Positions 1-64,000 of a stretch of DNA of 64,000 bases are shown piece after piece. Position 1 is the stretch's first letter, and each line of letters begins with the position of its first letter. The notes under the pieces are model-generated. The model was not told the DNA's origin. It saw only the letters and a program-made list of their open reading frames with translations, and did no database searches. This DNA is from a virus. The stretch spans positions 123,451-187,450 of IMG/VR virus record IMGVR_UViG_3300008267_000004; one strand, given 5' to 3'. The position numbers and the translations under genes were made by a program.

Positions 1-34
1 CTGCATTTCAGAGAGTTTATACATTCTCTCTCCT

Positions 35-250
35 CTAAATTTCATTTGTTCCCTCGCAAACATATATTGGTTTATTTCTAAAATCTCCCATATATTCTTT
101 CCCATCTTCATAGATCTCATATTTAATAGAGTTAGAATGTAGCATAAGCTCACCAACAAATTTAGCTTGATCTAGAGTACCATATATTTTCACTCTTTCA
201 GCAAAATAGCCATCTCTTTTTCGGGAAGTTACTAGCCAGATTTTATTCAT
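35..250 (-). CDS. Small hypothetical phage protein
   Basis: A 71-residue protein of unknown function. The start follows a GGAGG ribosome binding site 5 bases upstream. The pattern (hydrophobic first strand, a 'TLDQA' turn-helix near residue 25, later 'YEIYEDGKEY') resembles other tiny phage proteins of the form 'KVYxV...A...V', including the gene at 24499-24723 here. No catalytic motif is visible. It is preceded by a terminator hairpin with a -10-like box and may be its own transcription unit. Confidence 0.7.
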   Translation of the reverse strand: MNKIWLVTSRKRDGYFAERVKIYGTLDQAKFVGELMLHSNSIKYEIYEDGKEYMGDFRNKPIYVCEGTNEI

Positions 251-262
251 ATCGCCTCCAAT

Positions 263-304
263 AAAAAGGGCAGCATATCTTTTGATATGCTGCCCATAAT
301 TATA
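263..304 (-). terminator. Hairpin with T-run, overlapping a -10 box
   Basis: A perfect 12-bp stem (268-279 with 284-295, TTTT-type loop) is followed on the minus strand by TTTTT. A TATAAT box (299-304) lies just upstream of the stem, so the expected RNA start falls at the edge of the 5' arm. No convincing -35 is seen. It ends transcription of the gene at 313-648 and may restart it for the next gene. Confidence 0.75.
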
Positions 305-312
305 TTCTATTT

Positions 313-648
313 TTAACGAGCGCGGACTTCTAGTTCGCGGTCAAGGAACGCCTTGAATGCACGGGCTTCTGATAGTGTCATTACAAAACGACGAGAAGGG
401 CCGTCCGCATCTGTTGGCTTCCAAAGAACTACATTGCTGTAGTCACCGTGTCGGGTGTCGCCACGACGAATACCCATACCAATGCGCTTTAGTTTGCGCT
501 CGCTCTTGTAAACACCACCATCATATTCAGATGGATCAAAAACTTCAACCTGACGCTTTTGAGTACGTGTTGAAGTTGGGCGGCTTGAAGAGCGATCTGA
601 AGAACGGTTGTTAGAACGGGTGTTGGTGTTAGTGTTGCGTACTGACAT
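313..648 (-). CDS. Ser/Thr/Arg-rich N-terminal tail plus small PC4-like or hypothetical domain
   Basis: A 111-residue protein. The start is the ATG at 646-648 after AAGGA; longer readings of this frame overlap the SWIM gene and are rejected. The first 35 residues are low-complexity Asn/Thr/Arg/Ser. The rest contains 'RKLKRIGMGIRRGDTRHG' and 'VVLWKPTDADGPSRRFVMT', a compact basic beta-rich domain that could bind nucleic acid. Function is not established. It starts 4 bases after the SWIM gene, so the two are co-transcribed. Confidence 0.7.
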   Translation of the reverse strand: MSVRNTNTNTRSNNRSSDRSSSRPTSTRTQKRQVEVFDPSEYDGGVYKSERKLKRIGMGIRRGDTRHGDYSNVVLWKPTDADGPSRRFVMTLSEARAFKAFLDRELEVRAR

Positions 649-652
649 ATTA

Positions 653-988
653 TCATCCTTTGCCTTTGGGGCGGTTAAAAACAGCTTTCTGCACAGCAGA
701 AGCATGTTTGCATTTATTGCGGAAACGATATCCGCTACAATCACAAGTAATTTTTTTATCATTCCATACCTCGACAATATATTTTGATTTTCCATTAGAA
801 GATTTAACGGAATATTTTTGCATTGGTTTCGGTAATTCGGGTCTTTCATAAATTGCATAAAGATGCAAATTTTCACGGGTTGTACCGTTTGGAATCTCGA
901 CCCAATTTCCTCCAACGGCGTAAGTTTTACCTCCAGACACTAAAATAGCAGGAGGCTGATTCATTTTGGCGGGGTAGCTCTCAATCAT
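653..988 (-). CDS. SWIM-type zinc finger protein
   Basis: A protein of about 111 residues whose C-terminal half carries C-D-C-(x9)-C-K-H, the CxCxnCxH signature of SWIM zinc fingers, which bind DNA or proteins. The N-terminal half is beta-rich and unassigned. The promoter's TATTAT -10 lies only about 7 bases before the first ATG, so that start would give an almost leaderless mRNA. The second ATG, residue 9, is the alternative. Family is clear from the motif; biological role is unknown. Confidence 0.75.
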   Translation of the reverse strand: MIESYPAKMNQPPAILVSGGKTYAVGGNWVEIPNGTTRENLHLYAIYERPELPKPMQKYSVKSSNGKSKYIVEVWNDKKITCDCSGYRFRNKCKHASAVQKAVFNRPKGKG

Positions 989-994
989 AGAGAC

Positions 995-1023
995 ATAATA
1001 CCACGCTAAAATAGCGCCGTCAA
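995..1023 (-). promoter_or_regulatory. Sigma70-type promoter with palindromic spacer
   Basis: TTGACG (1018-1023), a 17-bp spacer and TATTAT (995-1000), with TGG directly before the -10 (extended -10). The spacer contains the inverted repeat CGCTA-TTT-TAGCG. It drives the SWIM gene and the gene after it. Confidence 0.75.
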
Positions 1024-1069
1024 GGGCAAAAAATACTGTCGATGTTTTTTTACTGAGAGTGGAAGGACA

Positions 1070-1342
1070 CTAATCGTCTAGGTCATCTTCAAACTCATCA
1101 TCTATAAGAGCTTCTTCAAGTAAGTCTTCATCGTCTACTATATCATCATCTTTGCGATAATAATCTTTCTGTGCTTCATTCCAATAAAATTTATCTTCTT
1201 CGAACTCGGCTAGTAGATCTTCTATTTTTTCTTGCTCATCTTCATCCAAGAGATCCATCATATCTTCATATTTATCTCTTGCCTGTTCTACATCATATTT
1301 TCCTGACTCTAAACCTTTTTTTAAAATTTTAAATAATGACAT
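1070..1342 (-). CDS. Highly acidic small protein
   Basis: A 90-residue protein, very rich in Asp and Glu (the last 30 residues are mostly acidic), with a good AGGAG site. Helix is predicted through the middle. It could be a DNA mimic, a histone-like-protein or RNA-polymerase binder, or a scaffold helper; nothing in the sequence decides this. An exact TATAAATA box lies 26 bases upstream, suggesting late expression. Confidence 0.7.
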   Translation of the reverse strand: MSLFKILKKGLESGKYDVEQARDKYEDMMDLLDEDEQEKIEDLLAEFEEDKFYWNEAQKDYYRKDDDIVDDEDLLEEALIDDEFEDDLDD

Positions 1343-1367
1343 ATATTATCGGCTCCTGCTGACTGTG

Positions 1368-1375
1368 TATTTATA
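1368..1375 (-). promoter_or_regulatory. T4-like late promoter box
   Basis: An exact TATAAATA on the coding strand, about 25 bases upstream of the acidic-protein start, with no -35 hexamer. This matches the T4 late consensus. Recognition by a phage sigma is inferred. Confidence 0.5.
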
Positions 1376-1407
1376 CCACGGAAAAATCGCGGGGTAAAGC
1401 ACTTTTT

Positions 1408-1917
1408 TCACTCTCTATCTGGAAGTTTATTCGCAATAAATTCATAATGAGAGGAAAATTTATCAGTATATAGATCGATCTTTTTCTGTTCGTCATCCCA
1501 CATCTCAATTTTTTTAATTGTTGGATGTTTTCTTAAAATTTTTCTTATTTCTTCTGTCTTAAAATCTCCTGTATCCATACCCATAGGATTCAATTTAACA
1601 AAATCAAAATTAAGACCTTTAAATTTTATCAGATCCCTAATTCTTTCATCAAAAACAGAATCTACTCTTCCAGTAAGCATGATACAAAATGTTTTTCTGT
1701 CAGATAATTCTTTTTTTGCGGCATCAACAGTGGAATCTATCCAAAATCCATTACCTTTTAATGGTACAGAAGGAGGAGATAATGATATTAGTTCTCCCCA
1801 CCAATTTCTTTTATAACCCTGCGGTTTATTTGGACTTCTAAATAAAGTTCCATCGAAATCAAATACCGATAATTTATTATAATATTCTCGTCTTTCCGTT
1901 AGGGTAATTTTAATCAT
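1408..1917 (-). CDS. HAD-superfamily phosphatase (Swiss-Army-Knife RNA-repair type)
   Basis: 169 residues. Motif I 'VFDFDGTLF' (about residue 18) supplies the nucleophilic Asp. 'MLTGR' is motif II, and 'EMWDD' near residue 140 is the acidic metal site. The spacing and the 'GNGFW...LTGR...LNFDFVKLNP' pattern resemble HAD domains of the RNA-repair SAK family. It may remove phosphates from RNA or nucleotide ends. Its start overlaps the preceding gene's stop. Confidence 0.7.
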   Translation of the reverse strand: MIKITLTERREYYNKLSVFDFDGTLFRSPNKPQGYKRNWWGELISLSPPSVPLKGNGFWIDSTVDAAKKELSDRKTFCIMLTGRVDSVFDERIRDLIKFKGLNFDFVKLNPMGMDTGDFKTEEIRKILRKHPTIKKIEMWDDEQKKIDLYTDKFSSHYEFIANKLPDRE

Positions 1918-1918
1918 T

Positions 1919-2251
1919 CTATCCTCTTGTTTTTTCGTATTCTAAATATTCTGCCACTGTCTCTATAGCTTCTGTAGCAACTGCAATTTTCTCTTGAACC
2001 CAAGGTTCTAAATCATCTTCATCATTTACTAACTTAGATAGCATTGAGGCGTGTTTCATTAAGTTATAAACATTACTTCTAGCCATACGACCATCTGAGT
2101 CGTAGCTTTCTTTATCGGAGTCTCCTAATTTTAGTTTTACTACACCACCTCCAGTGAATGGCATATCTCCACTTAACATTCCCATATCTGCCATACATTC
2201 TTGTATTTCTTCAGATATAATCTTTTTTAAAGATTCTTTGGTTATTTTCAT
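1919..2251 (-). CDS. MKIT-tagged small protein, predicted capsid cargo
   Basis: 110 residues beginning 'MKITKESLKKIISEEIQE', one of a recurring family of amphipathic N-terminal tags in this genome, with a possible cut after I-S-E. The remainder is short, helical at the C-terminus and without known motifs. It lies in a run of tagged genes. Packaging into the head is inferred from the tag and from the T4 internal-protein precedent. Confidence 0.65.
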   Translation of the reverse strand: MKITKESLKKIISEEIQECMADMGMLSGDMPFTGGGVVKLKLGDSDKESYDSDGRMARSNVYNLMKHASMLSKLVNDEDDLEPWVQEKIAVATEAIETVAEYLEYEKTRG

Positions 2252-2260
2252 ATTTTTTCC

Positions 2261-4282
2261 TCAATTATCAAATATTACAAATACAGGATTTGATGGATTA
2301 CTTTGTGGAAGTATACCAATATTTCCTACATGAGAATCATGTAAATAATTTCCAGTTTTTATAAACAAATAAATTGTCTTTGCTAAACTCACAAATTCAT
2401 TTTTTGTTAAAGCACTTGGATACATTTTCTTTTTTTGCATAAAATCTTTAAATATAGAAGCGATCTTTTCTTGGCTAAAAAGAAAAAACTTTTTACTATA
2501 TTTCTGCTCTATTTCTATCATCATATCCTTACACAATTCATAGTCAGATTCAGCATCATCTGCAGATCTTCTAGTTTCTTCCATAAAATCTGATAATGGA
2601 ATTACTCTAGCCATTTCTACATAATTTACTTGCTCTCCAGCATCAAGTTTTATTTCACCCTCGTCATATATTGGAAGATCTGTAATATTACCAGCACTTG
2701 AGAACATTCTTGCTTTTGTTCCCTTATACCAATACATATCACCACCGCCAGAATAGTCATCCTGATATAGTTTTAATATATGCCCATTATCTAGTAGGTA
2801 GATAAAACCTTTTGTTCCAGCTGTTAACAACTCTTGAATTGGCTTACTTAACACAGGGCATTTTTTTACTAACTCAACGGCATCTTGTAAACTTAAATTA
2901 AAATATTTAAGAATATTTTTAGTTCTTTTTCTTTGCCCAAGCTTTAAAATATCATATTCTTCTACATCGCCAATTAGTTTAAAAAAATTTTCTTTTTGTA
3001 TATCCGATAATGAATCAAATAGTGGATTAGATTGGTTTTCTCCAATTGGACCAAATGATTCGCCCGGTGCAATTGTCGCGCCGCCAGCTTGTTTACTTCT
3101 TTTTCTATAAACTTTAGCTACGCCACCAGTTCTATCTTTACTGTACGGATATTTAGAGGTTATTTTAGCATCTTTATATGGATTTGGCAAGGACTTTTTT
3201 TTACTTAAATTTTTTGGAGATTTTAATTTTGCTAATTTTTTTTCTTGCATTTTTTTCTTTAGAGCTAATCTCTTTTTCTTGACTTTCTCTAAAAATTCAG
3301 AAATCTCCTCTGATAACTCCTCTGTGCCTTGTAGTTCTTTTTCAAAGATTTTATGTATCTTTGCATTCATACTTCTGGACTTTTCCTGTTGTAGTTGTGC
3401 CCATTCAAGATCTAGCTTGTTTCCTGGTTTTCTTTTCGCGTGTTTAGATCTTGAATCTGCTCTTATTTTCCAATAATTACTTAAAGTGGCTTCCCCTAAT
3501 AAATTTTTAGTATTTCTGACTAACATCTCATTGAATGTTTCATCAGAAATTCCTATCTCCCTATCTGTTTTTTTAAACCTGTTAGATGTTATTAATCGAT
3601 CAAAACCTTCTGATTTAGAAGGTTCTTCAAAGTTTTTATATATTTCTTCGTAATCTGATTTAGATACTCCCCTATCAAATTCTGGACCGTATCTTTCTAG
3701 GAAGTCTTTTGCTCTTAATTCCGCTGATCTTAAAATTTGTTTTTCATATCCCTTAAAAGGAAATACAACACCAATTATATTAAAATCGTCCCTGCCAGAT
3801 ATATAATCAATTGTAGTTTTTCTATTGCTTCTAGTCATATGTATTGCATCTACTACAATATTTTTTACATCAGAAGAAATAGCATTTTTTAATTCTGAAT
3901 CATATATGGCATTTAATTCTTCACCAGCAGCATGAGCGTTTTCAAACGCTAATTCTTCTACTTCCTTTCCCTTACTCTTACTGAATCTTGTATATTTTGT
4001 TAATCTTCCAAGTTTCTTTTTTTCTGGATGCTCTTCACCAACTTCAAGATCTTGTGTTGGAACCTTAAAAATATCCTTGTTTGCTAGATTATATTTTGGA
4101 AATATAACATCCTCTATTATTTCATCTTTAGATATAATAATTCTATTGTCCTTAACATTGTTCTCTATCCAGCTAGATTTTCCTACAGCTGGCGGTCCTA
4201 TTAAGACAAAGAAATTTCTTTTAGAAGAATTAGATTCTTCTTTTTCTTCTAATAGCCATTTCTTGAATTTAAATATATTCAC
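2261..4282 (-). CDS. Tagged bifunctional protein: P-loop kinase plus protein-kinase-like domain
   Basis: 673 residues, GTG start 7 bases after GGAGG. An N-terminal tag 'MNIFKFKKWLLEE' offers an L-L-E site. A zeta/AAA_33-type P-loop kinase follows, with Walker A GPPAVGKSS at 29-37. A long Lys-rich linker (about 270-400) leads to a kinase-like lobe: 'GFIYLLDNGHILKLY' (beta3-like Lys), catalytic-loop-like HDSHVGN (648-654, as in APH/ABC1 kinases) and a final IFD metal-binding-type Asp. The protein stops one residue after that Asp. This is probably an injected effector that phosphorylates a host target or small molecule; the target is unknown. Confidence 0.65.
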   Translation of the reverse strand: MNIFKFKKWLLEEKEESNSSKRNFFVLIGPPAVGKSSWIENNVKDNRIIISKDEIIEDVIFPKYNLANKDIFKVPTQDLEVGEEHPEKKKLGRLTKYTRFSKSKGKEVEELAFENAHAAGEELNAIYDSELKNAISSDVKNIVVDAIHMTRSNRKTTIDYISGRDDFNIIGVVFPFKGYEKQILRSAELRAKDFLERYGPEFDRGVSKSDYEEIYKNFEEPSKSEGFDRLITSNRFKKTDREIGISDETFNEMLVRNTKNLLGEATLSNYWKIRADSRSKHAKRKPGNKLDLEWAQLQQEKSRSMNAKIHKIFEKELQGTEELSEEISEFLEKVKKKRLALKKKMQEKKLAKLKSPKNLSKKKSLPNPYKDAKITSKYPYSKDRTGGVAKVYRKRSKQAGGATIAPGESFGPIGENQSNPLFDSLSDIQKENFFKLIGDVEEYDILKLGQRKRTKNILKYFNLSLQDAVELVKKCPVLSKPIQELLTAGTKGFIYLLDNGHILKLYQDDYSGGGDMYWYKGTKARMFSSAGNITDLPIYDEGEIKLDAGEQVNYVEMARVIPLSDFMEETRRSADDAESDYELCKDMMIEIEQKYSKKFFLFSQEKIASIFKDFMQKKKMYPSALTKNEFVSLAKTIYLFIKTGNYLHDSHVGNIGILPQSNPSNPVFVIFDN

Positions 4283-4284
4283 TA

Positions 4285-4905
4285 CTAACCTCCAACTTTA
4301 ACTTTCATAATCAAGAAGCCGTCTTTAACCTCTGAACTAACAGTACTTGCTTTTCCGCTTGATACTCTGGATCCACCAACATCTCTACCTCTTACCGCAT
4401 CAACAGCCATAGCTCTTGCGTCCATTTGAGCAGACTCTAATCCCATGCTGCCACCTCTTACAGGAACTTTTACGGTTACTACATTTCCATCTACCTTAAG
4501 GACTTCACCTCTTCCAGCTTTTTTGGCAGGGGCTGATGGTTTGACAGAGCCAGCATCAGATCCTAAATCTGCTCCTGATGTTGGTTTTACACCAACTGTT
4601 ACAAATTTTCCTGGGCCGTATCTACTATCTAGTAGATCGTTCATAACATCTCTAACTTCGGAAGCGTTTGCACCTAAATCATCAACAACAATTGAACGAG
4701 TAGATCCATCTTTAACATTCTTGACGGTTACTTTTACTGGTTCTGCTTCTGCTGTATTGGCAGCACCGTAACCCATGCTCATAAGAGCGCCAGCAAACAA
4801 TGCTGCGATGTTTTGTTTTAAACCTTCGAATAGTTCTTCTTGCTCCAACTCTTTTTTAATTTCTTCTGATACAATTTGATTGAGTTTTGATACTGTAATT
4901 TTCAT
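4285..4905 (-). CDS. MKIT-tagged protein with hydrophobic N-terminal segment
   Basis: 206 residues. The tag 'MKITVSKLNQIVSEEIKKEL' is followed by a hydrophobic stretch (about 29-50) that could be a weak membrane segment, then a Gly/Ser/Ala-rich beta domain. The protein ends in a Gly-Gly. No family is recognised. The tag and its place between two tagged kinases suggest head cargo. The hydrophobic part could help membrane passage during injection, which is inference. Confidence 0.6.
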   Translation of the reverse strand: MKITVSKLNQIVSEEIKKELEQEELFEGLKQNIAALFAGALMSMGYGAANTAEAEPVKVTVKNVKDGSTRSIVVDDLGANASEVRDVMNDLLDSRYGPGKFVTVGVKPTSGADLGSDAGSVKPSAPAKKAGRGEVLKVDGNVVTVKVPVRGGSMGLESAQMDARAMAVDAVRGRDVGGSRVSSGKASTVSSEVKDGFLIMKVKVGG

Positions 4906-4914
4906 TTTTTTCTC

Positions 4915-5280
4915 CTACTGTAAGGTTAATAAGTACTTTAGTTTGTTAACTTCTGCTAACATTTCATCTCTTATATTCATAAGATCACTATCGCAACTAG
5001 GATCTAGTATAGCACTGATTCCAATTAACATTTCACAACATGCGTTACAAAATTCTATTGGTTTTAATTCTTGTAAATTTTTTAACTCCAAACTACAAGA
5101 TTCATCTAAAATAAATCTATCATGTTTTCCCATGCATATTTCAACATATTTGTCTATAAGGCCACTTAATGTATCATAAGTAGCACCAAAAGCTTGGTGA
5201 CGAGCATAAGATTTTGTTTGCCAATGAAATATTCTTAACTGCTGTTCCATTTGTATAAGTGAAATAATTATCTTATCCAT
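4915..5280 (-). CDS. Ferritin/Dps-like small protein (DUF5856 type)
   Basis: 121 residues, mostly helical. 'LRIFHWQTKSYARHQAFG' and then 'LIDKYVEICMGK' match the first two helices of Dps-like phage proteins, known as DUF5856 as far as I recall. The His and acidic residues could bind iron. The region 'CSLELKNLQELKPIEFCNACCEM' is unusually Cys-rich. It may protect DNA or handle iron. Its start overlaps the stop of the upstream kinase by one base. Confidence 0.6.
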   Translation of the reverse strand: MDKIIISLIQMEQQLRIFHWQTKSYARHQAFGATYDTLSGLIDKYVEICMGKHDRFILDESCSLELKNLQELKPIEFCNACCEMLIGISAILDPSCDSDLMNIRDEMLAEVNKLKYLLTLQ

Positions 5281-6299
5281 TAAAAATCCCCTGTTTCAGA
5301 ACCATATTTATCTTTATCTGCCATATCTTGCAATTCTAGCTCTTCTGCATATTCAGGAATTTCTTTTGCTAGTGCTTGCTTGTATTCTTCTACTGACATA
5401 TTTTCAAATTCTGCCTCGGAAGGTAAAAATCCATAAATTTGAGGGTATTCATCTGCAAATCTACTTTCAACATCATCATAAATATTTTCTTTCTCTCGCT
5501 GTTTTTTTTGAAAATCTGTAATTTCGGATATTTTTTGCTCTATAAGAGTTCTTATATACTTTTTAGTAATTTTTTGTTTATTCTCTTTCATGGAATCAGC
5601 TACCTTTTTTAAGCTTGGGACATTATCAACAGAAACCACTTCATCAAAACCTTCTGCGGCTTGATCAACTTTTTGAAAACTTTTAAACATTCTATCAAAT
5701 GCAGCTTCTGGGATTGTTTTTGATTTACCTGCTGCTTTTGCTTCGGCTGCGCGTTTTGCTGCCACACTCTTAATTATATCTTCTGCGCCTTCAAAGTTAA
5801 ACACCACAGCGACTTTGTGATAATCACTTTCAGACCCTTCAATTGCTTTTAAAGCTCCTTTTCTAGCTCCTGGAGTCATATTAGTCATATCGACAACAAT
5901 AACTGGTTGTCCTTTTGCTTCCTGAACTCTGCCATTGAACCTTCCAAAGACTCTTCCGTTTGCCTCAATAACTTTGTCATAGGCGGTTGGATTAAAGGCT
6001 GCATGTGGAGGAGATTTAATCACTGTACCATATTTTTCACTAACATCTCCCTCTTTAGCATCTGGTGGAGGAAGCATAAACATATCATCATATGTCCATC
6101 CATAGTCAGCTGCAATTGCCTCTACAATATCATCTCTATTAATAATATATGGATCTTGATTTCCAAAAGTTTTTTGAATCCAAGTAGATTTTCCAACAGA
6201 TGGTGGACCAACTAAAACGTAAATTTTCTTTTTATCCAATTCTTCATTTAGCGTAGAAAACTTCCTCCAGTTTTCCATAATAATTTTCATATTTTTCAT
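5280..6299 (-). CDS. MENWRKF-tagged P-loop kinase
   Basis: 339 residues. The N-terminal tag 'MENWRKFSTLNEE' is followed by Walker A GPPSVGKST (31-39). The kinase core resembles zeta-toxin/polynucleotide-kinase P-loop enzymes and is paralogous to the N-terminus of the 673-residue protein. A second tag-like stretch 'KITKKYIRTLIEQKISEI' sits inside the protein at about 243-260, ahead of an acidic C-terminal domain. Likely cargo enzyme acting on nucleotides or RNA ends; the substrate is unknown. Confidence 0.7.
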   Translation of the reverse strand: MKNMKIIMENWRKFSTLNEELDKKKIYVLVGPPSVGKSTWIQKTFGNQDPYIINRDDIVEAIAADYGWTYDDMFMLPPPDAKEGDVSEKYGTVIKSPPHAAFNPTAYDKVIEANGRVFGRFNGRVQEAKGQPVIVVDMTNMTPGARKGALKAIEGSESDYHKVAVVFNFEGAEDIIKSVAAKRAAEAKAAGKSKTIPEAAFDRMFKSFQKVDQAAEGFDEVVSVDNVPSLKKVADSMKENKQKITKKYIRTLIEQKISEITDFQKKQREKENIYDDVESRFADEYPQIYGFLPSEAEFENMSVEEYKQALAKEIPEYAEELELQDMADKDKYGSETGDF

Positions 6300-6323
6300 A
6301 TTATTATCCTATATTATATCTTA

Positions 6324-6734
6324 TTACCACTTCCTACATGACCAATATCTAGCTTTTGTTCTTGGACCTGGATTAGCGCAGTTATGACGAGCACGAAATG
6401 ATTTACGACGTTTTGGATTACTTTTTTTAATACGCATATTCTTATCGCCAAAGTTTACTTTTTTAACGTTTCCGGTTGAAGGGTCGCGTACAAATACTTT
6501 AAACTTTTTTACATCTCCCCTCATTGGTTTTCCTAGAGGAACAGTACGTCCTTGATACTTTGCTTCTTCAAGTTTATCTGGGCATCCGCATGTTAATTCT
6601 TCATATAGACATGCTTCGCAAACAAGAGTGCCGTCTTCTAAGGTAGAATCATTATTGCCTAGTTGTTCAACAATTAATGCTTCATGGATGCTTTCTTTTA
6701 CGACTTTTCTTAAGTCTGATTGTGAAATTTTCAT
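6324..6734 (-). CDS. MKIS-tagged Cys-containing protein with basic C-terminal domain
   Basis: 136 residues. The tag 'MKISQSDLRKVVKESIHEAL' is followed by a cysteine cluster ('CEACLYEELTCGC', about 38-50, possibly zinc-binding). A basic C-terminal domain carries 'NFGDKNMRIKK' and 'FRARHNCANPGPRTKARYWSC'. That C-terminal block looks like a conserved module of marine-phage and large-virus hypothetical proteins. Nucleic-acid binding is plausible. Confidence 0.6.
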   Translation of the reverse strand: MKISQSDLRKVVKESIHEALIVEQLGNNDSTLEDGTLVCEACLYEELTCGCPDKLEEAKYQGRTVPLGKPMRGDVKKFKVFVRDPSTGNVKKVNFGDKNMRIKKSNPKRRKSFRARHNCANPGPRTKARYWSCRKW

Positions 6735-7330
6735 TCTTGTTCCTCTTTTTTAGTTTTCCAAGATACTCTTTTTGAGCTTTTTTTCTGACTAGCCCCTTTT
6801 CTGTTACAAGCACTTGGAGTAGGACGACAGGCCGGATATTTACTTCTTTTTTCACCGTCACTTCTGCCACAGGTTTTACAAGTTTTTCGACCAGTCTTAG
6901 GATTAGTCCTACAGGTATTACAATCTACCCATCCTTTACTTTTACCCTTGCCGCCCTTACGAGCAAACCATCCATGAAGACCTTGAGATTTTTCTTTATC
7001 AAAAGTGCCTTCATCCAGTTCTAACTCTAGAGTTTCATCTACCTCTTCATTTGCTTTTTTTTTACGTCCTACTTTACCTTTACGGCAACGAACAATAAAT
7101 CCTGAAGCATATGCTGAAGGGAATACATCATATTTTTGTTTGGCTAAATGATAACATCTATCTTTTTTTTCATAAATAACACTTTCATCTAAGTTAGAGT
7201 CTTCTTCCATTCCAACGTATTCTAAACGATTATCACCAGCAGAGTCTATCTCTCCCGCTCCTCGTCGTAAATCATCATTTTGTTTATTTAACTCTAAAAC
7301 TCTTTTACGTGAAATTTTTACTTTTATCAT
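6731..7330 (-). CDS. Cys/Lys-rich protein with DUF5872-like domain
   Basis: About 199 residues from the ATG at 7328-7330. An earlier in-frame ATG at 7348 sits in the upstream terminator tail, and neither start has a Shine-Dalgarno site. Two conserved blocks are visible: 'CYHLAKQKYDVFPSAYASG' near residue 60, and a C-terminal zinc-like block 'WFARKGGKGKSKGWVDC...CKTC...CRPTPSAC'. These blocks recur in phage and giant-virus proteins of unknown role. It overlaps the next tagged gene by 4 bases. Probably nucleic-acid binding. Confidence 0.6.
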   Translation of the reverse strand: MIKVKISRKRVLELNKQNDDLRRGAGEIDSAGDNRLEYVGMEEDSNLDESVIYEKKDRCYHLAKQKYDVFPSAYASGFIVRCRKGKVGRKKKANEEVDETLELELDEGTFDKEKSQGLHGWFARKGGKGKSKGWVDCNTCRTNPKTGRKTCKTCGRSDGEKRSKYPACRPTPSACNRKGASQKKSSKRVSWKTKKEEQE

Positions 7331-7335
7331 ACGAA

Positions 7336-7343
7336 TAAATAGT
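7336..7343 (-). promoter_or_regulatory. ACTATTTA motif copy 1
   Basis: ACTATTTATTC on the coding strand, directly before the ATG of the Cys/Lys-rich gene and just after the Hsp20 terminator. It is one of eight copies found at gene junctions. Its role is inferred. Confidence 0.35.
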
Positions 7344-7350
7344 AACATTA

Positions 7351-7380
7351 AAACAAAACGGGAGGCATTTCTGCCTCCCG
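7351..7380 (-). terminator. Terminator after hsp20
   Basis: An 8-bp GC-rich stem, CGGGAGGC with GCCTCCCG (7373-7380 with 7359-7366), a 6-base loop and then TTTTGTTTT on the minus strand. It closes the Hsp20 transcription unit. Confidence 0.9.
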
Positions 7381-7400
7381 TCGATTAAAAAATATATCTT

Positions 7401-7784
7401 TTAATTTACAACTACATCAACATTTATTTTTTTTGTCACTGGCTCTTTATGATTCAAAATTACAGTCAGTAATCCATTTACAAGTTTAGCAGAAACAGAT
7501 TCGCTATCAATATTATCAGGAACTAACCAGTTTTCTTCAAACTGTCTTGCATAAGCTGAATCAGTAGAAGGTTTTACCACAATTTTTAGCATTTTATCTA
7601 CAACTTTAACAGATACATCGTCTTTTGACGCACCAATTGCTGGTATTTCAAGTCTATATCCATTATCATTTTTATGTTGTACATATTCCGGCGTTCTGTG
7701 TTGAGGTTTTCGATAATATGTGTGAGGTGTTGTAAATGCTTTTGTTACATCATCAAAAAGTACGTCTAAATTACCAATTGCCAT
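7401..7784 (-). CDS. hsp20: Hsp20-family small heat shock protein
   Basis: 127 residues with an alpha-crystallin domain: 'GYRLEIPAIGASKDDVSVKV' strands, then 'NGLLTVILNHKEP', the usual GxLxxxL-type C-terminal strand. It holds unfolding proteins for refolding. Similar genes are common in cyanophages and other T4-like marine phages. It has a strong AGGAG site and is a monocistronic unit between its own TTGACA promoter and a strong terminator. Confidence 0.9.
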   Translation of the reverse strand: MAIGNLDVLFDDVTKAFTTPHTYYRKPQHRTPEYVQHKNDNGYRLEIPAIGASKDDVSVKVVDKMLKIVVKPSTDSAYARQFEENWLVPDNIDSESVSAKLVNGLLTVILNHKEPVTKKINVDVVVN

Positions 7785-7824
7785 ATATATTTCTCCTTTG
7801 TTGTTGCGGAATCCCGCTCAACAA

Positions 7825-7854
7825 ATAATCTAAAACACAATTTTTGTGTGTCAA
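7825..7854 (-). promoter_or_regulatory. hsp20 promoter with palindromic spacer
   Basis: Consensus TTGACA (7849-7854), then GATTAT (18-bp spacer) or TAGATT (16-bp spacer). The spacer holds the inverted repeat ACACAA-AAA-TTGTGT (7835-7849), which with the following TTTT may also terminate the upstream gene that ends at 7857. The same half-sites occur in the promoter at 29016-29044. Confidence 0.7.
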
Positions 7855-7856
7855 GA

Positions 7857-8237
7857 TCAATTTAATTCATACTTAAATCCATATTCTTGAAGCAGTAATT
7901 GTTTTTGTTCCTCTATGGATAAAGAAAATTTCTGTAGAAGGGTCAACTCAAATTTTGTAACTAGAACATCTTTTATGTTATTTTCATTACAGAATTTTAT
8001 TTCTTCTTCTGGTGGGTCGTTTATCTTTTTATCTAATAGTTCCCTCAAAGAGGATAATATAACAACAGTTTCCATAAAATCAGGAATTGGTGTATTTTCC
8101 CAATTATCTATATTATGTTCTAGTATCAACTCTTTTAATTTATCGGCAACCATATAATAATATCTATCAGTGTCAGTCATCAGTTCTATATACTTATCAA
8201 ATAGAATAGTATAATATTGTGGTTGCTCTTTTGCCAT
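7857..8237 (-). CDS. Hypothetical helical protein
   Basis: 126 residues from the ATG that overlaps the upstream stop (TAATG), with AGGA 9 bases earlier. A longer frame start lies inside the upstream gene and is rejected. It is rich in Leu, Ile and Glu and probably all-helical. It contains 'PPEEEIKFCNENNIKDVL' but no motif I recognise. It is translationally coupled to the AT-hook-like protein before it. Confidence 0.65.
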   Translation of the reverse strand: MAKEQPQYYTILFDKYIELMTDTDRYYYMVADKLKELILEHNIDNWENTPIPDFMETVVILSSLRELLDKKINDPPEEEIKFCNENNIKDVLVTKFELTLLQKFSLSIEEQKQLLLQEYGFKYELN

Positions 8238-8755
8238 TATCTGTTTCCTATACCCCAAAAATTTTCGTTTGATTTAGAATCTGTAACGAGTTCAATAGCA
8301 ATTATTTCTTTATTAAACTTGTTTATGGTTCTAAAACCATATAACTGCAAATTACCATATGGTTTTTTGGGATCTTTTTTCTGACCTTTCTTTTTAGTTT
8401 CGGTCTGATTTAAATAGTTTACACATCTTACAACGATTTGTTCATCTGTAAGACCATTATTTCTATGTTTTTCTAGGTCTGTATCCAAATAGGCCAAAAC
8501 AACAAAAGAGTTCTTACCAAATCTATTTAATGTATATGTAGATTGTGCATATCTACCAGCTTTTTTAATTTCGTTATTGATATGTGAATATTCATTAATG
8601 GGTACAAGAGAACATTCTAACATTTCTTCAGTAGAGAGATCAAATGTAGGAGCTACATATGGTTTAGATTCAACTACAAAAACCTCTGGTGTTTTATTTT
8701 TATCTTTTGGAGGTCGCCCTAGTCTTTTACCGTTTTTACTAAGTTTAACAGTCAT
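8237..8755 (-). CDS. Hypothetical protein with AT-hook-like N-terminus
   Basis: 172 residues. 'KNGKRLGRPPKDKNK' near the N-terminus resembles an AT-hook, which binds the minor groove of AT-rich DNA. The rest is an unassigned alpha/beta domain with a Lys-rich loop (about 115-130). It sits between two small helical proteins in one operon, which suggests a DNA-associated complex, but no function is established. Confidence 0.6.
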   Translation of the reverse strand: MTVKLSKNGKRLGRPPKDKNKTPEVFVVESKPYVAPTFDLSTEEMLECSLVPINEYSHINNEIKKAGRYAQSTYTLNRFGKNSFVVLAYLDTDLEKHRNNGLTDEQIVVRCVNYLNQTETKKKGQKKDPKKPYGNLQLYGFRTINKFNKEIIAIELVTDSKSNENFWGIGNR

Positions 8756-8758
8756 GTA

Positions 8759-9088
8759 TTATCCCTCTCCATTTTCTTTATTTTCATCTTTATTTACGTT
8801 AGGAAGCACTAATCTTTCAGGCTCTAGCTCGCTAGCTTTATGTTTAGCATAAGCAGTTAAAATACTAAAACAATCAGAGCAAACCATATCTATATATGCT
8901 ATTTCATCCCTAAAATTATTTAGGGTTTCTGCTGCTTTTATAATGTTTTGAGTCTGGATAAGGCTCAAAACATCTTCAAGTATTTTACAGGCTGATTTTT
9001 GCATCATATTTACTGATTGTAATTTTGCAGTAACTTCTTTTGGAAGATCATCTACTTTTACAGTTATTTGTATTTTTGCATTTTTCAT
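8759..9088 (-). CDS. Hypothetical small helical protein
   Basis: 109 residues from the ATG at 9086-9088, which has GGAG upstream; the earlier in-frame ATG lies in the leader hairpin region. An amphipathic helix pattern runs through residues 15-85, followed by an acidic tail. No known motif. It is the first gene of an operon driven by a near-consensus promoter with a 5' leader hairpin. Confidence 0.65.
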   Translation of the reverse strand: MKNAKIQITVKVDDLPKEVTAKLQSVNMMQKSACKILEDVLSLIQTQNIIKAAETLNNFRDEIAYIDMVCSDCFSILTAYAKHKASELEPERLVLPNVNKDENKENGEG

Positions 9089-9099
9089 ATTTTCTCCAT

Positions 9100-9132
9100 A
9101 AAAAATCGGACAGTTGTTTTTCAACTGTCCGA
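9100..9132 (-). terminator. Terminator-like hairpin in promoter leader
   Basis: An 11-bp stem (9106-9116 with 9122-9132) is followed on the minus strand by TTTTTT. The promoter's expected start lies 4-5 bases inside the 5' arm. Full stems, and so termination, should form only on read-through RNA. Confidence 0.75.
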
Positions 9133-9134
9133 TC

Positions 9135-9163
9135 ATTATAACTCATTTATTTTACTCAGTCAA
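9135..9163 (-). promoter_or_regulatory. Near-consensus sigma70 promoter
   Basis: TTGACT (9158-9163), an exact 17-bp spacer and TATAAT (9135-9140). It is the best host-type promoter in the window. It drives the genes from 9088 down to 7857. Confidence 0.85.
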
Positions 9164-9167
9164 GCCA

Positions 9168-9488
9168 TTATTTAGATATTAAATCTGTAAAAATTTTAAC
9201 CATAACTGAAATAATTCCGCCTCCTAGTAACCACATAAATTTAGCATGAGTTTCTTGTGAATTTTTGATAAGAGCTAATTCTTTATGTAATTCTGGCGGG
9301 GTTGTCTGCTCTAATACAAGAACTTTTTTCTCTAATTCTTCTACCGTTTTATCCATTTTGCATAATGAGGTTTCGAGTCTGGAGACTCCGCTATTTAATT
9401 GATCTAATTTTGATATTAGTCTTTCCGTTCCTAATTTTATTTCTATAACCATCATCTCTAAGTCTTTTTTATTATCTTGTTCAGACAT
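9168..9488 (-). CDS. Coiled-coil protein with C-terminal membrane helix (XhlA-like)
   Basis: 106 residues: a long heptad-patterned coiled coil (about 10-75) then a single hydrophobic helix 'FMWLLGGGIISVMVKIF' at the C-terminus. This layout resembles hemolysin XhlA-like or lysis-associated phage proteins, but no specific signature is visible. A GAGG site is present. It follows groEL and may be expressed with it. Confidence 0.55.
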   Translation of the reverse strand: MSEQDNKKDLEMMVIEIKLGTERLISKLDQLNSGVSRLETSLCKMDKTVEELEKKVLVLEQTTPPELHKELALIKNSQETHAKFMWLLGGGIISVMVKIFTDLISK

Positions 9489-9511
9489 CTTATTTCCTCG
9501 TTAGATGATAG

Positions 9512-9519
9512 TAAATAGT
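9512..9519 (-). promoter_or_regulatory. ACTATTTA motif copy 2
   Basis: ACTATTTACTA on the coding strand, between the groEL stop and the coiled-coil gene start. See the motif finding. Confidence 0.3.
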
Positions 9520-9520
9520 T

Positions 9521-11098
9521 TTATACTTCAATAATAGCATGAGAAGTTGTTAATAAAGTTGAGGCAGCAGATACAGCATTTTGTAATGCACATCTTGTAA
9601 CTTTTGTTGGATCTACAATACCTTCTTCAATTAAATCAACATAAGACCTACTAACAAAATCATAACCAACCAAAGGGAGATCGGAAATATATAATACCTG
9701 ATGAACTATAACGTCTGGGCTTTCATCGCAGTTCTTAGAAAGTGTTTTTATTGGCTCGTAACAGGCTTTTTTAATTATTTCTACACCAAATTTTTGATCT
9801 TCATTATCCAGTTCTACTTCTTTTTCTAGTTCAAATGAACATCTCAATAGTGCCAATCCACCTCCAGGTAAAATACCCTCTTGTTGTGCGCTGCGTACAG
9901 CTTCTAAAGCATCTTCTATGCGATGCTTTCTTTCAGTCATATCTACTTCCGTAGAACCACCAACTCTTATAATTGCAATACCCGCAACTAAACGCGTAAT
10001 TCTATCTTGAATAGATTCACACTCTTTTACATCACTACTTTGTTCAATTTCTGCTTTAAGAGAGTCTATCTTTTTTTGTACTTCCTCATAGTTTCCGCCG
10101 CCGCCGACTACCGTTGTCCAGTTTTTCAAAGATTCAATAGTCTTACAGCTTCCCATATGACTTCTTTTTACTTCTTTTAATGACATACCACTTTCTCTAG
10201 AAATAAATGTCGCACCTGTTGCCAACGCTAAATCTTTTAGCAGGTTTCTTCTTTCTTCACCGTATTTAGGCGCTTTGATGGCAGCGACTTTCATGCTGCC
10301 TCTTTTAAGGTTTAGAACCATAGCAGCTAAAGATTGTCCCTCTACATTTTCTGCAAAAATAATAAAAGGTTTATTCTCTCTTGCAGCAATTTCCAGTGCT
10401 GGCATTATATCGTCAAGGTTGTCAATTGAGTAATCAGTTACTAATAGTATAGCATTTTCATATCTCATTGCCCCTCGACGTGGATCAGTTACAAACTCTG
10501 CTGATACAAAGCCGGATGGAATTTGAAACCCCTCAACAACATCTAAAGTTGTATCTACAGATTTGCCTTCCTCAATTGAAATAGCGCCATCTTTTCCTAC
10601 TTTATCAACAGCCATAGCAATAAGTTTACCAATCTGTTTATCACCATTGGCAGATATTGTTGCGATATGTTCTATGTCTTCTATACTAGATACTTCTTTT
10701 GACATGCGATGCAATCTAGATACAATCGCAGTTACTGCTTTATCCATCCCACGTTTAAGTTCTACTGGGCTTGCTCCGGCTGTAATGTATTTTTGAGCGT
10801 TTTGCATAACTGCTCTAGCTAGGACAGTAGCAGTTGTAGTTCCATCTCCAGCTTCTATAGCAGTAACCTCAGAAGCTTGTTTTAGCACTTGCGCTCCAAC
10901 ATTCTCAAAAGGATTTTCATATTCAATATTTTTAGCTACGGTAACTCCATCTTTTGTAATTATAGGGTTTCTACCCTTAAGATGTATTACTACGTTTCTT
11001 CCTTTAGGGCCGAGAGTTGAACTGACAGCATCTGCCAGTTTGTTGACTCCATCTAATATTGCTTTATTTAAAGAAGTTCCATTATCATATACTTTCAA
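9521..11098 (-). CDS. groL: Phage GroEL-type chaperonin
   Basis: 525 residues, starting at TTG after an AAGGG site because no ATG is available in frame. Group I chaperonin throughout: 'SSTLGPKGRNVV', 'ITKDGVTVAK', the ATP motif 'GDGTTTATVLAR' and 'RIEDAL' with the hydrolysis Asp. The Gly-Gly-Met tail of bacterial GroEL is absent, as in other phage GroELs. A cluster of extra Gly ('VVGGGGNYEE') and several Cys are unusual. It probably folds capsid or other virion proteins, either alone or with the GroES-like protein at 28404-28706. Confidence 0.95.
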   Translation of the reverse strand: MKVYDNGTSLNKAILDGVNKLADAVSSTLGPKGRNVVIHLKGRNPIITKDGVTVAKNIEYENPFENVGAQVLKQASEVTAIEAGDGTTTATVLARAVMQNAQKYITAGASPVELKRGMDKAVTAIVSRLHRMSKEVSSIEDIEHIATISANGDKQIGKLIAMAVDKVGKDGAISIEEGKSVDTTLDVVEGFQIPSGFVSAEFVTDPRRGAMRYENAILLVTDYSIDNLDDIMPALEIAARENKPFIIFAENVEGQSLAAMVLNLKRGSMKVAAIKAPKYGEERRNLLKDLALATGATFISRESGMSLKEVKRSHMGSCKTIESLKNWTTVVGGGGNYEEVQKKIDSLKAEIEQSSDVKECESIQDRITRLVAGIAIIRVGGSTEVDMTERKHRIEDALEAVRSAQQEGILPGGGLALLRCSFELEKEVELDNEDQKFGVEIIKKACYEPIKTLSKNCDESPDVIVHQVLYISDLPLVGYDFVSRSYVDLIEEGIVDPTKVTRCALQNAVSAASTLLTTSHAIIEV

Positions 11099-11117
11099 AG
11101 TATTACCCTTTACCTTT

Positions 11118-11588
11118 CTATTTTGAAAAAACTTCTTCTACTGTAGCATCTACAGTAAAAGGTTCAATTGATTTCCAATCTTTAATTTTTGCCGCTAAAA
11201 ACGGCTTTACTGTTTCATCTCTTAACATGGCTGTTATATGAGGCACTCCACTTTGTACGTACATATCCGTATCAACTTTCCAAGCGGCTATTCCAAGCTT
11301 TTCATCTACTCCAAAGGCAACTATCTTTAGTTTAGTTGGTACATTTAACTCTATAGGAGTTTTAGATTTATTTGCTGGGGAAGGTACTATAGTCATGTGA
11401 TGATTTAATTGTTCATTCCCATGAGAACCTACAGAGGAGTCTTTCCATCCTTCTACCCTAAGTCCTAATTCATCTAGCTTAGAATTTAAATTTTCTACAT
11501 CTTGTACAACAGCACCTGTATATAACGCTACTTTAGCATCTTCTTTTAAGAAATTTCTCCAACCTTCCATTAATTTATCTAAACTCAT
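11118..11588 (-). CDS. MEGWRNFL-tagged 2H phosphoesterase-like protein
   Basis: 156 residues. The N-terminal tag 'MEGWRNFLKED' belongs to the MENWRxFL family, with a possible cut after L-K-E. Two H-x-T motifs (H64-M-T66 and H117-I-T119), each in a beta strand, are the signature of 2H phosphoesterases such as LigT/CPDase and phage Acb1-type cyclic-nucleotide hydrolases. Cleavage of cyclic oligonucleotides or 2',3'-cyclic RNA ends is plausible. The substrate cannot be told from sequence. It lies just upstream of groEL. Confidence 0.65.
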   Translation of the reverse strand: MSLDKLMEGWRNFLKEDAKVALYTGAVVQDVENLNSKLDELGLRVEGWKDSSVGSHGNEQLNHHMTIVPSPANKSKTPIELNVPTKLKIVAFGVDEKLGIAAWKVDTDMYVQSGVPHITAMLRDETVKPFLAAKIKDWKSIEPFTVDATVEEVFSK

Positions 11589-11593
11589 TCACT

Positions 11594-12841
11594 TTACCTC
11601 GTCTTTATCTTTAGATCATCTCTTTTATCACTTAACATGTTAGAATGAAACTTAACAGAATGTATTGTTAATGGTTCTAATCCAGGAATATCTATAATAA
11701 TATTAGCTCCTTCACTTCTAATAATATCATTTTTATTCATCATTTTTAATTTATTAATATTAGGCTTCGCTTCCTCTTGAGAGATCAATTTAACACCTTC
11801 TGATGTCGATGTTAACTTCAAAAATTTATCATATTCTTTACGCTCGTCAGCAACTCCTAGATGGGCTTCGTTAACCATGTCAACTAGATCTTTTAAACGT
11901 AGGCGTTTTAAATTATGTATTAACACTTCTCTTATCTTGGCGTAGACTTCCTCCATCGCCTCCTTGTATAAGTCTGGATGATCCTCCTTCGCTTTTGTCA
12001 TCCAAGCTGGACATTCAACGCCTTCTCCTTTTGGCACATATTTACGCTTACCAACTTTTTTAGCGAAGATTTGTCTTCCTACAACCCACCACGGTTCCCC
12101 AGATGGATTACGAACTAGATTGTCATCTTTTTCATCACCATATCCAAGATTTTTATTATATGTAAATCTTACACCACGACCTTCCTCTGTTACTAACTTA
12201 ATAGACAAGCCTATTTTTTTTCCGTCTTCCGAATAAAGAACTAGATCCGCTTTTGAATTTTGACTTCCTACGGATTCTACCTTTTTTATTTTTCCAACTG
12301 ATTTTATTATCTTTTTTTTACCTACTAGAGCAACTTTAAAAACTTCTAAGAATTCATTTTTTAATTTACTTATAACATCATCTTTTGATGAATTAGGAGA
12401 TAAATCAATGCGATTTTTTAACTGGTCGTCTATTTGACCAGATAATAAAAAACGGATGATCTGCTCAAGAGCAAGACCATCCCTTATACCTAATTCTGTT
12501 TTATAGACAATATACGCCTTTCCACTACCATCTTTATATTCAACAGTAGTAACATCGGCAGAAGAATAAAACTTTGGGATATGGTCGTCAGACAAACTCA
12601 AATCAGAGTTTTTGATGGCAGTCTTGATTTTTTTCACCCCTTTGGTAAGACTGTCCTTATCTTCAAACCTAACGACCACTCCCAAATCCGTTTTATTTGA
12701 TGCTGTAACGGAGACTATTCCGGCATCTTTTACGGAACCTATCTTTTGATAAAGATAGTTTATAAGCTTCTCTTGATTATATAATTCTTCATCAAGAGAA
12801 GCCCTTATTTCACTTAATAGATATCTACTGATCTTATTCAT
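11594..12841 (-). CDS. Large hypothetical protein with PD-(D/E)xK-like motif
   Basis: 415 residues. 'SKADLVLYSEDGKKIGLSIKL' (about 195-215, split here by its loop) has the D-(x)n-(S)xK layout of restriction-endonuclease-fold enzymes, followed by 'EPWWVVGRQIF'. The N-terminus 'MNKISRYLLSEIRASLDEE' resembles the tag family with an L-S-E site. There is no clear ribosome binding site, so it is probably coupled to the preceding gene. Nuclease activity is a prediction; a structural role is also possible. Confidence 0.55.
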   Translation of the reverse strand: MNKISRYLLSEIRASLDEELYNQEKLINYLYQKIGSVKDAGIVSVTASNKTDLGVVVRFEDKDSLTKGVKKIKTAIKNSDLSLSDDHIPKFYSSADVTTVEYKDGSGKAYIVYKTELGIRDGLALEQIIRFLLSGQIDDQLKNRIDLSPNSSKDDVISKLKNEFLEVFKVALVGKKKIIKSVGKIKKVESVGSQNSKADLVLYSEDGKKIGLSIKLVTEEGRGVRFTYNKNLGYGDEKDDNLVRNPSGEPWWVVGRQIFAKKVGKRKYVPKGEGVECPAWMTKAKEDHPDLYKEAMEEVYAKIREVLIHNLKRLRLKDLVDMVNEAHLGVADERKEYDKFLKLTSTSEGVKLISQEEAKPNINKLKMMNKNDIIRSEGANIIIDIPGLEPLTIHSVKFHSNMLSDKRDDLKIKTR

Positions 12842-12845
12842 TATT

Positions 12846-14627
12846 TTATTTTTTTACTTGCTGTTGAACAAGCGCAGTTTTAACATCAATATTTTTTGCA
12901 GCTTGTTGGGCTGCTGTTGCGTTAGCATCTTCAACCATACCATTTGCAAAATATGCATTAATATTAGTAGTTAGCACATTTAAACTTTCAAAAATTTCAT
13001 ATACTTCTGTATTAATAGCATCTTTTAGCTTATTCAATAAGCCTTCTATTGACGTTCTACCGACAGTAAGGGTAGCAACTTTTTGCTCTTGTCCTGCTGC
13101 AGCAATAAGATCAAACACTTCTAGTTTAGTAAAACCAAACTGCATGATATCTAAATATCCATAAGTATTCTTTAAAGCTTTCTTTTTTAATTCTTGATTT
13201 GCGTCTACAGAATTTAAATATGCTACAGATTCTTCTGTTGAAGCAAAAAGAATACCAGGCATTAGCTCTTCACTAGCTGGTGCTTTTGATTTTGTTGTCT
13301 TTTTTTCAGTTAGAAGATTGGATGCTGTAAATAAATTTCTCTTTCTAGCTTCTTCTAAAGCTTGAGGAGTAGCTTCGCCTTTTACTATAGCAAAATCTTT
13401 TGCTTTTTCATACAAGTCAATAAAGAAATTTGCATAAGAAGGCCATGCTCTTTTTTCACCAGTTATATCACTTTTAAACACTTTTCTAGCGGACGATGCC
13501 ATGTCTGGATTATCTAATAGACCTTGTTCGGCAAAACCAGTAAATAAATTATTTACAAATGTCTTTCCTGGGCTACTCTTTCCAAGGACACCTAGCTTAT
13601 CTTCTTTGCCGCCTTCAAAAAATTTAGGTTCTGACATCTCGCTTTGTTTTAGGATTTTATACCACTGTTCAAAATTTTCATCTTTTGCATACTCTGATTT
13701 TCGAACTTGTGCATCGAACCAATCTTCTATTTCTTCTTGAGATTTATAAGTCTTCTTAAGGTGTGAATAGTCAGTTCCATTTTTTATAAATGACACTGGT
13801 AGTCTTATACACAATCTGGAGCTTTTACCTCCTAGAGACATAACATTTTCTATGTTTTTTAAATCTATATCAAATTGGTGTACATCTATAGTACCTGTCA
13901 TTTTTAATGCTTCACCGCTTAGACTCTTCACAGCTACAACATATCTAATAAAAGGCTTAGATGGATTTTTTGGACTAATCATATCATTAACTAAATCCGA
14001 AAAACTTCCGCCTACGTGTACTTTTTTATCCGAATATAGTTTTAAGCTTATTCCTATTCCATCGCTTGTTTTTAAGTCTGCAATCGTACCACTGTTTGTA
14101 GGAACCTGCTCACCGCCCAATAAAACACCTAAAAATGATTCAAAAGCGAAACCGGCTGCAGCAGCATTAAAGTTTGTTATAATAGTGGTTAATGTTTTAA
14201 TAAACACTAGATAAGACATAATTTGTTGAATTCTAGTAGTTCTGGAAGATTTATCTAGGATTCCTTTTTCCATCAGGGCATCTAGATCAGCATTATAAAA
14301 CTCACTTATATTTTTAAACTTTTCTGCAAGATCTGCGCCTTTGATATTGTTTAAGTACTGTTCTAGCTGTTTTCTCTGCTCAGAAGAAACTTTAATGGTT
14401 GAACCAGCCTCTGATTCAACAAGCGATGACCAACCAAGTTCAGAAACTGAGATTTCCGGGATCGAACTAAATTTAATTCCAAAATTTTTTGGAATAGGCG
14501 CAACTGCTTCTTCGTTTAATAGTTTATTAAACTCTTCTCTAACTAAATATTCAAGAAGTCCTGTAGTAATGACATTTTCCTTTTTAGCAAAAAAGGATTC
14601 AACAATTTGATTCATATCTTTTTTCAT
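12846..14627 (-). CDS. Large hypothetical protein with restriction-endonuclease-like core
   Basis: 593 residues. 'FAFESFLGVLLGG' (about 160), 'GTIADLKTSDG' and 'GISLKLYSDKK' place Glu, Asp and SxK in the order of a PD-(D/E)xK core. Similar proteins accompany marine myovirus virion genes. The N-terminal region has several LxE sites ('KLLNEEAVAP', about 34-43). It may be a virion-associated nuclease or a structural cargo protein. It is adjacent to, and probably works with, the 415-residue protein that shares the motif. Confidence 0.55.
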   Translation of the reverse strand: MKKDMNQIVESFFAKKENVITTGLLEYLVREEFNKLLNEEAVAPIPKNFGIKFSSIPEISVSELGWSSLVESEAGSTIKVSSEQRKQLEQYLNNIKGADLAEKFKNISEFYNADLDALMEKGILDKSSRTTRIQQIMSYLVFIKTLTTIITNFNAAAAGFAFESFLGVLLGGEQVPTNSGTIADLKTSDGIGISLKLYSDKKVHVGGSFSDLVNDMISPKNPSKPFIRYVVAVKSLSGEALKMTGTIDVHQFDIDLKNIENVMSLGGKSSRLCIRLPVSFIKNGTDYSHLKKTYKSQEEIEDWFDAQVRKSEYAKDENFEQWYKILKQSEMSEPKFFEGGKEDKLGVLGKSSPGKTFVNNLFTGFAEQGLLDNPDMASSARKVFKSDITGEKRAWPSYANFFIDLYEKAKDFAIVKGEATPQALEEARKRNLFTASNLLTEKKTTKSKAPASEELMPGILFASTEESVAYLNSVDANQELKKKALKNTYGYLDIMQFGFTKLEVFDLIAAAGQEQKVATLTVGRTSIEGLLNKLKDAINTEVYEIFESLNVLTTNINAYFANGMVEDANATAAQQAAKNIDVKTALVQQQVKK

Positions 14628-14629
14628 TT

Positions 14630-15316
14630 TTAGATTACCTCATCAGCTATTCCGTATTTCACCGCCTCTTCTGCTGATAAATAGATGTTAACATGCTTTT
14701 CAAGCAATTTTTTCATTGTAGTTTGTGTTAATTTAGTTTCTGCAATTAGGGCATTGATATAGCGATCCTGTGTCCATCTAATTTCATTCATCTCATTTTC
14801 CAGACTATGAATTGGTCCTTCACTCCCTCCCAAAACAGAATGTAGCATCACTCTACAATTTTTACCGATTTTTCTCTTACCTTTGCTGCCTGCTGCTAAT
14901 AAAAGAACACCAGCACTCATCACCTTTCCTACTCCGATTGTAGAAATATCAATATCCTTTTTGACTTGACGCATGATATCATAAATTGCAAACATATCAC
15001 TAGCTGATCCACCGTGTGTGCTAATGTATAATTCAATTGGATCTGGTTTCTCTTTTTTAGATTTTTTATCCTGTTCTTCGATTTTTGCTTTATTTCTATT
15101 TTCATTCCAAATTGTTAAAAGAGCGTATACGATTTCACTACCCTTTTCTTCGTTTATATCACCAAATAATCCAATACTCTTGATACCTCCCTGAGCATCA
15201 TCTAGTCCTGGTAACATTATTAAATTCTGTACAGTCTTTTCTGTTGAGACATCTTCTGATGTCTCTTCGGATTCTACTTCCTTCTTCTTGTTATTTCTGC
15301 GGCTTGTAAGACTCAT
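14630..15316 (-). CDS. clpP: ClpP-family serine protease
   Basis: 228 residues. A charged N-terminal extension (about 1-35) precedes a full ClpP fold: 'ELYISTHGGSASD', nucleophile Ser in 'GKVMSAGVLLLAAGSKGKR', His in 'VMLHSVLGG' and 'YLSAEEAVKYGIADEVI' at the end. By alignment, the third catalytic residue appears to be Asn instead of Asp ('HVNIYLSAEE'), a change also known in some ClpP1 paralogs. It may process phage or host proteins with a host Clp ATPase, or assist head maturation. Confidence 0.85.
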   Translation of the reverse strand: MSLTSRRNNKKKEVESEETSEDVSTEKTVQNLIMLPGLDDAQGGIKSIGLFGDINEEKGSEIVYALLTIWNENRNKAKIEEQDKKSKKEKPDPIELYISTHGGSASDMFAIYDIMRQVKKDIDISTIGVGKVMSAGVLLLAAGSKGKRKIGKNCRVMLHSVLGGSEGPIHSLENEMNEIRWTQDRYINALIAETKLTQTTMKKLLEKHVNIYLSAEEAVKYGIADEVI

Positions 15317-15621
15317 TATTTTCCTCTTTTCTTTTTATTCTTACAGGTTAATTGTACCTTTTCTTCTTTATCCCGTTTAACTTTTATTTCAAAAAGTTTT
15401 ATTGGACAAGTTTTGGCCCACTTTAACCATTCTTTTTGATCTTCAAACTCCTTGTTATATACGAGGAATTGATCACCGTTTTTCATATTCCATCCGGTAG
15501 CAGACTGTTTCCATTCCTTAAATAATTTCTTTAATTCACTCTTATCGGACTGCTTAACTTCATTAACTTGCAAGCTATAAACATTGGCATAACTTTTCCA
15601 AGCACATGCATACATTTTCAT
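15316..15621 (-). CDS. Hypothetical basic protein
   Basis: 101 residues, Lys-rich, with a mixed alpha/beta pattern and several Trp ('WKQSATGWNMKNGDQFLVY', 'EWLKWAKTCP'). It ends in a Lys/Arg tail. No motif is recognised. Its stop overlaps the ClpP start region by one base, so they share an mRNA. Confidence 0.6.
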   Translation of the reverse strand: MKMYACAWKSYANVYSLQVNEVKQSDKSELKKLFKEWKQSATGWNMKNGDQFLVYNKEFEDQKEWLKWAKTCPIKLFEIKVKRDKEEKVQLTCKNKKKRGK

Positions 15622-15890
15622 TCTTTACCTCTTTTTATGGAACCAACTTTGATTATCCCATTATCCCAATATAAATTAATTTGCCCAGTCATATGTCTTT
15701 CAACTTGACTGAGATATTGTAAGATTTCATTTGTATCTTTTGTATTACTAAAGATCCATTTTACAACAGACGCAGCAACAAATAATTTTTCTAGATAATA
15801 AACATTATCCTCAGAAGAGCAGTATTTGATTTTTAATCCTTTTATTATATCTTCTGGAGGTTTTATTTTCATGTCGATATTTTCCGTCAT
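15618..15890 (-). CDS. Hypothetical small protein
   Basis: 90 residues, with no recognised domain. A helical middle contains 'VERHMTGQINLYWDNG' near the end. It overlaps both neighbours by 4 bases, typical of tight translational coupling in this operon. Confidence 0.6.
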   Translation of the reverse strand: MTENIDMKIKPPEDIIKGLKIKYCSSEDNVYYLEKLFVAASVVKWIFSNTKDTNEILQYLSQVERHMTGQINLYWDNGIIKVGSIKRGKE

Positions 15891-16270
15891 AATTTCTTAT
15901 AATTCCTTTCTAGGAATTTTACTGCTTCATCCCAATTTTTATATGCTGGTTTATACGGTAGCATGTCAGTAATTCTTTTAACGTATTGTTCCCCCAACTC
16001 TTGATATTTCTGTTCAATTTTTATTTTTACAAGTTTAAATTCTTCTTGATACTTCAGATCTCTATATGCCGCATCTTCATAAGATAGTTCTAGAATTTTT
16101 ATAGCTTGAGATCTCCATTGAATAAAAAGAGAGCTTAATAGTAAAAATCTCATTTCTAACTCTTGCATATATTTTACATATGTACCTATCATAAATAGAT
16201 ATGAAAATAGAGATCTAATAAAAAAACCTATAAAAAATCCTAAACACCAGATAATAAATTGATTAGTCAT
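15887..16270 (-). CDS. Membrane-anchored hypothetical protein
   Basis: 127 residues. Residues 5-30 are strongly hydrophobic ('FIIWCLGFFIGFFIRSLF'), followed by a second partly hydrophobic stretch and a charged cytosolic helix. A CAGGAG site is present, and the gene is first in the operon behind an extended -10 promoter. Function unknown. Confidence 0.6.
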   Translation of the reverse strand: MTNQFIIWCLGFFIGFFIRSLFSYLFMIGTYVKYMQELEMRFLLLSSLFIQWRSQAIKILELSYEDAAYRDLKYQEEFKLVKIKIEQKYQELGEQYVKRITDMLPYKPAYKNWDEAVKFLERNYKKL

Positions 16271-16287
16271 TCCTAACTCCTGACATA

Positions 16288-16296
16288 ATTATACCA
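16288..16296 (-). promoter_or_regulatory. Extended -10 promoter
   Basis: TGG immediately followed by TATAAT (16288-16293) on the coding strand. No good -35 is seen, because that position is occupied by the terminator T-tract. It drives the operon from 16270 to 14630. Confidence 0.65.
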
Positions 16297-16307
16297 CACT
16301 TAATAAA

Positions 16308-16341
16308 GAAAAAACCCACCTAAAATAGGTGGGTTTTTTTA
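16308..16341 (-). terminator. Bidirectional terminator
   Basis: A 9-bp stem (16314-16322 with 16326-16334) flanked by T-runs on both strands. It closes the MQIT-tagged gene just upstream of a TATAAT promoter. Confidence 0.9.
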
Positions 16342-16364
16342 TCAATCTTTACTTAGAACCTTTT

Positions 16365-16637
16365 TTAATCTTCTAAAACATCTTTTAGAACATTCTGTAC
16401 CATACCTTCTGGCAGATTTTCCATAAACGCTTCTAATGCTTCTCTTGGAATTTGAGATTCCTCTAAAACTTCTAGAAAATCTATAATCGCATCTTTAGAA
16501 ACGAACTCTGCATCAGCATCTTCTGCATATCCATAGGCATAGCTTTCTACCAAAGTCTCTGTGTGATCTTTTTCTTTTTCAACACGTTGGACTTCTTCTG
16601 CAATAATTTGCTTTAATTCGCCTCTTGTAATTTGCAT
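16365..16637 (-). CDS. MQIT-tagged small acidic protein
   Basis: 90 residues. The tag 'MQITRGELKQIIAEEVQRVE' has an I-A-E site. The rest is acidic and helical ('FLEVLEESQIPREALEAFME') with no known motif. It follows the large acidic/basic core-like protein with a 9-base gap, so both are probably head components or cargo. Confidence 0.6.
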   Translation of the reverse strand: MQITRGELKQIIAEEVQRVEKEKDHTETLVESYAYGYAEDADAEFVSKDAIIDFLEVLEESQIPREALEAFMENLPEGMVQNVLKDVLED

Positions 16638-16646
16638 AGTGATTCC

Positions 16647-17606
16647 TTATTTGTGTTTGTTGCTACCTTTTCCAGTCAAACCGCTGGTTTTCTTGTGAGT
16701 TGTTGTATGCCCACCAGAAGATTTTAGAGGTGTCATTTCATGACCACCTTCACCTTTTTTAGACCACTTCATATTCTTGTGTTTAGAATATAGTTTATCT
16801 TTATTCTTTCCCTTTGAAGCCAAACCAGAACCTGAAGATTTTCCATGTGTTACTTTGTGGCTTTTTTCTTCTTCTAGTTTCTTTTTCTTAGCTTCGGCTT
16901 CTTTTTTCTTTGCCTGCATTTTCTTCTTAACGTCTTTAGCTTTTTTATCTTCTGGTTTTTTCTTGGCTTCTGCTAATAATCTAGCAGTTACTCTGCGTAA
17001 TACATTTTCTACTAACTCAGATTTATTCATGAATCGAGATTCTTTTAGTTCTTCTTCATCCATCTCTTCTTCTTCATTCATTTCATCTTCTTCTTGATAC
17101 ATATCTTCTTCATTCATTTCATCTTCTTCGTCGCCTTCGCCATCTTCCTCATCGCCCATATCCATTTCGTCGTCGCCCATGTCTACATCGCCCATGTCGT
17201 CGTCATCCATGTCTACGTCAAACTCTCCACCTTCTTCGTCGTCTTCGACTGTTCCTTCAACGCCTAAAGCGTCTAGAACAGCTTGAACAACTCTTTTTGC
17301 GACCTCTGGAGATACGGCACCAGATTCTTCATCAGAAAAATCTGCTCCTTCATCATCTCCAAAATCCATATCCTCACCGTCTTCAGAATCTTCTTCATCT
17401 CCGCCTAAATCTAATTCTTCGGCTTCTTCTTGTGTATCCATATCTGGACGGCCATATTTTTTAGCCACTTCGCTTTCTTTCATTTCTTCTTCTTCGTTAT
17501 ATCCCGGTCCTGATTCACTTAAGAATCTGTCGGTTAGTGGCTCAAGATTTGCAAGTCTCATAAACTTGCGAATTGTTGATTCTTCTAGCAATTGTTTTTT
17601 ACTCAT
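16647..17606 (-). CDS. Acidic/basic two-part protein, predicted head core or internal protein
   Basis: 319 residues. The N-terminus 'LLEESTIRKFMRLANLEPL' followed by 'RFLSESG' is a conserved-looking tag. Residues about 60-190 are extremely acidic (Asp/Glu/Met-rich). A second helix ends in 'RLLAEAKKK', an L-A-E|A site. The last 100 residues are a Lys/Gly/Ser/His-rich basic tail. Cleavage would separate an acidic scaffold-like half from a DNA-binding half, as in T4 core and internal proteins. Upstream lie TATAAATA and ACTATTTA boxes. Function inferred. Confidence 0.6.
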   Translation of the reverse strand: MSKKQLLEESTIRKFMRLANLEPLTDRFLSESGPGYNEEEEMKESEVAKKYGRPDMDTQEEAEELDLGGDEEDSEDGEDMDFGDDEGADFSDEESGAVSPEVAKRVVQAVLDALGVEGTVEDDEEGGEFDVDMDDDDMGDVDMGDDEMDMGDEEDGEGDEEDEMNEEDMYQEEDEMNEEEEMDEEELKESRFMNKSELVENVLRRVTARLLAEAKKKPEDKKAKDVKKKMQAKKKEAEAKKKKLEEEKSHKVTHGKSSGSGLASKGKNKDKLYSKHKNMKWSKKGEGGHEMTPLKSSGGHTTTHKKTSGLTGKGSNKHK

Positions 17607-17644
17607 ATAAGGTATCTCCTAAAAAGATTGATGTTCTTAACAAA

Positions 17645-17652
17645 TAAATAGT
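17645..17652 (-). promoter_or_regulatory. ACTATTTA motif copy 3
   Basis: ACTATTTATTTG on the coding strand, about 40 bases upstream of the acidic/basic core-protein start. Confidence 0.35.
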
Positions 17653-17674
17653 GTGTAAATCCTAGAAAGGATTT

Positions 17675-17682
17675 TATTTATA
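17675..17682 (-). promoter_or_regulatory. T4-like late promoter box
   Basis: An exact TATAAATA on the coding strand, 68 bases upstream of the acidic/basic core-like gene and immediately after the stop of the sigma-like gene. Inference of late use rests on the T4 consensus. Confidence 0.5.
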
Positions 17683-17940
17683 CTATAAATAGTAAGAATC
17701 CTTCAAAGAGGCTTTTATTTTTTCTTTAGCTGTGTCTTCTATTTGTTTTACCCTAACAAAAGATAAGCCTATACGCTCCGATACCTCTCTCAGTGTCAAC
17801 TCACCATATTTATCCGCCGCAATAACAGCGCAATTTAGATCATCTTCATAATTCATCCAATTTCTGCAATCTTTATTCGGGCATGATTCATCTAATTTAA
17901 TGCAGGCTTCTGTACATGTTTTAAATTTATATTCACTCAT
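17683..17940 (-). CDS. Sigma region-4-like transcription protein with Cys cluster
   Basis: 85 residues. The C-terminal half, 'LTLREVSERIGLSFVRVKQI', is a typical sigma70 region 4.2 helix-turn-helix. The N-terminal half has five or six Cys ('CTEACIKLDESCPNKDC') that may bind zinc. Regions 2 and 3 are missing, so it is not a full sigma. It may tether to RNA polymerase beta-flap, like T4 gp33 for late transcription, or act as a co-activator or repressor. Its last codons include an ACTATTTA copy (17686-17693). Confidence 0.75.
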   Translation of the reverse strand: MSEYKFKTCTEACIKLDESCPNKDCRNWMNYEDDLNCAVIAADKYGELTLREVSERIGLSFVRVKQIEDTAKEKIKASLKDSYYL

Positions 17941-18281
17941 AGGTCTGGATTCTCCATCGCTATAATATCAAAAATATCTTTAATCTCCTCTTCATTTAAT
18001 CCAAAATTTTCTTCATTTTGTCTTAATTGCTTAAGATCTTTTTTTATATTTTTTTTACTTCTAGCACTTTTTTCTTTTTCAATTTTTTTATATATGAAAG
18101 ACATAAACTCTTCATCTTTATTTTCATAAGCTTCCATACACATTCTAAAAAATTTAGCTTGCGCTAAATCATCATATCTTAACTGTATTCTAAATCTAGC
18201 ATGAAAATTTTCATCAGCAAAAAATACTACCTTTTTCTCTCCGGGTTTATGCTTTCGAGAGAATGTGTGTCCAGCTTTCAT
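17937..18281 (-). CDS. Ribbon-helix-helix-like or hypothetical conserved marine-phage protein
   Basis: 114 residues from the ATG at 18279-18281 (AGGA 6 bases upstream); longer starts lie deeper inside the GMP reductase gene. 'VVFFADENFHARFRIQLRYD' then 'LAQAKFFRMCMEAY' resembles a strand followed by two helices as in RHH repressors. It ends 'IKDIFDIIAMENPDL', a block I associate with marine T4-like phages. It overlaps both neighbours. Possible DNA-binding regulator. Confidence 0.6.
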   Translation of the reverse strand: MKAGHTFSRKHKPGEKKVVFFADENFHARFRIQLRYDDLAQAKFFRMCMEAYENKDEEFMSFIYKKIEKEKSARSKKNIKKDLKQLRQNEENFGLNEEEIKDIFDIIAMENPDL

Positions 18282-19302
18282 GTTGTCCTGCCGTTGTTTG
18301 CTGGACGTATTTTGCGAGTCTTTTAAATTCATCAATGCTTCTTGCTCCAGTATATGAGAACCCACTTTTAATTCCTCCTACGATATCCATAAATAGTGGC
18401 TCAAGTTCTCCTTTGTATGGAATAGTTGTAGAAATTCCTTCTGGTGCGGATGATTTACCTCTCCAATCATTCTGAGCTTCACGACTAGCCATACCACGAT
18501 AAACTTTACGCATACCGTTTGCGGTTGAAAGCAATTCTCCTGGCGCTTCTTTAGTTCCGGCTAGCATCGATCCAAGCATTACAAAATCAGCACCAACGGC
18601 TAAAGCTTTTACAATGTCTCCGCTATTTTTAATTCCCCCGTCAGCAATAATCGCAGGAGCTTTTTGTCCACATGCATAAAAGTAACTTTTCTTACTCCTA
18701 GCGCAATCCTGCAAAGCTGTAACACTTGGAACCCCATGACCAGTGTTTAACCTAGTGCTACAAATAGATCCGTTTCCAATACCAACTTTAACTGAATCAG
18801 CTCCCCAACCAGCCAAATCTTCATATGCATCTGATGTTGCAACATTACCAGCCATAACGTGTTTAATATTTGAATTTTGTTTCAATTTATCAATTGCATT
18901 TTTCATATGCATATGATGACCATGAGCAATATCAATACAAATAAAATCAGCACCAGCGGCGGTTAGCGCAAATGCTCTTTCATCAAAATCCCCAGTTGCA
19001 CCTACTGCGGCACCAACAAATTTTGTTCCATTACGTTTTGCTTCTCTAACCAGTGTAACTTGTTCTGGTATTGTGTTATACCTGTGTATAATAGCACAAC
19101 CACCAAGTCTACTAATTGACTCTGCCATATCTAAACCAGATACAGTATCCATCGGAGCAGAAAAAATGGGAACTTCCAACTCAATTTCATCAGAAAGTTT
19201 ATTGGCTATTGATACTTCTGACCTTGATTGAATATCAGAATAATTCGGAATTAATAAAATATCATCATATGTTAGTGCTAGATTGTTTTTGCTGCAACTC
19301 AT
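18247..19302 (-). CDS. IMP dehydrogenase / GMP reductase family enzyme
   Basis: About 351 residues from the ATG at 19302, which has AAGAGG before it. It is a TIM-barrel without CBS domains. '[12 protein letters not shown]', the catalytic Cys loop '[13 protein letters not shown]', and the phosphate loops '[20 protein letters not shown]' and '[15 protein letters not shown]' are intact. The absence of CBS and the short flap favour GMP reductase (GMP to IMP), but the loop does not settle it. It would rebalance purine pools for phage DNA synthesis. Confidence 0.85.
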
Positions 19303-19519
19303 GTTTCCTCTTTTCATAACACTCGGGACAATATAAGTCCACTCGTTTTTGTTCGTTATATACCTCTACGAACCATGTCATCACCATTTCTTTGTTAAGT
19401 TTATCATAACTTTTTTTACAAGTCAAGCACTCTGTGGGTATATTTAACATTAAATTTATTTTTTCTACATTTTCTTTGCCCATTTGCTTTTCTAGACTTC
19501 TTTTTTGTTTTCTATTCAT
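19265..19519 (-). CDS. Small zinc-ribbon-like protein
   Basis: 84 residues from the ATG at 19517-19519 (GAGGA upstream). Two Cys pairs, 'CLTCKKSYDK' and 'YCPECYEK', about 30 residues apart, could form one zinc site. The N-terminus is Lys/Arg-rich. It overlaps the start of the IMPDH-like gene. Function unknown; nucleic-acid or protein binding is plausible. Confidence 0.6.
   Translation of the reverse strand: MNRKQKRSLEKQMGKENVEKINLMLNIPTECLTCKKSYDKLNKEMVMTWFVEVYNEQKRVDLYCPECYEKRKHELQQKQSSTNI
19398..19426 (-). promoter_or_regulatory. Possible internal sigma70 promoter for the IMPDH-like gene
   Basis: TTGACT (19421-19426), a 17-bp spacer and TAAACT with TGA before it. It lies inside the zinc-ribbon gene, so coding constraint may explain part of the match. 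Confidence 0.35.
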
Positions 19520-19540
19520 ATGTTCCTCAAAAAAGCACAT

Positions 19541-19570
19541 AAAAAACCCGTGGTGTTTTGGCACCACGGG
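19541..19570 (-). terminator. Terminator after dUTPase
   Basis: A 9-bp GC-rich stem (19547-19555 with 19562-19570) followed on the minus strand by TTTTTT. Located directly after the dUTPase stop. Confidence 0.9.
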
Positions 19571-19576
19571 TTAATT

Positions 19577-20059
19577 TTATCGGGTTCCTGTGCTACCAAA
19601 ACCTCCCGAGCCACGCTTATCACCACTTACATCAAATTCCTCGACTTCCACCAATTGTGAGTTGTAAACTCGTTGAACTGTAAATTGAGCAATCTTATCA
19701 TGATGCCCAATCCTAATTTCATCTTTTGTTCCATTATGGACAACAATACCCCAAGGGCCAGTATAATATGAATCAACTAGTCCAAGAATAACGAACTTGC
19801 CTTTACTGTTCATACCGCTACGACCACGGATATCACAAGCCCAGCCTTCAGGTGGCATAATAGCAATATTAGTTGGAACAATAGTCGTTGCTCCTGAGAT
19901 GATTAACATGCCTCCTGGGCAATCGGCATATAAATCCCATGCTGCATCTTCGTGATGTGCTTTTTGCGGGCCTTTAGCTGTTTGTGTTAATTTCTTCCAC
20001 TGTAGACGAACTGATTGATCCATTAGAACATCTACTCCATCAATTTTAATGCTTCCCAT
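19577..20059 (-). CDS. dut: dUTPase
   Basis: 160 residues with all five trimeric dUTPase motifs: 'EDAAWDLYA' (1), 'IRGRSGMN' (2), 'GLVDSYYTG' (3), 'KIAQFTVQRV' (4) and the Gly-rich 'RGSGGFGSTG' (5). It hydrolyses dUTP to dUMP, keeping uracil out of phage DNA and feeding ThyX. It starts 1 base after the cytidylyltransferase-like gene and ends in a strong terminator. Confidence 0.93.
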   Translation of the reverse strand: MGSIKIDGVDVLMDQSVRLQWKKLTQTAKGPQKAHHEDAAWDLYADCPGGMLIISGATTIVPTNIAIMPPEGWACDIRGRSGMNSKGKFVILGLVDSYYTGPWGIVVHNGTKDEIRIGHHDKIAQFTVQRVYNSQLVEVEEFDVSGDKRGSGGFGSTGTR

Positions 20060-20060
20060 T

Positions 20061-20462
20061 TTAATCCTTTCGGCTCAATAGCCAAGATGAACTTTGAATT
20101 TTTGCACCTAAACCATCAATAATTGCAATACCTAATTCTCTACAAATTTTTGATTCGGGTATTTCATAGGTGTATCTATCTCCGCCTTTGGCAAAAATAT
20201 CAGGTCTAACAAGCCATAGCGTTTTACACACCGTAGGATCTACATCTGCTGATAGAATTGCCATGTCAACACAACTTAAAGATCTAACAATTTGTAATCT
20301 CTCTTGCTCATCCATAAACTCTTTAGAGCCTTTAAGTTTTACTTGAAAGTCATTATTGACGATAACAATAAGCTTATCACCGAGAGTTTTAGCTCTCTCA
20401 AGATACTCTACATGTCCTTTATGTAGAGGATTGAAGTAACCACTTGCTGCTACGATTTTCAT
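20061..20462 (-). CDS. Cytidylyltransferase-like nucleotidyltransferase
   Basis: 133 residues, single-domain. 'GYFNPLHKGHVEYLERAK' is the HxGH nucleotide-binding motif, and 'IQSSSWLLSR' replaces the usual ISTT-type second motif. It resembles glycerol-3-phosphate cytidylyltransferase and the C-terminal domain of RfaE/HldE. It would couple CTP or ATP to a phosphorylated sugar or alcohol. The substrate is unknown, and the neighbours are nucleotide-metabolism genes. Confidence 0.8.
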   Translation of the reverse strand: MKIVAASGYFNPLHKGHVEYLERAKTLGDKLIVIVNNDFQVKLKGSKEFMDEQERLQIVRSLSCVDMAILSADVDPTVCKTLWLVRPDIFAKGGDRYTYEIPESKICRELGIAIIDGLGAKIQSSSWLLSRKD

Positions 20463-20689
20463 GTTTCTATCCTTTTATAGAAAAAGTATACTACTTTCTC
20501 CCTATTTGAATTTAGTTTTAAAGATTCTTGTATTTGAGTTTTTATACCCTCATTGGAGCAGTACAGATTTTTTTCTGAGACTCCTTCAATATAAAAATCA
20601 AATTTTTCTTCTGGATATGGTTCTCCGACCACATATACATTAGATTCAATCTGTAAAAATTCCCATATTTCTTCGTTTTCTAACGACAT
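20459..20689 (-). CDS. Hypothetical small protein
   Basis: 76 residues with GGAGG upstream. An alternating beta/alpha pattern with no recognised motif. Its stop overlaps the start of the cytidylyltransferase-like gene. Confidence 0.6.
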   Translation of the reverse strand: MSLENEEIWEFLQIESNVYVVGEPYPEEKFDFYIEGVSEKNLYCSNEGIKTQIQESLKLNSNREKVVYFFYKRIET

Positions 20690-20704
20690 TCATTTTGCCT
20701 CCAA

Positions 20705-23700
20705 TTATCCTAATAGTTTAAAATTATGCTTAATGCTTCTAGTGCTAAATCCCCAATCATCATGTTGAAGTTTTCCGAGGTATGGTCTATTTAACCAGAC
20801 CTTATCTTTTTTAGGATCAACACCCCAGCATTTAATACTGGTCAGCTGATTTGTATTATCCGTAACTTCAAGTATCCAATAGATTTTACCGTTTTTGGTT
20901 TTCTTTTCGGTATATTTACGTGGAATAAACCATACAACCTGGTTTAAGTCTTCATTTTCCTCAAACATGCTGATGGGTGGAATATACTTCTCCTCCAGTC
21001 GTTTTAAAGTGGGTGCATCCATAACAAGACTTATCGGATAAATACCGGATAATGATACCAAGTTTTCAATTTTTTCTTCAACAGAAAAATCTCCTTCTGG
21101 TTTATATTTTTGGATATTTTCATCCAATTTTTTCTTAGTTTTTGGTCTGTCCACTACAACTGCTGACCAGAAATGTTTTAATCCACTAAAACGATTATCC
21201 ACTAATGAATTCATTGCTTCGGTTCTAACTAGAGCATCAAGAGCTTTTTTATTTACCTTACTATAGATAATTTCATCGTGAAATAATATTTCTTCAACTG
21301 TCTTAAATGGACGATATTTCATAATCTGATCAATGGCTACTTCACCGAGACCTTTAACCGAAGTCAAGGGCTGGATAAGAGTTTTGCCATCATCGCCAAC
21401 TTCCCATTTAACTCCAGACGAGTTAATATCTAATCGACGAATATTATATCCATAGCCTTTAGCTGTAGCAATAGCCTGCTCTTTTCTATCTTCCGGTTCT
21501 TTATCTAGGAATGCAGCGAGCCATTCCGCTGGGTGATAATGAAAAAGATAGGCACACTGGTAAGATAGAATGGAATAACAAACAGCGTGAGACAAATTGA
21601 ACCCGTAACCAGAGAAAAATTCCATAGTTTTCCATAGATTTTCTGCATCGACTTTTCTAATGTTTTTTTCCATGCAGCCGTCCACAAATTTTCCATATAG
21701 TTTCTCCTTTACTTGGGCTTCCTTACCAGTACCTTTTTTAGTTAATACCTTACGAAGTTCATTACCTTCATCAAGCGAAATATCTTTTCCAAGTTTATGA
21801 GCAAGCAGGCTCAATTGTTCTTGGAACACGATAAATCCATATGTCTCTTCTGTTACTTCTTTTACTACATCATGCATATAGAAAATATCGCTTGGATTAT
21901 TTTTTGCTTCGATGTATTTTGTATGTACGTTTGCAGAAAGTGGACCGGGACGATAGATAGAAGTAATGGCGGCAATATCTACAATGCTTTTTGGTTTTGC
22001 CTGCATACAAAACTTTTGAGCACCCATGTTAGTAAACTGAAATGTACCACAGAAGTTTCCCTCTCCAAATACATAATCATAGACTTTTTGATCATTTAGA
22101 TCAATCTTGTCTGGATGTAGATTATCACGATAATACTTCTTCACATCTTCAAACGTTGGATTTTTAATCCCATGTTTACGCTTTAAGATGTGCTCAATAC
22201 AAGTTTCGATCATCCTTAGCGATGCTAGACCAAGAATATCAAATTTAATGAATCCAAGAGGTTCCAAATGACGTACAGTTTGGCCCTCAGTCCAAGGAGT
22301 TTGTGTTACTCCACCACTATTAATCAACGGCATTTTTTCGTTGATATTTTCTGCAAATAGTACACCACCAGCATGACGGGAAATACTGCGAATCTGACCC
22401 TGTAGGTTCTCTACATGCGTAGCTACATCTGGATATCTCTCCAAATATCCACGGAGCGACGGAGAGTGCTCTTTCAGTTCTTCCCAAGTCGGAATATAAA
22501 CACCAGCGGTAATTCCGTGAATACGTTTACATACAGGAATTGCCTCTGCTTGCATCTTGCTGGTTACTTCATTTACCTCTTGAAATGGAATATCGTAAAG
22601 CTTAGAGATATCCTTAATCAGTGAACGAATTTGTAGGGTGTTGTAGTTGGAGATTGGAACTACAGTATTTTCACCATACTTTGCAATCATCAATTCTTTG
22701 ATTGCCATTGGATCACTTACGTCGAAGTCAATATCAGGATAATCCTTTGCGTTCTTACGAATAAAACGTGAGAACTGAAGTTTATACTTGATTGGATCGA
22801 CTTCTGTAATATCAAGAAGGTACGATACTAGAGAGCCAGCACCAGATCCACGACCACCACCACAAAGTTGTACATCTTTAGCGTCATTAGCAATATTTTT
22901 CATTGTTAGGAAGTAACGAGAAAAACCACGATCCTTGATCGTGTGAAGTTCTTCCTTTAGACGATCAACATATACATTATCTTTGTGTAGTCCAGCTGCT
23001 TTTAGCTTTTCAATTGCAATTTTAGCTAGAGCAGAGTCGGCACTTTCGCCTTCTGGAATTACGAATGATGGCAATTTTACTTCTGTATCTGGTACATAAT
23101 TCTCGATACGATTTTTTACAATATCGCTAGTTCTCTCGATACTTTCAGCGATAAGATCATCATCGTATTTAAATCCTAGTTTCTTAGAAGTCTCTTTATA
23201 AAATTGAAATAGTTGATCACCGTTTTTTGGATATAGTTGATAAGCCATTTCTTCTAGAGAAACAGGGAGGTTGCCCATAGATAGCTCTTCTTTGTTTTTT
23301 CCAAGCCATCCAAGCATTTTGTAAATTTCACGATCCTTCCAAAGGTCTGGTGAAGGATAGTGGGCATCACAAGTTGTTACAAGCTTAAACCCATATTGTT
23401 GGGAAAGCTTGATAATATATTGATTTAGGATATGCTGTTCTGGTGCCATAGCCCATTGAAGTTCGCCATAAAAACGATCTCCAAAGATGTTCATCATCTG
23501 TTGAACAGTTTTTTCCATAGCACTATAAACAGCGGTCTCACCAGCATCTCGGTTACGCCAATAATCATTAGCAAGAACCCCACCCAAACAGGCAGAGGAA
23601 GCGATGATTCCTTCGCCATGTTGACGAAGCATATCGTAGTCAATACGGGGGAAACGGTAAAAGTTGTCACCACTATAACTGGTAGAAACCAGCTTAAAAA

Positions 23701-24142
23701 GATTGTTAAGACCTGTTTGGTTTTGGGCAACAAGAACAAGGTGGCTTCTTTGATTGAGGGCGCTTTTAATTCCTTTTTTTGTTTCAGATTCATCTTCGAC
23801 AACCAAACCAATTTCATCATCAACCTGTTTTGCAAGTTTTGCATCATCTTCATATCTTTCCTTTTCTTTTTTCCAGTCTGGAATTGAAGGATGGACATAG
23901 GCTTCAATTCCATACATAACCTTAAAATCAGTTTTACCTTCGTCCTTCATTTTCTTTGACTTCATAAAGGCATAAGAAAAAGAGTTCATATTACCATGAT
24001 TAGTAAATGCAATACCATCCAAACCATTACCGTAAGCATAATCAATATGCTCGTCGGGAAAGCCTAGACCATCGAAAATACTAAATGTATCGTGATTGTG
24101 TAGATTTGCGAACTTTAGGTTTGAATTTTTACGATCAGACAT
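20705..24142 (-). CDS. dnaE: DNA polymerase III alpha subunit (DnaE type)
   Basis: 1145 residues, about the size of bacterial DnaE. An N-terminal PHP domain ('NLHNHDTFSIFDG', 'FTNHGNMN') precedes the polymerase core with 'GGGRGSGAGSLVSYLL' and the catalytic 'YPDIDFDVSD' (about 468-477). Helix-hairpin-helix and OB-like C-terminal parts follow ('TSVKGLGEVAIDQI', 'NGKIYWILEVTD'). It is a complete family C replicase, unusual in T4-like phages, which normally carry a family B enzyme. Strong promoter and leader hairpin upstream. Confidence 0.93.
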   Translation of the reverse strand: MSDRKNSNLKFANLHNHDTFSIFDGLGFPDEHIDYAYGNGLDGIAFTNHGNMNSFSYAFMKSKKMKDEGKTDFKVMYGIEAYVHPSIPDWKKEKERYEDDAKLAKQVDDEIGLVVEDESETKKGIKSALNQRSHLVLVAQNQTGLNNLFKLVSTSYSGDNFYRFPRIDYDMLRQHGEGIIASSACLGGVLANDYWRNRDAGETAVYSAMEKTVQQMMNIFGDRFYGELQWAMAPEQHILNQYIIKLSQQYGFKLVTTCDAHYPSPDLWKDREIYKMLGWLGKNKEELSMGNLPVSLEEMAYQLYPKNGDQLFQFYKETSKKLGFKYDDDLIAESIERTSDIVKNRIENYVPDTEVKLPSFVIPEGESADSALAKIAIEKLKAAGLHKDNVYVDRLKEELHTIKDRGFSRYFLTMKNIANDAKDVQLCGGGRGSGAGSLVSYLLDITEVDPIKYKLQFSRFIRKNAKDYPDIDFDVSDPMAIKELMIAKYGENTVVPISNYNTLQIRSLIKDISKLYDIPFQEVNEVTSKMQAEAIPVCKRIHGITAGVYIPTWEELKEHSPSLRGYLERYPDVATHVENLQGQIRSISRHAGGVLFAENINEKMPLINSGGVTQTPWTEGQTVRHLEPLGFIKFDILGLASLRMIETCIEHILKRKHGIKNPTFEDVKKYYRDNLHPDKIDLNDQKVYDYVFGEGNFCGTFQFTNMGAQKFCMQAKPKSIVDIAAITSIYRPGPLSANVHTKYIEAKNNPSDIFYMHDVVKEVTEETYGFIVFQEQLSLLAHKLGKDISLDEGNELRKVLTKKGTGKEAQVKEKLYGKFVDGCMEKNIRKVDAENLWKTMEFFSGYGFNLSHAVCYSILSYQCAYLFHYHPAEWLAAFLDKEPEDRKEQAIATAKGYGYNIRRLDINSSGVKWEVGDDGKTLIQPLTSVKGLGEVAIDQIMKYRPFKTVEEILFHDEIIYSKVNKKALDALVRTEAMNSLVDNRFSGLKHFWSAVVVDRPKTKKKLDENIQKYKPEGDFSVEEKIENLVSLSGIYPISLVMDAPTLKRLEEKYIPPISMFEENEDLNQVVWFIPRKYTEKKTKNGKIYWILEVTDNTNQLTSIKCWGVDPKKDKVWLNRPYLGKLQHDDWGFSTRSIKHNFKLLG

Positions 24143-24160
24143 TTATTCTCCAATAAGAAA

Positions 24161-24188
24161 GCCACCGATAGGTTCAACTATCAGTGGC
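24161..24188 (-). terminator. Leader hairpin / terminator overlapping the dnaE start region
   Basis: An 11-bp stem with one wobble pair (24161-24171 with 24178-24188), then TTTCTTATT on the minus strand. The promoter's start point should fall within the 5' arm, as at 9100-9132. Confidence 0.65.
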
Positions 24189-24189
24189 T

Positions 24190-24218
24190 ATTGTAGCACT
24201 GTAAATTCTCAGAGTCAA
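24190..24218 (-). promoter_or_regulatory. dnaE promoter
   Basis: TTGACT (24213-24218), a 17-bp spacer and TACAAT (24190-24195) with TGC just before it (extended -10). Confidence 0.8.
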
Positions 24219-24225
24219 GAAGTTT

Positions 24226-24489
24226 TTACTCTTCCATATTATTTTTGCCCACGACTGCTGCCTCAATATTGCTGTTTTTTAGTAATGCTACTTCATCTTC
24301 TGTTTGACTAGATACTATCGTATTATATAAATACCTTTTATTTTTTGGCTTCCAAAACGCAATAAATTTATAAAGGTTTGAAAAAAAGATTGCCCAATTT
24401 ATCCTATACATTCTTCTGTATTCTCTTTTTACTACAACAACTTCTTCTTTATTGAAGAGATCTTTCAATGTTGGTCCGATAAAATTCAT
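24226..24489 (-). CDS. Hypothetical small protein
   Basis: 87 residues with AGGAG upstream. An aromatic-rich basic centre ('YRRMYRINWAIFFSNLYKFI') may touch a membrane. No family is recognised. Last gene before the dnaE promoter. Confidence 0.55.
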   Translation of the reverse strand: MNFIGPTLKDLFNKEEVVVVKREYRRMYRINWAIFFSNLYKFIAFWKPKNKRYLYNTIVSSQTEDEVALLKNSNIEAAVVGKNNMEE

Positions 24490-24498
24490 AATTTTCTC

Positions 24499-24723
24499 CT
24501 ATTCCCAAAGACCGTATCTTCGAACATCCACTTGACCATCCATATGTTGCTGGACATATTCTTTTCGAGCTTCTGAAGCACCTTCTAGTGTTTTATGGAT
24601 TGATAAAATTTTTATCAGACCTGTTAACTCATCTGGTTGTCTTGCAACAATATAAACTGTCTCTGGCGCTGTACTATTTCTAAATTTCCAATCATAATAT
24701 AACTTTTTAAAAAATTTAATCAT
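24499..24723 (-). CDS. Hypothetical small protein (VYIV...A type)
   Basis: 74 residues. 'ETVYIVARQPDELTG', a 'KTLEGASEARKEYV' helix and 'VDVRRYGLWE' form a beta-beta-alpha-beta pattern shared with the first gene of this window and many tiny phage proteins. Function unknown. It overlaps the upstream gene by 8 bases. Confidence 0.6.
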   Translation of the reverse strand: MIKFFKKLYYDWKFRNSTAPETVYIVARQPDELTGLIKILSIHKTLEGASEARKEYVQQHMDGQVDVRRYGLWE

Positions 24724-24904
24724 TTATTTCTTCCTCCTTATACTCTCCTACTTTAAATCTAAGAGTAGACCACCAACAATTATCATTTCTCATATCAGCA
24801 TTTTTTTGCGCGTCATCTCTGTTTTCAAATAAAATAGGTTTTAAACTGCCGTCTGTTTCTATCCAGCTACCGGCATCACAATATCTGATAATAACGTATT
24901 TCAT
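24716..24904 (-). CDS. Hypothetical small protein
   Basis: 62 residues with AAGGA upstream. 'KPILFENRDDAQKNADMRN' is a strand followed by a helix as in DUF-type phage microproteins; the tail is acidic. Overlaps both neighbours. Confidence 0.6.
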   Translation of the reverse strand: MKYVIIRYCDAGSWIETDGSLKPILFENRDDAQKNADMRNDNCWWSTLRFKVGEYKEEEIND

Positions 24905-25221
24905 CTATTTTCCTTTGATTTTTGATAGCATGAGTTTGAGCAATATTGCTTTTGTTCTCCTACACCTTCACCACAGGCAATAAATGTACCAGGAATTATT
25001 TCTTTACATTGGTATTGTGAATCTACTTCAAACAACTCTAAATATTCATATGTAAGTTTAGCATTAAAAAGATAACTTGGGTAAAGATCACTATAACTGA
25101 AATCTGTTCCGCATGTTTCGTTTATTCTTTCTTTAAATTTTCCAAAAGAAATTTCTCCCCCATCTAAATACTCTTTAAGGGGTCCATTTATAAAATCCAG
25201 TATTAGTTTTTTTTTATCCAT
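24901..25221 (-). CDS. Hypothetical protein with C-terminal Cys pair motif
   Basis: 106 residues from the internal ATG at 25219-25221; the longer frame overlaps the upstream gene. A helical body is followed by a Cys-bearing C-terminus ('CKEIIPGTFIACGEG', 'YCSNSCYQKSKENR') that resembles a treble-clef zinc knuckle. Function unknown. Confidence 0.55.
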   Translation of the reverse strand: MDKKKLILDFINGPLKEYLDGGEISFGKFKERINETCGTDFSYSDLYPSYLFNAKLTYEYLELFEVDSQYQCKEIIPGTFIACGEGVGEQKQYCSNSCYQKSKENR

Positions 25222-25405
25222 TTTGTTTCCATTTTTTGTATTCTTCATAAGCAAAAAATAAACCTGATAGTTTTTCATCACAAATATAGCACCCATAGCC
25301 ATCTTTTTTAAGATCATCAAGCTCTTCAAAAAGAACCATAAGTAATTCATTCTCTCTATGCATTTTTACAACTTTTTGAAAAATCTCTTCTTCCTCTTTT
25401 GTCAT
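25214..25405 (-). CDS. Hypothetical helical microprotein
   Basis: 63 residues, acidic N-terminal helix, with a lone 'YGCYICDEK' Cys pair. It overlaps the genes on both sides by 4-8 bases, consistent with an operon of small early proteins. Confidence 0.55.
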   Translation of the reverse strand: MTKEEEEIFQKVVKMHRENELLMVLFEELDDLKKDGYGCYICDEKLSGLFFAYEEYKKWKQNG

Positions 25406-26259
25406 ATCTTATCTCTTTTTTCTCCGATAAAAAGATCTTTATTTCTGACTAATTGTAAATTTTTACCTATAAAATTAGAATATCTTTCCCAAGAAGAAAT
25501 ATCATAAAACCATGGTGATTCTACCACAGAAGAATTTTCTAAGTCAAGATTTTTAAATATATATTCTACACCAAGAGCTAAAGTTTTCTTCCTATGAGAA
25601 AGAGGTATATGCTCAGAATCTCCTGACCATGTATCTATTGCATATCTTTTTACTAGATCTCTAGCTTTTTTAAAATCATTAGCATCAAATGTAAAATTTA
25701 TATAAATACCGTCTTTTACTGTTTTACCTAGATTTGAAAATATAACCTGTTTTGGGCTTAATAACAATTTTCTATTATTTTTTATTGTGTCGTCATCGAT
25801 TACTCCATAAGGAAATGAGCAAAAAAATTTTTCTGGAGTGACCCACTTACTTATCATTTTACATAAGCAGTAAGCTCTATTAGCGCCGTATAGTACACTC
25901 CAACCTATTGAGTCTCTTCTATCTCTATCTTTTGGATGAACTGGTATGTAGTATATGTTAACTCTGCTCGACAGTTTTGCATCATCTCTCTCAGATATAT
26001 TTACACTTATCGGTCTTACGACCGTATCTCCTATTCTTTTTCTAAGAAGAGGGATAGTACCCATGTGGCACACAATCCAAACTGTAGAACACCCCGCTAA
26101 TACACATTCCCAAATAGATTTTTCAACAGCTAAATAATCTTGTGCTATTGGCATCATTGCATCAGGCCATGGCATATTAAAATCCAGAGGTTGTCCAGCA
26201 ACTGGTACTATACCCGCTAAATGATATACTGTATTGTCTGATTTTATTAGGCTTTCCAT
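25402..26259 (-). CDS. Nucleotidyltransferase-like (GT-A fold) protein
   Basis: 285 residues. 'LAGIVPVAGQPLDFNMPW' then 'LMPIAQDYLAVE'-like spacing (seen as 'AMMPIAQDYLAVEKSIW') and 'ECVLAGCSTVWIVC' resemble the start of sugar-nucleotide transferases (nucleotide loop, then activation helix). The canonical GxGTRxxP is not present, so activity is uncertain. Similar proteins occur in marine T4-like phages. It may modify nucleotides or sugars. An internal TTGACT/TAGAAT promoter-like site lies at 25518-25547. Confidence 0.5.
   Translation of the reverse strand: MESLIKSDNTVYHLAGIVPVAGQPLDFNMPWPDAMMPIAQDYLAVEKSIWECVLAGCSTVWIVCHMGTIPLLRKRIGDTVVRPISVNISERDDAKLSSRVNIYYIPVHPKDRDRRDSIGWSVLYGANRAYCLCKMISKWVTPEKFFCSFPYGVIDDDTIKNNRKLLLSPKQVIFSNLGKTVKDGIYINFTFDANDFKKARDLVKRYAIDTWSGDSEHIPLSHRKKTLALGVEYIFKNLDLENSSVVESPWFYDISSWERYSNFIGKNLQLVRNKDLFIGEKRDKI
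25518..25547 (-). promoter_or_regulatory. Possible internal promoter for the small-gene run
   Basis: TTGACT (25542-25547), an 18-bp spacer and TAGAAT (25518-25523) with TGG before it. It lies within a coding region upstream of six small genes. Confidence 0.4.
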
Positions 26260-27014
26260 AATCTGCTTTCTATAAAGTTTAGATATCTATCTTCTACTTT
26301 TGGACCACCTAAGATTTTTTCATGGGAATCCGTTAAAATAGAAATATTGTCTGGAAATTCATAAATATTCTTGCCTAAAGGATATATTTCTCTCCTAATG
26401 TGTTGTAAGGTTTGCATATTCTGATATATCCGATATAACCTTAGTCGCATGTAAGACTCTGAGAAGTCTATTTTTTCTAATTCTTCATCCGACAATAGCG
26501 AATTTATTATTAAATTCTTAAACTGTTTAGTTCCAGAAACATAAGTACCTGGGTAATATATTGTTCTTGGACAGTCATTGCTTGTGTCTCCCATAAATTT
26601 TAATACGTATGTATCTGCTATTCCAAAATAATCAATTACACAATTACTATAAGATGTTTTATCTTTTACCGGTGGAAGTCCTTCCACTTTATAATCATCA
26701 CTTATTATTAATTTATTATATTTAATCTTAATTAGACAATTAGTATTTGTTGTTACTCTTAGCATATTTTCTTCGTCTAATCTTATAGATTGAACTTTGT
26801 CTGATAAAGGACAATATCTATTTATTGATAGCATATAAAACATATGTTCGTATATTTTTAATTTTTCTTCATAATCAAAATCAAATCCATATTTATATGG
26901 TTTTAATCTACGAATATATATAAACGGAACTTTTTGGGCATAAGAAAAAGAAAGCGCACTCAGATCTGCGCCTATAACAATTGTGTCATAGTGTAAATCT
27001 AGAGTGCGCTCCAT
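26247..27014 (-). CDS. Hypothetical protein with Rossmann-like N-terminus
   Basis: 255 residues. 'YDTIVIGADLSALSFSYAQK' resembles the beta-alpha-beta dinucleotide fingerprint of flavoproteins but lacks a clean GxGxxG. The rest shows no catalytic motif. It overlaps the nucleotidyltransferase-like gene by 13 bases, so the two probably form a functional pair. Role unknown. Confidence 0.5.
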   Translation of the reverse strand: MERTLDLHYDTIVIGADLSALSFSYAQKVPFIYIRRLKPYKYGFDFDYEEKLKIYEHMFYMLSINRYCPLSDKVQSIRLDEENMLRVTTNTNCLIKIKYNKLIISDDYKVEGLPPVKDKTSYSNCVIDYFGIADTYVLKFMGDTSNDCPRTIYYPGTYVSGTKQFKNLIINSLLSDEELEKIDFSESYMRLRLYRIYQNMQTLQHIRREIYPLGKNIYEFPDNISILTDSHEKILGGPKVEDRYLNFIESRLWKA

Positions 27015-27016
27015 TT

Positions 27017-27202
27017 TTATCCTCTATCGTAGTGTTTAAGGAATGCAATAAAGTATAATGAAAATCTATGTATGGGTCCGTCATACCAGTCTTCAGTATA
27101 TCCCCAATCACGGCAAGTTGGATGATTCCAACCTACATAATATGCCATATCCTTATATACAAATCCAAAATATTTAGATTCCCAACTACCTATAAATTTC
27201 AT
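27017..27202 (-). CDS. Hypothetical small aromatic-rich protein
   Basis: 61 residues with many Trp and Tyr ('YYVGWNHPTCRDWGY'). A GAGGGG site is present. It begins where the next upstream gene stops. No family recognised. Confidence 0.55.
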   Translation of the reverse strand: MKFIGSWESKYFGFVYKDMAYYVGWNHPTCRDWGYTEDWYDGPIHRFSLYFIAFLKHYDRG

Positions 27203-27429
27203 TATCCCCTCAAAATTAATTCTGCATCAAGAAGTATTACTAAACTAGTATCTGAAAAATGACAAACACATCCGTCACTAATACAAACAGAATTAAATTT
27301 TAAATCCTCTTCTGGATGTAGAACTTCTTCAATTTTAATATAACAATTCATATTCCATTCAAAAACTTGTCCTAATGTGACTTCTTTAAAGTTTAATTTA
27401 TGTATTGATGATTTTCTTGTTATTTTCAT
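27202..27429 (-). CDS. Small beta-rich phage protein (VGxVF...YxKI type)
   Basis: 75 residues. 'LGQVFEWNMNCYIKIEE' and 'SVCISDGCVCHFSD' form the strand pattern of a widespread phage microprotein type. It begins MKITRKS, but without the helical tag that follows in the cargo proteins. Function unknown. Confidence 0.55.
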   Translation of the reverse strand: MKITRKSSIHKLNFKEVTLGQVFEWNMNCYIKIEEVLHPEEDLKFNSVCISDGCVCHFSDTSLVILLDAELILRG

Positions 27430-27431
27430 AT

Positions 27432-27674
27432 TTACTCCGAAGTAGTCTCCCTAAAACGATCTAATTCTTTCATATCTTCTTGAACCCACTGCATATAACA
27501 ATTACAACGGTATATGTTTTTTTCCCATGATAAACAATTATAATGATGAGTTAGAAGCATTGGATCTTTTGTCATGCGTTTATTCATATTCGTCGCAACT
27601 GCATTTGAGACACCCAACCATCGGTGCATGATAAACAATACTGTGACCACAATAACTACAATCCCCAATAGCAT
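27432..27674 (-). CDS. Small membrane protein
   Basis: 80 residues. An N-terminal hydrophobic helix (3-20, 'LGIVVIVVTVLFIMHRW') is followed by a Cys-containing soluble tail. Single-pass inner-membrane topology is likely. Function unknown. Confidence 0.55.
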   Translation of the reverse strand: MLLGIVVIVVTVLFIMHRWLGVSNAVATNMNKRMTKDPMLLTHHYNCLSWEKNIYRCNCYMQWVQEDMKELDRFRETTSE

Positions 27675-27697
27675 TTTTTACCTTAGTTTCTTTAGAT

Positions 27698-28438
27698 TTA
27701 TTTTTCTTCATGAGATGGATTCCTTACTTCATAATACGCTTTAATTGTTTCTGGATAAAGCTGCTCAAGGATTTTGAGCATCGCATCGGCAACTTTCTGA
27801 ATTTCCCATTGTGCGCCATCGTGGCTCCTTAAATCAATAAACTTTAGGATATTATTCAAGTTTGCACTTGCATAATACTCTGTATACATATTTTGTGGCA
27901 ATACACCACGGGCTTGTTCACGGCAAACTCCAGCTTCCATTAACTGGTTATATGTTCTAACGGCATCGTCGTGTAAGTCTCTGACAATATCTGATGCTCG
28001 TCTTCCTTGAATCCATTGATCTGGTTCTTCGATCCATGGATTAATTTGCTCGTCGTTATTACTTGCTTGTCTGTTATTAGAATGCTGAGTTCTAAACTCT
28101 GTAGGGGCGTAAAACTCAAGATTTTCCGGCGTATAACGCCTACTGATTTCATTGTAACTCCATGTTCGGTGTCTGTGATGTTGTGATCTAATAAATAATG
28201 GTACTTTTACACGGAAAGTAACAAAACAGTGCTCAAGAGTTGAAGTATGCCTATGCTTAATAAGATATCTAATGAGCTTACGGTCTTTATCTTCCAGTTC
28301 GGCTTTGTGAACTCCAAAACTAACCCTAGCAGAGTTAACAATTGTAAGATCACTTCCGACATGATCAACAAGTTCCACTTTTCCAATTCCGTCATGATAT
28401 AAATTAATACTCAATTGATTCTTTGTAGTCTGGTCCAT
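27698..28438 (-). CDS. thyX: Flavin-dependent thymidylate synthase
   Basis: 246 residues from the ATG at 28436-28438 (GGAG 8 bases upstream; longer starts lie inside the GroES-like gene). The ThyX signature RHRTWSYNEISRRY is complete, with 'LEHCFVTFRVKVP' before it and 'GVLPQNMYTEYYASANL' after it. It makes dTMP from dUMP using FAD and methylene-tetrahydrofolate, completing the dUTPase pathway. Confidence 0.93.
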   Translation of the reverse strand: MDQTTKNQLSINLYHDGIGKVELVDHVGSDLTIVNSARVSFGVHKAELEDKDRKLIRYLIKHRHTSTLEHCFVTFRVKVPLFIRSQHHRHRTWSYNEISRRYTPENLEFYAPTEFRTQHSNNRQASNNDEQINPWIEEPDQWIQGRRASDIVRDLHDDAVRTYNQLMEAGVCREQARGVLPQNMYTEYYASANLNNILKFIDLRSHDGAQWEIQKVADAMLKILEQLYPETIKAYYEVRNPSHEEK

Positions 28439-28706
28439 TTTTAAAAACTCCATATACTGCTGATTCTGGAATGATTGAATACTTTTTCCCTTCATGGTCA
28501 AAAGTTTGCATCATATGTGCTTCAAATAACACATAGCTTCCAACATCATGTTGAAATTGACCAGATTGTGCATCTATAACTTTTGCAACTTTTAGTCTAG
28601 AAGCTGCTTTTACATAATCATCTGGTAGAAAAACACCGTTTTGTTGCTGTTGTTTTTCATCTTCTACTTCAATTACTAGATTTCTATTTCTAGAATAGAA
28701 ATTCAT
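28404..28706 (-). CDS. GroES/gp31-like co-chaperonin
   Basis: 100 residues with the Cpn10 strand pattern: 'NRNLVIEVEDE', a mobile-loop region 'QQQQNGVFLPDD', 'DVGSYVLFEAHMMQ' and 'GKKYSIIPESAVYGVF'. The mobile loop is Gln-rich and ends in a hydrophobic GVF-type contact. It could cap the phage GroEL encoded 17 kb away, or the host GroEL as T4 gp31 does. Confidence 0.75.
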   Translation of the reverse strand: MNFYSRNRNLVIEVEDEKQQQQNGVFLPDDYVKAASRLKVAKVIDAQSGQFQHDVGSYVLFEAHMMQTFDHEGKKYSIIPESAVYGVFKNGPDYKESIEY

Positions 28707-28707
28707 G

Positions 28708-28980
28708 CTATACCTTCTTTCCTGTAACCTTTTTGTACATAGAATCTAATTCGGTCATATCGGTTTCATCTTTCATTAAACGATATGCCTTTAGTGCCAT
28801 CTTAATATCATCTTTTGATAGCCAATTATTGCTAACGTAACTTTTCTTAAGATCTGTTTTTTGATCTTTGAATGGCTGAATAGCTTGTTCAATTGCTACA
28901 AGCGACTTTACAAAATCTCTTACTCGATCCTCTTTAGTTTTTTCATCTTTCGTACCGTTTAATGACATTACTGAACCCAT
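28708..28980 (-). CDS. Hypothetical helical protein (possibly GapR/DUF2312-like)
   Basis: 90 residues, two or three long helices with 'IEQAIQPFKDQKTDLKKSY' and 'IKMALKAYRLMKDET'. The layout recalls GapR/DUF2312 DNA-binding proteins, weakly. It is the first gene of the groES-thyX operon, behind a TTGCAC/TATAGT promoter whose palindromic spacer is shared with hsp20. Confidence 0.5.
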   Translation of the reverse strand: MGSVMSLNGTKDEKTKEDRVRDFVKSLVAIEQAIQPFKDQKTDLKKSYVSNNWLSKDDIKMALKAYRLMKDETDMTELDSMYKKVTGKKV

Positions 28981-29015
28981 TTTATCTCCATTCTTGTACC
29001 AAGTACAACGAACAT

Positions 29016-29044
29016 ACTATAACACACAAAAATATTGTGTGCAA
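29016..29044 (-). promoter_or_regulatory. Promoter with CACACAA/TTGTGTG palindromic spacer
   Basis: TTGCAC (29039-29044), a 17-bp spacer and TATAGT (29016-29021) with TGT before it. The spacer is a perfect 7-bp inverted repeat with a 5-bp centre (29023-29041). It drives 28708-28980, groES-like and thyX. Confidence 0.65.
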
Positions 29045-29046
29045 AT

Positions 29047-29086
29047 AAAAAAATATACGCCGTTTTTTAAGCGGCGTATAAAAAAT
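29047..29086 (-). terminator. Terminator after the tagged membrane protein
   Basis: A 9-bp stem (29054-29062 with 29072-29080) followed by TTTTTTT on the minus strand. A-rich upstream flank makes it potentially bidirectional. Confidence 0.88.
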
Positions 29087-29098
29087 TATAAATTTTAT

Positions 29099-30127
29099 TT
29101 ATTTAACAAAAGCCCTTATATTATTCATCAAACTAAAAAATGCTGTTTTATACTGGGAAGGGTCGCCTGTTACATGTTTCTTTTTTAGTAATGCAGTTAC
29201 AATATCTTTTAGATGTTGAGCATCAACCTCACCAGTGTATCCAGCTTTTTTAAGCGCAGCTAATAATTCTGCTTTAGAATGAATAGCTGCTACTGTTTCT
29301 CTGCCAGCAAATTTTGCTGCTTCTTGCAAATATTGAGCACTTTGCTCTGCGGTCGCTTGTGTGGCATCAATTAAACTACCCATTCTGTCTAGAACCTCTG
29401 GCGATTTTAGAACCGCATCTGATTTTAAATGTTCATGCATGGCAGTAAACATATTATTAAATTCTGTCATATCTGACACATCAAATGTTTTCTTTGATCT
29501 TATAAATGCATCTAGTTTTTCTACCATCTGAGGAGAAAGATCTACTCCCATTTTATGCATAGCGGCTTTATTATGTAGTAAGTTTAGCATCGCTTGAGAA
29601 TCCGATGTTAATCTAACCTTTTCTCCATAATCGCTATAAACAACATCAGCTTTTGCAGTTCCAACCATAGAATTATATACTAAATATGCTATAGCTGCCC
29701 AAAAAGCCACTTTAACAACCAGTGCAACTATACTATAAAGAGTTGGATAATTTTGTTTAAATTTTTCAACTAAACTAAAGACTTTTTGTATTAAGCCAAA
29801 GACAGCACCTGCACCCTTAATAGCTAATTGTAGCACTTTAATGCCCATTTCGTTAATTTTATTAACGACTGCATCTTTTATTCCCTTTAACGCTCCAACA
29901 GCTTTTGTTAGGATTCCTTCATTTATAAATTTTAAATCATTTTCTATAGATTCTGCTAATATCTTAATATATTCTTCTCTTGAAATTCTGTTTAATGATA
30001 ATTCTTCATTTAGAACATCTAACTTGAAAGAGCCAAATTTTGTTTCTAACAATAAATCAGTAGATTTTTTTTCTACATCATTTGAAAAATTTCTCCAATT
30101 TTCCATGATAAGCTGCATATCTCTCAT
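29099..30127 (-). CDS. MENWRNF-tagged membrane protein, predicted ejected protein
   Basis: 342 residues. The N-terminal tag 'MENWRNFSNDVEKKS' is followed by several LxE-type sites, including 'DLLLETKF' and 'FINEGIL'. Residues about 80-120 form amphipathic helices, then one hydrophobic segment 'LYSIVALVVKVAFWAAIAYLVY' crosses a membrane. The C-terminal 180 residues are helical and soluble. The tag plus membrane segment suggests a protein packed in the head and inserted into the host membrane during infection. It is a monocistronic unit between two terminators. Confidence 0.6.
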   Translation of the reverse strand: MRDMQLIMENWRNFSNDVEKKSTDLLLETKFGSFKLDVLNEELSLNRISREEYIKILAESIENDLKFINEGILTKAVGALKGIKDAVVNKINEMGIKVLQLAIKGAGAVFGLIQKVFSLVEKFKQNYPTLYSIVALVVKVAFWAAIAYLVYNSMVGTAKADVVYSDYGEKVRLTSDSQAMLNLLHNKAAMHKMGVDLSPQMVEKLDAFIRSKKTFDVSDMTEFNNMFTAMHEHLKSDAVLKSPEVLDRMGSLIDATQATAEQSAQYLQEAAKFAGRETVAAIHSKAELLAALKKAGYTGEVDAQHLKDIVTALLKKKHVTGDPSQYKTAFFSLMNNIRAFVK

Positions 30128-30138
30128 ATTAATTCCCC

Positions 30139-30178
30139 TAATAAAACTCCGATAATACTTAAATAGTATTATCGGAGT
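30139..30178 (-). terminator. Terminator after the ribonucleotide reductase
   Basis: A perfect 14-bp stem (30146-30159 with 30165-30178, 5-base loop) followed by TTTTATT on the minus strand. The loop and arm contain an ACTATTTA copy (30160-30167). Confidence 0.9.
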
Positions 30179-30191
30179 GTATTAGTAAAAT

Positions 30192-31860
30192 TTATTTAAC
30201 TGGGCAAGCACCACCAGCACATTCCATAGAATCTTCTAGTTCACCATCACCAATATTTTGGTCGTTAATAGGCTTAATTTTTGCTGATAGTTTCTCGTAT
30301 TGATCTTTTGTAATGGTTTCTTTTGGAGCTTGTTTGAAACCGTGTTCGCTATGACATAGGAATGAAATAGTTTTTAGATATTTCAAATTATCATTTAGCC
30401 ATACCTTTAATTGTTCAATATCTTCACGCTTATAATATACTGTAACTGACACGGATTGATCTGCCCAGTGTTTTTGGGCCATCTTTACAACATCTAATTG
30501 TTTCCAAGTTGTCCAATCTTCATCTGCAACAGGCGCATCGTCTGGTGCTGCAACATAGAAATCAACAACAAGAGTGTTGTGATCTAAGCTACCGTCGAAT
30601 CTTACCACAGGCTCCATGTAATGTCCAGCTTCTTTTAGGAGTGGAATTAATGAATCATTTGCTGAGAATCGTACACGCTGAATAATATAGCGTGAATATC
30701 CTGGATGTACTCCTTCATAGCAATCAAATACCTTAGAAATAGTTCCAGAAGGCTTAATAACTGTGGTACGAATACTTTCTGGAATTCCTAGTTCGCGTGA
30801 ATATTTTACGTTCTCGTCTTGGATTGCAGCATATGCACGGTCAAGAACATCTGGCGTAAATAATGGGCTTTGTAGGCAACCAGTAATACCAGTTCCAATT
30901 CTACGATTACGTTTTACAACCGCATCACATTTAGGCTGATGATATTTTTCTGTTGTTACACGCTTACCCCAACGGTGCATAAGACGCGCAGCTTCAATAA
31001 ACTCTTCTTCATTTTTTAGATTGGGAAGAGCAATTTCTTGAAGATTACATGGCTCACCATCTTCTAGAGTTGCCTCTGCACATGGATTAACACCAATAGC
31101 TGTATCTGGCTTTAGTTCACCCATGCGAGCAAATTTTTGCATATTCTCACGGTTTACAATACCAAATGGTTCACCTTCTTCATAGGTTTTCCAGAATAGT
31201 GGATGTAAATCTTGTGCATCATCTACAACAACTGAGAAGTTAGCCATAGCTCTTTGGGTTGGAATATTACCAAGATCCCAGCGTTTAGCCTTTAAGTACT
31301 CTTTATCCCAACAATCACCGAGAATAATAATAGCTGAACGACGAACATTACCGGCAACGACCATCTCAGCAATTGAACACAAGATATCAGATGCGTCAAG
31401 AGGTTTGACGACCTTCACGACTATCTGGTACAATAAAATCAGCATCGTGAGTGTCTTTATTGACAATTTGTACTTCTTTCTTAACTTTTGGTAACTTGCT
31501 GACATATCTGTGCTCAACAGACATACCAACACCGCCACCTAACATAAGTAGATCTTGAGCAAGTACAAAATTGGTCCAATCATCACCAGCAACGAACCAA
31601 CAGTTATTTAATGCAACACCACCGAGCCGCTTATGAGATGGAGCACCTGAATACCACCAACCACGACCAGCGGGACCAGCTTTACGTTGCATTAAATAGT
31701 ATCGTAGACGATTAATTTCTTCTTCGCTTACATTATGACCAACTACATTTCCATGTATAACACGTTCTACGGTGTCTTCCCAATTTTCTAACGCGCCATA
31801 ATCTTTACGTGCGTATGTTCTTTTATATACAACTTTAGCTAGATTGGACCAATTTGACAT
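30192..31860 (-). pseudogene. nrdJ: Class II (B12-dependent) ribonucleotide reductase with internal deletion and frameshift
   Basis: The N-terminal part (31860 to about 31410) matches monomeric class II reductases: 'VYKRTYAR', the Cys of 'LNNCWFVAGDD', 'LGGGVGMSVEHR' and 'FIVPDSREG', then a stop at 31396. The C-terminal part resumes in another frame at 'VKPLDASDILC' and runs to the end with 'AGNVRRSA', 'NPCAEATLEDGEPCNL' (radical Cys region), 'KPSGTISK' and 'CAGGACPVK'. About 70 residues normally between 'SREGW' and 'DIxDI', including the GFGGxASGP region, are missing. The gene should be inactive unless this is an assembly or rearrangement artefact. Confidence 0.75.
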
Positions 31861-31875
31861 TACTTATTTCTCCTA

Positions 31876-32124
31876 TTATAGAATTTCTTTTAACTTGGTG
31901 ACATTTGCACCACCAACCACTCTTTGTACCTCTGTGTTATTTTCTAATACAACAAATGTTGGAACCCCCGCTACACCAAAATTAGTAGCCATTACTGGGT
32001 TTTCGTCAACGTCAACTACTTCAAATTGAACTCCCTGTACTGACTCTTTTAATTGATTAAATACGGGCTTTGCTTGACGACATGGACCACACCAACTAGC
32101 TGAAAACATAATTACTTTCTTCAT
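31876..32124 (-). CDS. Thioredoxin-like protein
   Basis: 82 residues, a minimal thioredoxin fold: 'FSASWCGPCRQAKPVF' with the CGPC active site and 'VAGVPTFVVLENN' with the cis-Pro. It probably reduces the ribonucleotide reductase encoded 15 bases downstream. Confidence 0.9.
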   Translation of the reverse strand: MKKVIMFSASWCGPCRQAKPVFNQLKESVQGVQFEVVDVDENPVMATNFGVAGVPTFVVLENNTEVQRVVGGANVTKLKEIL

Positions 32125-32125
32125 T

Positions 32126-33514
32126 TTATTCTCCTACGGCTTTTCGTTCCTTACGAAAGCTCTTGTATTTTTGCTTTAAGTTCTCTTCTTGCTTTTTTGT
32201 AGCACTTTCAATAATTTCACTTGCTGTTTCCGTACTCTGAGATAGGACTTTAATCTTAACATTGCTTGTATCCATAAAAATAGGGAATACTAAACCATCG
32301 GGACCATTTCGATTCTTAGCAACGAAAATACGTCCCTCGTTTGTGTTCTTATCTTTTATTGTTCTGGATACGGTAAAGATGAGGTCTGCAACGAAACACT
32401 TGTTAAAGGCTTCGCTAATTGACTCCATTGTGATGACTTCTGCGTTAAGCCCGCTTCGATTGGTTTGCGAGGCGGTCCATAATGTACAACCATATGTTTG
32501 TGCCAACCCTCTAAGTTCTTCATAGATGCTCTCCAACTCATTTCGTTTCTCTTTTTGTGCAGAGATAGGTTTAAGTAGATCGCCGTAGTCCACAATGACC
32601 ATATCAATTTTAAAATCTTTACGTTTTAATTTCTCAAGGTGATTTTTAATTGTATTTGTCGATGCAGATTTTGTAGGATACTCTTTAATAATAAGCTTAC
32701 CCTGTACGTCTTTTACACCTTCCCATACCTGATCTTTTTGTTCTTTTACATCAGATAATTGAATACCAGTAATACATGAATCGTAACGTAAAGCTACAAC
32801 TTTATCTTGAAGCTCCAGAGTGTAATGTACCACGTTTAAACCTGCCTGTAAAGCCATCGCACCTAAATGTACAAGTGCCATAGATTTACCTGCGCCGGTT
32901 GGAGCAATAACTACACCTAGTTCGCCTCTGCCTAATCCACCTTTTGTAATATTATCAATTAGATCCCAGCCAGTTGTAATTGGATTACGAGCTACAATAT
33001 CAAAACGCTTTTCAAAGTCAACAATAAAATCGTAACCATGATCATTGTCTGTGCCTAGTTTTAGAGCATCGTTGATAATTTTACTAATCTCATCATAAGA
33101 TGAGTTTTGAATTAATCCAACACTTTTAATCATAGCTTCTTTTAGTTTCTGCTTTTTGCAGAAATCCAAAGATACGTCTTTAATGTGCTGTTCACCATCA
33201 AGTGAAAATTCATTAGATTGAATACGAGCATAGAAATCACGAACTTGTTTCTGTAATAGTTCATTCTCTTTCTCAATATCTGACCTAAGTATGGTTGTCA
33301 TAGTATCGCGTGATGGGTGCGTACCATATTTTTTTCTATATGCAAAAACTTTTTCTACGAAAAGACGTAGATATTTTACATCTAGAAAGTTGATATCTAG
33401 AACTTCACTAATTTGATCACAAAACTGTCTATCGTCCAACATAAGTTGGACTAGGTTCTCTTGAAACTTTGTTCCAAATTTTTCAAATGTAGCTTTTTCA
33501 TTAACAAATGACAT
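32126..33514 (-). CDS. DnaB-family replicative helicase
   Basis: About 462 residues from the ATG at 33512-33514 (GGGAG upstream). An N-terminal helical domain is followed by a RecA-like helicase core: Walker A 'IAPTGAGKSMALVHLG', 'YTLELQDKVVALRYD', Walker B 'IDMVIVDYGDLLKP', 'ASQTNRSGLN' and 'VAKNRNGPDG' (arginine-finger region). It is a T4 gp41-like hexameric helicase. The primase is not visible in this window. Confidence 0.9.
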   Translation of the reverse strand: MSFVNEKATFEKFGTKFQENLVQLMLDDRQFCDQISEVLDINFLDVKYLRLFVEKVFAYRKKYGTHPSRDTMTTILRSDIEKENELLQKQVRDFYARIQSNEFSLDGEQHIKDVSLDFCKKQKLKEAMIKSVGLIQNSSYDEISKIINDALKLGTDNDHGYDFIVDFEKRFDIVARNPITTGWDLIDNITKGGLGRGELGVVIAPTGAGKSMALVHLGAMALQAGLNVVHYTLELQDKVVALRYDSCITGIQLSDVKEQKDQVWEGVKDVQGKLIIKEYPTKSASTNTIKNHLEKLKRKDFKIDMVIVDYGDLLKPISAQKEKRNELESIYEELRGLAQTYGCTLWTASQTNRSGLNAEVITMESISEAFNKCFVADLIFTVSRTIKDKNTNEGRIFVAKNRNGPDGLVFPIFMDTSNVKIKVLSQSTETASEIIESATKKQEENLKQKYKSFRKERKAVGE

Positions 33515-33536
33515 ATATTTCTCCCAAATCATGTAC

Positions 33537-33566
33537 ACTATAGCACAGGAAATTAGCAGTTCTCAA
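33537..33566 (-). promoter_or_regulatory. Helicase operon promoter
   Basis: TTGAGA (33561-33566), an 18-bp spacer and TATAGT (33537-33542) with TGC before it. The -35 and part of the spacer overlap the last codons of the exonuclease gene. Confidence 0.65.
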
Positions 33567-34533
33567 GTACAATCTTTTTTAGGTGAATAAAAAGGTCGTC
33601 CAAATTTAAAGATGGGAATCCATCTTGTATCATCATACGGACAATATCTAATTTATTAAATGTACATTCACTATTCTCTAATGCATAATCTATTTTTTGT
33701 GAATCCTGAATAGAAATATTGGGAATAGCTAACTGCATAATTTTGTAATTGTCTCTAATTTTATTTTGTTGCTCAAGAACACTACTATATGCTTTTACTT
33801 TAGATTCTGCGTTTACACAAAAATCTACTAATTCATCCACAGTATATGTTTTTTCTTCAGCAAGAATAGGAAAACGTTTGGCAACAGTTGGCAATCCAAC
33901 TCCACCAATGCCTTCAATATTATCTGATTTATCCCCAGATAAAGCTCTAGCCAAACAGAAGTTATTTGGATGAATTCCATATTCTTCTATTATTTTTTTC
34001 TTGTTAAGAACTTCATGCTGGACAGGACGGTACAGAACAGTCGAATTATCACATAACTGAATAAAATCTTTGTCACTAGATACAATTACCTTATTGTAGT
34101 TAGTCAATGTTTTATGATTAACTACGGCTGATATAATATCATCTGCCTCAACACCGTCAAGCAGAAGTTGTACAATAGGCATAGCATTGATATATTCTAC
34201 CAATCTAGTCATTTGCCAAATTTTATTATCTATTTCTTCATTTTCAGATAGATTTCTAATATTTCTATTTAGTCGAATCGGACTTCTGCCTTCTTTATAT
34301 CCCTTATTCATGGATTTACGTTTAGAAGACCCACCTTTTCCATCCCAACAAATTACAACCCTGTTTGGGTTTGTTTCCCTAATTAATTTTTGTAAAATTT
34401 TTACAAAACCAGTAATTCCCCCAACAGGTTGACCATTGGAGGAAACACTTGGATCTACAACATATGCTCTAAAATAGTTATTATTACCATCAATTATAAG
34501 GACTTTTTTCTTATCCACTAATACCTCAAACAT
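33553..34533 (-). CDS. 5'-3' exonuclease / flap endonuclease (T4 RNase H type)
   Basis: 326 residues. The PIN/FEN core is intact: 'LIIDGNNNYFRAY', 'VVICWDGKGGSSKR', 'DGVEADDIISAVV', 'VSSDKDFIQLC' and the helix-hairpin 'GDKSDNIEGIGGVGLPTVAKRF'. It removes RNA primers from lagging-strand fragments. In bacteria this domain is fused to PolA; here the PolA-like palm is a separate gene at 40626-41834. Confidence 0.9.
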   Translation of the reverse strand: MFEVLVDKKKVLIIDGNNNYFRAYVVDPSVSSNGQPVGGITGFVKILQKLIRETNPNRVVICWDGKGGSSKRKSMNKGYKEGRSPIRLNRNIRNLSENEEIDNKIWQMTRLVEYINAMPIVQLLLDGVEADDIISAVVNHKTLTNYNKVIVSSDKDFIQLCDNSTVLYRPVQHEVLNKKKIIEEYGIHPNNFCLARALSGDKSDNIEGIGGVGLPTVAKRFPILAEEKTYTVDELVDFCVNAESKVKAYSSVLEQQNKIRDNYKIMQLAIPNISIQDSQKIDYALENSECTFNKLDIVRMMIQDGFPSLNLDDLFIHLKKIVLENC

Positions 34534-34658
34534 TCATCTCTATGAATGTCACGTTGTAAAGTATTTCTACAAACTGAAGGAATTTCTTCCCTTCTTTCTT
34601 GTTTTTCTGTAGTAGCACATGAAAAAAATACAGTCAATAAAAGCAAATATTTAATCAT
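34518..34658 (-). CDS. Small predicted lipoprotein
   Basis: 46 residues, start ATG with GAGG upstream. 'MIKYLLLLTVFFSCATTEK' is a signal peptide with a lipobox-like FFSC and +2 Ala. The remainder is short, charged and carries two further Cys. It overlaps the exonuclease start by 16 bases. It may be an outer-membrane lipoprotein, for example Rz1-like or superinfection exclusion, but no lysis partner is seen nearby. Confidence 0.6.
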   Translation of the reverse strand: MIKYLLLLTVFFSCATTEKQERREEIPSVCRNTLQRDIHRDECLRY

Positions 34659-34845
34659 TATTTTCCTCAACAACGATAAAAGTTAAATCTGGGTCCATGT
34701 TTGAGGCCATCCTATTGTTCCTCTCGCTAACCTCAAGTTCAGCATATCTTTTTTCTGTATATCTAAGTGGTCTACCATCATAACTTTTAAGAGTTAAAAG
34801 ATGCTCACCTGTATTTTTTGAATATAGCACTACATTATATAACAT
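34651..34845 (-). CDS. Hypothetical small protein
   Basis: 64 residues from the ATG with AGGAG upstream; the longer frame start is unsupported. A beta-hairpin start ('YNVVLYSKNTGEHLLTLKS') is followed by a charged helix. No family recognised. Confidence 0.55.
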   Translation of the reverse strand: MLYNVVLYSKNTGEHLLTLKSYDGRPLRYTEKRYAELEVSERNNRMASNMDPDLTFIVVEENND

Positions 34846-34856
34846 TATTCTTTCTC

Positions 34857-35048
34857 CTATGAAACTGGCATAACTTCTATAAACCCATATCCATCCCATT
34901 TAACAATTCTAAATGGTGAATTTTCTGGGTGTGTCCTATTAACACGCTCAAGAACATGATTTAAAGTACTTGGCGGTAATCTTGCATTACAAGCGTCTAC
35001 AATGTCTCCATCGCGATCAATGACCATATAACATGGATTTAATACCAT
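34857..35048 (-). CDS. Hypothetical small protein, paralog A
   Basis: 63 residues from the ATG with GAGG upstream. 'CYMVIDRDGDIVDACNAR' and 'PFRIVKWDGYGFIEVMP' align with the neighbouring gene at 35089-35247, so the two are tandem duplicates. Function unknown. Confidence 0.6.
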   Translation of the reverse strand: MVLNPCYMVIDRDGDIVDACNARLPPSTLNHVLERVNRTHPENSPFRIVKWDGYGFIEVMPVS

Positions 35049-35088
35049 TTTAATATCCTCTTTTCTTTCATGTACTCTATAAAAATAT

Positions 35089-35247
35089 TTAAGAACCATT
35101 ATCTTTACTCCACTCTATAAATGTATAGCCGGTCCATTTAAAAACTTTATAGGGTGAAACATCACTTGGTTTCCAATCACAATCTCTGTACGCAATTATA
35201 TTACCCCATTTGTCCACTATCAGGTAGAATGGTTGTTTTGGACTCAT
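35089..35247 (-). CDS. Hypothetical small protein, paralog B
   Basis: 52 residues from the ATG with GGAG upstream. 'FYLIVDKWGNIIAYRDCDW' and 'PYKVFKWTGYTFIEWS' mirror paralog A, minus an internal helix of about 10 residues. It overlaps the end of the zinc-finger protein. Confidence 0.6.
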   Translation of the reverse strand: MSPKQPFYLIVDKWGNIIAYRDCDWKPSDVSPYKVFKWTGYTFIEWSKDNGS

Positions 35248-35689
35248 TTTCTTTTCTCCAACGGCGCTGTTCAGCATGTTCATCACAAAGAGTGATCATC
35301 CAACCATCATCTCTTGTTTTACCTTTTTGACCACATGTTTCACAAATTTTTCTGGACATGGCTTCCGCAGTAAATATCACGCCACGGTCAAATTCGTCAC
35401 CTCCAGATACATAAAAACGTAGTCCACCAAACTTTTCTTTAATCTGAACAGCTTTTACTGGATAATACTCTTTTGTTTCTTGCTGCTTTCCCATTTTAAT
35501 CAGAAGTTTTGTATTCGCTTCGTGACGTTTTTGGTTTGAAATTACACCATCACAAATAGTAGTAATAAGATCATACCAGCCATCACCAATATCTAGGTAA
35601 CATTTGGTTACAATTCCTGTGACTTCGCAGGTATCAGTAAGTACTGTAGGAAATTTATCGTATAGTTCGTTTGCTAGTTCTTCTTTCAT
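35201..35689 (-). CDS. Conserved phage protein with treble-clef-like zinc site
   Basis: 162 residues. 'IKEKFGGLRFYVSGGDEFDR' followed by 'KICETCGQKGKTRDDGW' and 'LCDEHAEQR' (CxxC...CxxH) is a pattern common in tailed-phage hypothetical proteins. Metal binding is likely; the function is unknown. It overlaps both neighbours. Confidence 0.65.
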   Translation of the reverse strand: MKEELANELYDKFPTVLTDTCEVTGIVTKCYLDIGDGWYDLITTICDGVISNQKRHEANTKLLIKMGKQQETKEYYPVKAVQIKEKFGGLRFYVSGGDEFDRGVIFTAEAMSRKICETCGQKGKTRDDGWMITLCDEHAEQRRWRKENESKTTILPDSGQMG

Positions 35690-36044
35690 CTTTTTTCTCC
35701 GCTTTTCTTATGATCATTTGCTGAATAGCAAGAATCATCTGACCAATATCAGATGTTCCATTCATATATATTTCCTGTTTTTTATTTTTCTTAAAACAGT
35801 CGTCGCATGGAACATATCCCCATTGATCTAGCTTACGCTGATCTTTTTCAGATAGCTGTTGTTTGTACTCAAAATATGTTCTACCAGCAACAAAAACTTC
35901 CACACAACAGTCTGGGATGTTTGAGTAATTTCCTTCTATTCTGTTAAATGCGTCTGTTAGAAGTAATACTGTATCTGCTAAATTTTTGTCGTCTGACAAA
36001 GACGGCTTAAGATGCTTTCTCATGATTTCTTTAGACTTTGACAT
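35655..36044 (-). CDS. Hypothetical Cys-containing protein
   Basis: 129 residues. 'IPDCCVEVFVAGRTYFEY' and 'WGYVPCDDCFKK' may form a zinc site; the C-terminus is Arg/Lys-rich. It is known only as a recurring phage type. Its start overlaps the UV endonuclease stop. Confidence 0.6.
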   Translation of the reverse strand: MSKSKEIMRKHLKPSLSDDKNLADTVLLLTDAFNRIEGNYSNIPDCCVEVFVAGRTYFEYKQQLSEKDQRKLDQWGYVPCDDCFKKNKKQEIYMNGTSDIGQMILAIQQMIIRKAEKKDERRTSKRTIR

Positions 36045-36960
36045 TAAAATCCTCTCGTAGTTTAAAAATTGCCAAGTTCTTGCTTTTTGCTTCTACATCA
36101 ATATCTACAGTATCATCTCGCATATATTGCAACTGAAAGTCGGGAACGTAATGGATCATTTGCGAGTGCGCTCTTCTATCGTTAAAGCCAGCATTTTCTT
36201 TGCCTGGTTCGGTGTTGGATAGATGTTGCAGACCTTTAATCTTACCCCATGTAGAAAGCGCAAGATTAGATGCATCAATAGGTGTAAGACCTCCAGTATT
36301 GAAATTATGATGGTGAGAATCAAATACAACAGGCACACCGCAATGATTATGAATCTGAACAAGATCAGTAACGGTATAGCTTTTTTCATCGTTTTCTAAC
36401 GTTAGACGACTCTTTACAGACTCGGGTAATGACTTGATTACACTAATTAGCTGTTCCTTACGATTCGCTTTACCGCCATGAATGTTGATTGCATAGTAAG
36501 GTGTCCGATCAAAACCCATTTGGTCAAAAATCCACGCATGATATTCTAGCTCCTTGATTGAGTTTTCAACTACTTGTCTTTTATCGGAAGACAACACCGT
36601 GAATTGACCTGGATGGGTGGTGACGCGGATTCCAGATTCTTTAAATAGCCTTCCAAGGCTGGCAAGTCCTTGTAGTAGCTGCTGATCATTTCGTGCAAGT
36701 TCTGCACAGAACTCAAAAAGCGGGAAGAGGCTGCTTGACAAGCGGAAAGACTTGATGCCTCCTTCAAGGATCTTAGGTAGAATTCGCAAGTGTTCATCGA
36801 CATTATTTCTATACGTGTCAATAATTCTTTCTCTAGTGTACTTGCCATTTTTGTACGCTCCAAGTTGTAAGCTTTTTTCATCAATATTATTTTCGTACAC
36901 AATTGTGCCATCTCGTTTTTTACGAGGTTCTAGCCATTGACAACATAAACCTAAACTCAT
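36031..36960 (-). CDS. uvsE: UV damage endonuclease
   Basis: 309 residues, a full UvdE TIM-barrel: 'YTRERIIDTYRNNVDEHLRI', 'FRLSSSLFPLFEF', 'RVTTHPGQFTVLSS', 'INIHGGKANRKEQL', 'LTLENDEKSYTVTD' and 'VPVVFDSHHHNFN', which include the His/Glu/Asp metal ligands. It nicks DNA 5' of UV photoproducts, giving light-damage repair suited to sunlit water. It begins at the preceding gene's stop. Confidence 0.93.
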   Translation of the reverse strand: MSLGLCCQWLEPRKKRDGTIVYENNIDEKSLQLGAYKNGKYTRERIIDTYRNNVDEHLRILPKILEGGIKSFRLSSSLFPLFEFCAELARNDQQLLQGLASLGRLFKESGIRVTTHPGQFTVLSSDKRQVVENSIKELEYHAWIFDQMGFDRTPYYAINIHGGKANRKEQLISVIKSLPESVKSRLTLENDEKSYTVTDLVQIHNHCGVPVVFDSHHHNFNTGGLTPIDASNLALSTWGKIKGLQHLSNTEPGKENAGFNDRRAHSQMIHYVPDFQLQYMRDDTVDIDVEAKSKNLAIFKLREDFNVKV

Positions 36961-37220
36961 TATTGCTCCTTATAAGACTTTACGTAAGTCTCATCAATAA
37001 CATCCCATGCTTTTGAAAAACCTAACACAAAAAATCTGCGTTCTGCTGCTGAACGAAAATGATACACGTTACCAACCATCATAACGCTTATTTCTTCCTC
37101 TTCAAGATTGTATAACCATTCAGTAAATTCATTCCAATTTTCTATATTGTCTAGAACGTAAAGAGAGGCTTTGCCACCATGTGTAGATGGATTTGGCCCT
37201 ATCTTTTGAATTTTAATCAT
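36960..37220 (-). CDS. Hypothetical small protein
   Basis: 86 residues with GGAG upstream. 'WNEFTEWLYNLEEEEISVMM' and 'YHFRSAAERRFFVLGFSKAW' suggest an alpha/beta microprotein. No family recognised. First gene after a terminator/promoter composite and probably co-expressed with uvsE. Confidence 0.6.
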   Translation of the reverse strand: MIKIQKIGPNPSTHGGKASLYVLDNIENWNEFTEWLYNLEEEEISVMMVGNVYHFRSAAERRFFVLGFSKAWDVIDETYVKSYKEQ

Positions 37221-37232
37221 AAAAACTCCAAT

Positions 37233-37267
37233 AAAAAACCCACTGTGGCTATAGTACCACAGTGGGT
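37233..37267 (-). terminator. Terminator with the next promoter's -10 in its loop
   Basis: An 11-bp stem (37238-37248 with 37257-37267), 8-base loop, then TTTTTT on the minus strand. The loop contains TACTAT, the -10 of the promoter for the next gene. Confidence 0.9.
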
Positions 37268-37279
37268 CCGCAGGGTCAA
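37251..37279 (-). promoter_or_regulatory. Promoter interlocked with a terminator
   Basis: TTGACC (37274-37279), a 17-bp spacer and TACTAT (37251-37256) with TGG before it. The spacer is the 5' arm of the terminator, so RNA started here cannot form it. Confidence 0.75.
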
Positions 37280-37286
37280 GAACTTT

Positions 37287-37454
37287 TTATTTTTTATTTT
37301 TGTACCTTCTTATTTTTTTTTTAATATTTTCTACCTTCTTCTGCATCTCTAGTTTTTCTTCCATAATTTTTTGTTTTTGTTGTTCTGCTTTAATTCTTTT
37401 TCCTAATAAGAATACAATCAAAAAAAATATAACTATGGTTACTAGAGTAGTCAT
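37287..37454 (-). CDS. Small single-pass membrane protein with coiled coil
   Basis: 55 residues, start ATG with GGAG 8 bases upstream. Residues 4-18 are hydrophobic ('LVTIVIFFLIVFLLG'), then a Lys/Glu/Gln coiled coil to the end. This N-in, C-cytoplasmic layout resembles small phage inner-membrane proteins. Function unknown. Directly downstream of recA. Confidence 0.65.
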   Translation of the reverse strand: MTTLVTIVIFFLIVFLLGKRIKAEQQKQKIMEEKLEMQKKVENIKKKIRRYKNKK

Positions 37455-37477
37455 TCTATTTTCTCCATTTTTAGGAG

Positions 37478-37485
37478 TAAATAGT
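37478..37485 (-). promoter_or_regulatory. ACTATTTA motif copy at recA end
   Basis: The recA stop codon is followed by ACTATTTACTC, part of a small GAGTAA/TTACTC inverted repeat, upstream of the small membrane protein. Confidence 0.3.
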
Positions 37486-38615
37486 TACTCTGTCAGTAAT
37501 TCTTGTTCCTCTCCTTCAATATTATAAAAAGATTTTGAATCTCCTTCTCTTGTATCAAACTTAACAACAACTTCTTGCTCCATAAGATCAAGAACTGCTT
37601 TTTTGAAAGCCTCATCTGTTTTCATTAATTCTTCCCAACCAGCTTGTTGGAATTTTTTAGGTTTACCATTTACCTCAATTTCATACCAAGCACCAGATTG
37701 TTTAATAAACGGTTTAACCGCCTCAAAAATACTCTCTTCATCTAAGATACCATACTGGTCTGCCCACATAATACGGAATAAACACTCACGACCTTGAGTA
37801 CCGAATCTACTTTTTTCCAGTCTTGCTTTTACTTCTGATCCGATACGGTATCCACGCGAATCAATTACATAACTATCCTTGGCTCTACGACCAGTTAGCC
37901 AAACTCTTAGGCTATATGAATATGTAAGGGCTTTTCCACCAGGAGTTGTATATTTTTCGCTATCTGTAGCATATTTTGGATTTTGTACATTAAGATTTGT
38001 TTTAAGTTGATTCAGGATTAATAATGTTGCTTGCTTATTTGCAATAGGTTGAATTAATTTTGATAAACCTTTAGCCAAAATACGTGGTTTTACCGCCATA
38101 GATGACTGTGGATCAAAATCTCCTTCAAGATCTGTCTTACTTGGAGTAAGAGCCATTGAGTCCCAAACAAATAGAAATTTATCATCTGTAGTTTTTAACA
38201 AGTCTTCAATTGTTTCTAACACAAACTCTACAGATTCTGCTTGTAAATAAAGCAGATTTTCCATATTACATCCAATTTTACTCAAAAACTCTGGATCGAT
38301 GGCACTTTCTGAGTCAAAGTAGACTACTGAAATTCCTTGCTTCTGAGCATTTGCAGCTATTTGCGCTGCCATATAGCTTTTACCGCTTGAACTCTCACCT
38401 GCAAGTTCACTAATTTTTCCTACTGGAATTCCTGCTAGTTTTCCCCTACAAATAATAGAATCCAACCAGCGTGAACCCGTAGAGATCCAATCAGTTACCT
38501 CCGTAGGATTTTCCTCTTGAAGATCAAATGCTACTTCACGACCTGCTTTTTTGTTAATCATAGCACGCATATCTGCAATGCTTATTTTTCCTGCTGTTGT
38601 TTGTTTTTTTGCCAT
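37485..38615 (-). CDS. recA: RecA/UvsX recombinase
   Basis: 376 residues. Walker A GESSSGKS (73-80), 'VVYFDSESAIDPEFL', Walker B 'KFLFVWDSMAL', 'LLILNQLKTN' and 'TTPGGKALTYSYSLRVWL'. It is closer to the UvsX/RecA lineage of T4-like marine phages than to bacterial RecA in length. It drives recombination-dependent replication and repair. Preceded by a promoter with a leader terminator. Confidence 0.92.
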   Translation of the reverse strand: MAKKQTTAGKISIADMRAMINKKAGREVAFDLQEENPTEVTDWISTGSRWLDSIICRGKLAGIPVGKISELAGESSSGKSYMAAQIAANAQKQGISVVYFDSESAIDPEFLSKIGCNMENLLYLQAESVEFVLETIEDLLKTTDDKFLFVWDSMALTPSKTDLEGDFDPQSSMAVKPRILAKGLSKLIQPIANKQATLLILNQLKTNLNVQNPKYATDSEKYTTPGGKALTYSYSLRVWLTGRRAKDSYVIDSRGYRIGSEVKARLEKSRFGTQGRECLFRIMWADQYGILDEESIFEAVKPFIKQSGAWYEIEVNGKPKKFQQAGWEELMKTDEAFKKAVLDLMEQEVVVKFDTREGDSKSFYNIEGEEQELLTE

Positions 38616-38629
38616 ATTTTCCTCGGGTT

Positions 38630-38664
38630 AAAAAAAGAGGGAGCCGACACTTGCCGACTCCCTC
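38630..38664 (-). terminator. Leader terminator upstream of recA
   Basis: A 12-bp GC-rich stem with one non-Watson-Crick or wobble position (38637-38648 with 38653-38664) followed by TTTTTTT. The recA promoter start is expected inside the 5' arm. Confidence 0.85.
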
Positions 38665-38665
38665 A

Positions 38666-38694
38666 GTTATACTACACTAAATTTTGAGTGTTAA
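38666..38694 (-). promoter_or_regulatory. recA promoter
   Basis: TTAACA (38689-38694), a 17-bp spacer and TATAAC (38666-38671). The -35 overlaps the last codons of the SSB gene. Confidence 0.65.
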
Positions 38695-39470
38695 GAGTCT
38701 AGTAATTCATCAAATGCAGCATCGACCGCATTCTTTTCAACCTTCTTAACAGCAGGACGACCAGCTGGTTTAGCACCAAACTTTGCGGTTTCTGTGCTGT
38801 GTTCTTCTGCATCACCTTCACCAGCAAGGTATTCGTCAAGAATTACACCAACTTCATCACTTGACTTACGAGTATGCAGTTTCTCAAAATCAGGTAGTGA
38901 CTCTAATAGCTCTTTACAATCTTCGCTTGAACCTTGGCAAAGCTTGCTTGTTTTACGAGCAGGTGTAATTTTTGTAGTTGGAAACGATTGACCAGGATTT
39001 TTGCTTGTTGAAAGCGTTAGGTCTGTTCCCTGTTCAGGGTCGGTGATATCACCGTAGTCAGGATTTAGTACAAGATTGATCAGATCTTGATACGCATTCT
39101 TACCATAACCCCAAACTTTTACGCCTTCCTTCTCTTCACCACGAACTACAACTGGTGAAAAGAATCGTTGACGAGGAAGGAACTTTTTAGCCATCTTGGC
39201 TGATTCTTCGTTCTTTTCCTTGTACAACTTGCTTGCAAAATCGCAAGCAGGACAGGCATCAGCAAAGTTCTTTTTTGGACATAGGAAGCCACCTTGTGAC
39301 CCTAGTTCATAATGGAACCAATACTCCTTAAATGGATCACCATCGGGAGTAGGAACAATACGCACTGAGTAACTATTACCCTCTTTAGGACTCCAAAAAG
39401 AGGTCTTGTTACCACCCTTGTTAGTTAGTGCGTTCAGTTTTTGCTTCATCTTGTTAATATCAATAGCCAT
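38691..39470 (-). CDS. gp32-like single-stranded DNA-binding protein
   Basis: 259 residues. An N-terminal basic helix ('MKQKLNALTNKGG'), an OB-fold core with a Cys cluster ('FLCPKKNFADACPACDFASK', likely the zinc site) and 'VVVRGEEKEGVKVWGYGK', then an acidic C-terminal tail typical of gp32, used to contact replication partners. It coats ssDNA for the helicase, polymerase and RecA/UvsX. Confidence 0.85.
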   Translation of the reverse strand: MAIDINKMKQKLNALTNKGGNKTSFWSPKEGNSYSVRIVPTPDGDPFKEYWFHYELGSQGGFLCPKKNFADACPACDFASKLYKEKNEESAKMAKKFLPRQRFFSPVVVRGEEKEGVKVWGYGKNAYQDLINLVLNPDYGDITDPEQGTDLTLSTSKNPGQSFPTTKITPARKTSKLCQGSSEDCKELLESLPDFEKLHTRKSSDEVGVILDEYLAGEGDAEEHSTETAKFGAKPAGRPAVKKVEKNAVDAAFDELLDS

Positions 39471-39520
39471 TTGTATTACTCCTATTTGTCGGTCGGTAAA
39501 TCTCCCGCCGAACTGTTGTG

Positions 39521-39547
39521 AACTCTACCATGTCATAATGTAGAGTT
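39521..39547 (-). promoter_or_regulatory. SSB promoter with inverted repeat
   Basis: TAGAGT -10 (39522-39527) with TGG before it, and a weak TTAACT -35. An 8-bp perfect inverted repeat, AACTCTAC/GTAGAGTT (39521-39528 with 39540-39547), spans the promoter and could be an operator or leader hairpin. Confidence 0.5.
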
Positions 39548-39788
39548 AAAGTACAAAATTAATTTCTTTTTCTACGACTTCACCAATAACCGTGGTCATA
39601 TTAAAAATTCTAAACTCATTTAGATCAACATCCCAAACTAAACGTAATCCATCTTTTAGCGGTGGTGGGCCACTGTTACCCTTTATCTTACCAGCTAAAA
39701 ATCCCGCTGGCAAGTCTTTTAATTCTGCAAAATTAATTTCACGAAGAGTGCCGTCTTTTTTTCTAAAAGTCGCATTGTAAACTTTCAT
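39546..39788 (-). CDS. Small phage protein (DUF2693-like)
   Basis: 80 residues. 'KVYNATFRKKDGTLREINF' and 'LRLVWDVDLNEFRIFNM' match the pattern of short phage proteins that act on 'KKDGT' and 'VWDxxxxxxRxF' blocks, DUF2693-like by recollection. Function unknown. It ends inside the SSB promoter repeat. Confidence 0.6.
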   Translation of the reverse strand: MKVYNATFRKKDGTLREINFAELKDLPAGFLAGKIKGNSGPPPLKDGLRLVWDVDLNEFRIFNMTTVIGEVVEKEINFVL

Positions 39789-39796
39789 ATATTCTC

Positions 39797-40624
39797 CTAT
39801 TTCTGTATTTGCGAACTAGATGCTGTGATTATACAGTAATTTTGTTCCGACTTTGTAGAGTGTATTATATACGAAATTTTAATACTGTCAACAGTTTTCT
39901 TTTTTAGGTGATTTTTTATTTCTTTATAAATTTTTCCATCTGTTTTTAATTGTTCTTCATTAATAAAGAAATAATAACATTTAAAGTCTACATTCTCTAG
40001 TTTATAAAAAAGTTTTTCATTATCATCTTCAAGTGTATATGCACCATACGTACTAATACAAGATATATCTTTTGGTGGAGTAAAATTATCTACTACAGCT
40101 GGTCTTCTACCAGACATATCTAATCCATAAATGGTTCGAAATATAGTGTTATTTATCTCTTTAAAGTGATTTATCACGGGAACATCCCCATTTATTTCTT
40201 CAATACACAAATTATCAATTAATATTAATGATCTAAACATTCCAGATCTTGCATATTCTTGTAATACATTAAAAACTACTTTTTCATGTAAGATGTTTTT
40301 TATCAACATTGGCTCTGGTCTTACATATACCACAAAAACATTTTTTCTATCTCTTAGATGATAAAGAACTTTTAAAGATGCAGCACTTATATTTCCACCA
40401 CCACCTATAAATATCATTATATTTGAATGACAATCTTTTAAAAAGTTTGAAACATCTGGAAAATCTTGCTCACATTTTTCTGGGTCGTCATATTTGGGTA
40501 CAGAGAAACAGTTTGGTCCTTCTATCTCTGAATCAATTAATTTAATCTGATAAGATGGATCATTTAGATCTTCATATAATTCTGCTATATTACACCCAGC
40601 TTGTCCTAATCCTATAATTGTCAT
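39797..40624 (-). CDS. Tubulin/FtsZ-like GTPase candidate
   Basis: 275 residues. The N-terminus 'MTIIGLGQAGCNIAELYEDL' matches the FtsZ/tubulin first loop (GxGxxGxN). 'IMIFIGGGGNISAASLKVL' occupies the place of the tubulin signature GGGTGxG, and 'KLIDSE' parallels 'VNTD'. The signature lacks the second Thr-Gly, so GTPase activity is uncertain. Size is shorter than FtsZ. Candidate for a PhuZ-like cytoskeletal protein, or a diverged dead homolog. Confidence 0.45.
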   Translation of the reverse strand: MTIIGLGQAGCNIAELYEDLNDPSYQIKLIDSEIEGPNCFSVPKYDDPEKCEQDFPDVSNFLKDCHSNIMIFIGGGGNISAASLKVLYHLRDRKNVFVVYVRPEPMLIKNILHEKVVFNVLQEYARSGMFRSLILIDNLCIEEINGDVPVINHFKEINNTIFRTIYGLDMSGRRPAVVDNFTPPKDISCISTYGAYTLEDDNEKLFYKLENVDFKCYYFFINEEQLKTDGKIYKEIKNHLKKKTVDSIKISYIIHSTKSEQNYCIITASSSQIQK

Positions 40625-40625
40625 A

Positions 40626-41834
40626 TTATACCTTAAGTTTTAATTTTTTCATGTCGCCGTAATTTTTACCAGCTTTTACATTTACTATAAATTTTCCGAA
40701 TTGGGTATCTTGTACTATTTGTACAAGATCAATAATATATTTTTTTTCGTCGTCACTAACATCAAATACAGCTTCATCGTGTAATAAAAATGCTACAAAA
40801 GATTTTTTATTTTCTAAGAAATCATCAGTTTTTATAATTTGTCTATGGAATAGATCAATAAAAGTACTTTGATTTATATATGGAATAGCATGATGTTCAT
40901 CACTTTCAATTTTTCTTCCATAAATTGTTTTAACGTGAGTACCATCCCAATGATTATTTCTTAATTCTTCTTTTTTGAAGATACTATCTAATCCATCAGA
41001 ATATTGTAAAGCATAAGGATTGCTTGAACCATAAAGCCATGAAATTACGGCATCTTTTGCTTCAGATCTAGATATAGAAGTGTTAAAAACATCTCGATTT
41101 ATCATATCATAAACATCTTCATCTGGTTGTTTTCCACCCACAAGGCCAATTGCTGTTCTTAATTCAGCAGCATTGATATCAAATGATACAAACCAATCAT
41201 TTTGTGGTTTCAATACGTTACGATAAGCTTTTGGAAAATTTTGTATTGGAAAACTTTTACGATTTGTAGATATTCTTCCCGTTACAGCACCAAACATATT
41301 GTAAGAAATATATTTTGTAATATTTAAAAATCTTCTGTAGTAGGAAAGATCTTTATCTTTTTCAATATTTTTCTTCATTAGTTCATAATCTAAATTTAGA
41401 TCTCTATATCTAATATCCGTAAGAAGCTCATTAAATCTTCTATAAAATTCATATTCTGCGGGACGAGAGTAAGTATTTAGTACGTGTTCTGTAACTTTAT
41501 TTTTCACTTCACAGTATTCAATTAAAAAATTTTTAGGAGTTAGATCAAAAAAACAATTTTCTGATAAAGAAACTTTGGCTTCTACAAAAGAAGAGATAAA
41601 GGCTTTCATACGATTAGAAATTTTTTGCCAATCTTCTTTTAAGTAATCTGGTACTACATTTTCTATTTTTTGTCCCTGTGCATAAATTTGTGCATATTCT
41701 ATATTTTTATTTTTTAAATATGGTGAATATGACCATGTTTTTGTTAAGTCGTCAGGTATGGTTTTAAAATTTAACTCATTATTACAATATATCCCTACGC
41801 ATTCTTTTTTATCGTCTAAAGTTTGAAAAATCAT
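40626..41834 (-). CDS. DNA polymerase I (family A) polymerase domain
   Basis: 402 residues, palm and fingers only. 'TGRISTNRKSFPIQNFPK' (nascent-strand contact), motif A 'VSFDINAAELRTAIG', an O-helix-like 'RSEAKDAVISWLYGSS' and motif C 'FLLHDEAVFDV' are present. No 3'-5' exonuclease is fused, and the 5'-3' exonuclease is a separate gene. It may act in repair or gap filling beside DnaE. Adjacent to tail genes. Confidence 0.85.
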   Translation of the reverse strand: MIFQTLDDKKECVGIYCNNELNFKTIPDDLTKTWSYSPYLKNKNIEYAQIYAQGQKIENVVPDYLKEDWQKISNRMKAFISSFVEAKVSLSENCFFDLTPKNFLIEYCEVKNKVTEHVLNTYSRPAEYEFYRRFNELLTDIRYRDLNLDYELMKKNIEKDKDLSYYRRFLNITKYISYNMFGAVTGRISTNRKSFPIQNFPKAYRNVLKPQNDWFVSFDINAAELRTAIGLVGGKQPDEDVYDMINRDVFNTSISRSEAKDAVISWLYGSSNPYALQYSDGLDSIFKKEELRNNHWDGTHVKTIYGRKIESDEHHAIPYINQSTFIDLFHRQIIKTDDFLENKKSFVAFLLHDEAVFDVSDDEKKYIIDLVQIVQDTQFGKFIVNVKAGKNYGDMKKLKLKV

Positions 41835-41840
41835 TTTTCC

Positions 41841-43151
41841 TCACGGTGCAAATCTGATAATTTTTTCTTCTTGCTCACCCGGTGGAAGATTTATAACATC
41901 TTCAAATTTTGAAGTAAAGTACTCTTTTTTTAGTAAAATATTTTTGTATCCATTAAATATTCTATTTGTCTCAAAGACAGCTTTTTCTAATCCATATGAA
42001 TTAGAAATATTTTTTATTTTTTTTTGTAATAAATATAGTTGTTCATCATTTAATTTAGATTTGTTAGATGATGCTCTTAAAAATACATATAATTCTAACC
42101 ATTTTTCTAAAGGATTTGCTCTATAGTATTCTTCTATTGTTAGGTTTTCTCTTTTAAATGTTTTTATTTCTTCGCCGCATCTTGTAGGAGATATATCCAC
42201 ATATTCTGGTTTTTCACTTACCAACTTTTTATATATTCTAATATAGGATTCTCTAAGATAGAACAAATCATATTCATAAGATTTTATAAACTGCTTCTTA
42301 AAGGTGTCTTCCGTGTTTGAAAGATTATATTTTTTCATGTATGGAACCATATTACTGGATCCTATGTTTGCTATTAATCTCCAAGGAGCGTTTCTATCTA
42401 TAAAAAATCCATATCTTTGGGCGGATTGTACGAAAAATTCAAAGTTTTTATCATTTAGATATTTTCTACATTTAACTAAATCATCTGTAAAATCATCAAC
42501 AGCTACTTCAACAACTAATCCACTTATATTTGGTGATGCATATCTGGAAAGAATAAAATCACTAAAAACTATTGAAGAATTTTCATCATAGTTTATCATA
42601 TATTTTGTTAATATCTTAGTAAAGTCATTAAAATTTTTAATCTTATTAGAATCTATATTTTCAACAAATTTATCTCTAAAGACATAATACAACTTATAAA
42701 TAAATTGATCAAACTCAAAAGTTGGAGAAGACCAGCCTACAACTGGCGCTAGATTACTATATGGACCCTCTCTAGATAGGTTTGTTAAGATGTTGCAGCT
42801 TTTATTAAAGTAATCTGCCATATCTTCAAAAGCGTCAACAACAAAATTCATTGCAAATAAATTTTTTGGAGTATTACTAAATTTTTTTATAAAAGAGTTT
42901 TCTTGAAAATCTACATCATTTATTCTCGAAGAAGGTGATTTTCCTATCTTCTTACCAGTAAATACACTATCAGATTTATCATCAATTCTTCCATAGAATG
43001 GTTTATCTACTGTTAAATCTATATGCGGAGATAAAATATAATTATGAGGAGCTTCCAGTGGAATAGGCATAACTCTAGTGTCGTATGCTTTTCTGTTTCT
43101 AAATGATTTTAGGGCATTTTGAGAATTATTTCCTCTTGAATAAAAAGCCAT
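41841..43151 (-). CDS. Virion structural protein, unassigned
   Basis: 436 residues, rich in aromatic and Asn/Lys residues. 'NLAPVVGWSSPTFEFDQFIY' and 'RYGFFIDRNAPWRLIANIG' look like a structural tail protein found next to baseplate genes in marine myoviruses. No T4 counterpart can be named. It lies at the end of the virion module, 11 bases from the 867-residue baseplate protein. Confidence 0.55.
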   Translation of the reverse strand: MAFYSRGNNSQNALKSFRNRKAYDTRVMPIPLEAPHNYILSPHIDLTVDKPFYGRIDDKSDSVFTGKKIGKSPSSRINDVDFQENSFIKKFSNTPKNLFAMNFVVDAFEDMADYFNKSCNILTNLSREGPYSNLAPVVGWSSPTFEFDQFIYKLYYVFRDKFVENIDSNKIKNFNDFTKILTKYMINYDENSSIVFSDFILSRYASPNISGLVVEVAVDDFTDDLVKCRKYLNDKNFEFFVQSAQRYGFFIDRNAPWRLIANIGSSNMVPYMKKYNLSNTEDTFKKQFIKSYEYDLFYLRESYIRIYKKLVSEKPEYVDISPTRCGEEIKTFKRENLTIEEYYRANPLEKWLELYVFLRASSNKSKLNDEQLYLLQKKIKNISNSYGLEKAVFETNRIFNGYKNILLKKEYFTSKFEDVINLPPGEQEEKIIRFAP

Positions 43152-43162
43152 ATAATTATCTC

Positions 43163-45766
43163 CTACTTCTTACCGTACTTTTTAGCTCTTAATTGTTCAA
43201 TAGTCATTCTATGAACAGGGGTATTAATTAATCTTCCATAGTTTACAAATCTTGCATCTAACTTACTTGTTATTTCACCTCTAGCAACATGCGTGTCTGT
43301 TTTTAAAATCATATATACACCACCTAATCCTATTTGACTTGCAAGCTGTTTAACGGCTTGAGATGGATTAGTTTTAGAATAAAATATTGGATTTATAATA
43401 ACTAAATCTCCCGGCCTAAAAAAACAAGGACCGTACATATCTATATCACTGTTATAGACACCTCTAAACATACCAGGGATATTTCCTCCTTCATTTACAA
43501 TTCTAGCCTCTCTAACACCTGGTATATCTTCTGCTTTATAAGATATTTTTCTAAGTAGTCCAACATTAGATCCAACTGTGAAAGTAAATAATCCTTTTTC
43601 ATCATTTCCTGCAAGATCTGTAGTATCAATATCATCTTTATGAAGAGCAGGTATGTATATAAATATAATGTTAGAAGTTTTTCCAACGCCTTCAGTACCT
43701 ACACCTCTAACGTGCTCATCTGATCCATTAATTGCATTTTTTAATAATGTGGTAGAAATAAAATCTTCTGGGTGGTAATTTGTTAAAAAATCACCAACCT
43801 TAGAACTTACAGAAGAAGCTAAAATTCTTGGTGATGAATTTTCTGTTCCGTGTAATCTAGTTCCAAAAACTCCAATTATAGATAGTCTAGCAAGATCTAA
43901 AATATCTGTCAAGAACTGTTTCAGAGTCCACTCTAAAATACCAGCCTGTACAATTTTTTCCCAAAACCACTTATTAAAAAACTCCAGAGAAATTGGCAAA
44001 TATCCAATGTTATGACTATAAAATTTTATACCTGGATCTGTATTAGCTTTTGTAGCAGTAGCAGATCTTAACATGCTTTGATCTGAATTATGCATACTTT
44101 CAATAAATTGTTGATAAGAACCGGCAGTTGGAACTATAACATCACCTATAAAAAGGTATATATCATCAAATTTTAAATCAGTACCAAGTTGTTTAGAACA
44201 TAACTCAATTAAATCTTGTAGAAACATAAAATTTATTGTAGTAGGGGCAGCTTCGGCACCAAGTGCTTCGTTTGTGGGAATTCTTGTATCAGTTGGAGTA
44301 ACGGAGGCAGGCCCAGTACCCTCTGAATTTCTATCATTTTGAGCATCAGGCGGTTTTTTTGCTTCTGCAGCAACTTGAGCTTCGCGAGCATTTTGAAACG
44401 CCATAGATCCAACTAGCTTACCGATAGAAGCCGCTAGTGATTCTTCAGTTCCTAGAGTATTATAAGTAAATTCTGATGGTTGACTATCAGCTCTTTGAGC
44501 TTTTCTAGCTTCACTACCATCTACGTCTATTTCATTCCTAGAATCACTTAAGCCTAACTCTGCGGGCGTATATGTAATAGATCTTATAATTTTTCCACTA
44601 TAAAGTCCAAAAGTAAATGCTTGCCATATACTTAAGCCTAAATCTCTTTTTTCTGTATCTGCTGCTTCATCTAATTCTTTTGCTTTCTTTTTACCCGCTT
44701 CTTCGACTTGTTGTTCGGATTTTCCTGAATCTTTTGCATCTTGTTTAGCTTTATCTATTAATTTTTGTCTATCTTTCTTTTTTAATTTATAAGATTGAAC
44801 TTTTGCTCTTGTTTCTGGACTGTTGGTTAGTATGTTAGATTCTGATAAAATTAATGTACTCTCTACCGCTCCGTGATAATCTATAGTAACATCTATAGTT
44901 TGATTATCATTAAAAGATATATCATGCCTTACAGGATATAAAAATAACATATTTGTAGTATCATCAATGGCATCTTGTAGTTGTTTTGCAAAAACCTTAA
45001 GAGATGTCTGTCCTGATTCAACATTAAAGACGTTATGTCCTGTATTACCAAGTAAATCAATTATTTGAGCATAAGAGAGAGGCATATAGCCAACTTTTAC
45101 TTTAATTCTATAATAGTGAGGATCACTTCTTAGCGCACTGTTAAATAAATCAGAATAGTAGAATACAGTTTCTTGTCCGTCTTTATTTCTTAATCTTCTT
45201 GGTTCCAACAAAGAGTCTATTGATTGAAACTTTAATTTTAATTTTGCTGTAATTGCTGAATTTGCCTCTGCTTGATTTTGTCCTATATATTGATAATCAA
45301 AAGAAACTATGTTAGCTAAATCTATTGTTCCTTTCCTGTTTGCACTCAATACATCATCAGCATCTTCATTTCCACCAACTCTATGAATTCCATGATCAAA
45401 AGGAATTCTAAATATTTCTTCAAATGTATGTCCGCCTCTATTTGCAATTCCGTTTGGATAATCAACTTTATAAAGCTCTAATCTTGGTTGAAGTGCAGCT
45501 AAAATATTTGGTGGAATTTTTCTTAATGTAGTTATATTTTCGCCTTTACTTAAGGCAGAGATTAAACCTGCATTACCTTTTCCATCGTTTCCTGTTTTTC
45601 TAACTCTTCTACCAAGAGCAGCATAACCAGGTCTTCGATCTAACATCAAATCCCCAGCTGCCGCAGCTTTTTGTAATATTGCAGGTAATCTATAGATAAG
45701 ATAATGTTGATAATCTTGTACTAAAGCTTCATAACCCTGTGGTGTATTAATTTCTACTACTGCCAT
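43163..45766 (-). CDS. Large baseplate or tail-hub structural protein
   Basis: 867 residues. 'VSFDYQYIGQNQAEANSAIT', 'YRIKVKVGYMPLSYAQII' and late 'FRPGDLVIINPIFYSK' and 'LGGVYMILKTDTHVARG' are typical of tail-hub (gp27/gp44-like) and baseplate wedge domains in marine T4-like phages. A Lys/Glu/Ala-rich insert lies near the middle. It probably joins the tail tube to the baseplate; the exact homolog is not certain. Confidence 0.6.
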   Translation of the reverse strand: MAVVEINTPQGYEALVQDYQHYLIYRLPAILQKAAAAGDLMLDRRPGYAALGRRVRKTGNDGKGNAGLISALSKGENITTLRKIPPNILAALQPRLELYKVDYPNGIANRGGHTFEEIFRIPFDHGIHRVGGNEDADDVLSANRKGTIDLANIVSFDYQYIGQNQAEANSAITAKLKLKFQSIDSLLEPRRLRNKDGQETVFYYSDLFNSALRSDPHYYRIKVKVGYMPLSYAQIIDLLGNTGHNVFNVESGQTSLKVFAKQLQDAIDDTTNMLFLYPVRHDISFNDNQTIDVTIDYHGAVESTLILSESNILTNSPETRAKVQSYKLKKKDRQKLIDKAKQDAKDSGKSEQQVEEAGKKKAKELDEAADTEKRDLGLSIWQAFTFGLYSGKIIRSITYTPAELGLSDSRNEIDVDGSEARKAQRADSQPSEFTYNTLGTEESLAASIGKLVGSMAFQNAREAQVAAEAKKPPDAQNDRNSEGTGPASVTPTDTRIPTNEALGAEAAPTTINFMFLQDLIELCSKQLGTDLKFDDIYLFIGDVIVPTAGSYQQFIESMHNSDQSMLRSATATKANTDPGIKFYSHNIGYLPISLEFFNKWFWEKIVQAGILEWTLKQFLTDILDLARLSIIGVFGTRLHGTENSSPRILASSVSSKVGDFLTNYHPEDFISTTLLKNAINGSDEHVRGVGTEGVGKTSNIIFIYIPALHKDDIDTTDLAGNDEKGLFTFTVGSNVGLLRKISYKAEDIPGVREARIVNEGGNIPGMFRGVYNSDIDMYGPCFFRPGDLVIINPIFYSKTNPSQAVKQLASQIGLGGVYMILKTDTHVARGEITSKLDARFVNYGRLINTPVHRMTIEQLRAKKYGKK

Positions 45767-45768
45767 TT

Positions 45769-46110
45769 TTACCCTCTATCTTTTACCATGAACGATACAA
45801 ACAATTCTAAATCTATAGGTATTTTTATCATATCTCCAACTTTTATTAAAGTTTCGCAACCTATTTTATTAAAAGTTAATATCATCCACCAATTTTCAGC
45901 GCCACCTGCATACTTTTCGGCAATTTTATAAATTCTATCTCCAACTCCCCAAATATATTCTCTGTATGCTATCTGGTTTATTTCTTTTTCAGTTGGATAA
46001 ACAATAGTTTTAGTCCCATAATATTCTATATGCTTAGTTGATCTTTCTTCTAACATATTACTATATTCATCTGTGTCGTTTATTAAAATTCTTCTTCCTG
46101 AATGTCTCAT
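45769..46110 (-). CDS. LysM-like baseplate protein (gp53-type)
   Basis: 113 residues. 'YIWGVGDRIYKIAEKYAGG', 'ENWWMILTFNKI' and 'LIKVGDMIKIPIDLE' are a LysM domain with the paired Gly and IxIP close of phage baseplate proteins such as T4 gp53. It is a single domain with a short N-terminal arm and lies in the baseplate cluster. Confidence 0.75.
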   Translation of the reverse strand: MRHSGRRILINDTDEYSNMLEERSTKHIEYYGTKTIVYPTEKEINQIAYREYIWGVGDRIYKIAEKYAGGAENWWMILTFNKIGCETLIKVGDMIKIPIDLELFVSFMVKDRG

Positions 46111-46120
46111 TAGCTTCTCC

Positions 46121-48115
46121 TTATCTCCTTAATATATTAAAATGATAAGGAAACATTACATTTGTATTAAAAGTATGTCCCCCACCGGCCTTAACTTCTG
46201 CAGCTTCTGCACTTGAATCTAAGTCATTATCACCAACTGTGCTTACATGATAACCAAGCCTGTGAGTGTGTAATATATTTAATTCTAAAGATATCTTAAA
46301 TGATTGAAAACCTATCATATCTGGTCTAGAAATTGTAGCAGCGGTTACACCAGTATTTGAATGAAAGTGAAAAATAGGAGAATTCATATCTGGCTCATAT
46401 TTTACTGATGGTATGTAACATAATAGTCCGTCCCTATCACTTTTTGGATCTGTATTATCTATTAAATTATTAAATCTTACCTGCATTAGAGGTGGAGATG
46501 AAATACTATATACTTGTAAACCAGCTGAAAGTGTATATGTTGGGTACATGTAGGTCATCAATTTTGAAAGTTTTTGATGATTGATATAACCCTCATTATG
46601 ACTAGCAGCAGGAACACTAAAACTTACATTAATTTTTCTAGATGTTCCCTTATATTGTGCAGTTGGATCCATCCTACCAAAAACTTTTTCCGATGACCAT
46701 TCTGCATCAACGCTATCAGAAAAACTTTCTATAAATGCTCTAAATGCAACCTTTTTTCCTGTTGCAATGTGAGTAAAAGCTATTTGAAGATTTGGTCCTT
46801 CAGCATTTGTTCTTGTTTTAGAAGCTGCTCCCGGCGCTTCTCCTATTAATAAATTTTGTTGTCTTCTTGCTTCTCTTAAAGCTGCTAATTCTCTTCCGAG
46901 AGCCTCTCTTTCTGCAAGGTTACTAGCTCCTTTTATTCTGGCTTTTAATAGATCTTCTGCTGCATCTAATCTTTTAGTTCTTTCTTCTTTTGTTTCACCT
47001 TGATACGCAAATCCAGCTGCCTCTAATAATCTTACTTGTCTATCAGTTAATCTTGCAGATGTTGGTTCAGCTTTTACCGCAGCAAGAACTTCAGCCTTGT
47101 CAAAACCAGCTACAGAAGGGTTAGAAGGATCAGAAGCAGCAGCAGCTTGTGCTGTGCCGGCTCTTCTTGCTCTTGTTTCTGCTACGGCTGCATCTTGTGC
47201 TGCCTTTATTGCTTCAGCATCAGCTTTTGCCTGTGCATCTCCAGCATCTAAATTTACTTCTCTTCCTGACGCTCTTTGCTCGGCTGCATATTTTTCTGCA
47301 GCGGCTTTTCGCGCTGCCTGTTCTTCTAATACTGCTTCAGCAGCAGTTGCTTGTCTAATTTCTATTGCTAGTCTTGTTTGCTCATCGTCTAAATTGGGGT
47401 TTCTTCCGGCAGCTTTTTCTTCTAGAACAAATTCTTCTGCTGCTTCTTTTCTAGCTGCATCAACTTCCGCTTTTGCTCTAAAATCGCTAGCAGCTTTTTC
47501 ACCAGCGGCTCGAAGCCTTTTTTGAGATTCTTCTTCTTTTAGAACGTCTTCTGGTTTTTTACCAGCTGCTTTAGCTTCTGCATTTATTACTTCTTCTTCT
47601 GCCTTTGTAGCCTCAGTTCTAGCAGTTTTTTCTCCTATTGCGCGTCTACCAGCTTGTGCTTCGGCTAGATCTTCAGTAGCATCTCTAGCACCTTGACTAG
47701 CACTACCTAATACTTCAGTAGCTACTCTTTCTGCCTCTCTCCTTGCTTGAGCAGCTGCTAATTGATCTCCACTCTTTTCTGCGGCTTCAGCAGCTTGTTC
47801 GGCTTCTCTTATTCTTGCAGCATCTTCTCTTGATATTTTTTTTCCATTAATAACAACGGAACCATCATCTAGTTCTGGTGGAGTGGGAGCATCAGTTTTC
47901 ACTTCAACTTTTTTTTCTGCCTTTTTACCTGCGTCCTTACTGCCTTTTTTACCCTCTTTACCACTACCCTTTCCTGATCCCTTACCAGATCCACTACCTG
48001 TTTTACTCGATGCTTTTCCACCACCAGTCTTAGCAGCTGGTTTAGCTTCCGTTTTAGCAGCCGGCTGACCTGGAGATTTAATTGGTTCTGCGTGTGATGT
48101 TCCGTTGTGTGCCAT
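46121..48115 (-). CDS. Baseplate/tail protein with long low-complexity N-terminal region
   Basis: 664 residues. Residues 1-60 are Lys/Gly/Ser-rich and disordered. About 60-430 form a nearly continuous Ala/Glu/Lys/Arg helix with an internal duplication ('AARKEAAEEFVLEEKAAGR' and 'AARKAAAEKYAAEQRASGR'). The C-terminal 230 residues ('AFRAFIESFSDSVDAEWS', 'GRMDPTAQYKGTSRKINVS') resemble gp48/gp54-type tail-tube initiator domains. The low-complexity insert is unusual for a baseplate protein. Confidence 0.6.
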   Translation of the reverse strand: MAHNGTSHAEPIKSPGQPAAKTEAKPAAKTGGGKASSKTGSGSGKGSGKGSGKEGKKGSKDAGKKAEKKVEVKTDAPTPPELDDGSVVINGKKISREDAARIREAEQAAEAAEKSGDQLAAAQARREAERVATEVLGSASQGARDATEDLAEAQAGRRAIGEKTARTEATKAEEEVINAEAKAAGKKPEDVLKEEESQKRLRAAGEKAASDFRAKAEVDAARKEAAEEFVLEEKAAGRNPNLDDEQTRLAIEIRQATAAEAVLEEQAARKAAAEKYAAEQRASGREVNLDAGDAQAKADAEAIKAAQDAAVAETRARRAGTAQAAAASDPSNPSVAGFDKAEVLAAVKAEPTSARLTDRQVRLLEAAGFAYQGETKEERTKRLDAAEDLLKARIKGASNLAEREALGRELAALREARRQQNLLIGEAPGAASKTRTNAEGPNLQIAFTHIATGKKVAFRAFIESFSDSVDAEWSSEKVFGRMDPTAQYKGTSRKINVSFSVPAASHNEGYINHQKLSKLMTYMYPTYTLSAGLQVYSISSPPLMQVRFNNLIDNTDPKSDRDGLLCYIPSVKYEPDMNSPIFHFHSNTGVTAATISRPDMIGFQSFKISLELNILHTHRLGYHVSTVGDNDLDSSAEAAEVKAGGGHTFNTNVMFPYHFNILRR

Positions 48116-48123
48116 TTTTTATC

Positions 48124-50904
48124 CTATCCTGCTATTAAAGTTCCTGTTTTAATTTCTATACCTGGAGCTACTTTTTTAACTAGTTCTGCAAACATTCTTT
48201 CATCAACTTTAATTACATATGATCCGCCACCTCCAGAATTAGCACCAGCACTTGTCATCTTGCTTCTTGCATCGCCAACAATTTCAACTATCTTAGATAA
48301 TAATTTAACAACAGGATCATCTTCCACTTCATTTTCTGAAACACTTACAACATATTCCTTTGCTTCTTTTAATAATCTAATTGTTGGGTCTATATTATCG
48401 GAAGATATTTGTTTTATCTCACTTAATACTTGTTTTAAGTTATCATTAGAGACTTTAAATCCTATTGCTTTTTCTGCTGGATATTCGTCATACGCTTCAT
48501 TAATATTCTCAATCGCACTAGCTACTGCTTTTGACGCTAACCATGCAGGACCGGCAGCAATTGCCAATCCAGCAAAAGATAATGCTAAGGCACCAATTCC
48601 ACCAGCTAATATCCAAACACCAGCTGAAAGGGCTAATATTGTTGGAACTATACCATCAACTTGAACTAATTCAACAAATTTTTCTACCAGTAGTGATAAA
48701 CCAGCAGCAGCTACTCCAATACCTATACCTATCATAAGTACTGCAGCACCAAATGCCAACATTGGTATCGCTGCAACGCCAGCTGTAGTTGCAACTGCAA
48801 TAAGAGCTGTAGCCATTAAATACATAACGCCGACAAGTAATCCTATTGCAACAACTGCTCCTATTATTTGTTCACCAGATAAACCACTAAACGCTTTAAC
48901 TAATTCAGCCATACCAGTAGCTGCTAACCAAACAGCACCACCTATTTCTAACATTGCAAAGCCAAATGCTATAGCAGGTTTAATTAATGGCTCTAATGCT
49001 TTTCCTATAGCGTCAAAAGCCATAGGTAAAGTAGTAGAAAGAGTATCGGTAAGAATAGGAGAATGTGGAACTGATAACACATCATGAACATCATGGAAAG
49101 ATTCCCACAACATCATTATAAGAGGTATTAAACTAATTAAAGTGCCTATAAATCCACCCATAGATATGTTAGATAATGATTTTGCGCCTGCTTTTACAGA
49201 AGAGAAAAATCCCGTACCAGCTGCTCTAGCAGTTGAAAATGCAGTTCTAGCCGCAGACATATTTGTTCTTATTGCTGAATATGAAGATTTCATACTTTCC
49301 CAAACACTTGTACGCATATCATTAAATGCTGGTATTAATTTTGAAGAAATCATTTTTGCTAGCAATAACCCAACTATAATTATACCTGCACGACCACCTG
49401 TTTTATCATTAAATTCCATAAATTTTGTTACAACCGCATCTATAACTTTAACAAAAGGCATAACAACACCAGTAACAACCTGAAACATCGCATGAATTTT
49501 TCCCATGACATCAACTGCTTGTTCTTGCAATTGATTCATTTGTTTCTGGGATGCCTCTTCTTTTTCTCTAGCCTTTCTAACTTGATCTGTCTCTTGACCT
49601 AACATTTTCATCATTTCTGCTTCATTACCACCAGCGAGAATATTAGCAAGAGCCTGTCTTTCTTGTTTGTTCATTGTTGCTACGTTTTTTCCTGTAGCTT
49701 CCATACTTCTTTTAATAATTTCTGTACGTTGGCTTTCGTCTGCATTTAGAAGTTCTATTGAATTTAAATAATCTCCACCCATGAATGCATTAAACTTACC
49801 AGCAGCAGATGCAGCACCTTCAAAGGTATCCATCTGTTTTCCAACAATGTTCATCAATGAACTAACTTCCATACCTAAAGCTTTAGATTGTTTTGCTAGA
49901 TTTTCAAATACTGTTACAGATTGTTTACCTTGTGCTGCCAAAGAGGGTCCAACTGCTGCATAATCTGCTAACATTTTTTTCGTAGATATACCAGAAGCAT
50001 ATGCCACTCTAGATAATTTATTTGTAACCGCAGCTGCCTCTGCACCTGTAAATCCAAGAGCACTCTTTAGGTGATTTAATATTGGTCCTTGTTCTGAATA
50101 AGAAGCGCCAAGTTTTTCTAGCTGTGCGGCTTGACCAACCATTATTTGTTTATTTCTTTCAGATTCATTTGAGAAAGAAGTCATAGAATCTCTTAAGCCG
50201 ATATTTGCGGCCATTAATTCTTTCGCTCCTATACCAAATCTTGTAAATGTAGTTCGTACCTCACCGTTTAAACTTCTTGTTTGTCCTACAAATATACCTA
50301 AAGATTTATTGGATTCTCTAAAAAAATCACTAAAAGGAGCATATGTATCATCTATTGTAGCCCCAGAAAGAACCAACTCTTTACGCATTTGCATAAATTC
50401 ACCAGCAATTTGACCTAAACCCTGTGGTGAAAGCATGGACATAGCAGTTTGTATGCCCATAAAATTTCCTATGGACTCCACCATTTGCTGGTTTAATTGT
50501 TTTGAATCTTCTAATTCTTTCTTTCTATCTCTTGTTTCTTGTTCTTTTACTTTGAGTCGTTTAAGTTCTAGCTCATATTCTTCTAGAGATAAATCATGCG
50601 ACTCTAATCGTTGCTTTAAAATTTGTTTATCTAAATCAAATTGTAGTTTTGCTATCTTTTCTTTATTTTTTTCTATTTTTTGAATATCTTCTTCTAATAC
50701 AGCCGTTCTCTTTAACGCTTCATTTTTTTCTTTTAAAGCTTCTATCTGGGCTTCTATAGCTTTAGAATTGACAGGCGCAGAAGGTGTTGCCCCAGCTGGA
50801 GGTGTGGTAGATCCCCCGCCGTCGTCAGAATCGGAAGATCTTTTATCTGCTAAGTTTTCTATAGCCTTTAATAGGTCTTGGAGTAATTTTGAATCTTCAG
50901 CCAT
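48124..50904 (-). CDS. Tape measure protein
   Basis: 926 residues. An N-terminal coiled coil, a long helical middle ('GVQTAMSML'-like segments such as 'MLSPQGLGQIAGEFMQMRK') and at least four hydrophobic helices around 590-800 ('AVVAIGLLVGVMYLMATALI', 'AVLMIGIGIGVAAAGL') are typical of tape measure proteins, which set tail length and reach the host membrane. It lies directly after the frameshifted chaperone region, the canonical order. About 926 residues fits a tail near 140 nm by the usual 0.15 nm per residue. Confidence 0.85.
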   Translation of the reverse strand: MAEDSKLLQDLLKAIENLADKRSSDSDDGGGSTTPPAGATPSAPVNSKAIEAQIEALKEKNEALKRTAVLEEDIQKIEKNKEKIAKLQFDLDKQILKQRLESHDLSLEEYELELKRLKVKEQETRDRKKELEDSKQLNQQMVESIGNFMGIQTAMSMLSPQGLGQIAGEFMQMRKELVLSGATIDDTYAPFSDFFRESNKSLGIFVGQTRSLNGEVRTTFTRFGIGAKELMAANIGLRDSMTSFSNESERNKQIMVGQAAQLEKLGASYSEQGPILNHLKSALGFTGAEAAAVTNKLSRVAYASGISTKKMLADYAAVGPSLAAQGKQSVTVFENLAKQSKALGMEVSSLMNIVGKQMDTFEGAASAAGKFNAFMGGDYLNSIELLNADESQRTEIIKRSMEATGKNVATMNKQERQALANILAGGNEAEMMKMLGQETDQVRKAREKEEASQKQMNQLQEQAVDVMGKIHAMFQVVTGVVMPFVKVIDAVVTKFMEFNDKTGGRAGIIIVGLLLAKMISSKLIPAFNDMRTSVWESMKSSYSAIRTNMSAARTAFSTARAAGTGFFSSVKAGAKSLSNISMGGFIGTLISLIPLIMMLWESFHDVHDVLSVPHSPILTDTLSTTLPMAFDAIGKALEPLIKPAIAFGFAMLEIGGAVWLAATGMAELVKAFSGLSGEQIIGAVVAIGLLVGVMYLMATALIAVATTAGVAAIPMLAFGAAVLMIGIGIGVAAAGLSLLVEKFVELVQVDGIVPTILALSAGVWILAGGIGALALSFAGLAIAAGPAWLASKAVASAIENINEAYDEYPAEKAIGFKVSNDNLKQVLSEIKQISSDNIDPTIRLLKEAKEYVVSVSENEVEDDPVVKLLSKIVEIVGDARSKMTSAGANSGGGGSYVIKVDERMFAELVKKVAPGIEIKTGTLIAG

Positions 50905-50934
50905 ATTTATTCCACCATTTTAGTAATTTATAAA

Positions 50935-50942
50935 TAAATAGT
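50935..50942 (-). promoter_or_regulatory. ACTATTTA motif and late-like box before tape measure
   Basis: ACTATTTATTTATAAATT on the coding strand between the upstream terminator and the tape-measure start. It contains a 7/8 match to TATAAATA. Confidence 0.4.
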
Positions 50943-50948
50943 ATATAC

Positions 50949-50978
50949 AAAAAAAGTGAGTGGAAATTCCACTCACTT
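50949..50978 (-). terminator. Terminator between tail chaperone and tape measure
   Basis: A 12-bp stem (50954-50965 with 50967-50978) followed by TTTTTTT on the minus strand. It ends the tube/chaperone unit. Confidence 0.9.
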
Positions 50979-50980
50979 TA

Positions 50981-51169
50981 TTATTTGCTCCTACTGGATG
51001 CTTTCTTAATTTGATCCGCTTCTGCTTTAATTTGTTCTGTTAGTTTTTCTACAAACCATTTTCTCAATGGTACTGGTAAATTGTAACATTCAAATAAACT
51101 CCAACCACCATAGTATTTGAGATAAAAGAACTGCTCATATACATTTTCTTGGTATTCATCACTTAGGCC
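50981..51169 (-). CDS. Frameshifted C-terminal extension of the tail assembly chaperone
   Basis: 62 residues in a frame that has no ATG, GTG or TTG start after its upstream stop, yet is clearly coding: 'YEQFFYLKYYGGWSLFECYN' then 'LPVPLRKWFVEKL', which resembles the second part of tail chaperones. It joins the upstream gene at the run of seven T on the coding strand (51170-51176) by a +1 or -2 shift ('GAA TTT TTT T|GGC'). It lies just before the tape measure, as expected for G/GT-type chaperones. Confidence 0.75.
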   Translation of the reverse strand, partial: GLSDEYQENVYEQFFYLKYYGGWSLFECYNLPVPLRKWFVEKLTEQIKAEADQIKKASSRSK

Positions 51170-52019
51170 AAAAAAATTCAGCGGTTAGAGGCACCTCCAT
51201 AACCTCTTCATGATCACATGATTTGCAAGTGAAAGTATTTTTTAAATCTAATCCTGGAATTCTTTTATCATATTCTTTTCTTAGGAATCTTGAATCCGAC
51301 GCAGGCATAACCTCTAATGCTTTTTCAATGATTGCTCTATCAAATACTCCATTTATTGAAACAACTAATAAATTTAATTGTTGCATTAATGTCATATTTT
51401 CTTTTGTTTTATCCGTTATATACGCAACAATCTTTTTTTCATCATGACCAGATAAAGCGCGACATTCAATTTTCCAACCAGTAGAAGGTAGATTTAAATA
51501 AAATGTTCCCTGTTCAGTTATTTCAGAAACAACTTCTTGATCTTCTTCTAAAGATTCCTCTAATTTTTCCAAAAGATCAAATGTATATTTTGTTTTAGTC
51601 TGGCATGATGGACAAATTATTGATGTTACATAACTTTTTCCATATGCCGAAATTCTTGCAGAAACTAAGATAGCATTTCTATCAGAAATTAACATATCTC
51701 CTGGATTAACGCGTTTATCTACTATAAGAGATTCAAGTAATCTCTCCAAGGCAACACCTTTTTTTATAAAAGATCTATTAGTTAATATATCTTCTTCTTT
51801 TGCCGTCATCTGTTTTATTTCTACATTAGAAACATCTCTTAAAGGATGACCGTCAGGATAAAATTTACCTTGTGAAGGCAGTTCTATAAATTCTGTTGGA
51901 GCAACAAAATTTAAATTTAAACCACCAGAACTATTTTGAACTTTACTTTCTAAAGCTAGAATTTCATCATTTTGTTCTAAACTTTTTTTAGATCCCAGTC
52001 TTTCTTGATTATTTCTCAT
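51159..52019 (-). CDS. T4_baseplate-family / tail assembly chaperone (gp26/gp51-like)
   Basis: 286 residues from the ATG at 52017-52019 (a TTG one codon earlier is ignored). 'FIELPSQGKFYPDG', 'VEIKQMTAKEEDILTNRSF', 'LLESLIVDKRVNPGDMLISDRNAIL' and two Cys pairs ('CPSCQTKTKY', 'CKSCDHEE') match the T4 baseplate protein family. The last codons hold the slippery T-run that allows the longer frameshift product. Confidence 0.85.
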   Translation of the reverse strand: MRNNQERLGSKKSLEQNDEILALESKVQNSSGGLNLNFVAPTEFIELPSQGKFYPDGHPLRDVSNVEIKQMTAKEEDILTNRSFIKKGVALERLLESLIVDKRVNPGDMLISDRNAILVSARISAYGKSYVTSIICPSCQTKTKYTFDLLEKLEESLEEDQEVVSEITEQGTFYLNLPSTGWKIECRALSGHDEKKIVAYITDKTKENMTLMQQLNLLVVSINGVFDRAIIEKALEVMPASDSRFLRKEYDKRIPGLDLKNTFTCKSCDHEEVMEVPLTAEFFWPK

Positions 52020-52039
52020 CAATTCCTCTACTTTCTGTA

Positions 52040-52633
52040 TTATTTACCATCGCTAACAAGAGTTTGGCCTGCTGCATCATCTAGTGTAGCATAGTCGTAT
52101 TTAATTGTTACATCTATATTTAATATATCTTCTGCTGAATAGTCTAATGAATCAAATTTTACTTCTGTAAATAAACAATTCCATAAATACCAAGTTTCAA
52201 TGGCAGTACCTCCAGCATCTAGAAGCTTTAAACCTATTGATTTTCCACCAGCGGCTGACGCGGGAGCCTCTGGTGTACTTGTTGTTCCACTTGTTAATTG
52301 AGCGATTGCATTGGCTTTACTTATTGTACCCCATTCATTATCTTTAGTAGGATAAATATATCCAGCAGTTATTAGAGCATCAATTAAAGTAGAATCTCCA
52401 AGTGCTGCATCGTTTGCTGTAACGGTTGAAGCAAACGTAACTGATATTGGATCCCATTCAAGTCTACCTGGATAGTAATAGAAATGATTTAAATATTTAT
52501 GAGTAACTTCAGAAATTTTCATGGTCGGTCTGGAGGCTTTCTTAAGAGCATATCTCATTCCAGCTAGCTTTCCGTCAAATTCCATAACCCATCTATATTG
52601 TCTTAGTGGTTCTTTTCCTTCATTCCAAAACAT
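52040..52633 (-). CDS. Tail tube protein 1 (gp19-like)
   Basis: 197 residues. 'RQYRWVMEFD', 'MRYALKKASRPTMKISEVTH', 'NHFYYYPGRLEWDPISVTF' and 'FDSLDYSAEDILNIDVTIKYDYA' are the tube fold. It is paralogous to the next gene upstream. Ring-forming tube subunit inside the sheath. Confidence 0.88.
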   Translation of the reverse strand: MFWNEGKEPLRQYRWVMEFDGKLAGMRYALKKASRPTMKISEVTHKYLNHFYYYPGRLEWDPISVTFASTVTANDAALGDSTLIDALITAGYIYPTKDNEWGTISKANAIAQLTSGTTSTPEAPASAAGGKSIGLKLLDAGGTAIETWYLWNCLFTEVKFDSLDYSAEDILNIDVTIKYDYATLDDAAGQTLVSDGK

Positions 52634-52690
52634 CTTTTTTTCCTCTTTTGAATATAGATTGTTCGCGTTGTAGCTATAGTAACAATATTA

Positions 52691-53272
52691 TTATGTTGGG
52701 CGCGCTGCTGCTTTTGCAACAGCACCAACATTTGATGCAAGTTTTGCAGTATCATATCTGATTGTTACTTCAATATCAATAACTTCTTCGCTTTCATAAG
52801 ATAATTCACCAAATTTAATATTTGTAAAGAATGGGTGAGTTAACGTCCAAGTTTCTAATGTGGCACCTGCAGCATCAATTTGAATTATTTCTATAGCTCC
52901 AACATTTGATGTAAAACCAGCTTTTGAAACTCCTCTTAAAGCACCCGCTTCGGTAGAAGGAACTATATATCCAGCTGTATCTCCTGATGCTGTTCCCTTT
53001 AATATTCTTAAAAGTCTATGATCTAATTTTGGAACCGCAACAAAAGTTACGTTAATTGGATTCCATTCTACTCTACCAGGATAATAAAAATTATAGTTTC
53101 CAAATTTATGTGTTATGTCTGAAACTTTAAAACTTGGCTTATCTACTTTTTTTAGCGCATAAGTATATTGATCACCAGTTCCACCACTCTTAGTTTCGTC
53201 TTTAAAATTTGGAATATTCATTTTCCATCTATTTTTTCTTAACGGTTCAACTTGACCTTCCCAGAATGCCAT
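52691..53272 (-). CDS. Tail tube protein 2 (gp19-like paralog)
   Basis: 193 residues. 'RKNRWKMNIPNF', 'YALKKVDKPSFKVSDITHKF', 'FYYPGRVEWNPINVTFV' and 'LSYESEEVIDIEVTIRYD' match the first tube protein along the whole length. One copy may form the tube and the other a terminal or baseplate-proximal ring. Confidence 0.88.
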   Translation of the reverse strand: MAFWEGQVEPLRKNRWKMNIPNFKDETKSGGTGDQYTYALKKVDKPSFKVSDITHKFGNYNFYYPGRVEWNPINVTFVAVPKLDHRLLRILKGTASGDTAGYIVPSTEAGALRGVSKAGFTSNVGAIEIIQIDAAGATLETWTLTHPFFTNIKFGELSYESEEVIDIEVTIRYDTAKLASNVGAVAKAAARPT

Positions 53273-53315
53273 TTTTTTTTCCTCTGTTTAACTTAATTAG
53301 ATAGAAATTTAATTT

Positions 53316-56297
53316 TTAATCGTCAAAAGAAGCGCCAGTATTTGTTAATATAAAGTCTACTGCGATAAATTCAATTGCTCTAGCAGGTTTTAAGAATACT
53401 TTTGCGTATACTATATTTCTATCTATTAGTTCTGGAGTTGTTGTAGTCTCGTCTAATGTAACTCTATATTCAGTAATACCAAATCTTGATTGAATTCCAT
53501 TTAGGAAAGGCACTACTTCATTTAAGAATCTTGCCCAAGTTGTTGAAAGGTTAGGATCAAATAAAATTGAGGTTGCAATTCTGCTAACTTCTTTTTTAAC
53601 ATATATCATCAAACGACGTACATTGATACGATCTAGAGCGGTAGGTGTTGCTTGAAGTGTCTTTTGTCCAAACACAACAATACCTTCTGCTGGGAAACTT
53701 GCGATAGGGTTAATATTAACTTCATATAGTCTATCACGATCTTTAGAAGTTAATTTACTCTTAACACCTACTACTGGGAATCCAGCTGCACCATTTGATA
53801 ATCCACCGCGATTAAATCCTGCTGGTGCAAACCATAATTCAGATGCAGTTTCACTACTTCCCATTACACCTAGAGCAACTACAGAAGAAGGAAGTGCTAC
53901 AAGTGCATTTGCTGCTGTATCTGTTGCTAAAACAGCAGGGAAGAATGTACAACCATAAGAGTTATTAATTCCTCTAGATCTCATCTGTAATACAGCTGTG
54001 TCTACATCTGGTTTTACTTCAACATTTGCGCTGTTATATGATTCCCAAGAAGACTTAAAATCTCCTGGGATATCGATAATTGCTAATGCATCACCTCTTT
54101 GTTCACATACTTCCATTAATTTATTTGTTAATACTACGTTTTGTACTCCAGGAATTGTCATAATATTTGTTTCTACAACTTCTGGGTCGCTTACGGAATC
54201 AATTGCTACTTTTATAGAATTTACAGCATAGCTTGTTGTTTCATCTTTATCAGTACCAGAATATGCTCCTAATGGTCTTCCGCTTCCTTCAGAAAATGGT
54301 TCTTTTTCTGTAATATCAAATCCATTAAATCCTCCAAATAGAGGCATTGTAAATCTTGCAACTCTTTGGAAGTTTGTTCCACCGAGACCATATTGTGCTC
54401 CTGAGCCGGTTAAGAATCCATTTTTTGCTGTTACAGAAGAACCAGCTAGGCGGCTTCCTACTGCCCAATATGCTGTATTTAAATTGGAACCAGTAACTTC
54501 ATCTGAGCCTGTGTTAGAAGGACTATTTTTAAATTTAACGTCATCTAGAGAGAATAATGTTGAATAGGTTAATAATCCAGAAGTATCCTCATTGATATTT
54601 TGTGGATTAACTCTAACGATATCTGTAAATTGTTGGTCAAATAATTTTGTGCTACCAATCTTGGTCTTTAGACCGAAAAATACTCTGTCAATAGAAGTTG
54701 CAGAAGAGTCAACAGTTGAGTCTTCAACAAATGGTAATTCTGGGAATGCTAAACTTGCTGTATAAACAGCGTTTCCACTGATTGATGTTGCAGATGTTAA
54801 TAGTGAGTTAAAGAACACAGTATTCATAAATACTGGGCCTGCTGAAGATGTAGCAACACTGTGTGTTCCGGTTCCAGATCCAGATACTAAGATTGTATTA
54901 AATTTCTTAGGACCATAGAAACCAAATGGTAGTAAGTCCGCTAAATCATCACCAGCGCCTGCATCAATAGCACCATCTACTTCTACACGAACAAATTTTG
55001 ATAGATTTTGATAAGTTCCGTATTCAATAAACATTTTCTTATCATAATCCCAAGTAGAATAAACATCACCAATTCTTTTAGCGATATAATTTGGAGATAC
55101 TGGGTTAAGGTTTACATTAGAAAATACTTCTAATGGTTGCATATTTTGATCATCATCATCAACCTTGCGGATCATTACAGTAAATGTACCATATTTTTCA
55201 TATCTAGTAGGAGATGGTTTAATATCTGTAATTGAAGTTTTGATATTATTTTGATTCCATTCACCTTCAGAAAGACTTACAAATCTAAATAATTTCTGTA
55301 CTGGATATTCGCCTCTTGAGTTAGGAACAAAGTCTGTATGTAAACCTTTGTGTTGTCCAATTACCCATCCTGAGTTGGAAGATGCTGCATTTTGTCTAAA
55401 ATTACCACCATCTTTTGCGATAGAATCTGTATCTGTACCTTTTAATGCTACAATTGTTGCTGCATAGCTTTGATTGGTTCCAGCAGAAGCAGTTACTTGT
55501 CTAGTAACAAATGTTTCAAAAGATTCACCTAGGAAGTAATCTTTTTTATTACTTGTAGAGTTAATAGCAGAATTTATGGATGCTGGATTTGTGTTAAATA
55601 CGTTTCTAATAAATTTCTTACTTGATGGATCAAAATTAAAGTTTGTAGTTGTTGTAGCTCCAGCACTGTCAACAACTCTTAGTTTAAACTCCATATTGCC
55701 ATGAACAGAAGAACGTACCCAAGTTGCACCGCTACCTGTAATACTTTCAGATGATCCTGAAAGAGGAGAACCAACTAAACCAACAGTTCCGTAGTTAACA
55801 TAAAATACAGCTGCTAAAGCACCAGTTGTAGGTGGCATTGCATAAGTATTAGCAGAAGATGATGTTATACTTGTTACAAATAAACCATAAGCGCCTGCAT
55901 TTGCAGCAGCAGTTGTAATTGATGTTGGTAGAGCGTTAATTTGCCATCCAGCAAAACCAGTAGACGATGCATATTTATTTTGGAATCCACCCAATCTTAC
56001 GAATGTTACAGGCCCATTAAAAGCTAAATATGCTTTTGCAGCATACGCACCATATGCTGGTGCTTGTGTTACTGCGGCTCTCCAAACATCTCCATTATAA
56101 CCACCTGGATTTGGCTCACCAAATACTTCAACAAAGTCTGCGTAAGAATCAACCCTAATAGGTCTCATCATTGGTCCCTTCACGGAACGACCAATAATAG
56201 TTGGACCCATTGCTGGTGCTTCGGTTGGTGTTCTAGATTTATCTATTTCTTTTACATATACACCAGGTGATACAAATTTAAATCTTGAGATGGACAT
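53316..56297 (-). CDS. Tail sheath protein
   Basis: 993 residues, longer than T4 gp18 (659), with extra beta domains in the middle. 'SPGVYVKEIDKSRTPTEAPA' near the N-terminus, 'GPTIIGRSVKGP', and the C-terminal 'DRLYEVNINPIASFPAEGIV', 'VRRLMIYVKKEVSRIA' and 'EYRVTLDETTT' are sheath hallmarks. It forms the contractile sheath around the tube. Confidence 0.95.
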   Translation of the reverse strand: MSISRFKFVSPGVYVKEIDKSRTPTEAPAMGPTIIGRSVKGPMMRPIRVDSYADFVEVFGEPNPGGYNGDVWRAAVTQAPAYGAYAAKAYLAFNGPVTFVRLGGFQNKYASSTGFAGWQINALPTSITTAAANAGAYGLFVTSITSSSANTYAMPPTTGALAAVFYVNYGTVGLVGSPLSGSSESITGSGATWVRSSVHGNMEFKLRVVDSAGATTTTNFNFDPSSKKFIRNVFNTNPASINSAINSTSNKKDYFLGESFETFVTRQVTASAGTNQSYAATIVALKGTDTDSIAKDGGNFRQNAASSNSGWVIGQHKGLHTDFVPNSRGEYPVQKLFRFVSLSEGEWNQNNIKTSITDIKPSPTRYEKYGTFTVMIRKVDDDDQNMQPLEVFSNVNLNPVSPNYIAKRIGDVYSTWDYDKKMFIEYGTYQNLSKFVRVEVDGAIDAGAGDDLADLLPFGFYGPKKFNTILVSGSGTGTHSVATSSAGPVFMNTVFFNSLLTSATSISGNAVYTASLAFPELPFVEDSTVDSSATSIDRVFFGLKTKIGSTKLFDQQFTDIVRVNPQNINEDTSGLLTYSTLFSLDDVKFKNSPSNTGSDEVTGSNLNTAYWAVGSRLAGSSVTAKNGFLTGSGAQYGLGGTNFQRVARFTMPLFGGFNGFDITEKEPFSEGSGRPLGAYSGTDKDETTSYAVNSIKVAIDSVSDPEVVETNIMTIPGVQNVVLTNKLMEVCEQRGDALAIIDIPGDFKSSWESYNSANVEVKPDVDTAVLQMRSRGINNSYGCTFFPAVLATDTAANALVALPSSVVALGVMGSSETASELWFAPAGFNRGGLSNGAAGFPVVGVKSKLTSKDRDRLYEVNINPIASFPAEGIVVFGQKTLQATPTALDRINVRRLMIYVKKEVSRIATSILFDPNLSTTWARFLNEVVPFLNGIQSRFGITEYRVTLDETTTTPELIDRNIVYAKVFLKPARAIEFIAVDFILTNTGASFDD

Positions 56298-56341
56298 ACT
56301 TTATTTCTCCTTGAGGGATAGAGATTCGTGATAATTTATTA

Positions 56342-56349
56342 TAAATAGT
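56342..56349 (-). promoter_or_regulatory. ACTATTTA motif before the sheath gene
   Basis: AACTATTTATAATAAATT on the coding strand, about 45 bases upstream of the sheath start, with a TTTGCA hexamer about 16 bases before TATAAT. It could be a host-type promoter or a late element. Confidence 0.4.
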
Positions 56350-56372
56350 TAACTGTGTTTGCAAATGTCATT

Positions 56373-56876
56373 TTATTTTGCATTAAACACATTCTCTCTT
56401 GCTCTAATACACTTAGCATCAATTTGAAAAGAGGTATCTTGACCGAATAAAACTCTAGACTCATTTAGTGTTACTATTTCGTAGTATAAACCATCATATA
56501 GAAGAAAATCTCCTTCTCTTACATATAAATCTTGATCTTCTACTAATCTACGTTTATGAAATTTAACAGTTAATGATATTCTTCTATCGATACCAAATGA
56601 ATCTAAATTTGTTCCTGAACCTTCCCAAGTTACTAATACAAATACCCTAACAGGCGAAAGAAATGTTTTTTGCATTGCTTCACCATATACTGGGTGGTAA
56701 TATGTATTTTCTCTGCTAATTGGATAATATATAATTTCTTGACCTATAACTCTTTCCAGAAGTTCATCATTTACCTGTTTTACTAAATTTCTTTCTTTCT
56801 GCCCAAGAAATAAAGGTGGGGGAGGTGAATCTGGTGGTATTTCTACTAAATTTTCTTCTTTCTTTTTTCTAGCCAT
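56373..56876 (-). CDS. Neck / head-tail connector-like structural protein
   Basis: 167 residues. Lys-rich start, then 'PVYGEAMQKTFLSPVRVFVL' and 'DQDLYVREGDFLLYDGLYYEIV', the pattern of small head-closure or tail-terminator proteins in marine myoviruses. Position between sheath and other neck genes agrees. The exact T4 counterpart is uncertain. Confidence 0.65.
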   Translation of the reverse strand: MARKKKEENLVEIPPDSPPPPLFLGQKERNLVKQVNDELLERVIGQEIIYYPISRENTYYHPVYGEAMQKTFLSPVRVFVLVTWEGSGTNLDSFGIDRRISLTVKFHKRRLVEDQDLYVREGDFLLYDGLYYEIVTLNESRVLFGQDTSFQIDAKCIRARENVFNAK

Positions 56877-56878
56877 CT

Positions 56879-58117
56879 TTATACTCCCAATTTATCTATA
56901 GCATCTTGAATAATTTGATTATGATCAAAAGCTAATTTGGTTGATAAGGCTTTTTCTACTGAAACCCATCCCGCTTCTTCTGCGTCATCTCTTCCCGCTA
57001 CTTTTTGATTAATATCTTCCGGTAATAAAACTGCAAATGCAGTAGTTCTTGACCAAGATTCTTCGTTATCTCTAGGATCCCTATTATTTCCTTCGTATTT
57101 TCCAACTTGGATCATCGATCTATTTAAAGAAGGAATATATAAACCAGTTTCTTCTGTTAATTCTCTAAAAGCTGCTTGTCTAGCAGACTCTCTATCATCT
57201 TTCCATTGTTTTCCTTTGGGCTGATTTGTGTCATGAAAACCACCAGGTAATGCATAAAATCCTGGATACGCTTTACTTGAGGTATTTCTTTTTATTAGTA
57301 ATATCTTTAGAGTATCGTCAAATTTTTTAAATACAGCTATATCGACAGTTGGATTAGCACCTGGTCTCCAGAATGGCTGTTCATCACTTCCCCAATATTC
57401 TACAGGTTTAGATATTTGACCATATGATCTATTCATATACCTTCCAATTAATTCGTAGGAAGAAGGGACTAAAAATACTGCCTGTGAAGACTGTAAAATA
57501 TGAATATTTGAACCTTTATCAACTACAGCATCGTATCCCATATCTCTTAAAATTTTATTCCATATAATAGTAGATCTTTTTGTATATTGACCAACTCTAG
57601 ATTGATCTGTTTCTGCTATCGCTTGAGATACCCCCCAAATTTCTGATGCTTGATTGTCATATTTATAAAGATCTGCATTTTGTTTAACATCTTCTACAAA
57701 CTCTTCAAAATTTTTTCCCACCTTCTTCTTTATACTCTTTTCATATACATCTTTTAAGAAGTTTATATCTTTTGAATAATTTGCATAAGACGATAAATTT
57801 AACACTCTATCTGTATTTAATCTTATTAGATTAACATATTTTCTATCATCTCCAAAAAAACGATCTCCAGATACCCAATCTTGCCATAAATCTTTTAAAT
57901 TATAAGCATAAACGCCAATTGGAGTTGAAAATCTATTATTTGGGTTAACACCTATTTTTTCTAAATCTGTAAAACTGACAAAATAATTATCATCATCAGA
58001 AAATCTTTCTAGCCTCTTTAAAATAGGGATATTTACATTCTCTGGCCTCTTTTTCTTTTCTGTAAGAAAATTTCTCCAATTAGAAAATAAATCATAAACT
58101 TGTTTTTCTTTAGTCAT
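56879..58117 (-). CDS. NWRNFL-tagged protein with unknown N-domain and C-terminal NUDIX hydrolase
   Basis: 412 residues. Tag at 6-22 including 'SNWRNFLTEKKK' with an L-T-E site. Residues 40-250 form an unassigned domain with 'NRFSTPIGVYAYNL' and 'MGYDAVVDKGSNIHILQSSQ', which recalls ADP-ribosyltransferase-like domains of phage polyvalent proteins, weakly. The C-terminal NUDIX domain has 'FYALPGGFH' and E310-(x7)-REL-x-EE-x-GL. It may hydrolyse NAD-, ADP-ribose- or cap-type substrates. A tagged enzyme in the virion module is a strong cargo candidate. Confidence 0.7.
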   Translation of the reverse strand: MTKEKQVYDLFSNWRNFLTEKKKRPENVNIPILKRLERFSDDDNYFVSFTDLEKIGVNPNNRFSTPIGVYAYNLKDLWQDWVSGDRFFGDDRKYVNLIRLNTDRVLNLSSYANYSKDINFLKDVYEKSIKKKVGKNFEEFVEDVKQNADLYKYDNQASEIWGVSQAIAETDQSRVGQYTKRSTIIWNKILRDMGYDAVVDKGSNIHILQSSQAVFLVPSSYELIGRYMNRSYGQISKPVEYWGSDEQPFWRPGANPTVDIAVFKKFDDTLKILLIKRNTSSKAYPGFYALPGGFHDTNQPKGKQWKDDRESARQAAFRELTEETGLYIPSLNRSMIQVGKYEGNNRDPRDNEESWSRTTAFAVLLPEDINQKVAGRDDAEEAGWVSVEKALSTKLAFDHNQIIQDAIDKLGV

Positions 58118-58120
58118 TTT

Positions 58121-59392
58121 TTAACCTACAAATATTAAGTTTGGAATAAAAGTGTTAACTTTCTGAGCGTCTTCTGCTATCTTAGCGTTGTCTTCACCGA
58201 GTTTAGCATAAGTCATCTCCGCTAGTTGAGTTTTTAATTCTTCTCTTAAATCTTTTTGTTCCTCTTTACCTTCTGCAATTAATTTATCGCCATTTAAAGT
58301 TACGCTTTCTCCTGGAATTGGTATAGTACCAAATTTACTTCTAACTTGTCCTAGCATTTCTTTGGAGATAGCTAAGGCAAATCTACGGATCCATTGTTTT
58401 CCAATCGAATTAATTTTATCATATGGTAAGTTTTCAAATGGTAAAGTATTCATATTATTGATTCCATCTACATTAGTAGTAGAATTACTCTCTCCAGAAT
58501 CCCAACCATTTTGCTCTATAGTAAATTCAAACCAAAAACGATTTGCACTGGATGCCTGTGGTACTGGAAATAATCTAAGGACGTTATTTCTTAGTTGATA
58601 TGACCAGTCGCTAACTCTAGTTTTTATTGCATCTTTATAAGCCATGGCCTGTAATTTATTTTGCCACACTGGAATTATCTCAAATGTACTGTCATCTGCA
58701 TATTGTCCATAAGTTGAAAGATTTCCTACTACGTTTAATCCTCCGAAATATCCATAAAAATTCCAAGATGCTCCAGCTGTTTTATAATACACTTTTCGTA
58801 TATTTATACTTTTTCCCTCAATATCCCATCCATATTCATCAGCAGAAGAACTTACTGCATTTATTAGATCATAGTCTTGCTGCCCAGGATTTATATCAAA
58901 AGAAGCAGAATATATTGGCTGACCGCTGTTTAGTAATGCCTCTGTTGCTGTAAATAATCCAACATTTTTTGCATATCCTAAACTAAATTTTGGTAATTTT
59001 AGGCTGATATTATCGGGTAAATCTGAACCAGTTAATTGACCATTGTTATCAAATGTACCCGTAGCTTGACCTATCAAAAATGGTAATGCATTTTTAGATT
59101 GATGTAAGTTTATTAAATAAGAGTATTCTAAACATGCTTCTTCATACGCAGCATGTACTTGTGTTTCCACTAACTCAATATCTAATATGTCTCCACCTAG
59201 TTTTTTATATACATACGATACCTGTTCGGCAGATCCACTTTTATATAAACTAATCTGAGAAGAATTCCAATAATCAGAATTTACATAAATGCCAAAAGGA
59301 AGTGTTTGTGAAGTTACATTTGAAATACTACCAGTAGATGGTAAAATTACTTTACTCATCATTGATACTGGTGTTAAAGTTGGTAATGACAT
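58121..59392 (-). CDS. Head completion / neck structural protein
   Basis: 423 residues. 'LDIELVETQVHAAYEEACLE' near residue 70 and repeated beta-rich segments ('YGWDIEGKSINIRKVYYKT') match neck (gp13/gp14-like) proteins of marine T4-like phages. It lies directly after the capsid gene and before other neck genes. Assignment by position and general pattern. Confidence 0.65.
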   Translation of the reverse strand: MSLPTLTPVSMMSKVILPSTGSISNVTSQTLPFGIYVNSDYWNSSQISLYKSGSAEQVSYVYKKLGGDILDIELVETQVHAAYEEACLEYSYLINLHQSKNALPFLIGQATGTFDNNGQLTGSDLPDNISLKLPKFSLGYAKNVGLFTATEALLNSGQPIYSASFDINPGQQDYDLINAVSSSADEYGWDIEGKSINIRKVYYKTAGASWNFYGYFGGLNVVGNLSTYGQYADDSTFEIIPVWQNKLQAMAYKDAIKTRVSDWSYQLRNNVLRLFPVPQASSANRFWFEFTIEQNGWDSGESNSTTNVDGINNMNTLPFENLPYDKINSIGKQWIRRFALAISKEMLGQVRSKFGTIPIPGESVTLNGDKLIAEGKEEQKDLREELKTQLAEMTYAKLGEDNAKIAEDAQKVNTFIPNLIFVG

Positions 59393-59453
59393 ATTATTTC
59401 CTCAGATGCGTTAAATCCTTTCTTATTAAGTAGTTTTATTTAAACGAATAATC

Positions 59454-59490
59454 AAAAAAAACCCCGCTAATCTTTCGACTAGCGGGGTTC
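59454..59490 (-). terminator. Terminator after the major capsid gene
   Basis: A 10-bp GC-rich stem (59461-59470 with 59481-59490) followed by at least eight T on the minus strand. It is among the strongest hairpins in the window. Confidence 0.93.
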
Positions 59491-59509
59491 CAATTAACTT
59501 ATAGGTTAA

Positions 59510-61309
59510 TTAGCCTTGTAGATCTTGTACAACAACTAGGCCGTACATGTCTGGACGAACCATTGCTTTACCATAACGAGTCATAACAGCTTTGCGTGGT
59601 GCAAAAGTGTTTGGATCGAAGATGGTTGGGGTGCTTTGTAGTGGTACATATGGAGCATAAACATAACCACTTTCTAGGAAGCTTCCACCTTTACGTCCTA
59701 CTAAGATTACGTTACGTAGGAAGTATGGATGAACAATGATATCCCATTTCTTGTTTAGATCACCTACTTTAACAGCACCTACTGAACCTTTTTCATCAGT
59801 TGCAGTTACTGAAGCGCGGAATCCAGAAGTAAATTCTAGGATGTTTGCAACTTCTGGTCCGCAGACTAAGAAGTTAGCACCACCACGTAGAGTTTTACGG
59901 TGGATAGCTGCTGATACGTCGTTGATTGTTTCAACTAGGGTTTCATACCACATTGAAACGTTACCGGTGAAGTCTGGTGGTCCTGCATATGAATTAGCAG
60001 TACCAACTTCGGCACCAGAAGAACGATCTAAGAATTTACCTGGACGGCGTGACCAGTATTTGACACCGGCAGTTTGTCCCTTAACTAGATCGTTTAGAAT
60101 TTCTTGATCAATTTCTAGACCAATTTGTTCTGATAACATAGAAGTTAATTCAACTTCAGCATCTAGGTTGTGGTAAGCATTTAGATCTTGACCTAATTCT
60201 GGAGTCCATGCAGCCTTTAGCTTACGAGTACGAGCTGTAATGCTGAATGAATCTACTTTTAGCTCTACTTCTGGGATTGCTGAAGAGCCTTCAAATGTCC
60301 ATGGAGATGTACCAGCTAATGCACCTAGAGCACTTGCTCCTACGTTAGCTAGATTATCTTTAATTGGGAAGGTTACAACAGCTTGTGAAGCACCAGAGAA
60401 TAGGTTTGCTTTTGTTGGAGAGGTAGAGGTAGTAGCTACTACGAATGATACTGTACCAGCTGCCTTGTTTACTGTTGTTAGACGGCGAATTACTTTTGCA
60501 CTTCCACCTAGAGCACCACCACCTGTGTAATCTCCAGCTGAATCAACTGCAGATGAACCAGTTACCAATGATGCAGCAAATACGTCTTGTTCTGCAATCA
60601 AAGCAGCGGCTCCACCGCTAAATCCTAGATCAGAAAGATTAAATGTTACAACAGATGCTGAAACATATGGAGTTGCATCTCCACCAGCTAATAGATCTGC
60701 ATCATAACGAATTGCAGATAATTGAGCGGCAGTTGCATTTGCTCCCTTGCTTTCTAGATTGAATGGAGTTGCTACTGTTACGCTAGCAGTTGCAACTGAT
60801 TTTGACCAACGTGATGTGTTGTAACCGTTAGCTAAGTTGTAGAAACCTTTTTCAGCATAATCTACACCATCTACACGTACACCACCAGTGATTTCAACAC
60901 CTAGACGATCACCGAAGAAAGAGCTAGATGCTGGGAATACAACGTCACCTGTGCTACCTACGTTAGTTCCTCTACGGAAGTCCATAAAGAATACTAGACC
61001 TGATGGTAAGCTCATTGGTTGTACTGAAACTAGATCATTTGCGATCAAGCCAGCAAATACACGACGGACGATTGGGAACGCAACAGCGGCAAAGCCTTGT
61101 ACGTCACCTGCAGCCATTGTGGTTGCTTCTTTTAGTAATTCAGCAGCTTGGTTTTCTAACAAGCGTGCCATTGTGCTCTTTTGACGAGCAGATGATAGTC
61201 CTTCTAATAGACCACTTTTTTCCCATTTAGAAACTAGAGTTTCAGTTTCTTTTAGTAGGTTTCTTTCTACCATACCTTCTGTTAATTTTTCTAATACATT
61301 ATTACCCAT
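59510..61309 (-). CDS. Major capsid protein (gp23-like)
   Basis: 599 residues. 'MAAGDVQGFAAVAFPIVRRV', 'LANDLVSVQPMSLPSGLVFF' and the HK97-like late segments ('PYVPLQSTPTIFDPNTFAPR', 'KAVMTRYGKAMVRPDMYGLV') are typical of T4-like capsid proteins. The N-terminal 61 residues are helical and end in 'ELLKE|ATT', matching the L/I-x-E site used by the T4 prohead protease to cut gp23 after residue 65. Strong AGGAG site; a GATAAATA box lies just upstream. Confidence 0.93.
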   Translation of the reverse strand: MGNNVLEKLTEGMVERNLLKETETLVSKWEKSGLLEGLSSARQKSTMARLLENQAAELLKEATTMAAGDVQGFAAVAFPIVRRVFAGLIANDLVSVQPMSLPSGLVFFMDFRRGTNVGSTGDVVFPASSSFFGDRLGVEITGGVRVDGVDYAEKGFYNLANGYNTSRWSKSVATASVTVATPFNLESKGANATAAQLSAIRYDADLLAGGDATPYVSASVVTFNLSDLGFSGGAAALIAEQDVFAASLVTGSSAVDSAGDYTGGGALGGSAKVIRRLTTVNKAAGTVSFVVATTSTSPTKANLFSGASQAVVTFPIKDNLANVGASALGALAGTSPWTFEGSSAIPEVELKVDSFSITARTRKLKAAWTPELGQDLNAYHNLDAEVELTSMLSEQIGLEIDQEILNDLVKGQTAGVKYWSRRPGKFLDRSSGAEVGTANSYAGPPDFTGNVSMWYETLVETINDVSAAIHRKTLRGGANFLVCGPEVANILEFTSGFRASVTATDEKGSVGAVKVGDLNKKWDIIVHPYFLRNVILVGRKGGSFLESGYVYAPYVPLQSTPTIFDPNTFAPRKAVMTRYGKAMVRPDMYGLVVVQDLQG

Positions 61310-61331
61310 TTGAGTCTCCTGTGAATGATAT

Positions 61332-62705
61332 TTATCTAATACCAGCTAACGCTTTCATGCGATCTGCCATTAAAGAATCTAAACTCGCTGGTTGTTTAGA
61401 TCTTGTTAAGAAAGGCGTTGATCCACGATTGATTGCTTCGCTTAGTGATTTTGGTGTTTTTTCTTTAACACTCTGCACTGTGCTTTGAAGAGTTTCGTAG
61501 ATTGTTTTTGCCTCTATAACACTTTCAGCCTTAGTAATGTTTTCGACAATTTGAGATTTTTGTCGCTCATTCAAGGAGACATTACTTAGAACTTTATTCG
61601 TGTACAACAATTTAGCATTTGAAATATTGATCTTATCTAATTGATCCTTTAAACTATTAACTGCTTCTAATAATTTTTCGTTTGTAGAGTTTAATGAATC
61701 AGTTTTTTCTTTTTCTTTAAGAAGCTTTTTATCCATAATTTTTAAAGATTCTTCTAAGTCGGAAAGATTCTTTTTAGCATATTCCCTTCTAGAAACTTCT
61801 TTATCGCCTCTAGCTTTTGCATAAGCTACTTTTTTGGATTCTCTTTCTTCTCTTTTATTTGTTCCCATATATCCATCTGGAACATTTTCCATGTCAACCA
61901 TTAAAGACTCTTCTAGTTCTAGAAGCTCTTCTTCTGTTAACTCTACTTCTTCGTTTACATCGGAAGCAACAGGTGCAGATTCTGCTGGTGATTTTTCACC
62001 TTTCTCTTTTGCAATTTTTTCAGCTTCTGCTTTTGCAGCTGCTCTTGCTTTATCACTCTGTTGTTGAATTCTTGCTGCCTCTTCTCTTTTTTTAGATGCT
62101 TGCATTGATAAATCATCTGCTGCTTTATTAGATGTTTCAACATCTTCATCTAATTCAAGTTCAAGTTCTAACTCTTCCTCTTCTGCTTGAGATCTATGAT
62201 AAGAAGTACCAGGATTATCATAACTTTCTTTAAATTTAATTCTTAAAGCCTCAGCCATTGGTTGTGGTTCTGCTGCTGGTGCTGGTGCAGTAACCGCAGG
62301 AGGAGAGGAAAGCATTGTTACTTGTGAAGTCGATGGTTGTGCTTTTAGCTGATCAAAATTAATTGTTATTAATTCGTCATCATCTCCATCTAAATTAAAA
62401 AAGGCTGTTTTAACATTTTTAAATGGATCTTTTTTATCCATACCAATACCTGTTCCTGTTGCCATCGGAGTAACTGGTGCAGGAGGAGTTACTGTTGGAC
62501 CTGTTGGATCCGCAGCATTAGCAGACGCAGTTTCTTGATCAACTTCTGCTGGTGGAGGGGTTTCTTCCTCTTGTTCTAGCAATTTTTCAACTTTTTCTTT
62601 AAATTCTTTCGAGTACTTCTCAATTAGTGAAGCTTCAGCACTTTTCATTGCTGTTTCTCGGAGAGCAGCTGCATCTATAATTGCTTGTTCTAACATTGTT
62701 GACAT
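61332..62705 (-). CDS. Prohead core scaffold protein (gp22-like)
   Basis: 457 residues, acidic and helical. 'MLEQAIIDAAALRETAMKSA' at the start and 'KLLYTNKVLSNVSLNERQKS', 'AESVIEAKTIYETLQST' near the end match the C-terminal block of gp22-type scaffolds in marine T4-like phages. The middle is Pro/Glu/Lys low-complexity, unlike the compact T4 gp22. Gene order scaffold then capsid agrees. It is degraded during head maturation. Confidence 0.85.
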   Translation of the reverse strand: MSTMLEQAIIDAAALRETAMKSAEASLIEKYSKEFKEKVEKLLEQEEETPPPAEVDQETASANAADPTGPTVTPPAPVTPMATGTGIGMDKKDPFKNVKTAFFNLDGDDDELITINFDQLKAQPSTSQVTMLSSPPAVTAPAPAAEPQPMAEALRIKFKESYDNPGTSYHRSQAEEEELELELELDEDVETSNKAADDLSMQASKKREEAARIQQQSDKARAAAKAEAEKIAKEKGEKSPAESAPVASDVNEEVELTEEELLELEESLMVDMENVPDGYMGTNKREERESKKVAYAKARGDKEVSRREYAKKNLSDLEESLKIMDKKLLKEKEKTDSLNSTNEKLLEAVNSLKDQLDKINISNAKLLYTNKVLSNVSLNERQKSQIVENITKAESVIEAKTIYETLQSTVQSVKEKTPKSLSEAINRGSTPFLTRSKQPASLDSLMADRMKALAGIR

Positions 62706-62807
62706 TAACTATTCTCCCAATACAGGAATACTTTATACTTTTTAATTAATTAGTGTAATACAGAACGAAATGACAAAATATTATAATTTAAATATTATTT
62801 AAATCAT

Positions 62808-63083
62808 TTATCGGCTTTTTTTCTTCTTAGAATCCGATTCAATCTCTGAATTTAACTCTAAATTATAATTTTTTGCATTTCTTTTATATTTACTTCTTTT
62901 TAGTCGTTCTTTTACACTTTTTTTAACAAATCTTCTTGTATATGAACATTCTTCATAAAGATATTGTACTAAAGATTCCTTGCTACACTCCTTAAGAAAC
63001 TTTTTAATTAATATATCCGTAGATTCCTGAGAAGGGCTTACACCTTGAGGTAATCTTACCTCTAATAATACTGCTCTAGACAT
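62808..63083 (-). CDS. Ribosomal protein bS21-like protein
   Basis: 91 residues. A first strand 'LLEVRLPQGVSPSQESTD', then a Lys/Arg-rich helix pair ('LIKKFLKECSKESLVQYLYEE', 'RRFVKKSVKERLKRSKYKRN'), has the shape of bS21 found in many aquatic phages. It would replace the host S21 on 30S subunits and favour phage mRNAs. The canonical 'YxKPS' is not present, so this call is moderate. About 100 bases without a gene follow before the scaffold; they hold only AT-rich sequence with a TATAAAGTA box. Confidence 0.6.
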   Translation of the reverse strand: MSRAVLLEVRLPQGVSPSQESTDILIKKFLKECSKESLVQYLYEECSYTRRFVKKSVKERLKRSKYKRNAKNYNLELNSEIESDSKKKKSR

Positions 63084-63086
63084 TTT

Positions 63087-63497
63087 TTACCTATTTCTCT
63101 TTCCCTCGAGTAATTCGAGTTGTTGATTCCATGAGTTTATCATGTTTTTGTCAAATAATTTATCAACATTTACACCTTCTTGTCCTTTTGCTTCCACCGA
63201 ATCTATATCCTCCGTCCCAGCAAAAGGATCAAATCCTGAAAATGATGCTGCTTTTTTAACTTCCTGTATTGCTTGCTTTTTTTCCTCTACAGATTCTTTT
63301 TGTAGAGATTTAATAACAGATTTTGTTTCTGGCATTGGTCTTTTTTGTATAGAATTTTGTGTCTGTTGAGAACTTTCATTCAAATTATGCTCTTTTAACA
63401 TACGTATTAAGCCTTCTTGAAGCATTATTTCATGCAAACACTCTTTAATTAGTGGCTTAATTATTGATTTCATTTGCTTTTTTTCTTCTTTATTCAT
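63087..63497 (-). CDS. Small head-core-like protein with LxE sites
   Basis: 136 residues. 'MKSIIKPLIKECLHEIMLQE' is an amphipathic helix ending in L-Q-E|G, then a Gln/Lys/Ser-rich linker and 'FSGFDPFAGTEDIDS'. The arrangement resembles prohead core proteins that are processed and partly left in the head. It is adjacent to scaffold genes. No T4 counterpart is certain. Confidence 0.6.
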   Translation of the reverse strand: MNKEEKKQMKSIIKPLIKECLHEIMLQEGLIRMLKEHNLNESSQQTQNSIQKRPMPETKSVIKSLQKESVEEKKQAIQEVKKAASFSGFDPFAGTEDIDSVEAKGQEGVNVDKLFDKNMINSWNQQLELLEGKRNR

Positions 63498-63523
63498 TTT
63501 AACCTCTATTTTTTTATAATTAG

Positions 63524-63973
63524 CTATCTTCCTAAATAAAATCCTGTTATCATAACAGATATAATAAAACTTGTTGCAGATATCGATGAAAGACCATCAC
63601 GAATAAGTGGGTTATCACCGGGCAAAAGATAAGGATTAGCAGATAATGTTGGAATCCACCAACTACCTACAGTTCCATTTCCTGGGCTTAACCAAGTTAC
63701 GGCACTGGTATCGACATGGATTGTATTATTTGTAGAAGATCCCCTCATGCGAAAATTTCTATTACTCCCTGACCATCCAACTTGTGATACAAGTCTATAT
63801 CTTACATCTGTAATAACAAATCTTCCAAAGTGAAGAGAAGTTCTTATTGATGATACAGTATATTCTGTTTGTGAAGCTGGTGCGTTAATATTACCAACCA
63901 AGGTAACTAATTCAGAATTTCTAGTAGAGCCAGAAGCGGTTGGTTGAAAATTTAATAATGTTCTATATGACAT
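63524..63973 (-). CDS. Unassigned beta-rich protein
   Basis: About 149 residues from the ATG at 63971-63973, which has a weak GGA site. An earlier in-frame ATG at 63997 is possible but is cut off from its leader by the window edge. It is rich in Ser, Thr, Gly and Asn, with 'NFQPTASGSTRNSELV' at the start. It could be a head decoration or tail-fibre-associated protein. No family is recognised. Confidence 0.55.
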   Translation of the reverse strand: MSYRTLLNFQPTASGSTRNSELVTLVGNINAPASQTEYTVSSIRTSLHFGRFVITDVRYRLVSQVGWSGSNRNFRMRGSSTNNTIHVDTSAVTWLSPGNGTVGSWWIPTLSANPYLLPGDNPLIRDGLSSISATSFIISVMITGFYLGR

Positions 63974-64000
63974 ATTTTTAATCCGCGTAAGATTCATATC

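Follow-up and report, generated by a model that had tools for sequence, protein, structure and literature searches.

Proteins of many different families, in the DNA of the analysed uncultured T4-related phage and in many other virus records, begin with one of two short tags, class I (consensus MKITKxQLKQIIKEELxxLLxE) and class II (consensus MENWRxFLxE). Judging from their sequences, both tags are likely to be cleavable capsid-targeting propeptides. The window, i.e. the whole analysed stretch of 64,000 nucleotides from the IMG/VR record IMGVR_UViG_3300008267_000004 (G000), contains nine ORFs that a preliminary description had pointed out as tagged. Re-reading of these ORFs from the window reproduced the coordinates, the minus strand and the N-termini of all nine. 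The tags and the head genes of the window are as follows (a slash marks the possible cut).

2186..2251, minus strand: class I tag of ORF 1919-2251 (MKITKESLKKIISEEIQECMAD); profile score 40.2, above all controls; the sole cleavage-type site is ISE14/E
4247..4282, minus strand: FKKWLLEE tag of ORF 2261-4282, the second P-loop kinase; possible site LLE12/E
4825..4905, minus strand: class I tag of ORF 4285-4905; profile score 30.7; possible site LFE27/G
6243..6299, minus strand: class II tag of ORF 5280-6299, a P-loop kinase; profile score 32.8; possible site LNE19/E; a detached low-confidence helix in the structure model
6666..6734, minus strand: class I tag of ORF 6324-6734; profile score 7.0, which none of the controls reaches; possible sites VKE14/S and IVE23/Q
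11541..11588, minus strand: class II tag of ORF 11118-11588, a 2H-like protein; profile score 24.0; possible site LKE16/D
16545..16637, minus strand: class I tag of ORF 16365-16637; profile score 31.1; possible sites IAE14/E and LVE31/S
30044..30127, minus strand: class II tag of ORF 29099-30127; profile score 34.3; possible site LLE28/T, displaced as in IPI of T4
58058..58117, minus strand: class II tag of ORF 56879-58117, a NUDIX protein; profile score 8.8 versus a shuffle maximum of 7.9; possible site LTE20/K
59510..61309, minus strand: major capsid protein gp23 (phrog_138, 5.8e-69); prodomain end LLKE61/A62
61332..62705, minus strand: candidate scaffold in the gp22 position, adjoining gp23; assigned by position only
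63087..63497, minus strand: small candidate core protein whose start weakly resembles class I; 0.3% of shuffles reach its profile score of -9.3

Profiles of the two tags were trained on other contigs only and run over 168 ORFs, i.e. the window plus 40 kb more of the same record, where further tagged genes are found. The class I profile recovers ORFs 1919, 4285, 6324 and 16365 and the class II profile ORFs 5280, 11118, 29099 and 56879. All eight score above every one of the 8,400 shuffled N-termini and 1,036 internal windows taken as controls, so the four MKIT and four MENWR tags are real. The near kin known at that stage were excluded from class II training; the class I training set excludes the record of the window but includes one tag from G042, a contig whose gp23 is 80% identical to that of the window. 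The FKKWLLEE start of ORF 2261-4282, proposed earlier as a related tag, is absent among the class II profile scores listed. The support for it consists of the kinship of this protein with the 5280 kinase (26% identity) and of the similar starts of other kinase relatives (MNFKKWLLE or MKSFKSWLLE). A class II-like pattern searched for in the window's own record gave one chance site only, the single-sequence structure model of ORF 29099-30127 was not usable (pLDDT 40.6), and the PHROG search with the candidate scaffold gave no match.

Conservation in both classes ends at [LIVM]-x-E, and the residue that follows is enriched in A/G/S. The tag sets behind these counts, like the control sets, are the matches listed from the first stretches found. 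For class I, 175 sites gave 156 complete proteins, 149 after alike bodies were collapsed and 144 with a 60-aa minimum; for class II, 99 non-redundant proteins came from at least 124 to 127 sites, and 88 were left with the 60-aa minimum and near kin removed. The site stands at the expected place in only 92 of 144 class I tags (E at residues 19-24) versus 261/2265 body windows, with A/G/S in the P1' position in 43/92 versus 66/283 cases in bodies. In class II tags, E10 ends such a site in only 49/88 versus 275/17373 body windows, and P1' is A/G/S in 18/49 versus 49/276. Without this conditioning, the class II columns show F/Y7 in 82/99, L/V/I8 in 71/99 and E10 in 65/99 proteins; W4 was fixed by the search anchor, while positions 7, 8 and 10 are free columns. 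The I/L/V-x-E end claimed earlier for almost all tags is seen in both classes, though not in every tag, and the place of the class I cut changes: residue 14 closes an IxE that precedes another E in 135/144 tags, and from the sequences the cut probably falls near E21/22 and not at E14. Within the window, a second [LIVM]xE at residues 19-24 is present only in the class I tag of ORF 6324, and ORF 1919 has no site past residue 14.

Class I tags sit at real gene starts, with a Shine-Dalgarno-like site before 137/174 of them versus 70/526 internal Met codons. The class II start usually lies 4 codons further up (MKLIMENWR...): the nearest upstream Met is 4 codons away in 73/99 genes, and a Shine-Dalgarno-like site precedes the first Met in 33/95 cases and the second in 0/95. 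The sequence TATAAATA, the T4 late promoter, was found upstream of 2/81 genes and is not enriched. The amphipathic character ascribed to the tags is weakly borne out: residues 5-18 of class I have a mean helical moment of 0.425 versus 0.288 in bodies, and 18% of body windows reach 0.425.

The cleavage-type site is shared by the major capsid protein, as had been suggested. The gp23 prodomain of the window ends LLKE61/A62, and the prodomains of the window and of 29 other tagged records all end in [LIVM]xE, with A or S next in 24/30 (29 of the 30 other loci were used, the fragment L165 being excluded). A gp21-type prohead protease is also encoded in the record of the window (Peptidase_S77, Pfam 105.9 bits with a cut-off of 27, 1.8e-31). 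Proteases of this type were found in 33/50 class I and 20/35 class II records versus 4/45 random ones; with records restricted to 100 kb or more, the figures are 19/21, 15/17 and 2/7, respectively. The class I records are 50 of the 56 that reach 30 kb, the six shortest being excluded; the class II records are 34 eye-picked KLIMENWR records with a length of 50 kb or more and the record of L255, excluding two already counted under class I; the random control comprises 45 records, none shorter than 34.9 kb, from 120 stretches. It had been predicted that profiles of the tags would find them joined to many different domains and only in phages with gp21/gp23-like heads. The variety of bodies and the enrichment of gp21 agree with this, but gp21 was not found in three tagged records of 122-155 kb (G013 and G014 with class I, G121 with class II), which may be fragments or exceptions. 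The link between gp21 and the tags can be due to shared ancestry.

Both tags are widespread in IMG/VR. The class I pattern occurs in at least 120 stretches (at least 175 sites) versus 1 for the reversed pattern, and the class II pattern in at least 119 stretches (at least 124 to 127 sites) versus 8, several of the class II sites among the matches listed being plainly chance ones within other genes. Chance or composition is ruled out as the source of the tags by the reversed patterns (1 and 8 stretches) together with the shuffled and internal controls. A scan of cellular genomes (257 Gb) gave class I in 18 stretches of 14 genomes. The class I tag was found neither in the 7 random records with a length of 100 kb or more nor in six isolates (five with a gp21-type annotation or known gp21, plus RM378), and a tblastn search of the isolates with the 22-aa class I consensus gave a single match with E 6, in LR756508. 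A record can hold up to 16 strict class I genes; in G161 an array of 11 copies lies within about 7.6 kb. A third motif, M-I-K-[IV]-K-I-S-x-K-R, was found in 4 stretches; two near-kin contigs account for three of these, and the motif is therefore not regarded as a general tag. A weak match (E 0.002) joins residues 6-30 of the NUDIX protein of the window, i.e. its tag, to phrog_13235, a family of 43 positions without annotation, where it is not recorded as a tag. A search of the published literature, with most subscription papers and bioRxiv outside its scope, found no report of the tag letters or of these tags.

The bodies behind the tags are diverse: 355 tagged proteins fall into 230 families, and 16 Pfam families were recognized in 122 representatives. 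The enzyme domains are P-loop kinase, NUDIX, ADP-ribosyltransferase, SAM lyase, methylase and M23. Among the domains first assigned in the window, the NUDIX domain of ORF 56879-58117 (Pfam 1.1e-12) and the P-loop kinase 5280 (AAA_33, 1.4e-11) are confirmed. The second kinase, ORF 2261-4282, aligns with 5280 and is weak in Pfam (AAA_33 0.0018, under the cut-off). The 2H assignment of ORF 11118-11588 follows from the conserved HHMT and PHIT motifs, by which we take it to be a member of the 2H phosphoesterase family, the only Pfam match being DUF5810 at 0.051. The 'kinase-like fold' and the 'membrane protein' were not confirmed. In the phages collection the 2H-like protein and ORF 29099 had no match, and the 5280 kinase had two weak matches only.

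The two tags are interchangeable on related enzymes. One kinase family bears class I, class II or no tag depending on the phage (54 of 62 loci resolved; the label 'other with [LIVM]xE' of this survey is loose in that the initial Met can count). Among relatives of kinase 5280 the class II tag is swapped for class I or is missing, and two relatives of the 2H-like protein (L209 and L296) bear class I. In the kinase records searched, gp21 was present in 5/7 with class I or II, in 3/15 with other extensions and in 0/4 with a bare kinase; therefore, other kinds of tag occur where the gp21 family is unseen.

The closest known system is that of T4, where the capsid targeting signal, reportedly described by Mullaney and Black in 1996, is carried by a handful of proteins (IPI, IPII, IPIII, Alt). 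The signal, taken from the T4 record, reads MKTYQEFIAE. According to the available text of a mutagenesis report (PMC9026906), aromatic residues 4 and 7 serve targeting, and L/I 8 and E 10 serve processing. The likeness of both tags to this signal, as known here from sequence, lies in the N-terminal position, the short length, the L/I-x-E end, the varied bodies behind one signal and a record that also encodes gp23 and a gp21-type protease. Class II also keeps the order aromatic, aromatic, L/I, E at positions 4, 7, 8 and 10, although it usually starts four residues further up (MKLI). Class I, in contrast, has no aromatic pair (consensus T4, Q7) and a longer L/I/I helix start; it is therefore not classed as T4-type, only as working like such a signal. 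The number of carriers differs too: T4 has a handful, and a single record here can have as many as 16 strict class I genes. The idea of capsid targeting with cleavage by gp21 fits nearly all tests run, with the class I sequence departing from the T4 type. With regard to a possible place among the Far-T4 phages, the gp23 of the window has 599 aa versus 521 in T4, and a midpoint-rooted gp23 tree, with long branches and no published Far-T4 reference set, puts T4 and P-HM2 on one side and the remaining 34 rows on the other (100/100).

Two further systems are comparable, as far as the accessible parts of their reports go. DarB of P1 has an N-terminal packaging signal whose first 30 residues suffice for a reporter (PMC9024508), which resembles the head loading that we infer here. 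BLAST of the Dar N-termini gave no consensus according to the same excerpt, whereas the tags described here have a strong consensus across many families. Head proteins of SPN3US and phiKZ carry N-terminal propeptides removed by the prohead protease and thought to be T4-like in targeting (PMC5694885, in the part available), a likeness to the present tags. These propeptides are mostly longer than 100 residues with AxE or SxE sites, and gp53 and gp54 of SPN3US have the first 15 residues in common; the accessible text describes no short tag common to many families.

It could be argued that most of the tagged proteins belong to the prohead core, as gp67 and gp68 of T4 do, and are cut up by the protease and expelled, so that the tag would serve core assembly and hardly any of its carriers, if any, would be delivered. 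Class I proteins are often small (median 113.5 aa) and arranged in arrays, a 91-aa gene beside gp21 in G000 opens with a class I-like helix (MNISKSEILKLIKEVKEEMNE), and in 6 of the 17 resolved class I loci (17 of 30 gp21 loci were resolved) a gene scoring above 18 for class I is located no more than 700 bases upstream of gp21. We nevertheless consider this improbable in view of the enzyme domains behind the tags and of the 230 body families, a number too large for a single structural role; core parts may still be present among the small tagged proteins. Still less probable is targeting to some other place (membrane, replication site or host partner) with incidental LxE ends. The somewhat amphipathic class I helix and the hydrophobic stretch seen by eye directly after the tag in some bodies (4285, L035) would suit such a role, which leaves unexplained the sharp LxE end with a small next residue, the gp23 rule and the association with gp21.

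That the shared starts merely reflect descent or DNA, as diverged tandem duplicates or a conserved translation-start element, seems hardly probable at all. The class I array of G161 and a class I codon use at residues T4, E14 and E15 unlike that of bodies speak for it, but in tag pairs from the same contig identical residues have different codons in 229/689 cases, which rules out a pure DNA repeat. The bodies, moreover, come from unrelated named families, and one enzyme family bears different tags; a single diverged gene family is ruled out by the 230 body families, the 16 Pfam families and the kinase tag swaps.

If the tags are capsid-targeting propeptides, a tag would dock its protein onto the prohead core late in infection, with the candidate scaffold at 61332..62705 as the putative docking partner. 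The gp21-type protease would then cut after [LIVM]-x-E at the end of the tag, and the freed protein would stay packaged in the head and be injected along with the DNA into the next host. Class II would be the T4-type signal and class I a second one, unrelated in sequence but equivalent in function, which would allow a cargo gene to bear one or the other.

Tag swaps on related enzymes offer a clean experimental test of this mechanism, and the tags could serve as new parts in phage-based protein delivery with laboratory strains. If they act as those of T4, the injected proteome of uncultured T4-related phages would be readable from sequence, and the capsid route of T4 would have in class I a second signal, unrelated to the first. 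The load of this phage would then include enzymes resembling those of RNA and nucleotide repair, present in the host before phage gene expression. The predicted injected set would cover many families of unknown function that act at the onset of infection and may counter host defences. The chances are about even that a large and mostly uncultured T4-related branch uses a modular export code with at least two interchangeable signals, one of them non-T4, and a fast-changing injected set; such a code would work much as signal peptides mark secreted proteins.

The tags recognized in the preliminary description fall into class I (MKIT-type start; minus-strand ORFs, named by their lower coordinate, 1919, 4285, 6324 and 16365) and class II (MENWRxF-type; 5280, 11118, 29099 and 56879), with a ninth protein (2261-4282) beginning FKKWLLEE. 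Profiles of both classes, trained on sequences from other contigs, were scored on 168 ORFs (the window plus 40 kb more of its record, G000) against 8,400 shuffled N-termini and 1,036 internal windows. All four class I and all four class II proteins exceed every shuffled N-terminus and every internal window in their own profile, which demonstrates that eight of the nine tags are real. The ninth is less certain: the class II profile missed 2261 among the 168 ORFs, but the protein is related to the 5280 kinase and its FKKWLLE start is seen again on other kinase members. Five of the nine tagged genes lie together at 1919-6734. The head genes and the further class I matches outside the window, on contig C1 of G000, are as follows.

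59510-61309, minus strand: T4-type major capsid protein gp23 (phrog_138, 5.8e-69)
C1:1037-1468: gp21-type prohead protease (Peptidase_S77, 1.8e-31), near the opposite end of G000 from the window
C1:1560-1835: 91-aa gene adjoining gp21, class I profile only just above shuffles
C1:14111-14353: class I profile match
C1:14367-14903: class I profile match
C1:87163-87642: class I profile match

By eye, a class I-like stretch EYLVREEFNKLLNEEA is also seen ~25 residues from the start of the 593-aa protein at 12846-14627, and the 525-aa ORF 9521-11098 resembles a GroEL-type chaperonin. The ORFs 6731-7348 and L611:5934-6872 both begin MIK[IV]KIS[RK]KR, a start found in only 4 stretches of the collection scan, three of them on near-kin contigs. 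About twenty small ORFs at L611:13898-19822 (G000 C1 ~93.9-99.8 kb) have a KLGRIYK-like start in common, by eye an expanded small-protein family.

For class I the consensus reads MKITKxQLKQIIKEELxxLLxE. Even columns left free by the search pattern are conserved (K5, Q7, K/R9, Q/R/K10, K/R13, L/I16), and the information runs out at about residue 22. A [LIVM]xE with E at 19–24 occurs in 92/144 class I tags compared with 261/2,265 body windows (p 2.6e-45), the other 52 having no second site there. The residue after this second site is A/G/S in 43/92, against 66/283 body sites (p 2.4e-5). The first site, IxE at residue 14, where cleavage had originally been placed, is followed by E in 135/144 tags and by A/G/S in none. 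The cut is therefore probably at the second [LIVM]xE, judging from residue preferences, and cutting at both sites is possible. Class II has the form (M)KLIMENWRxFLxE; anchored on KLIMENWR alone, its free columns are F/Y7 (82/99), L/V/I8 (71/99) and E10 (65/99), with little conserved beyond, and A/G/S follows the site in 18/49 compared with 49/276 (p 0.003). In T4 IPIII, residues 4 and 7 serve targeting and 8 and 10 processing (excerpt of PMC9026906). In the T4 record IPII and IPIII begin MKTYQEFIAE and IPI begins MKTFKEFTSTTTPVSTITE. Class II thus has the T4 layout. The displaced site in 29099 is LLE28|T and that in 5280 LNE19|E, both comparable to IPI. The model of the 5280 kinase shows the tag as a low-confidence helix set apart from the rest of the protein; pLDDT is ~51 at residues 1–20 and 90 at 21–30.

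The class I pattern is found in IMG/VR in at least 120 stretches (at least 175 sites; reversed pattern, 1), the class II pattern in at least 119 (reversed, 8). SD-like sites precede 137/174 class I starts and 70/526 internal Met codons, so the class I starts are genuine. Single virus records of 242–293 kb contain as many as 16, 14, 11 and 10 strict class I copies. Seven random records of 100 kb or more have none, and the reversed control pattern has no copy in any of the 29 records searched. Strict class II sites are also present in 7/50 class I records. Class I is absent, one mismatch allowed, from the isolates immuto, Mel-JY01, RM378, P-HM2, HTVC008M and T4; uncultured 484-kb LR756508 has four class I-like starts in 1.6 kb (LR756508.1 189254-190898). 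Cellular genomes (257 Gb) gave 18 class I stretches in 14 genomes, some as arrays. The array-bearing PBIO01000025.1 and NHDW01000006.1, filed under bacterial MAGs, are probably phage contigs. The protease was found in 2/8 searched cellular genomes with class I; in one, G161, it is on contig C13 and the array on C25, and the two may not be linked.

The gp21 family is present in 33/50 class I records (gp23 in 31/50) and 20/35 class II records, compared with 4/45 random-pattern records (Fisher p 4.8e-9 and 3.2e-6). Restricted to records of 100 kb or more, the counts are 19/21, 15/17 and 2/7, respectively. Some misses can be fragments: gp21 is missing from the 126,749-base G130, which encodes proteins identical to 11118 and 5280, but present in its kin G000 and G160. 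No gp21 was found in G013 (122 kb, 5 tags), G014 (125 kb, a single tag) or G121 (155 kb), which may be fragments or exceptions. Shared ancestry could also produce the association. At L132, in the 52-kb record of L012, the class I-tagged kinase gene directly precedes, with slight overlap, the gp21-type gene.

G000 is 187,450 bases long and the window is its final 64 kb; if the record is circularly permuted, we infer the usual order gp21, core, gp23. The gp23 prodomain ends in LLKE61|A, the tag-type site noticed earlier, and prodomains of the window and 29 tagged records end in [LIVM]xE with A or S next in 24/30. Among cultured phages, the capsids nearest to it come from Flavobacterium phage immuto, Microcystis phage Mel-JY01 and Rhodothermus phage RM378. 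In the gp23 tree, which has long branches according to the tool warning, the window groups with other tagged records (nearest G042, 80% identity), separate from T4 and P-HM2. This placement would fit the mostly uncultured Far-T4 group (excerpt of PMC4360716).

As predicted, the tags are joined to many different domains. Clustered by body alone, 355 tagged proteins fall into 230 families, of which 188 have one member. Matches to 16 Pfam families were obtained with 122 representatives from elsewhere than the window; most representatives have no match. The families include ADP-ribosyltransferase domain, S-adenosylmethionine lyase, zeta-toxin-like kinase, DNA methylase, M23 peptidase and pentapeptide repeats, with a single member each (AAA_33, two); T4's packaged Alt is an ADP-ribosyltransferase (excerpt of PMC9026906). 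The strongest functional hint is interchangeability: three body families contain both classes (the first of them, a loose group of seven proteins, may have been joined by chance), and both the 5280 kinase and the 11118 2H-like protein occur with a class I tag in some phages and with a class II tag elsewhere. Of the 54 kinase relatives with a resolved start, class II is found on 19, class I on 5 and another extension on 23, and 7 begin directly with the enzyme. Leaving out two records with unresolved starts and others too short or cut, gp21 was found in 5/7 searched kinase records with class I or II, 3/15 with other extensions and 0/4 bare. Recurrent other extensions (RKANLLVEERY-, ELKRMKELAGL-, YRLYLAGIITES-like) on relatives L531, L533, L552, L553 and L556 are perhaps further tag classes.

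The predicted cargo in the window comprises P-loop kinases, NUDIX, the 2H-like protein and proteins without assigned family. The best Foldseek match of a P-loop kinase model is mammalian polynucleotide kinase (E 7.7e-6, TM-scores ~0.3), and the untagged neighbour 1408-1917 matches HAD_SAK_1 (1.8e-18), a domain found in RNA-repair proteins. An RNA-repair load directed against tRNA-cutting defences is a speculative idea.

The motif ACTATTTA is a candidate late promoter. It occurs 11 times on the coding strand of the window and 0 on the other (3 vs 1 in C1:1-20000); since it was chosen by enrichment, this bias is not independent evidence.

7343, 9519, 17652, 17693, 30167, 50942, 56349 and others, minus strand: ACTATTTA, often 30–90 bases before genes

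The genes downstream include the tail sheath gene, 48124-50904, tagged 29099, 16647 and 6731-7348, the last standing at the head of the tagged cluster. The 16647-17606 protein, behind two copies, is strongly acidic and then basic, starts LLEESTIRKFMRLANL and has no PHROG match.

The preliminary observation is upheld with corrections, among them the probable position of the class I cut. As far as sequence goes, the reading of the tags as capsid-targeting propeptides is well supported; packaging, cutting and injection are putative. Class II would be a newly found signal of the T4 kind and class I a new form of the same principle. If ACTATTTA is a late promoter, the tagged genes would be expressed during head assembly.
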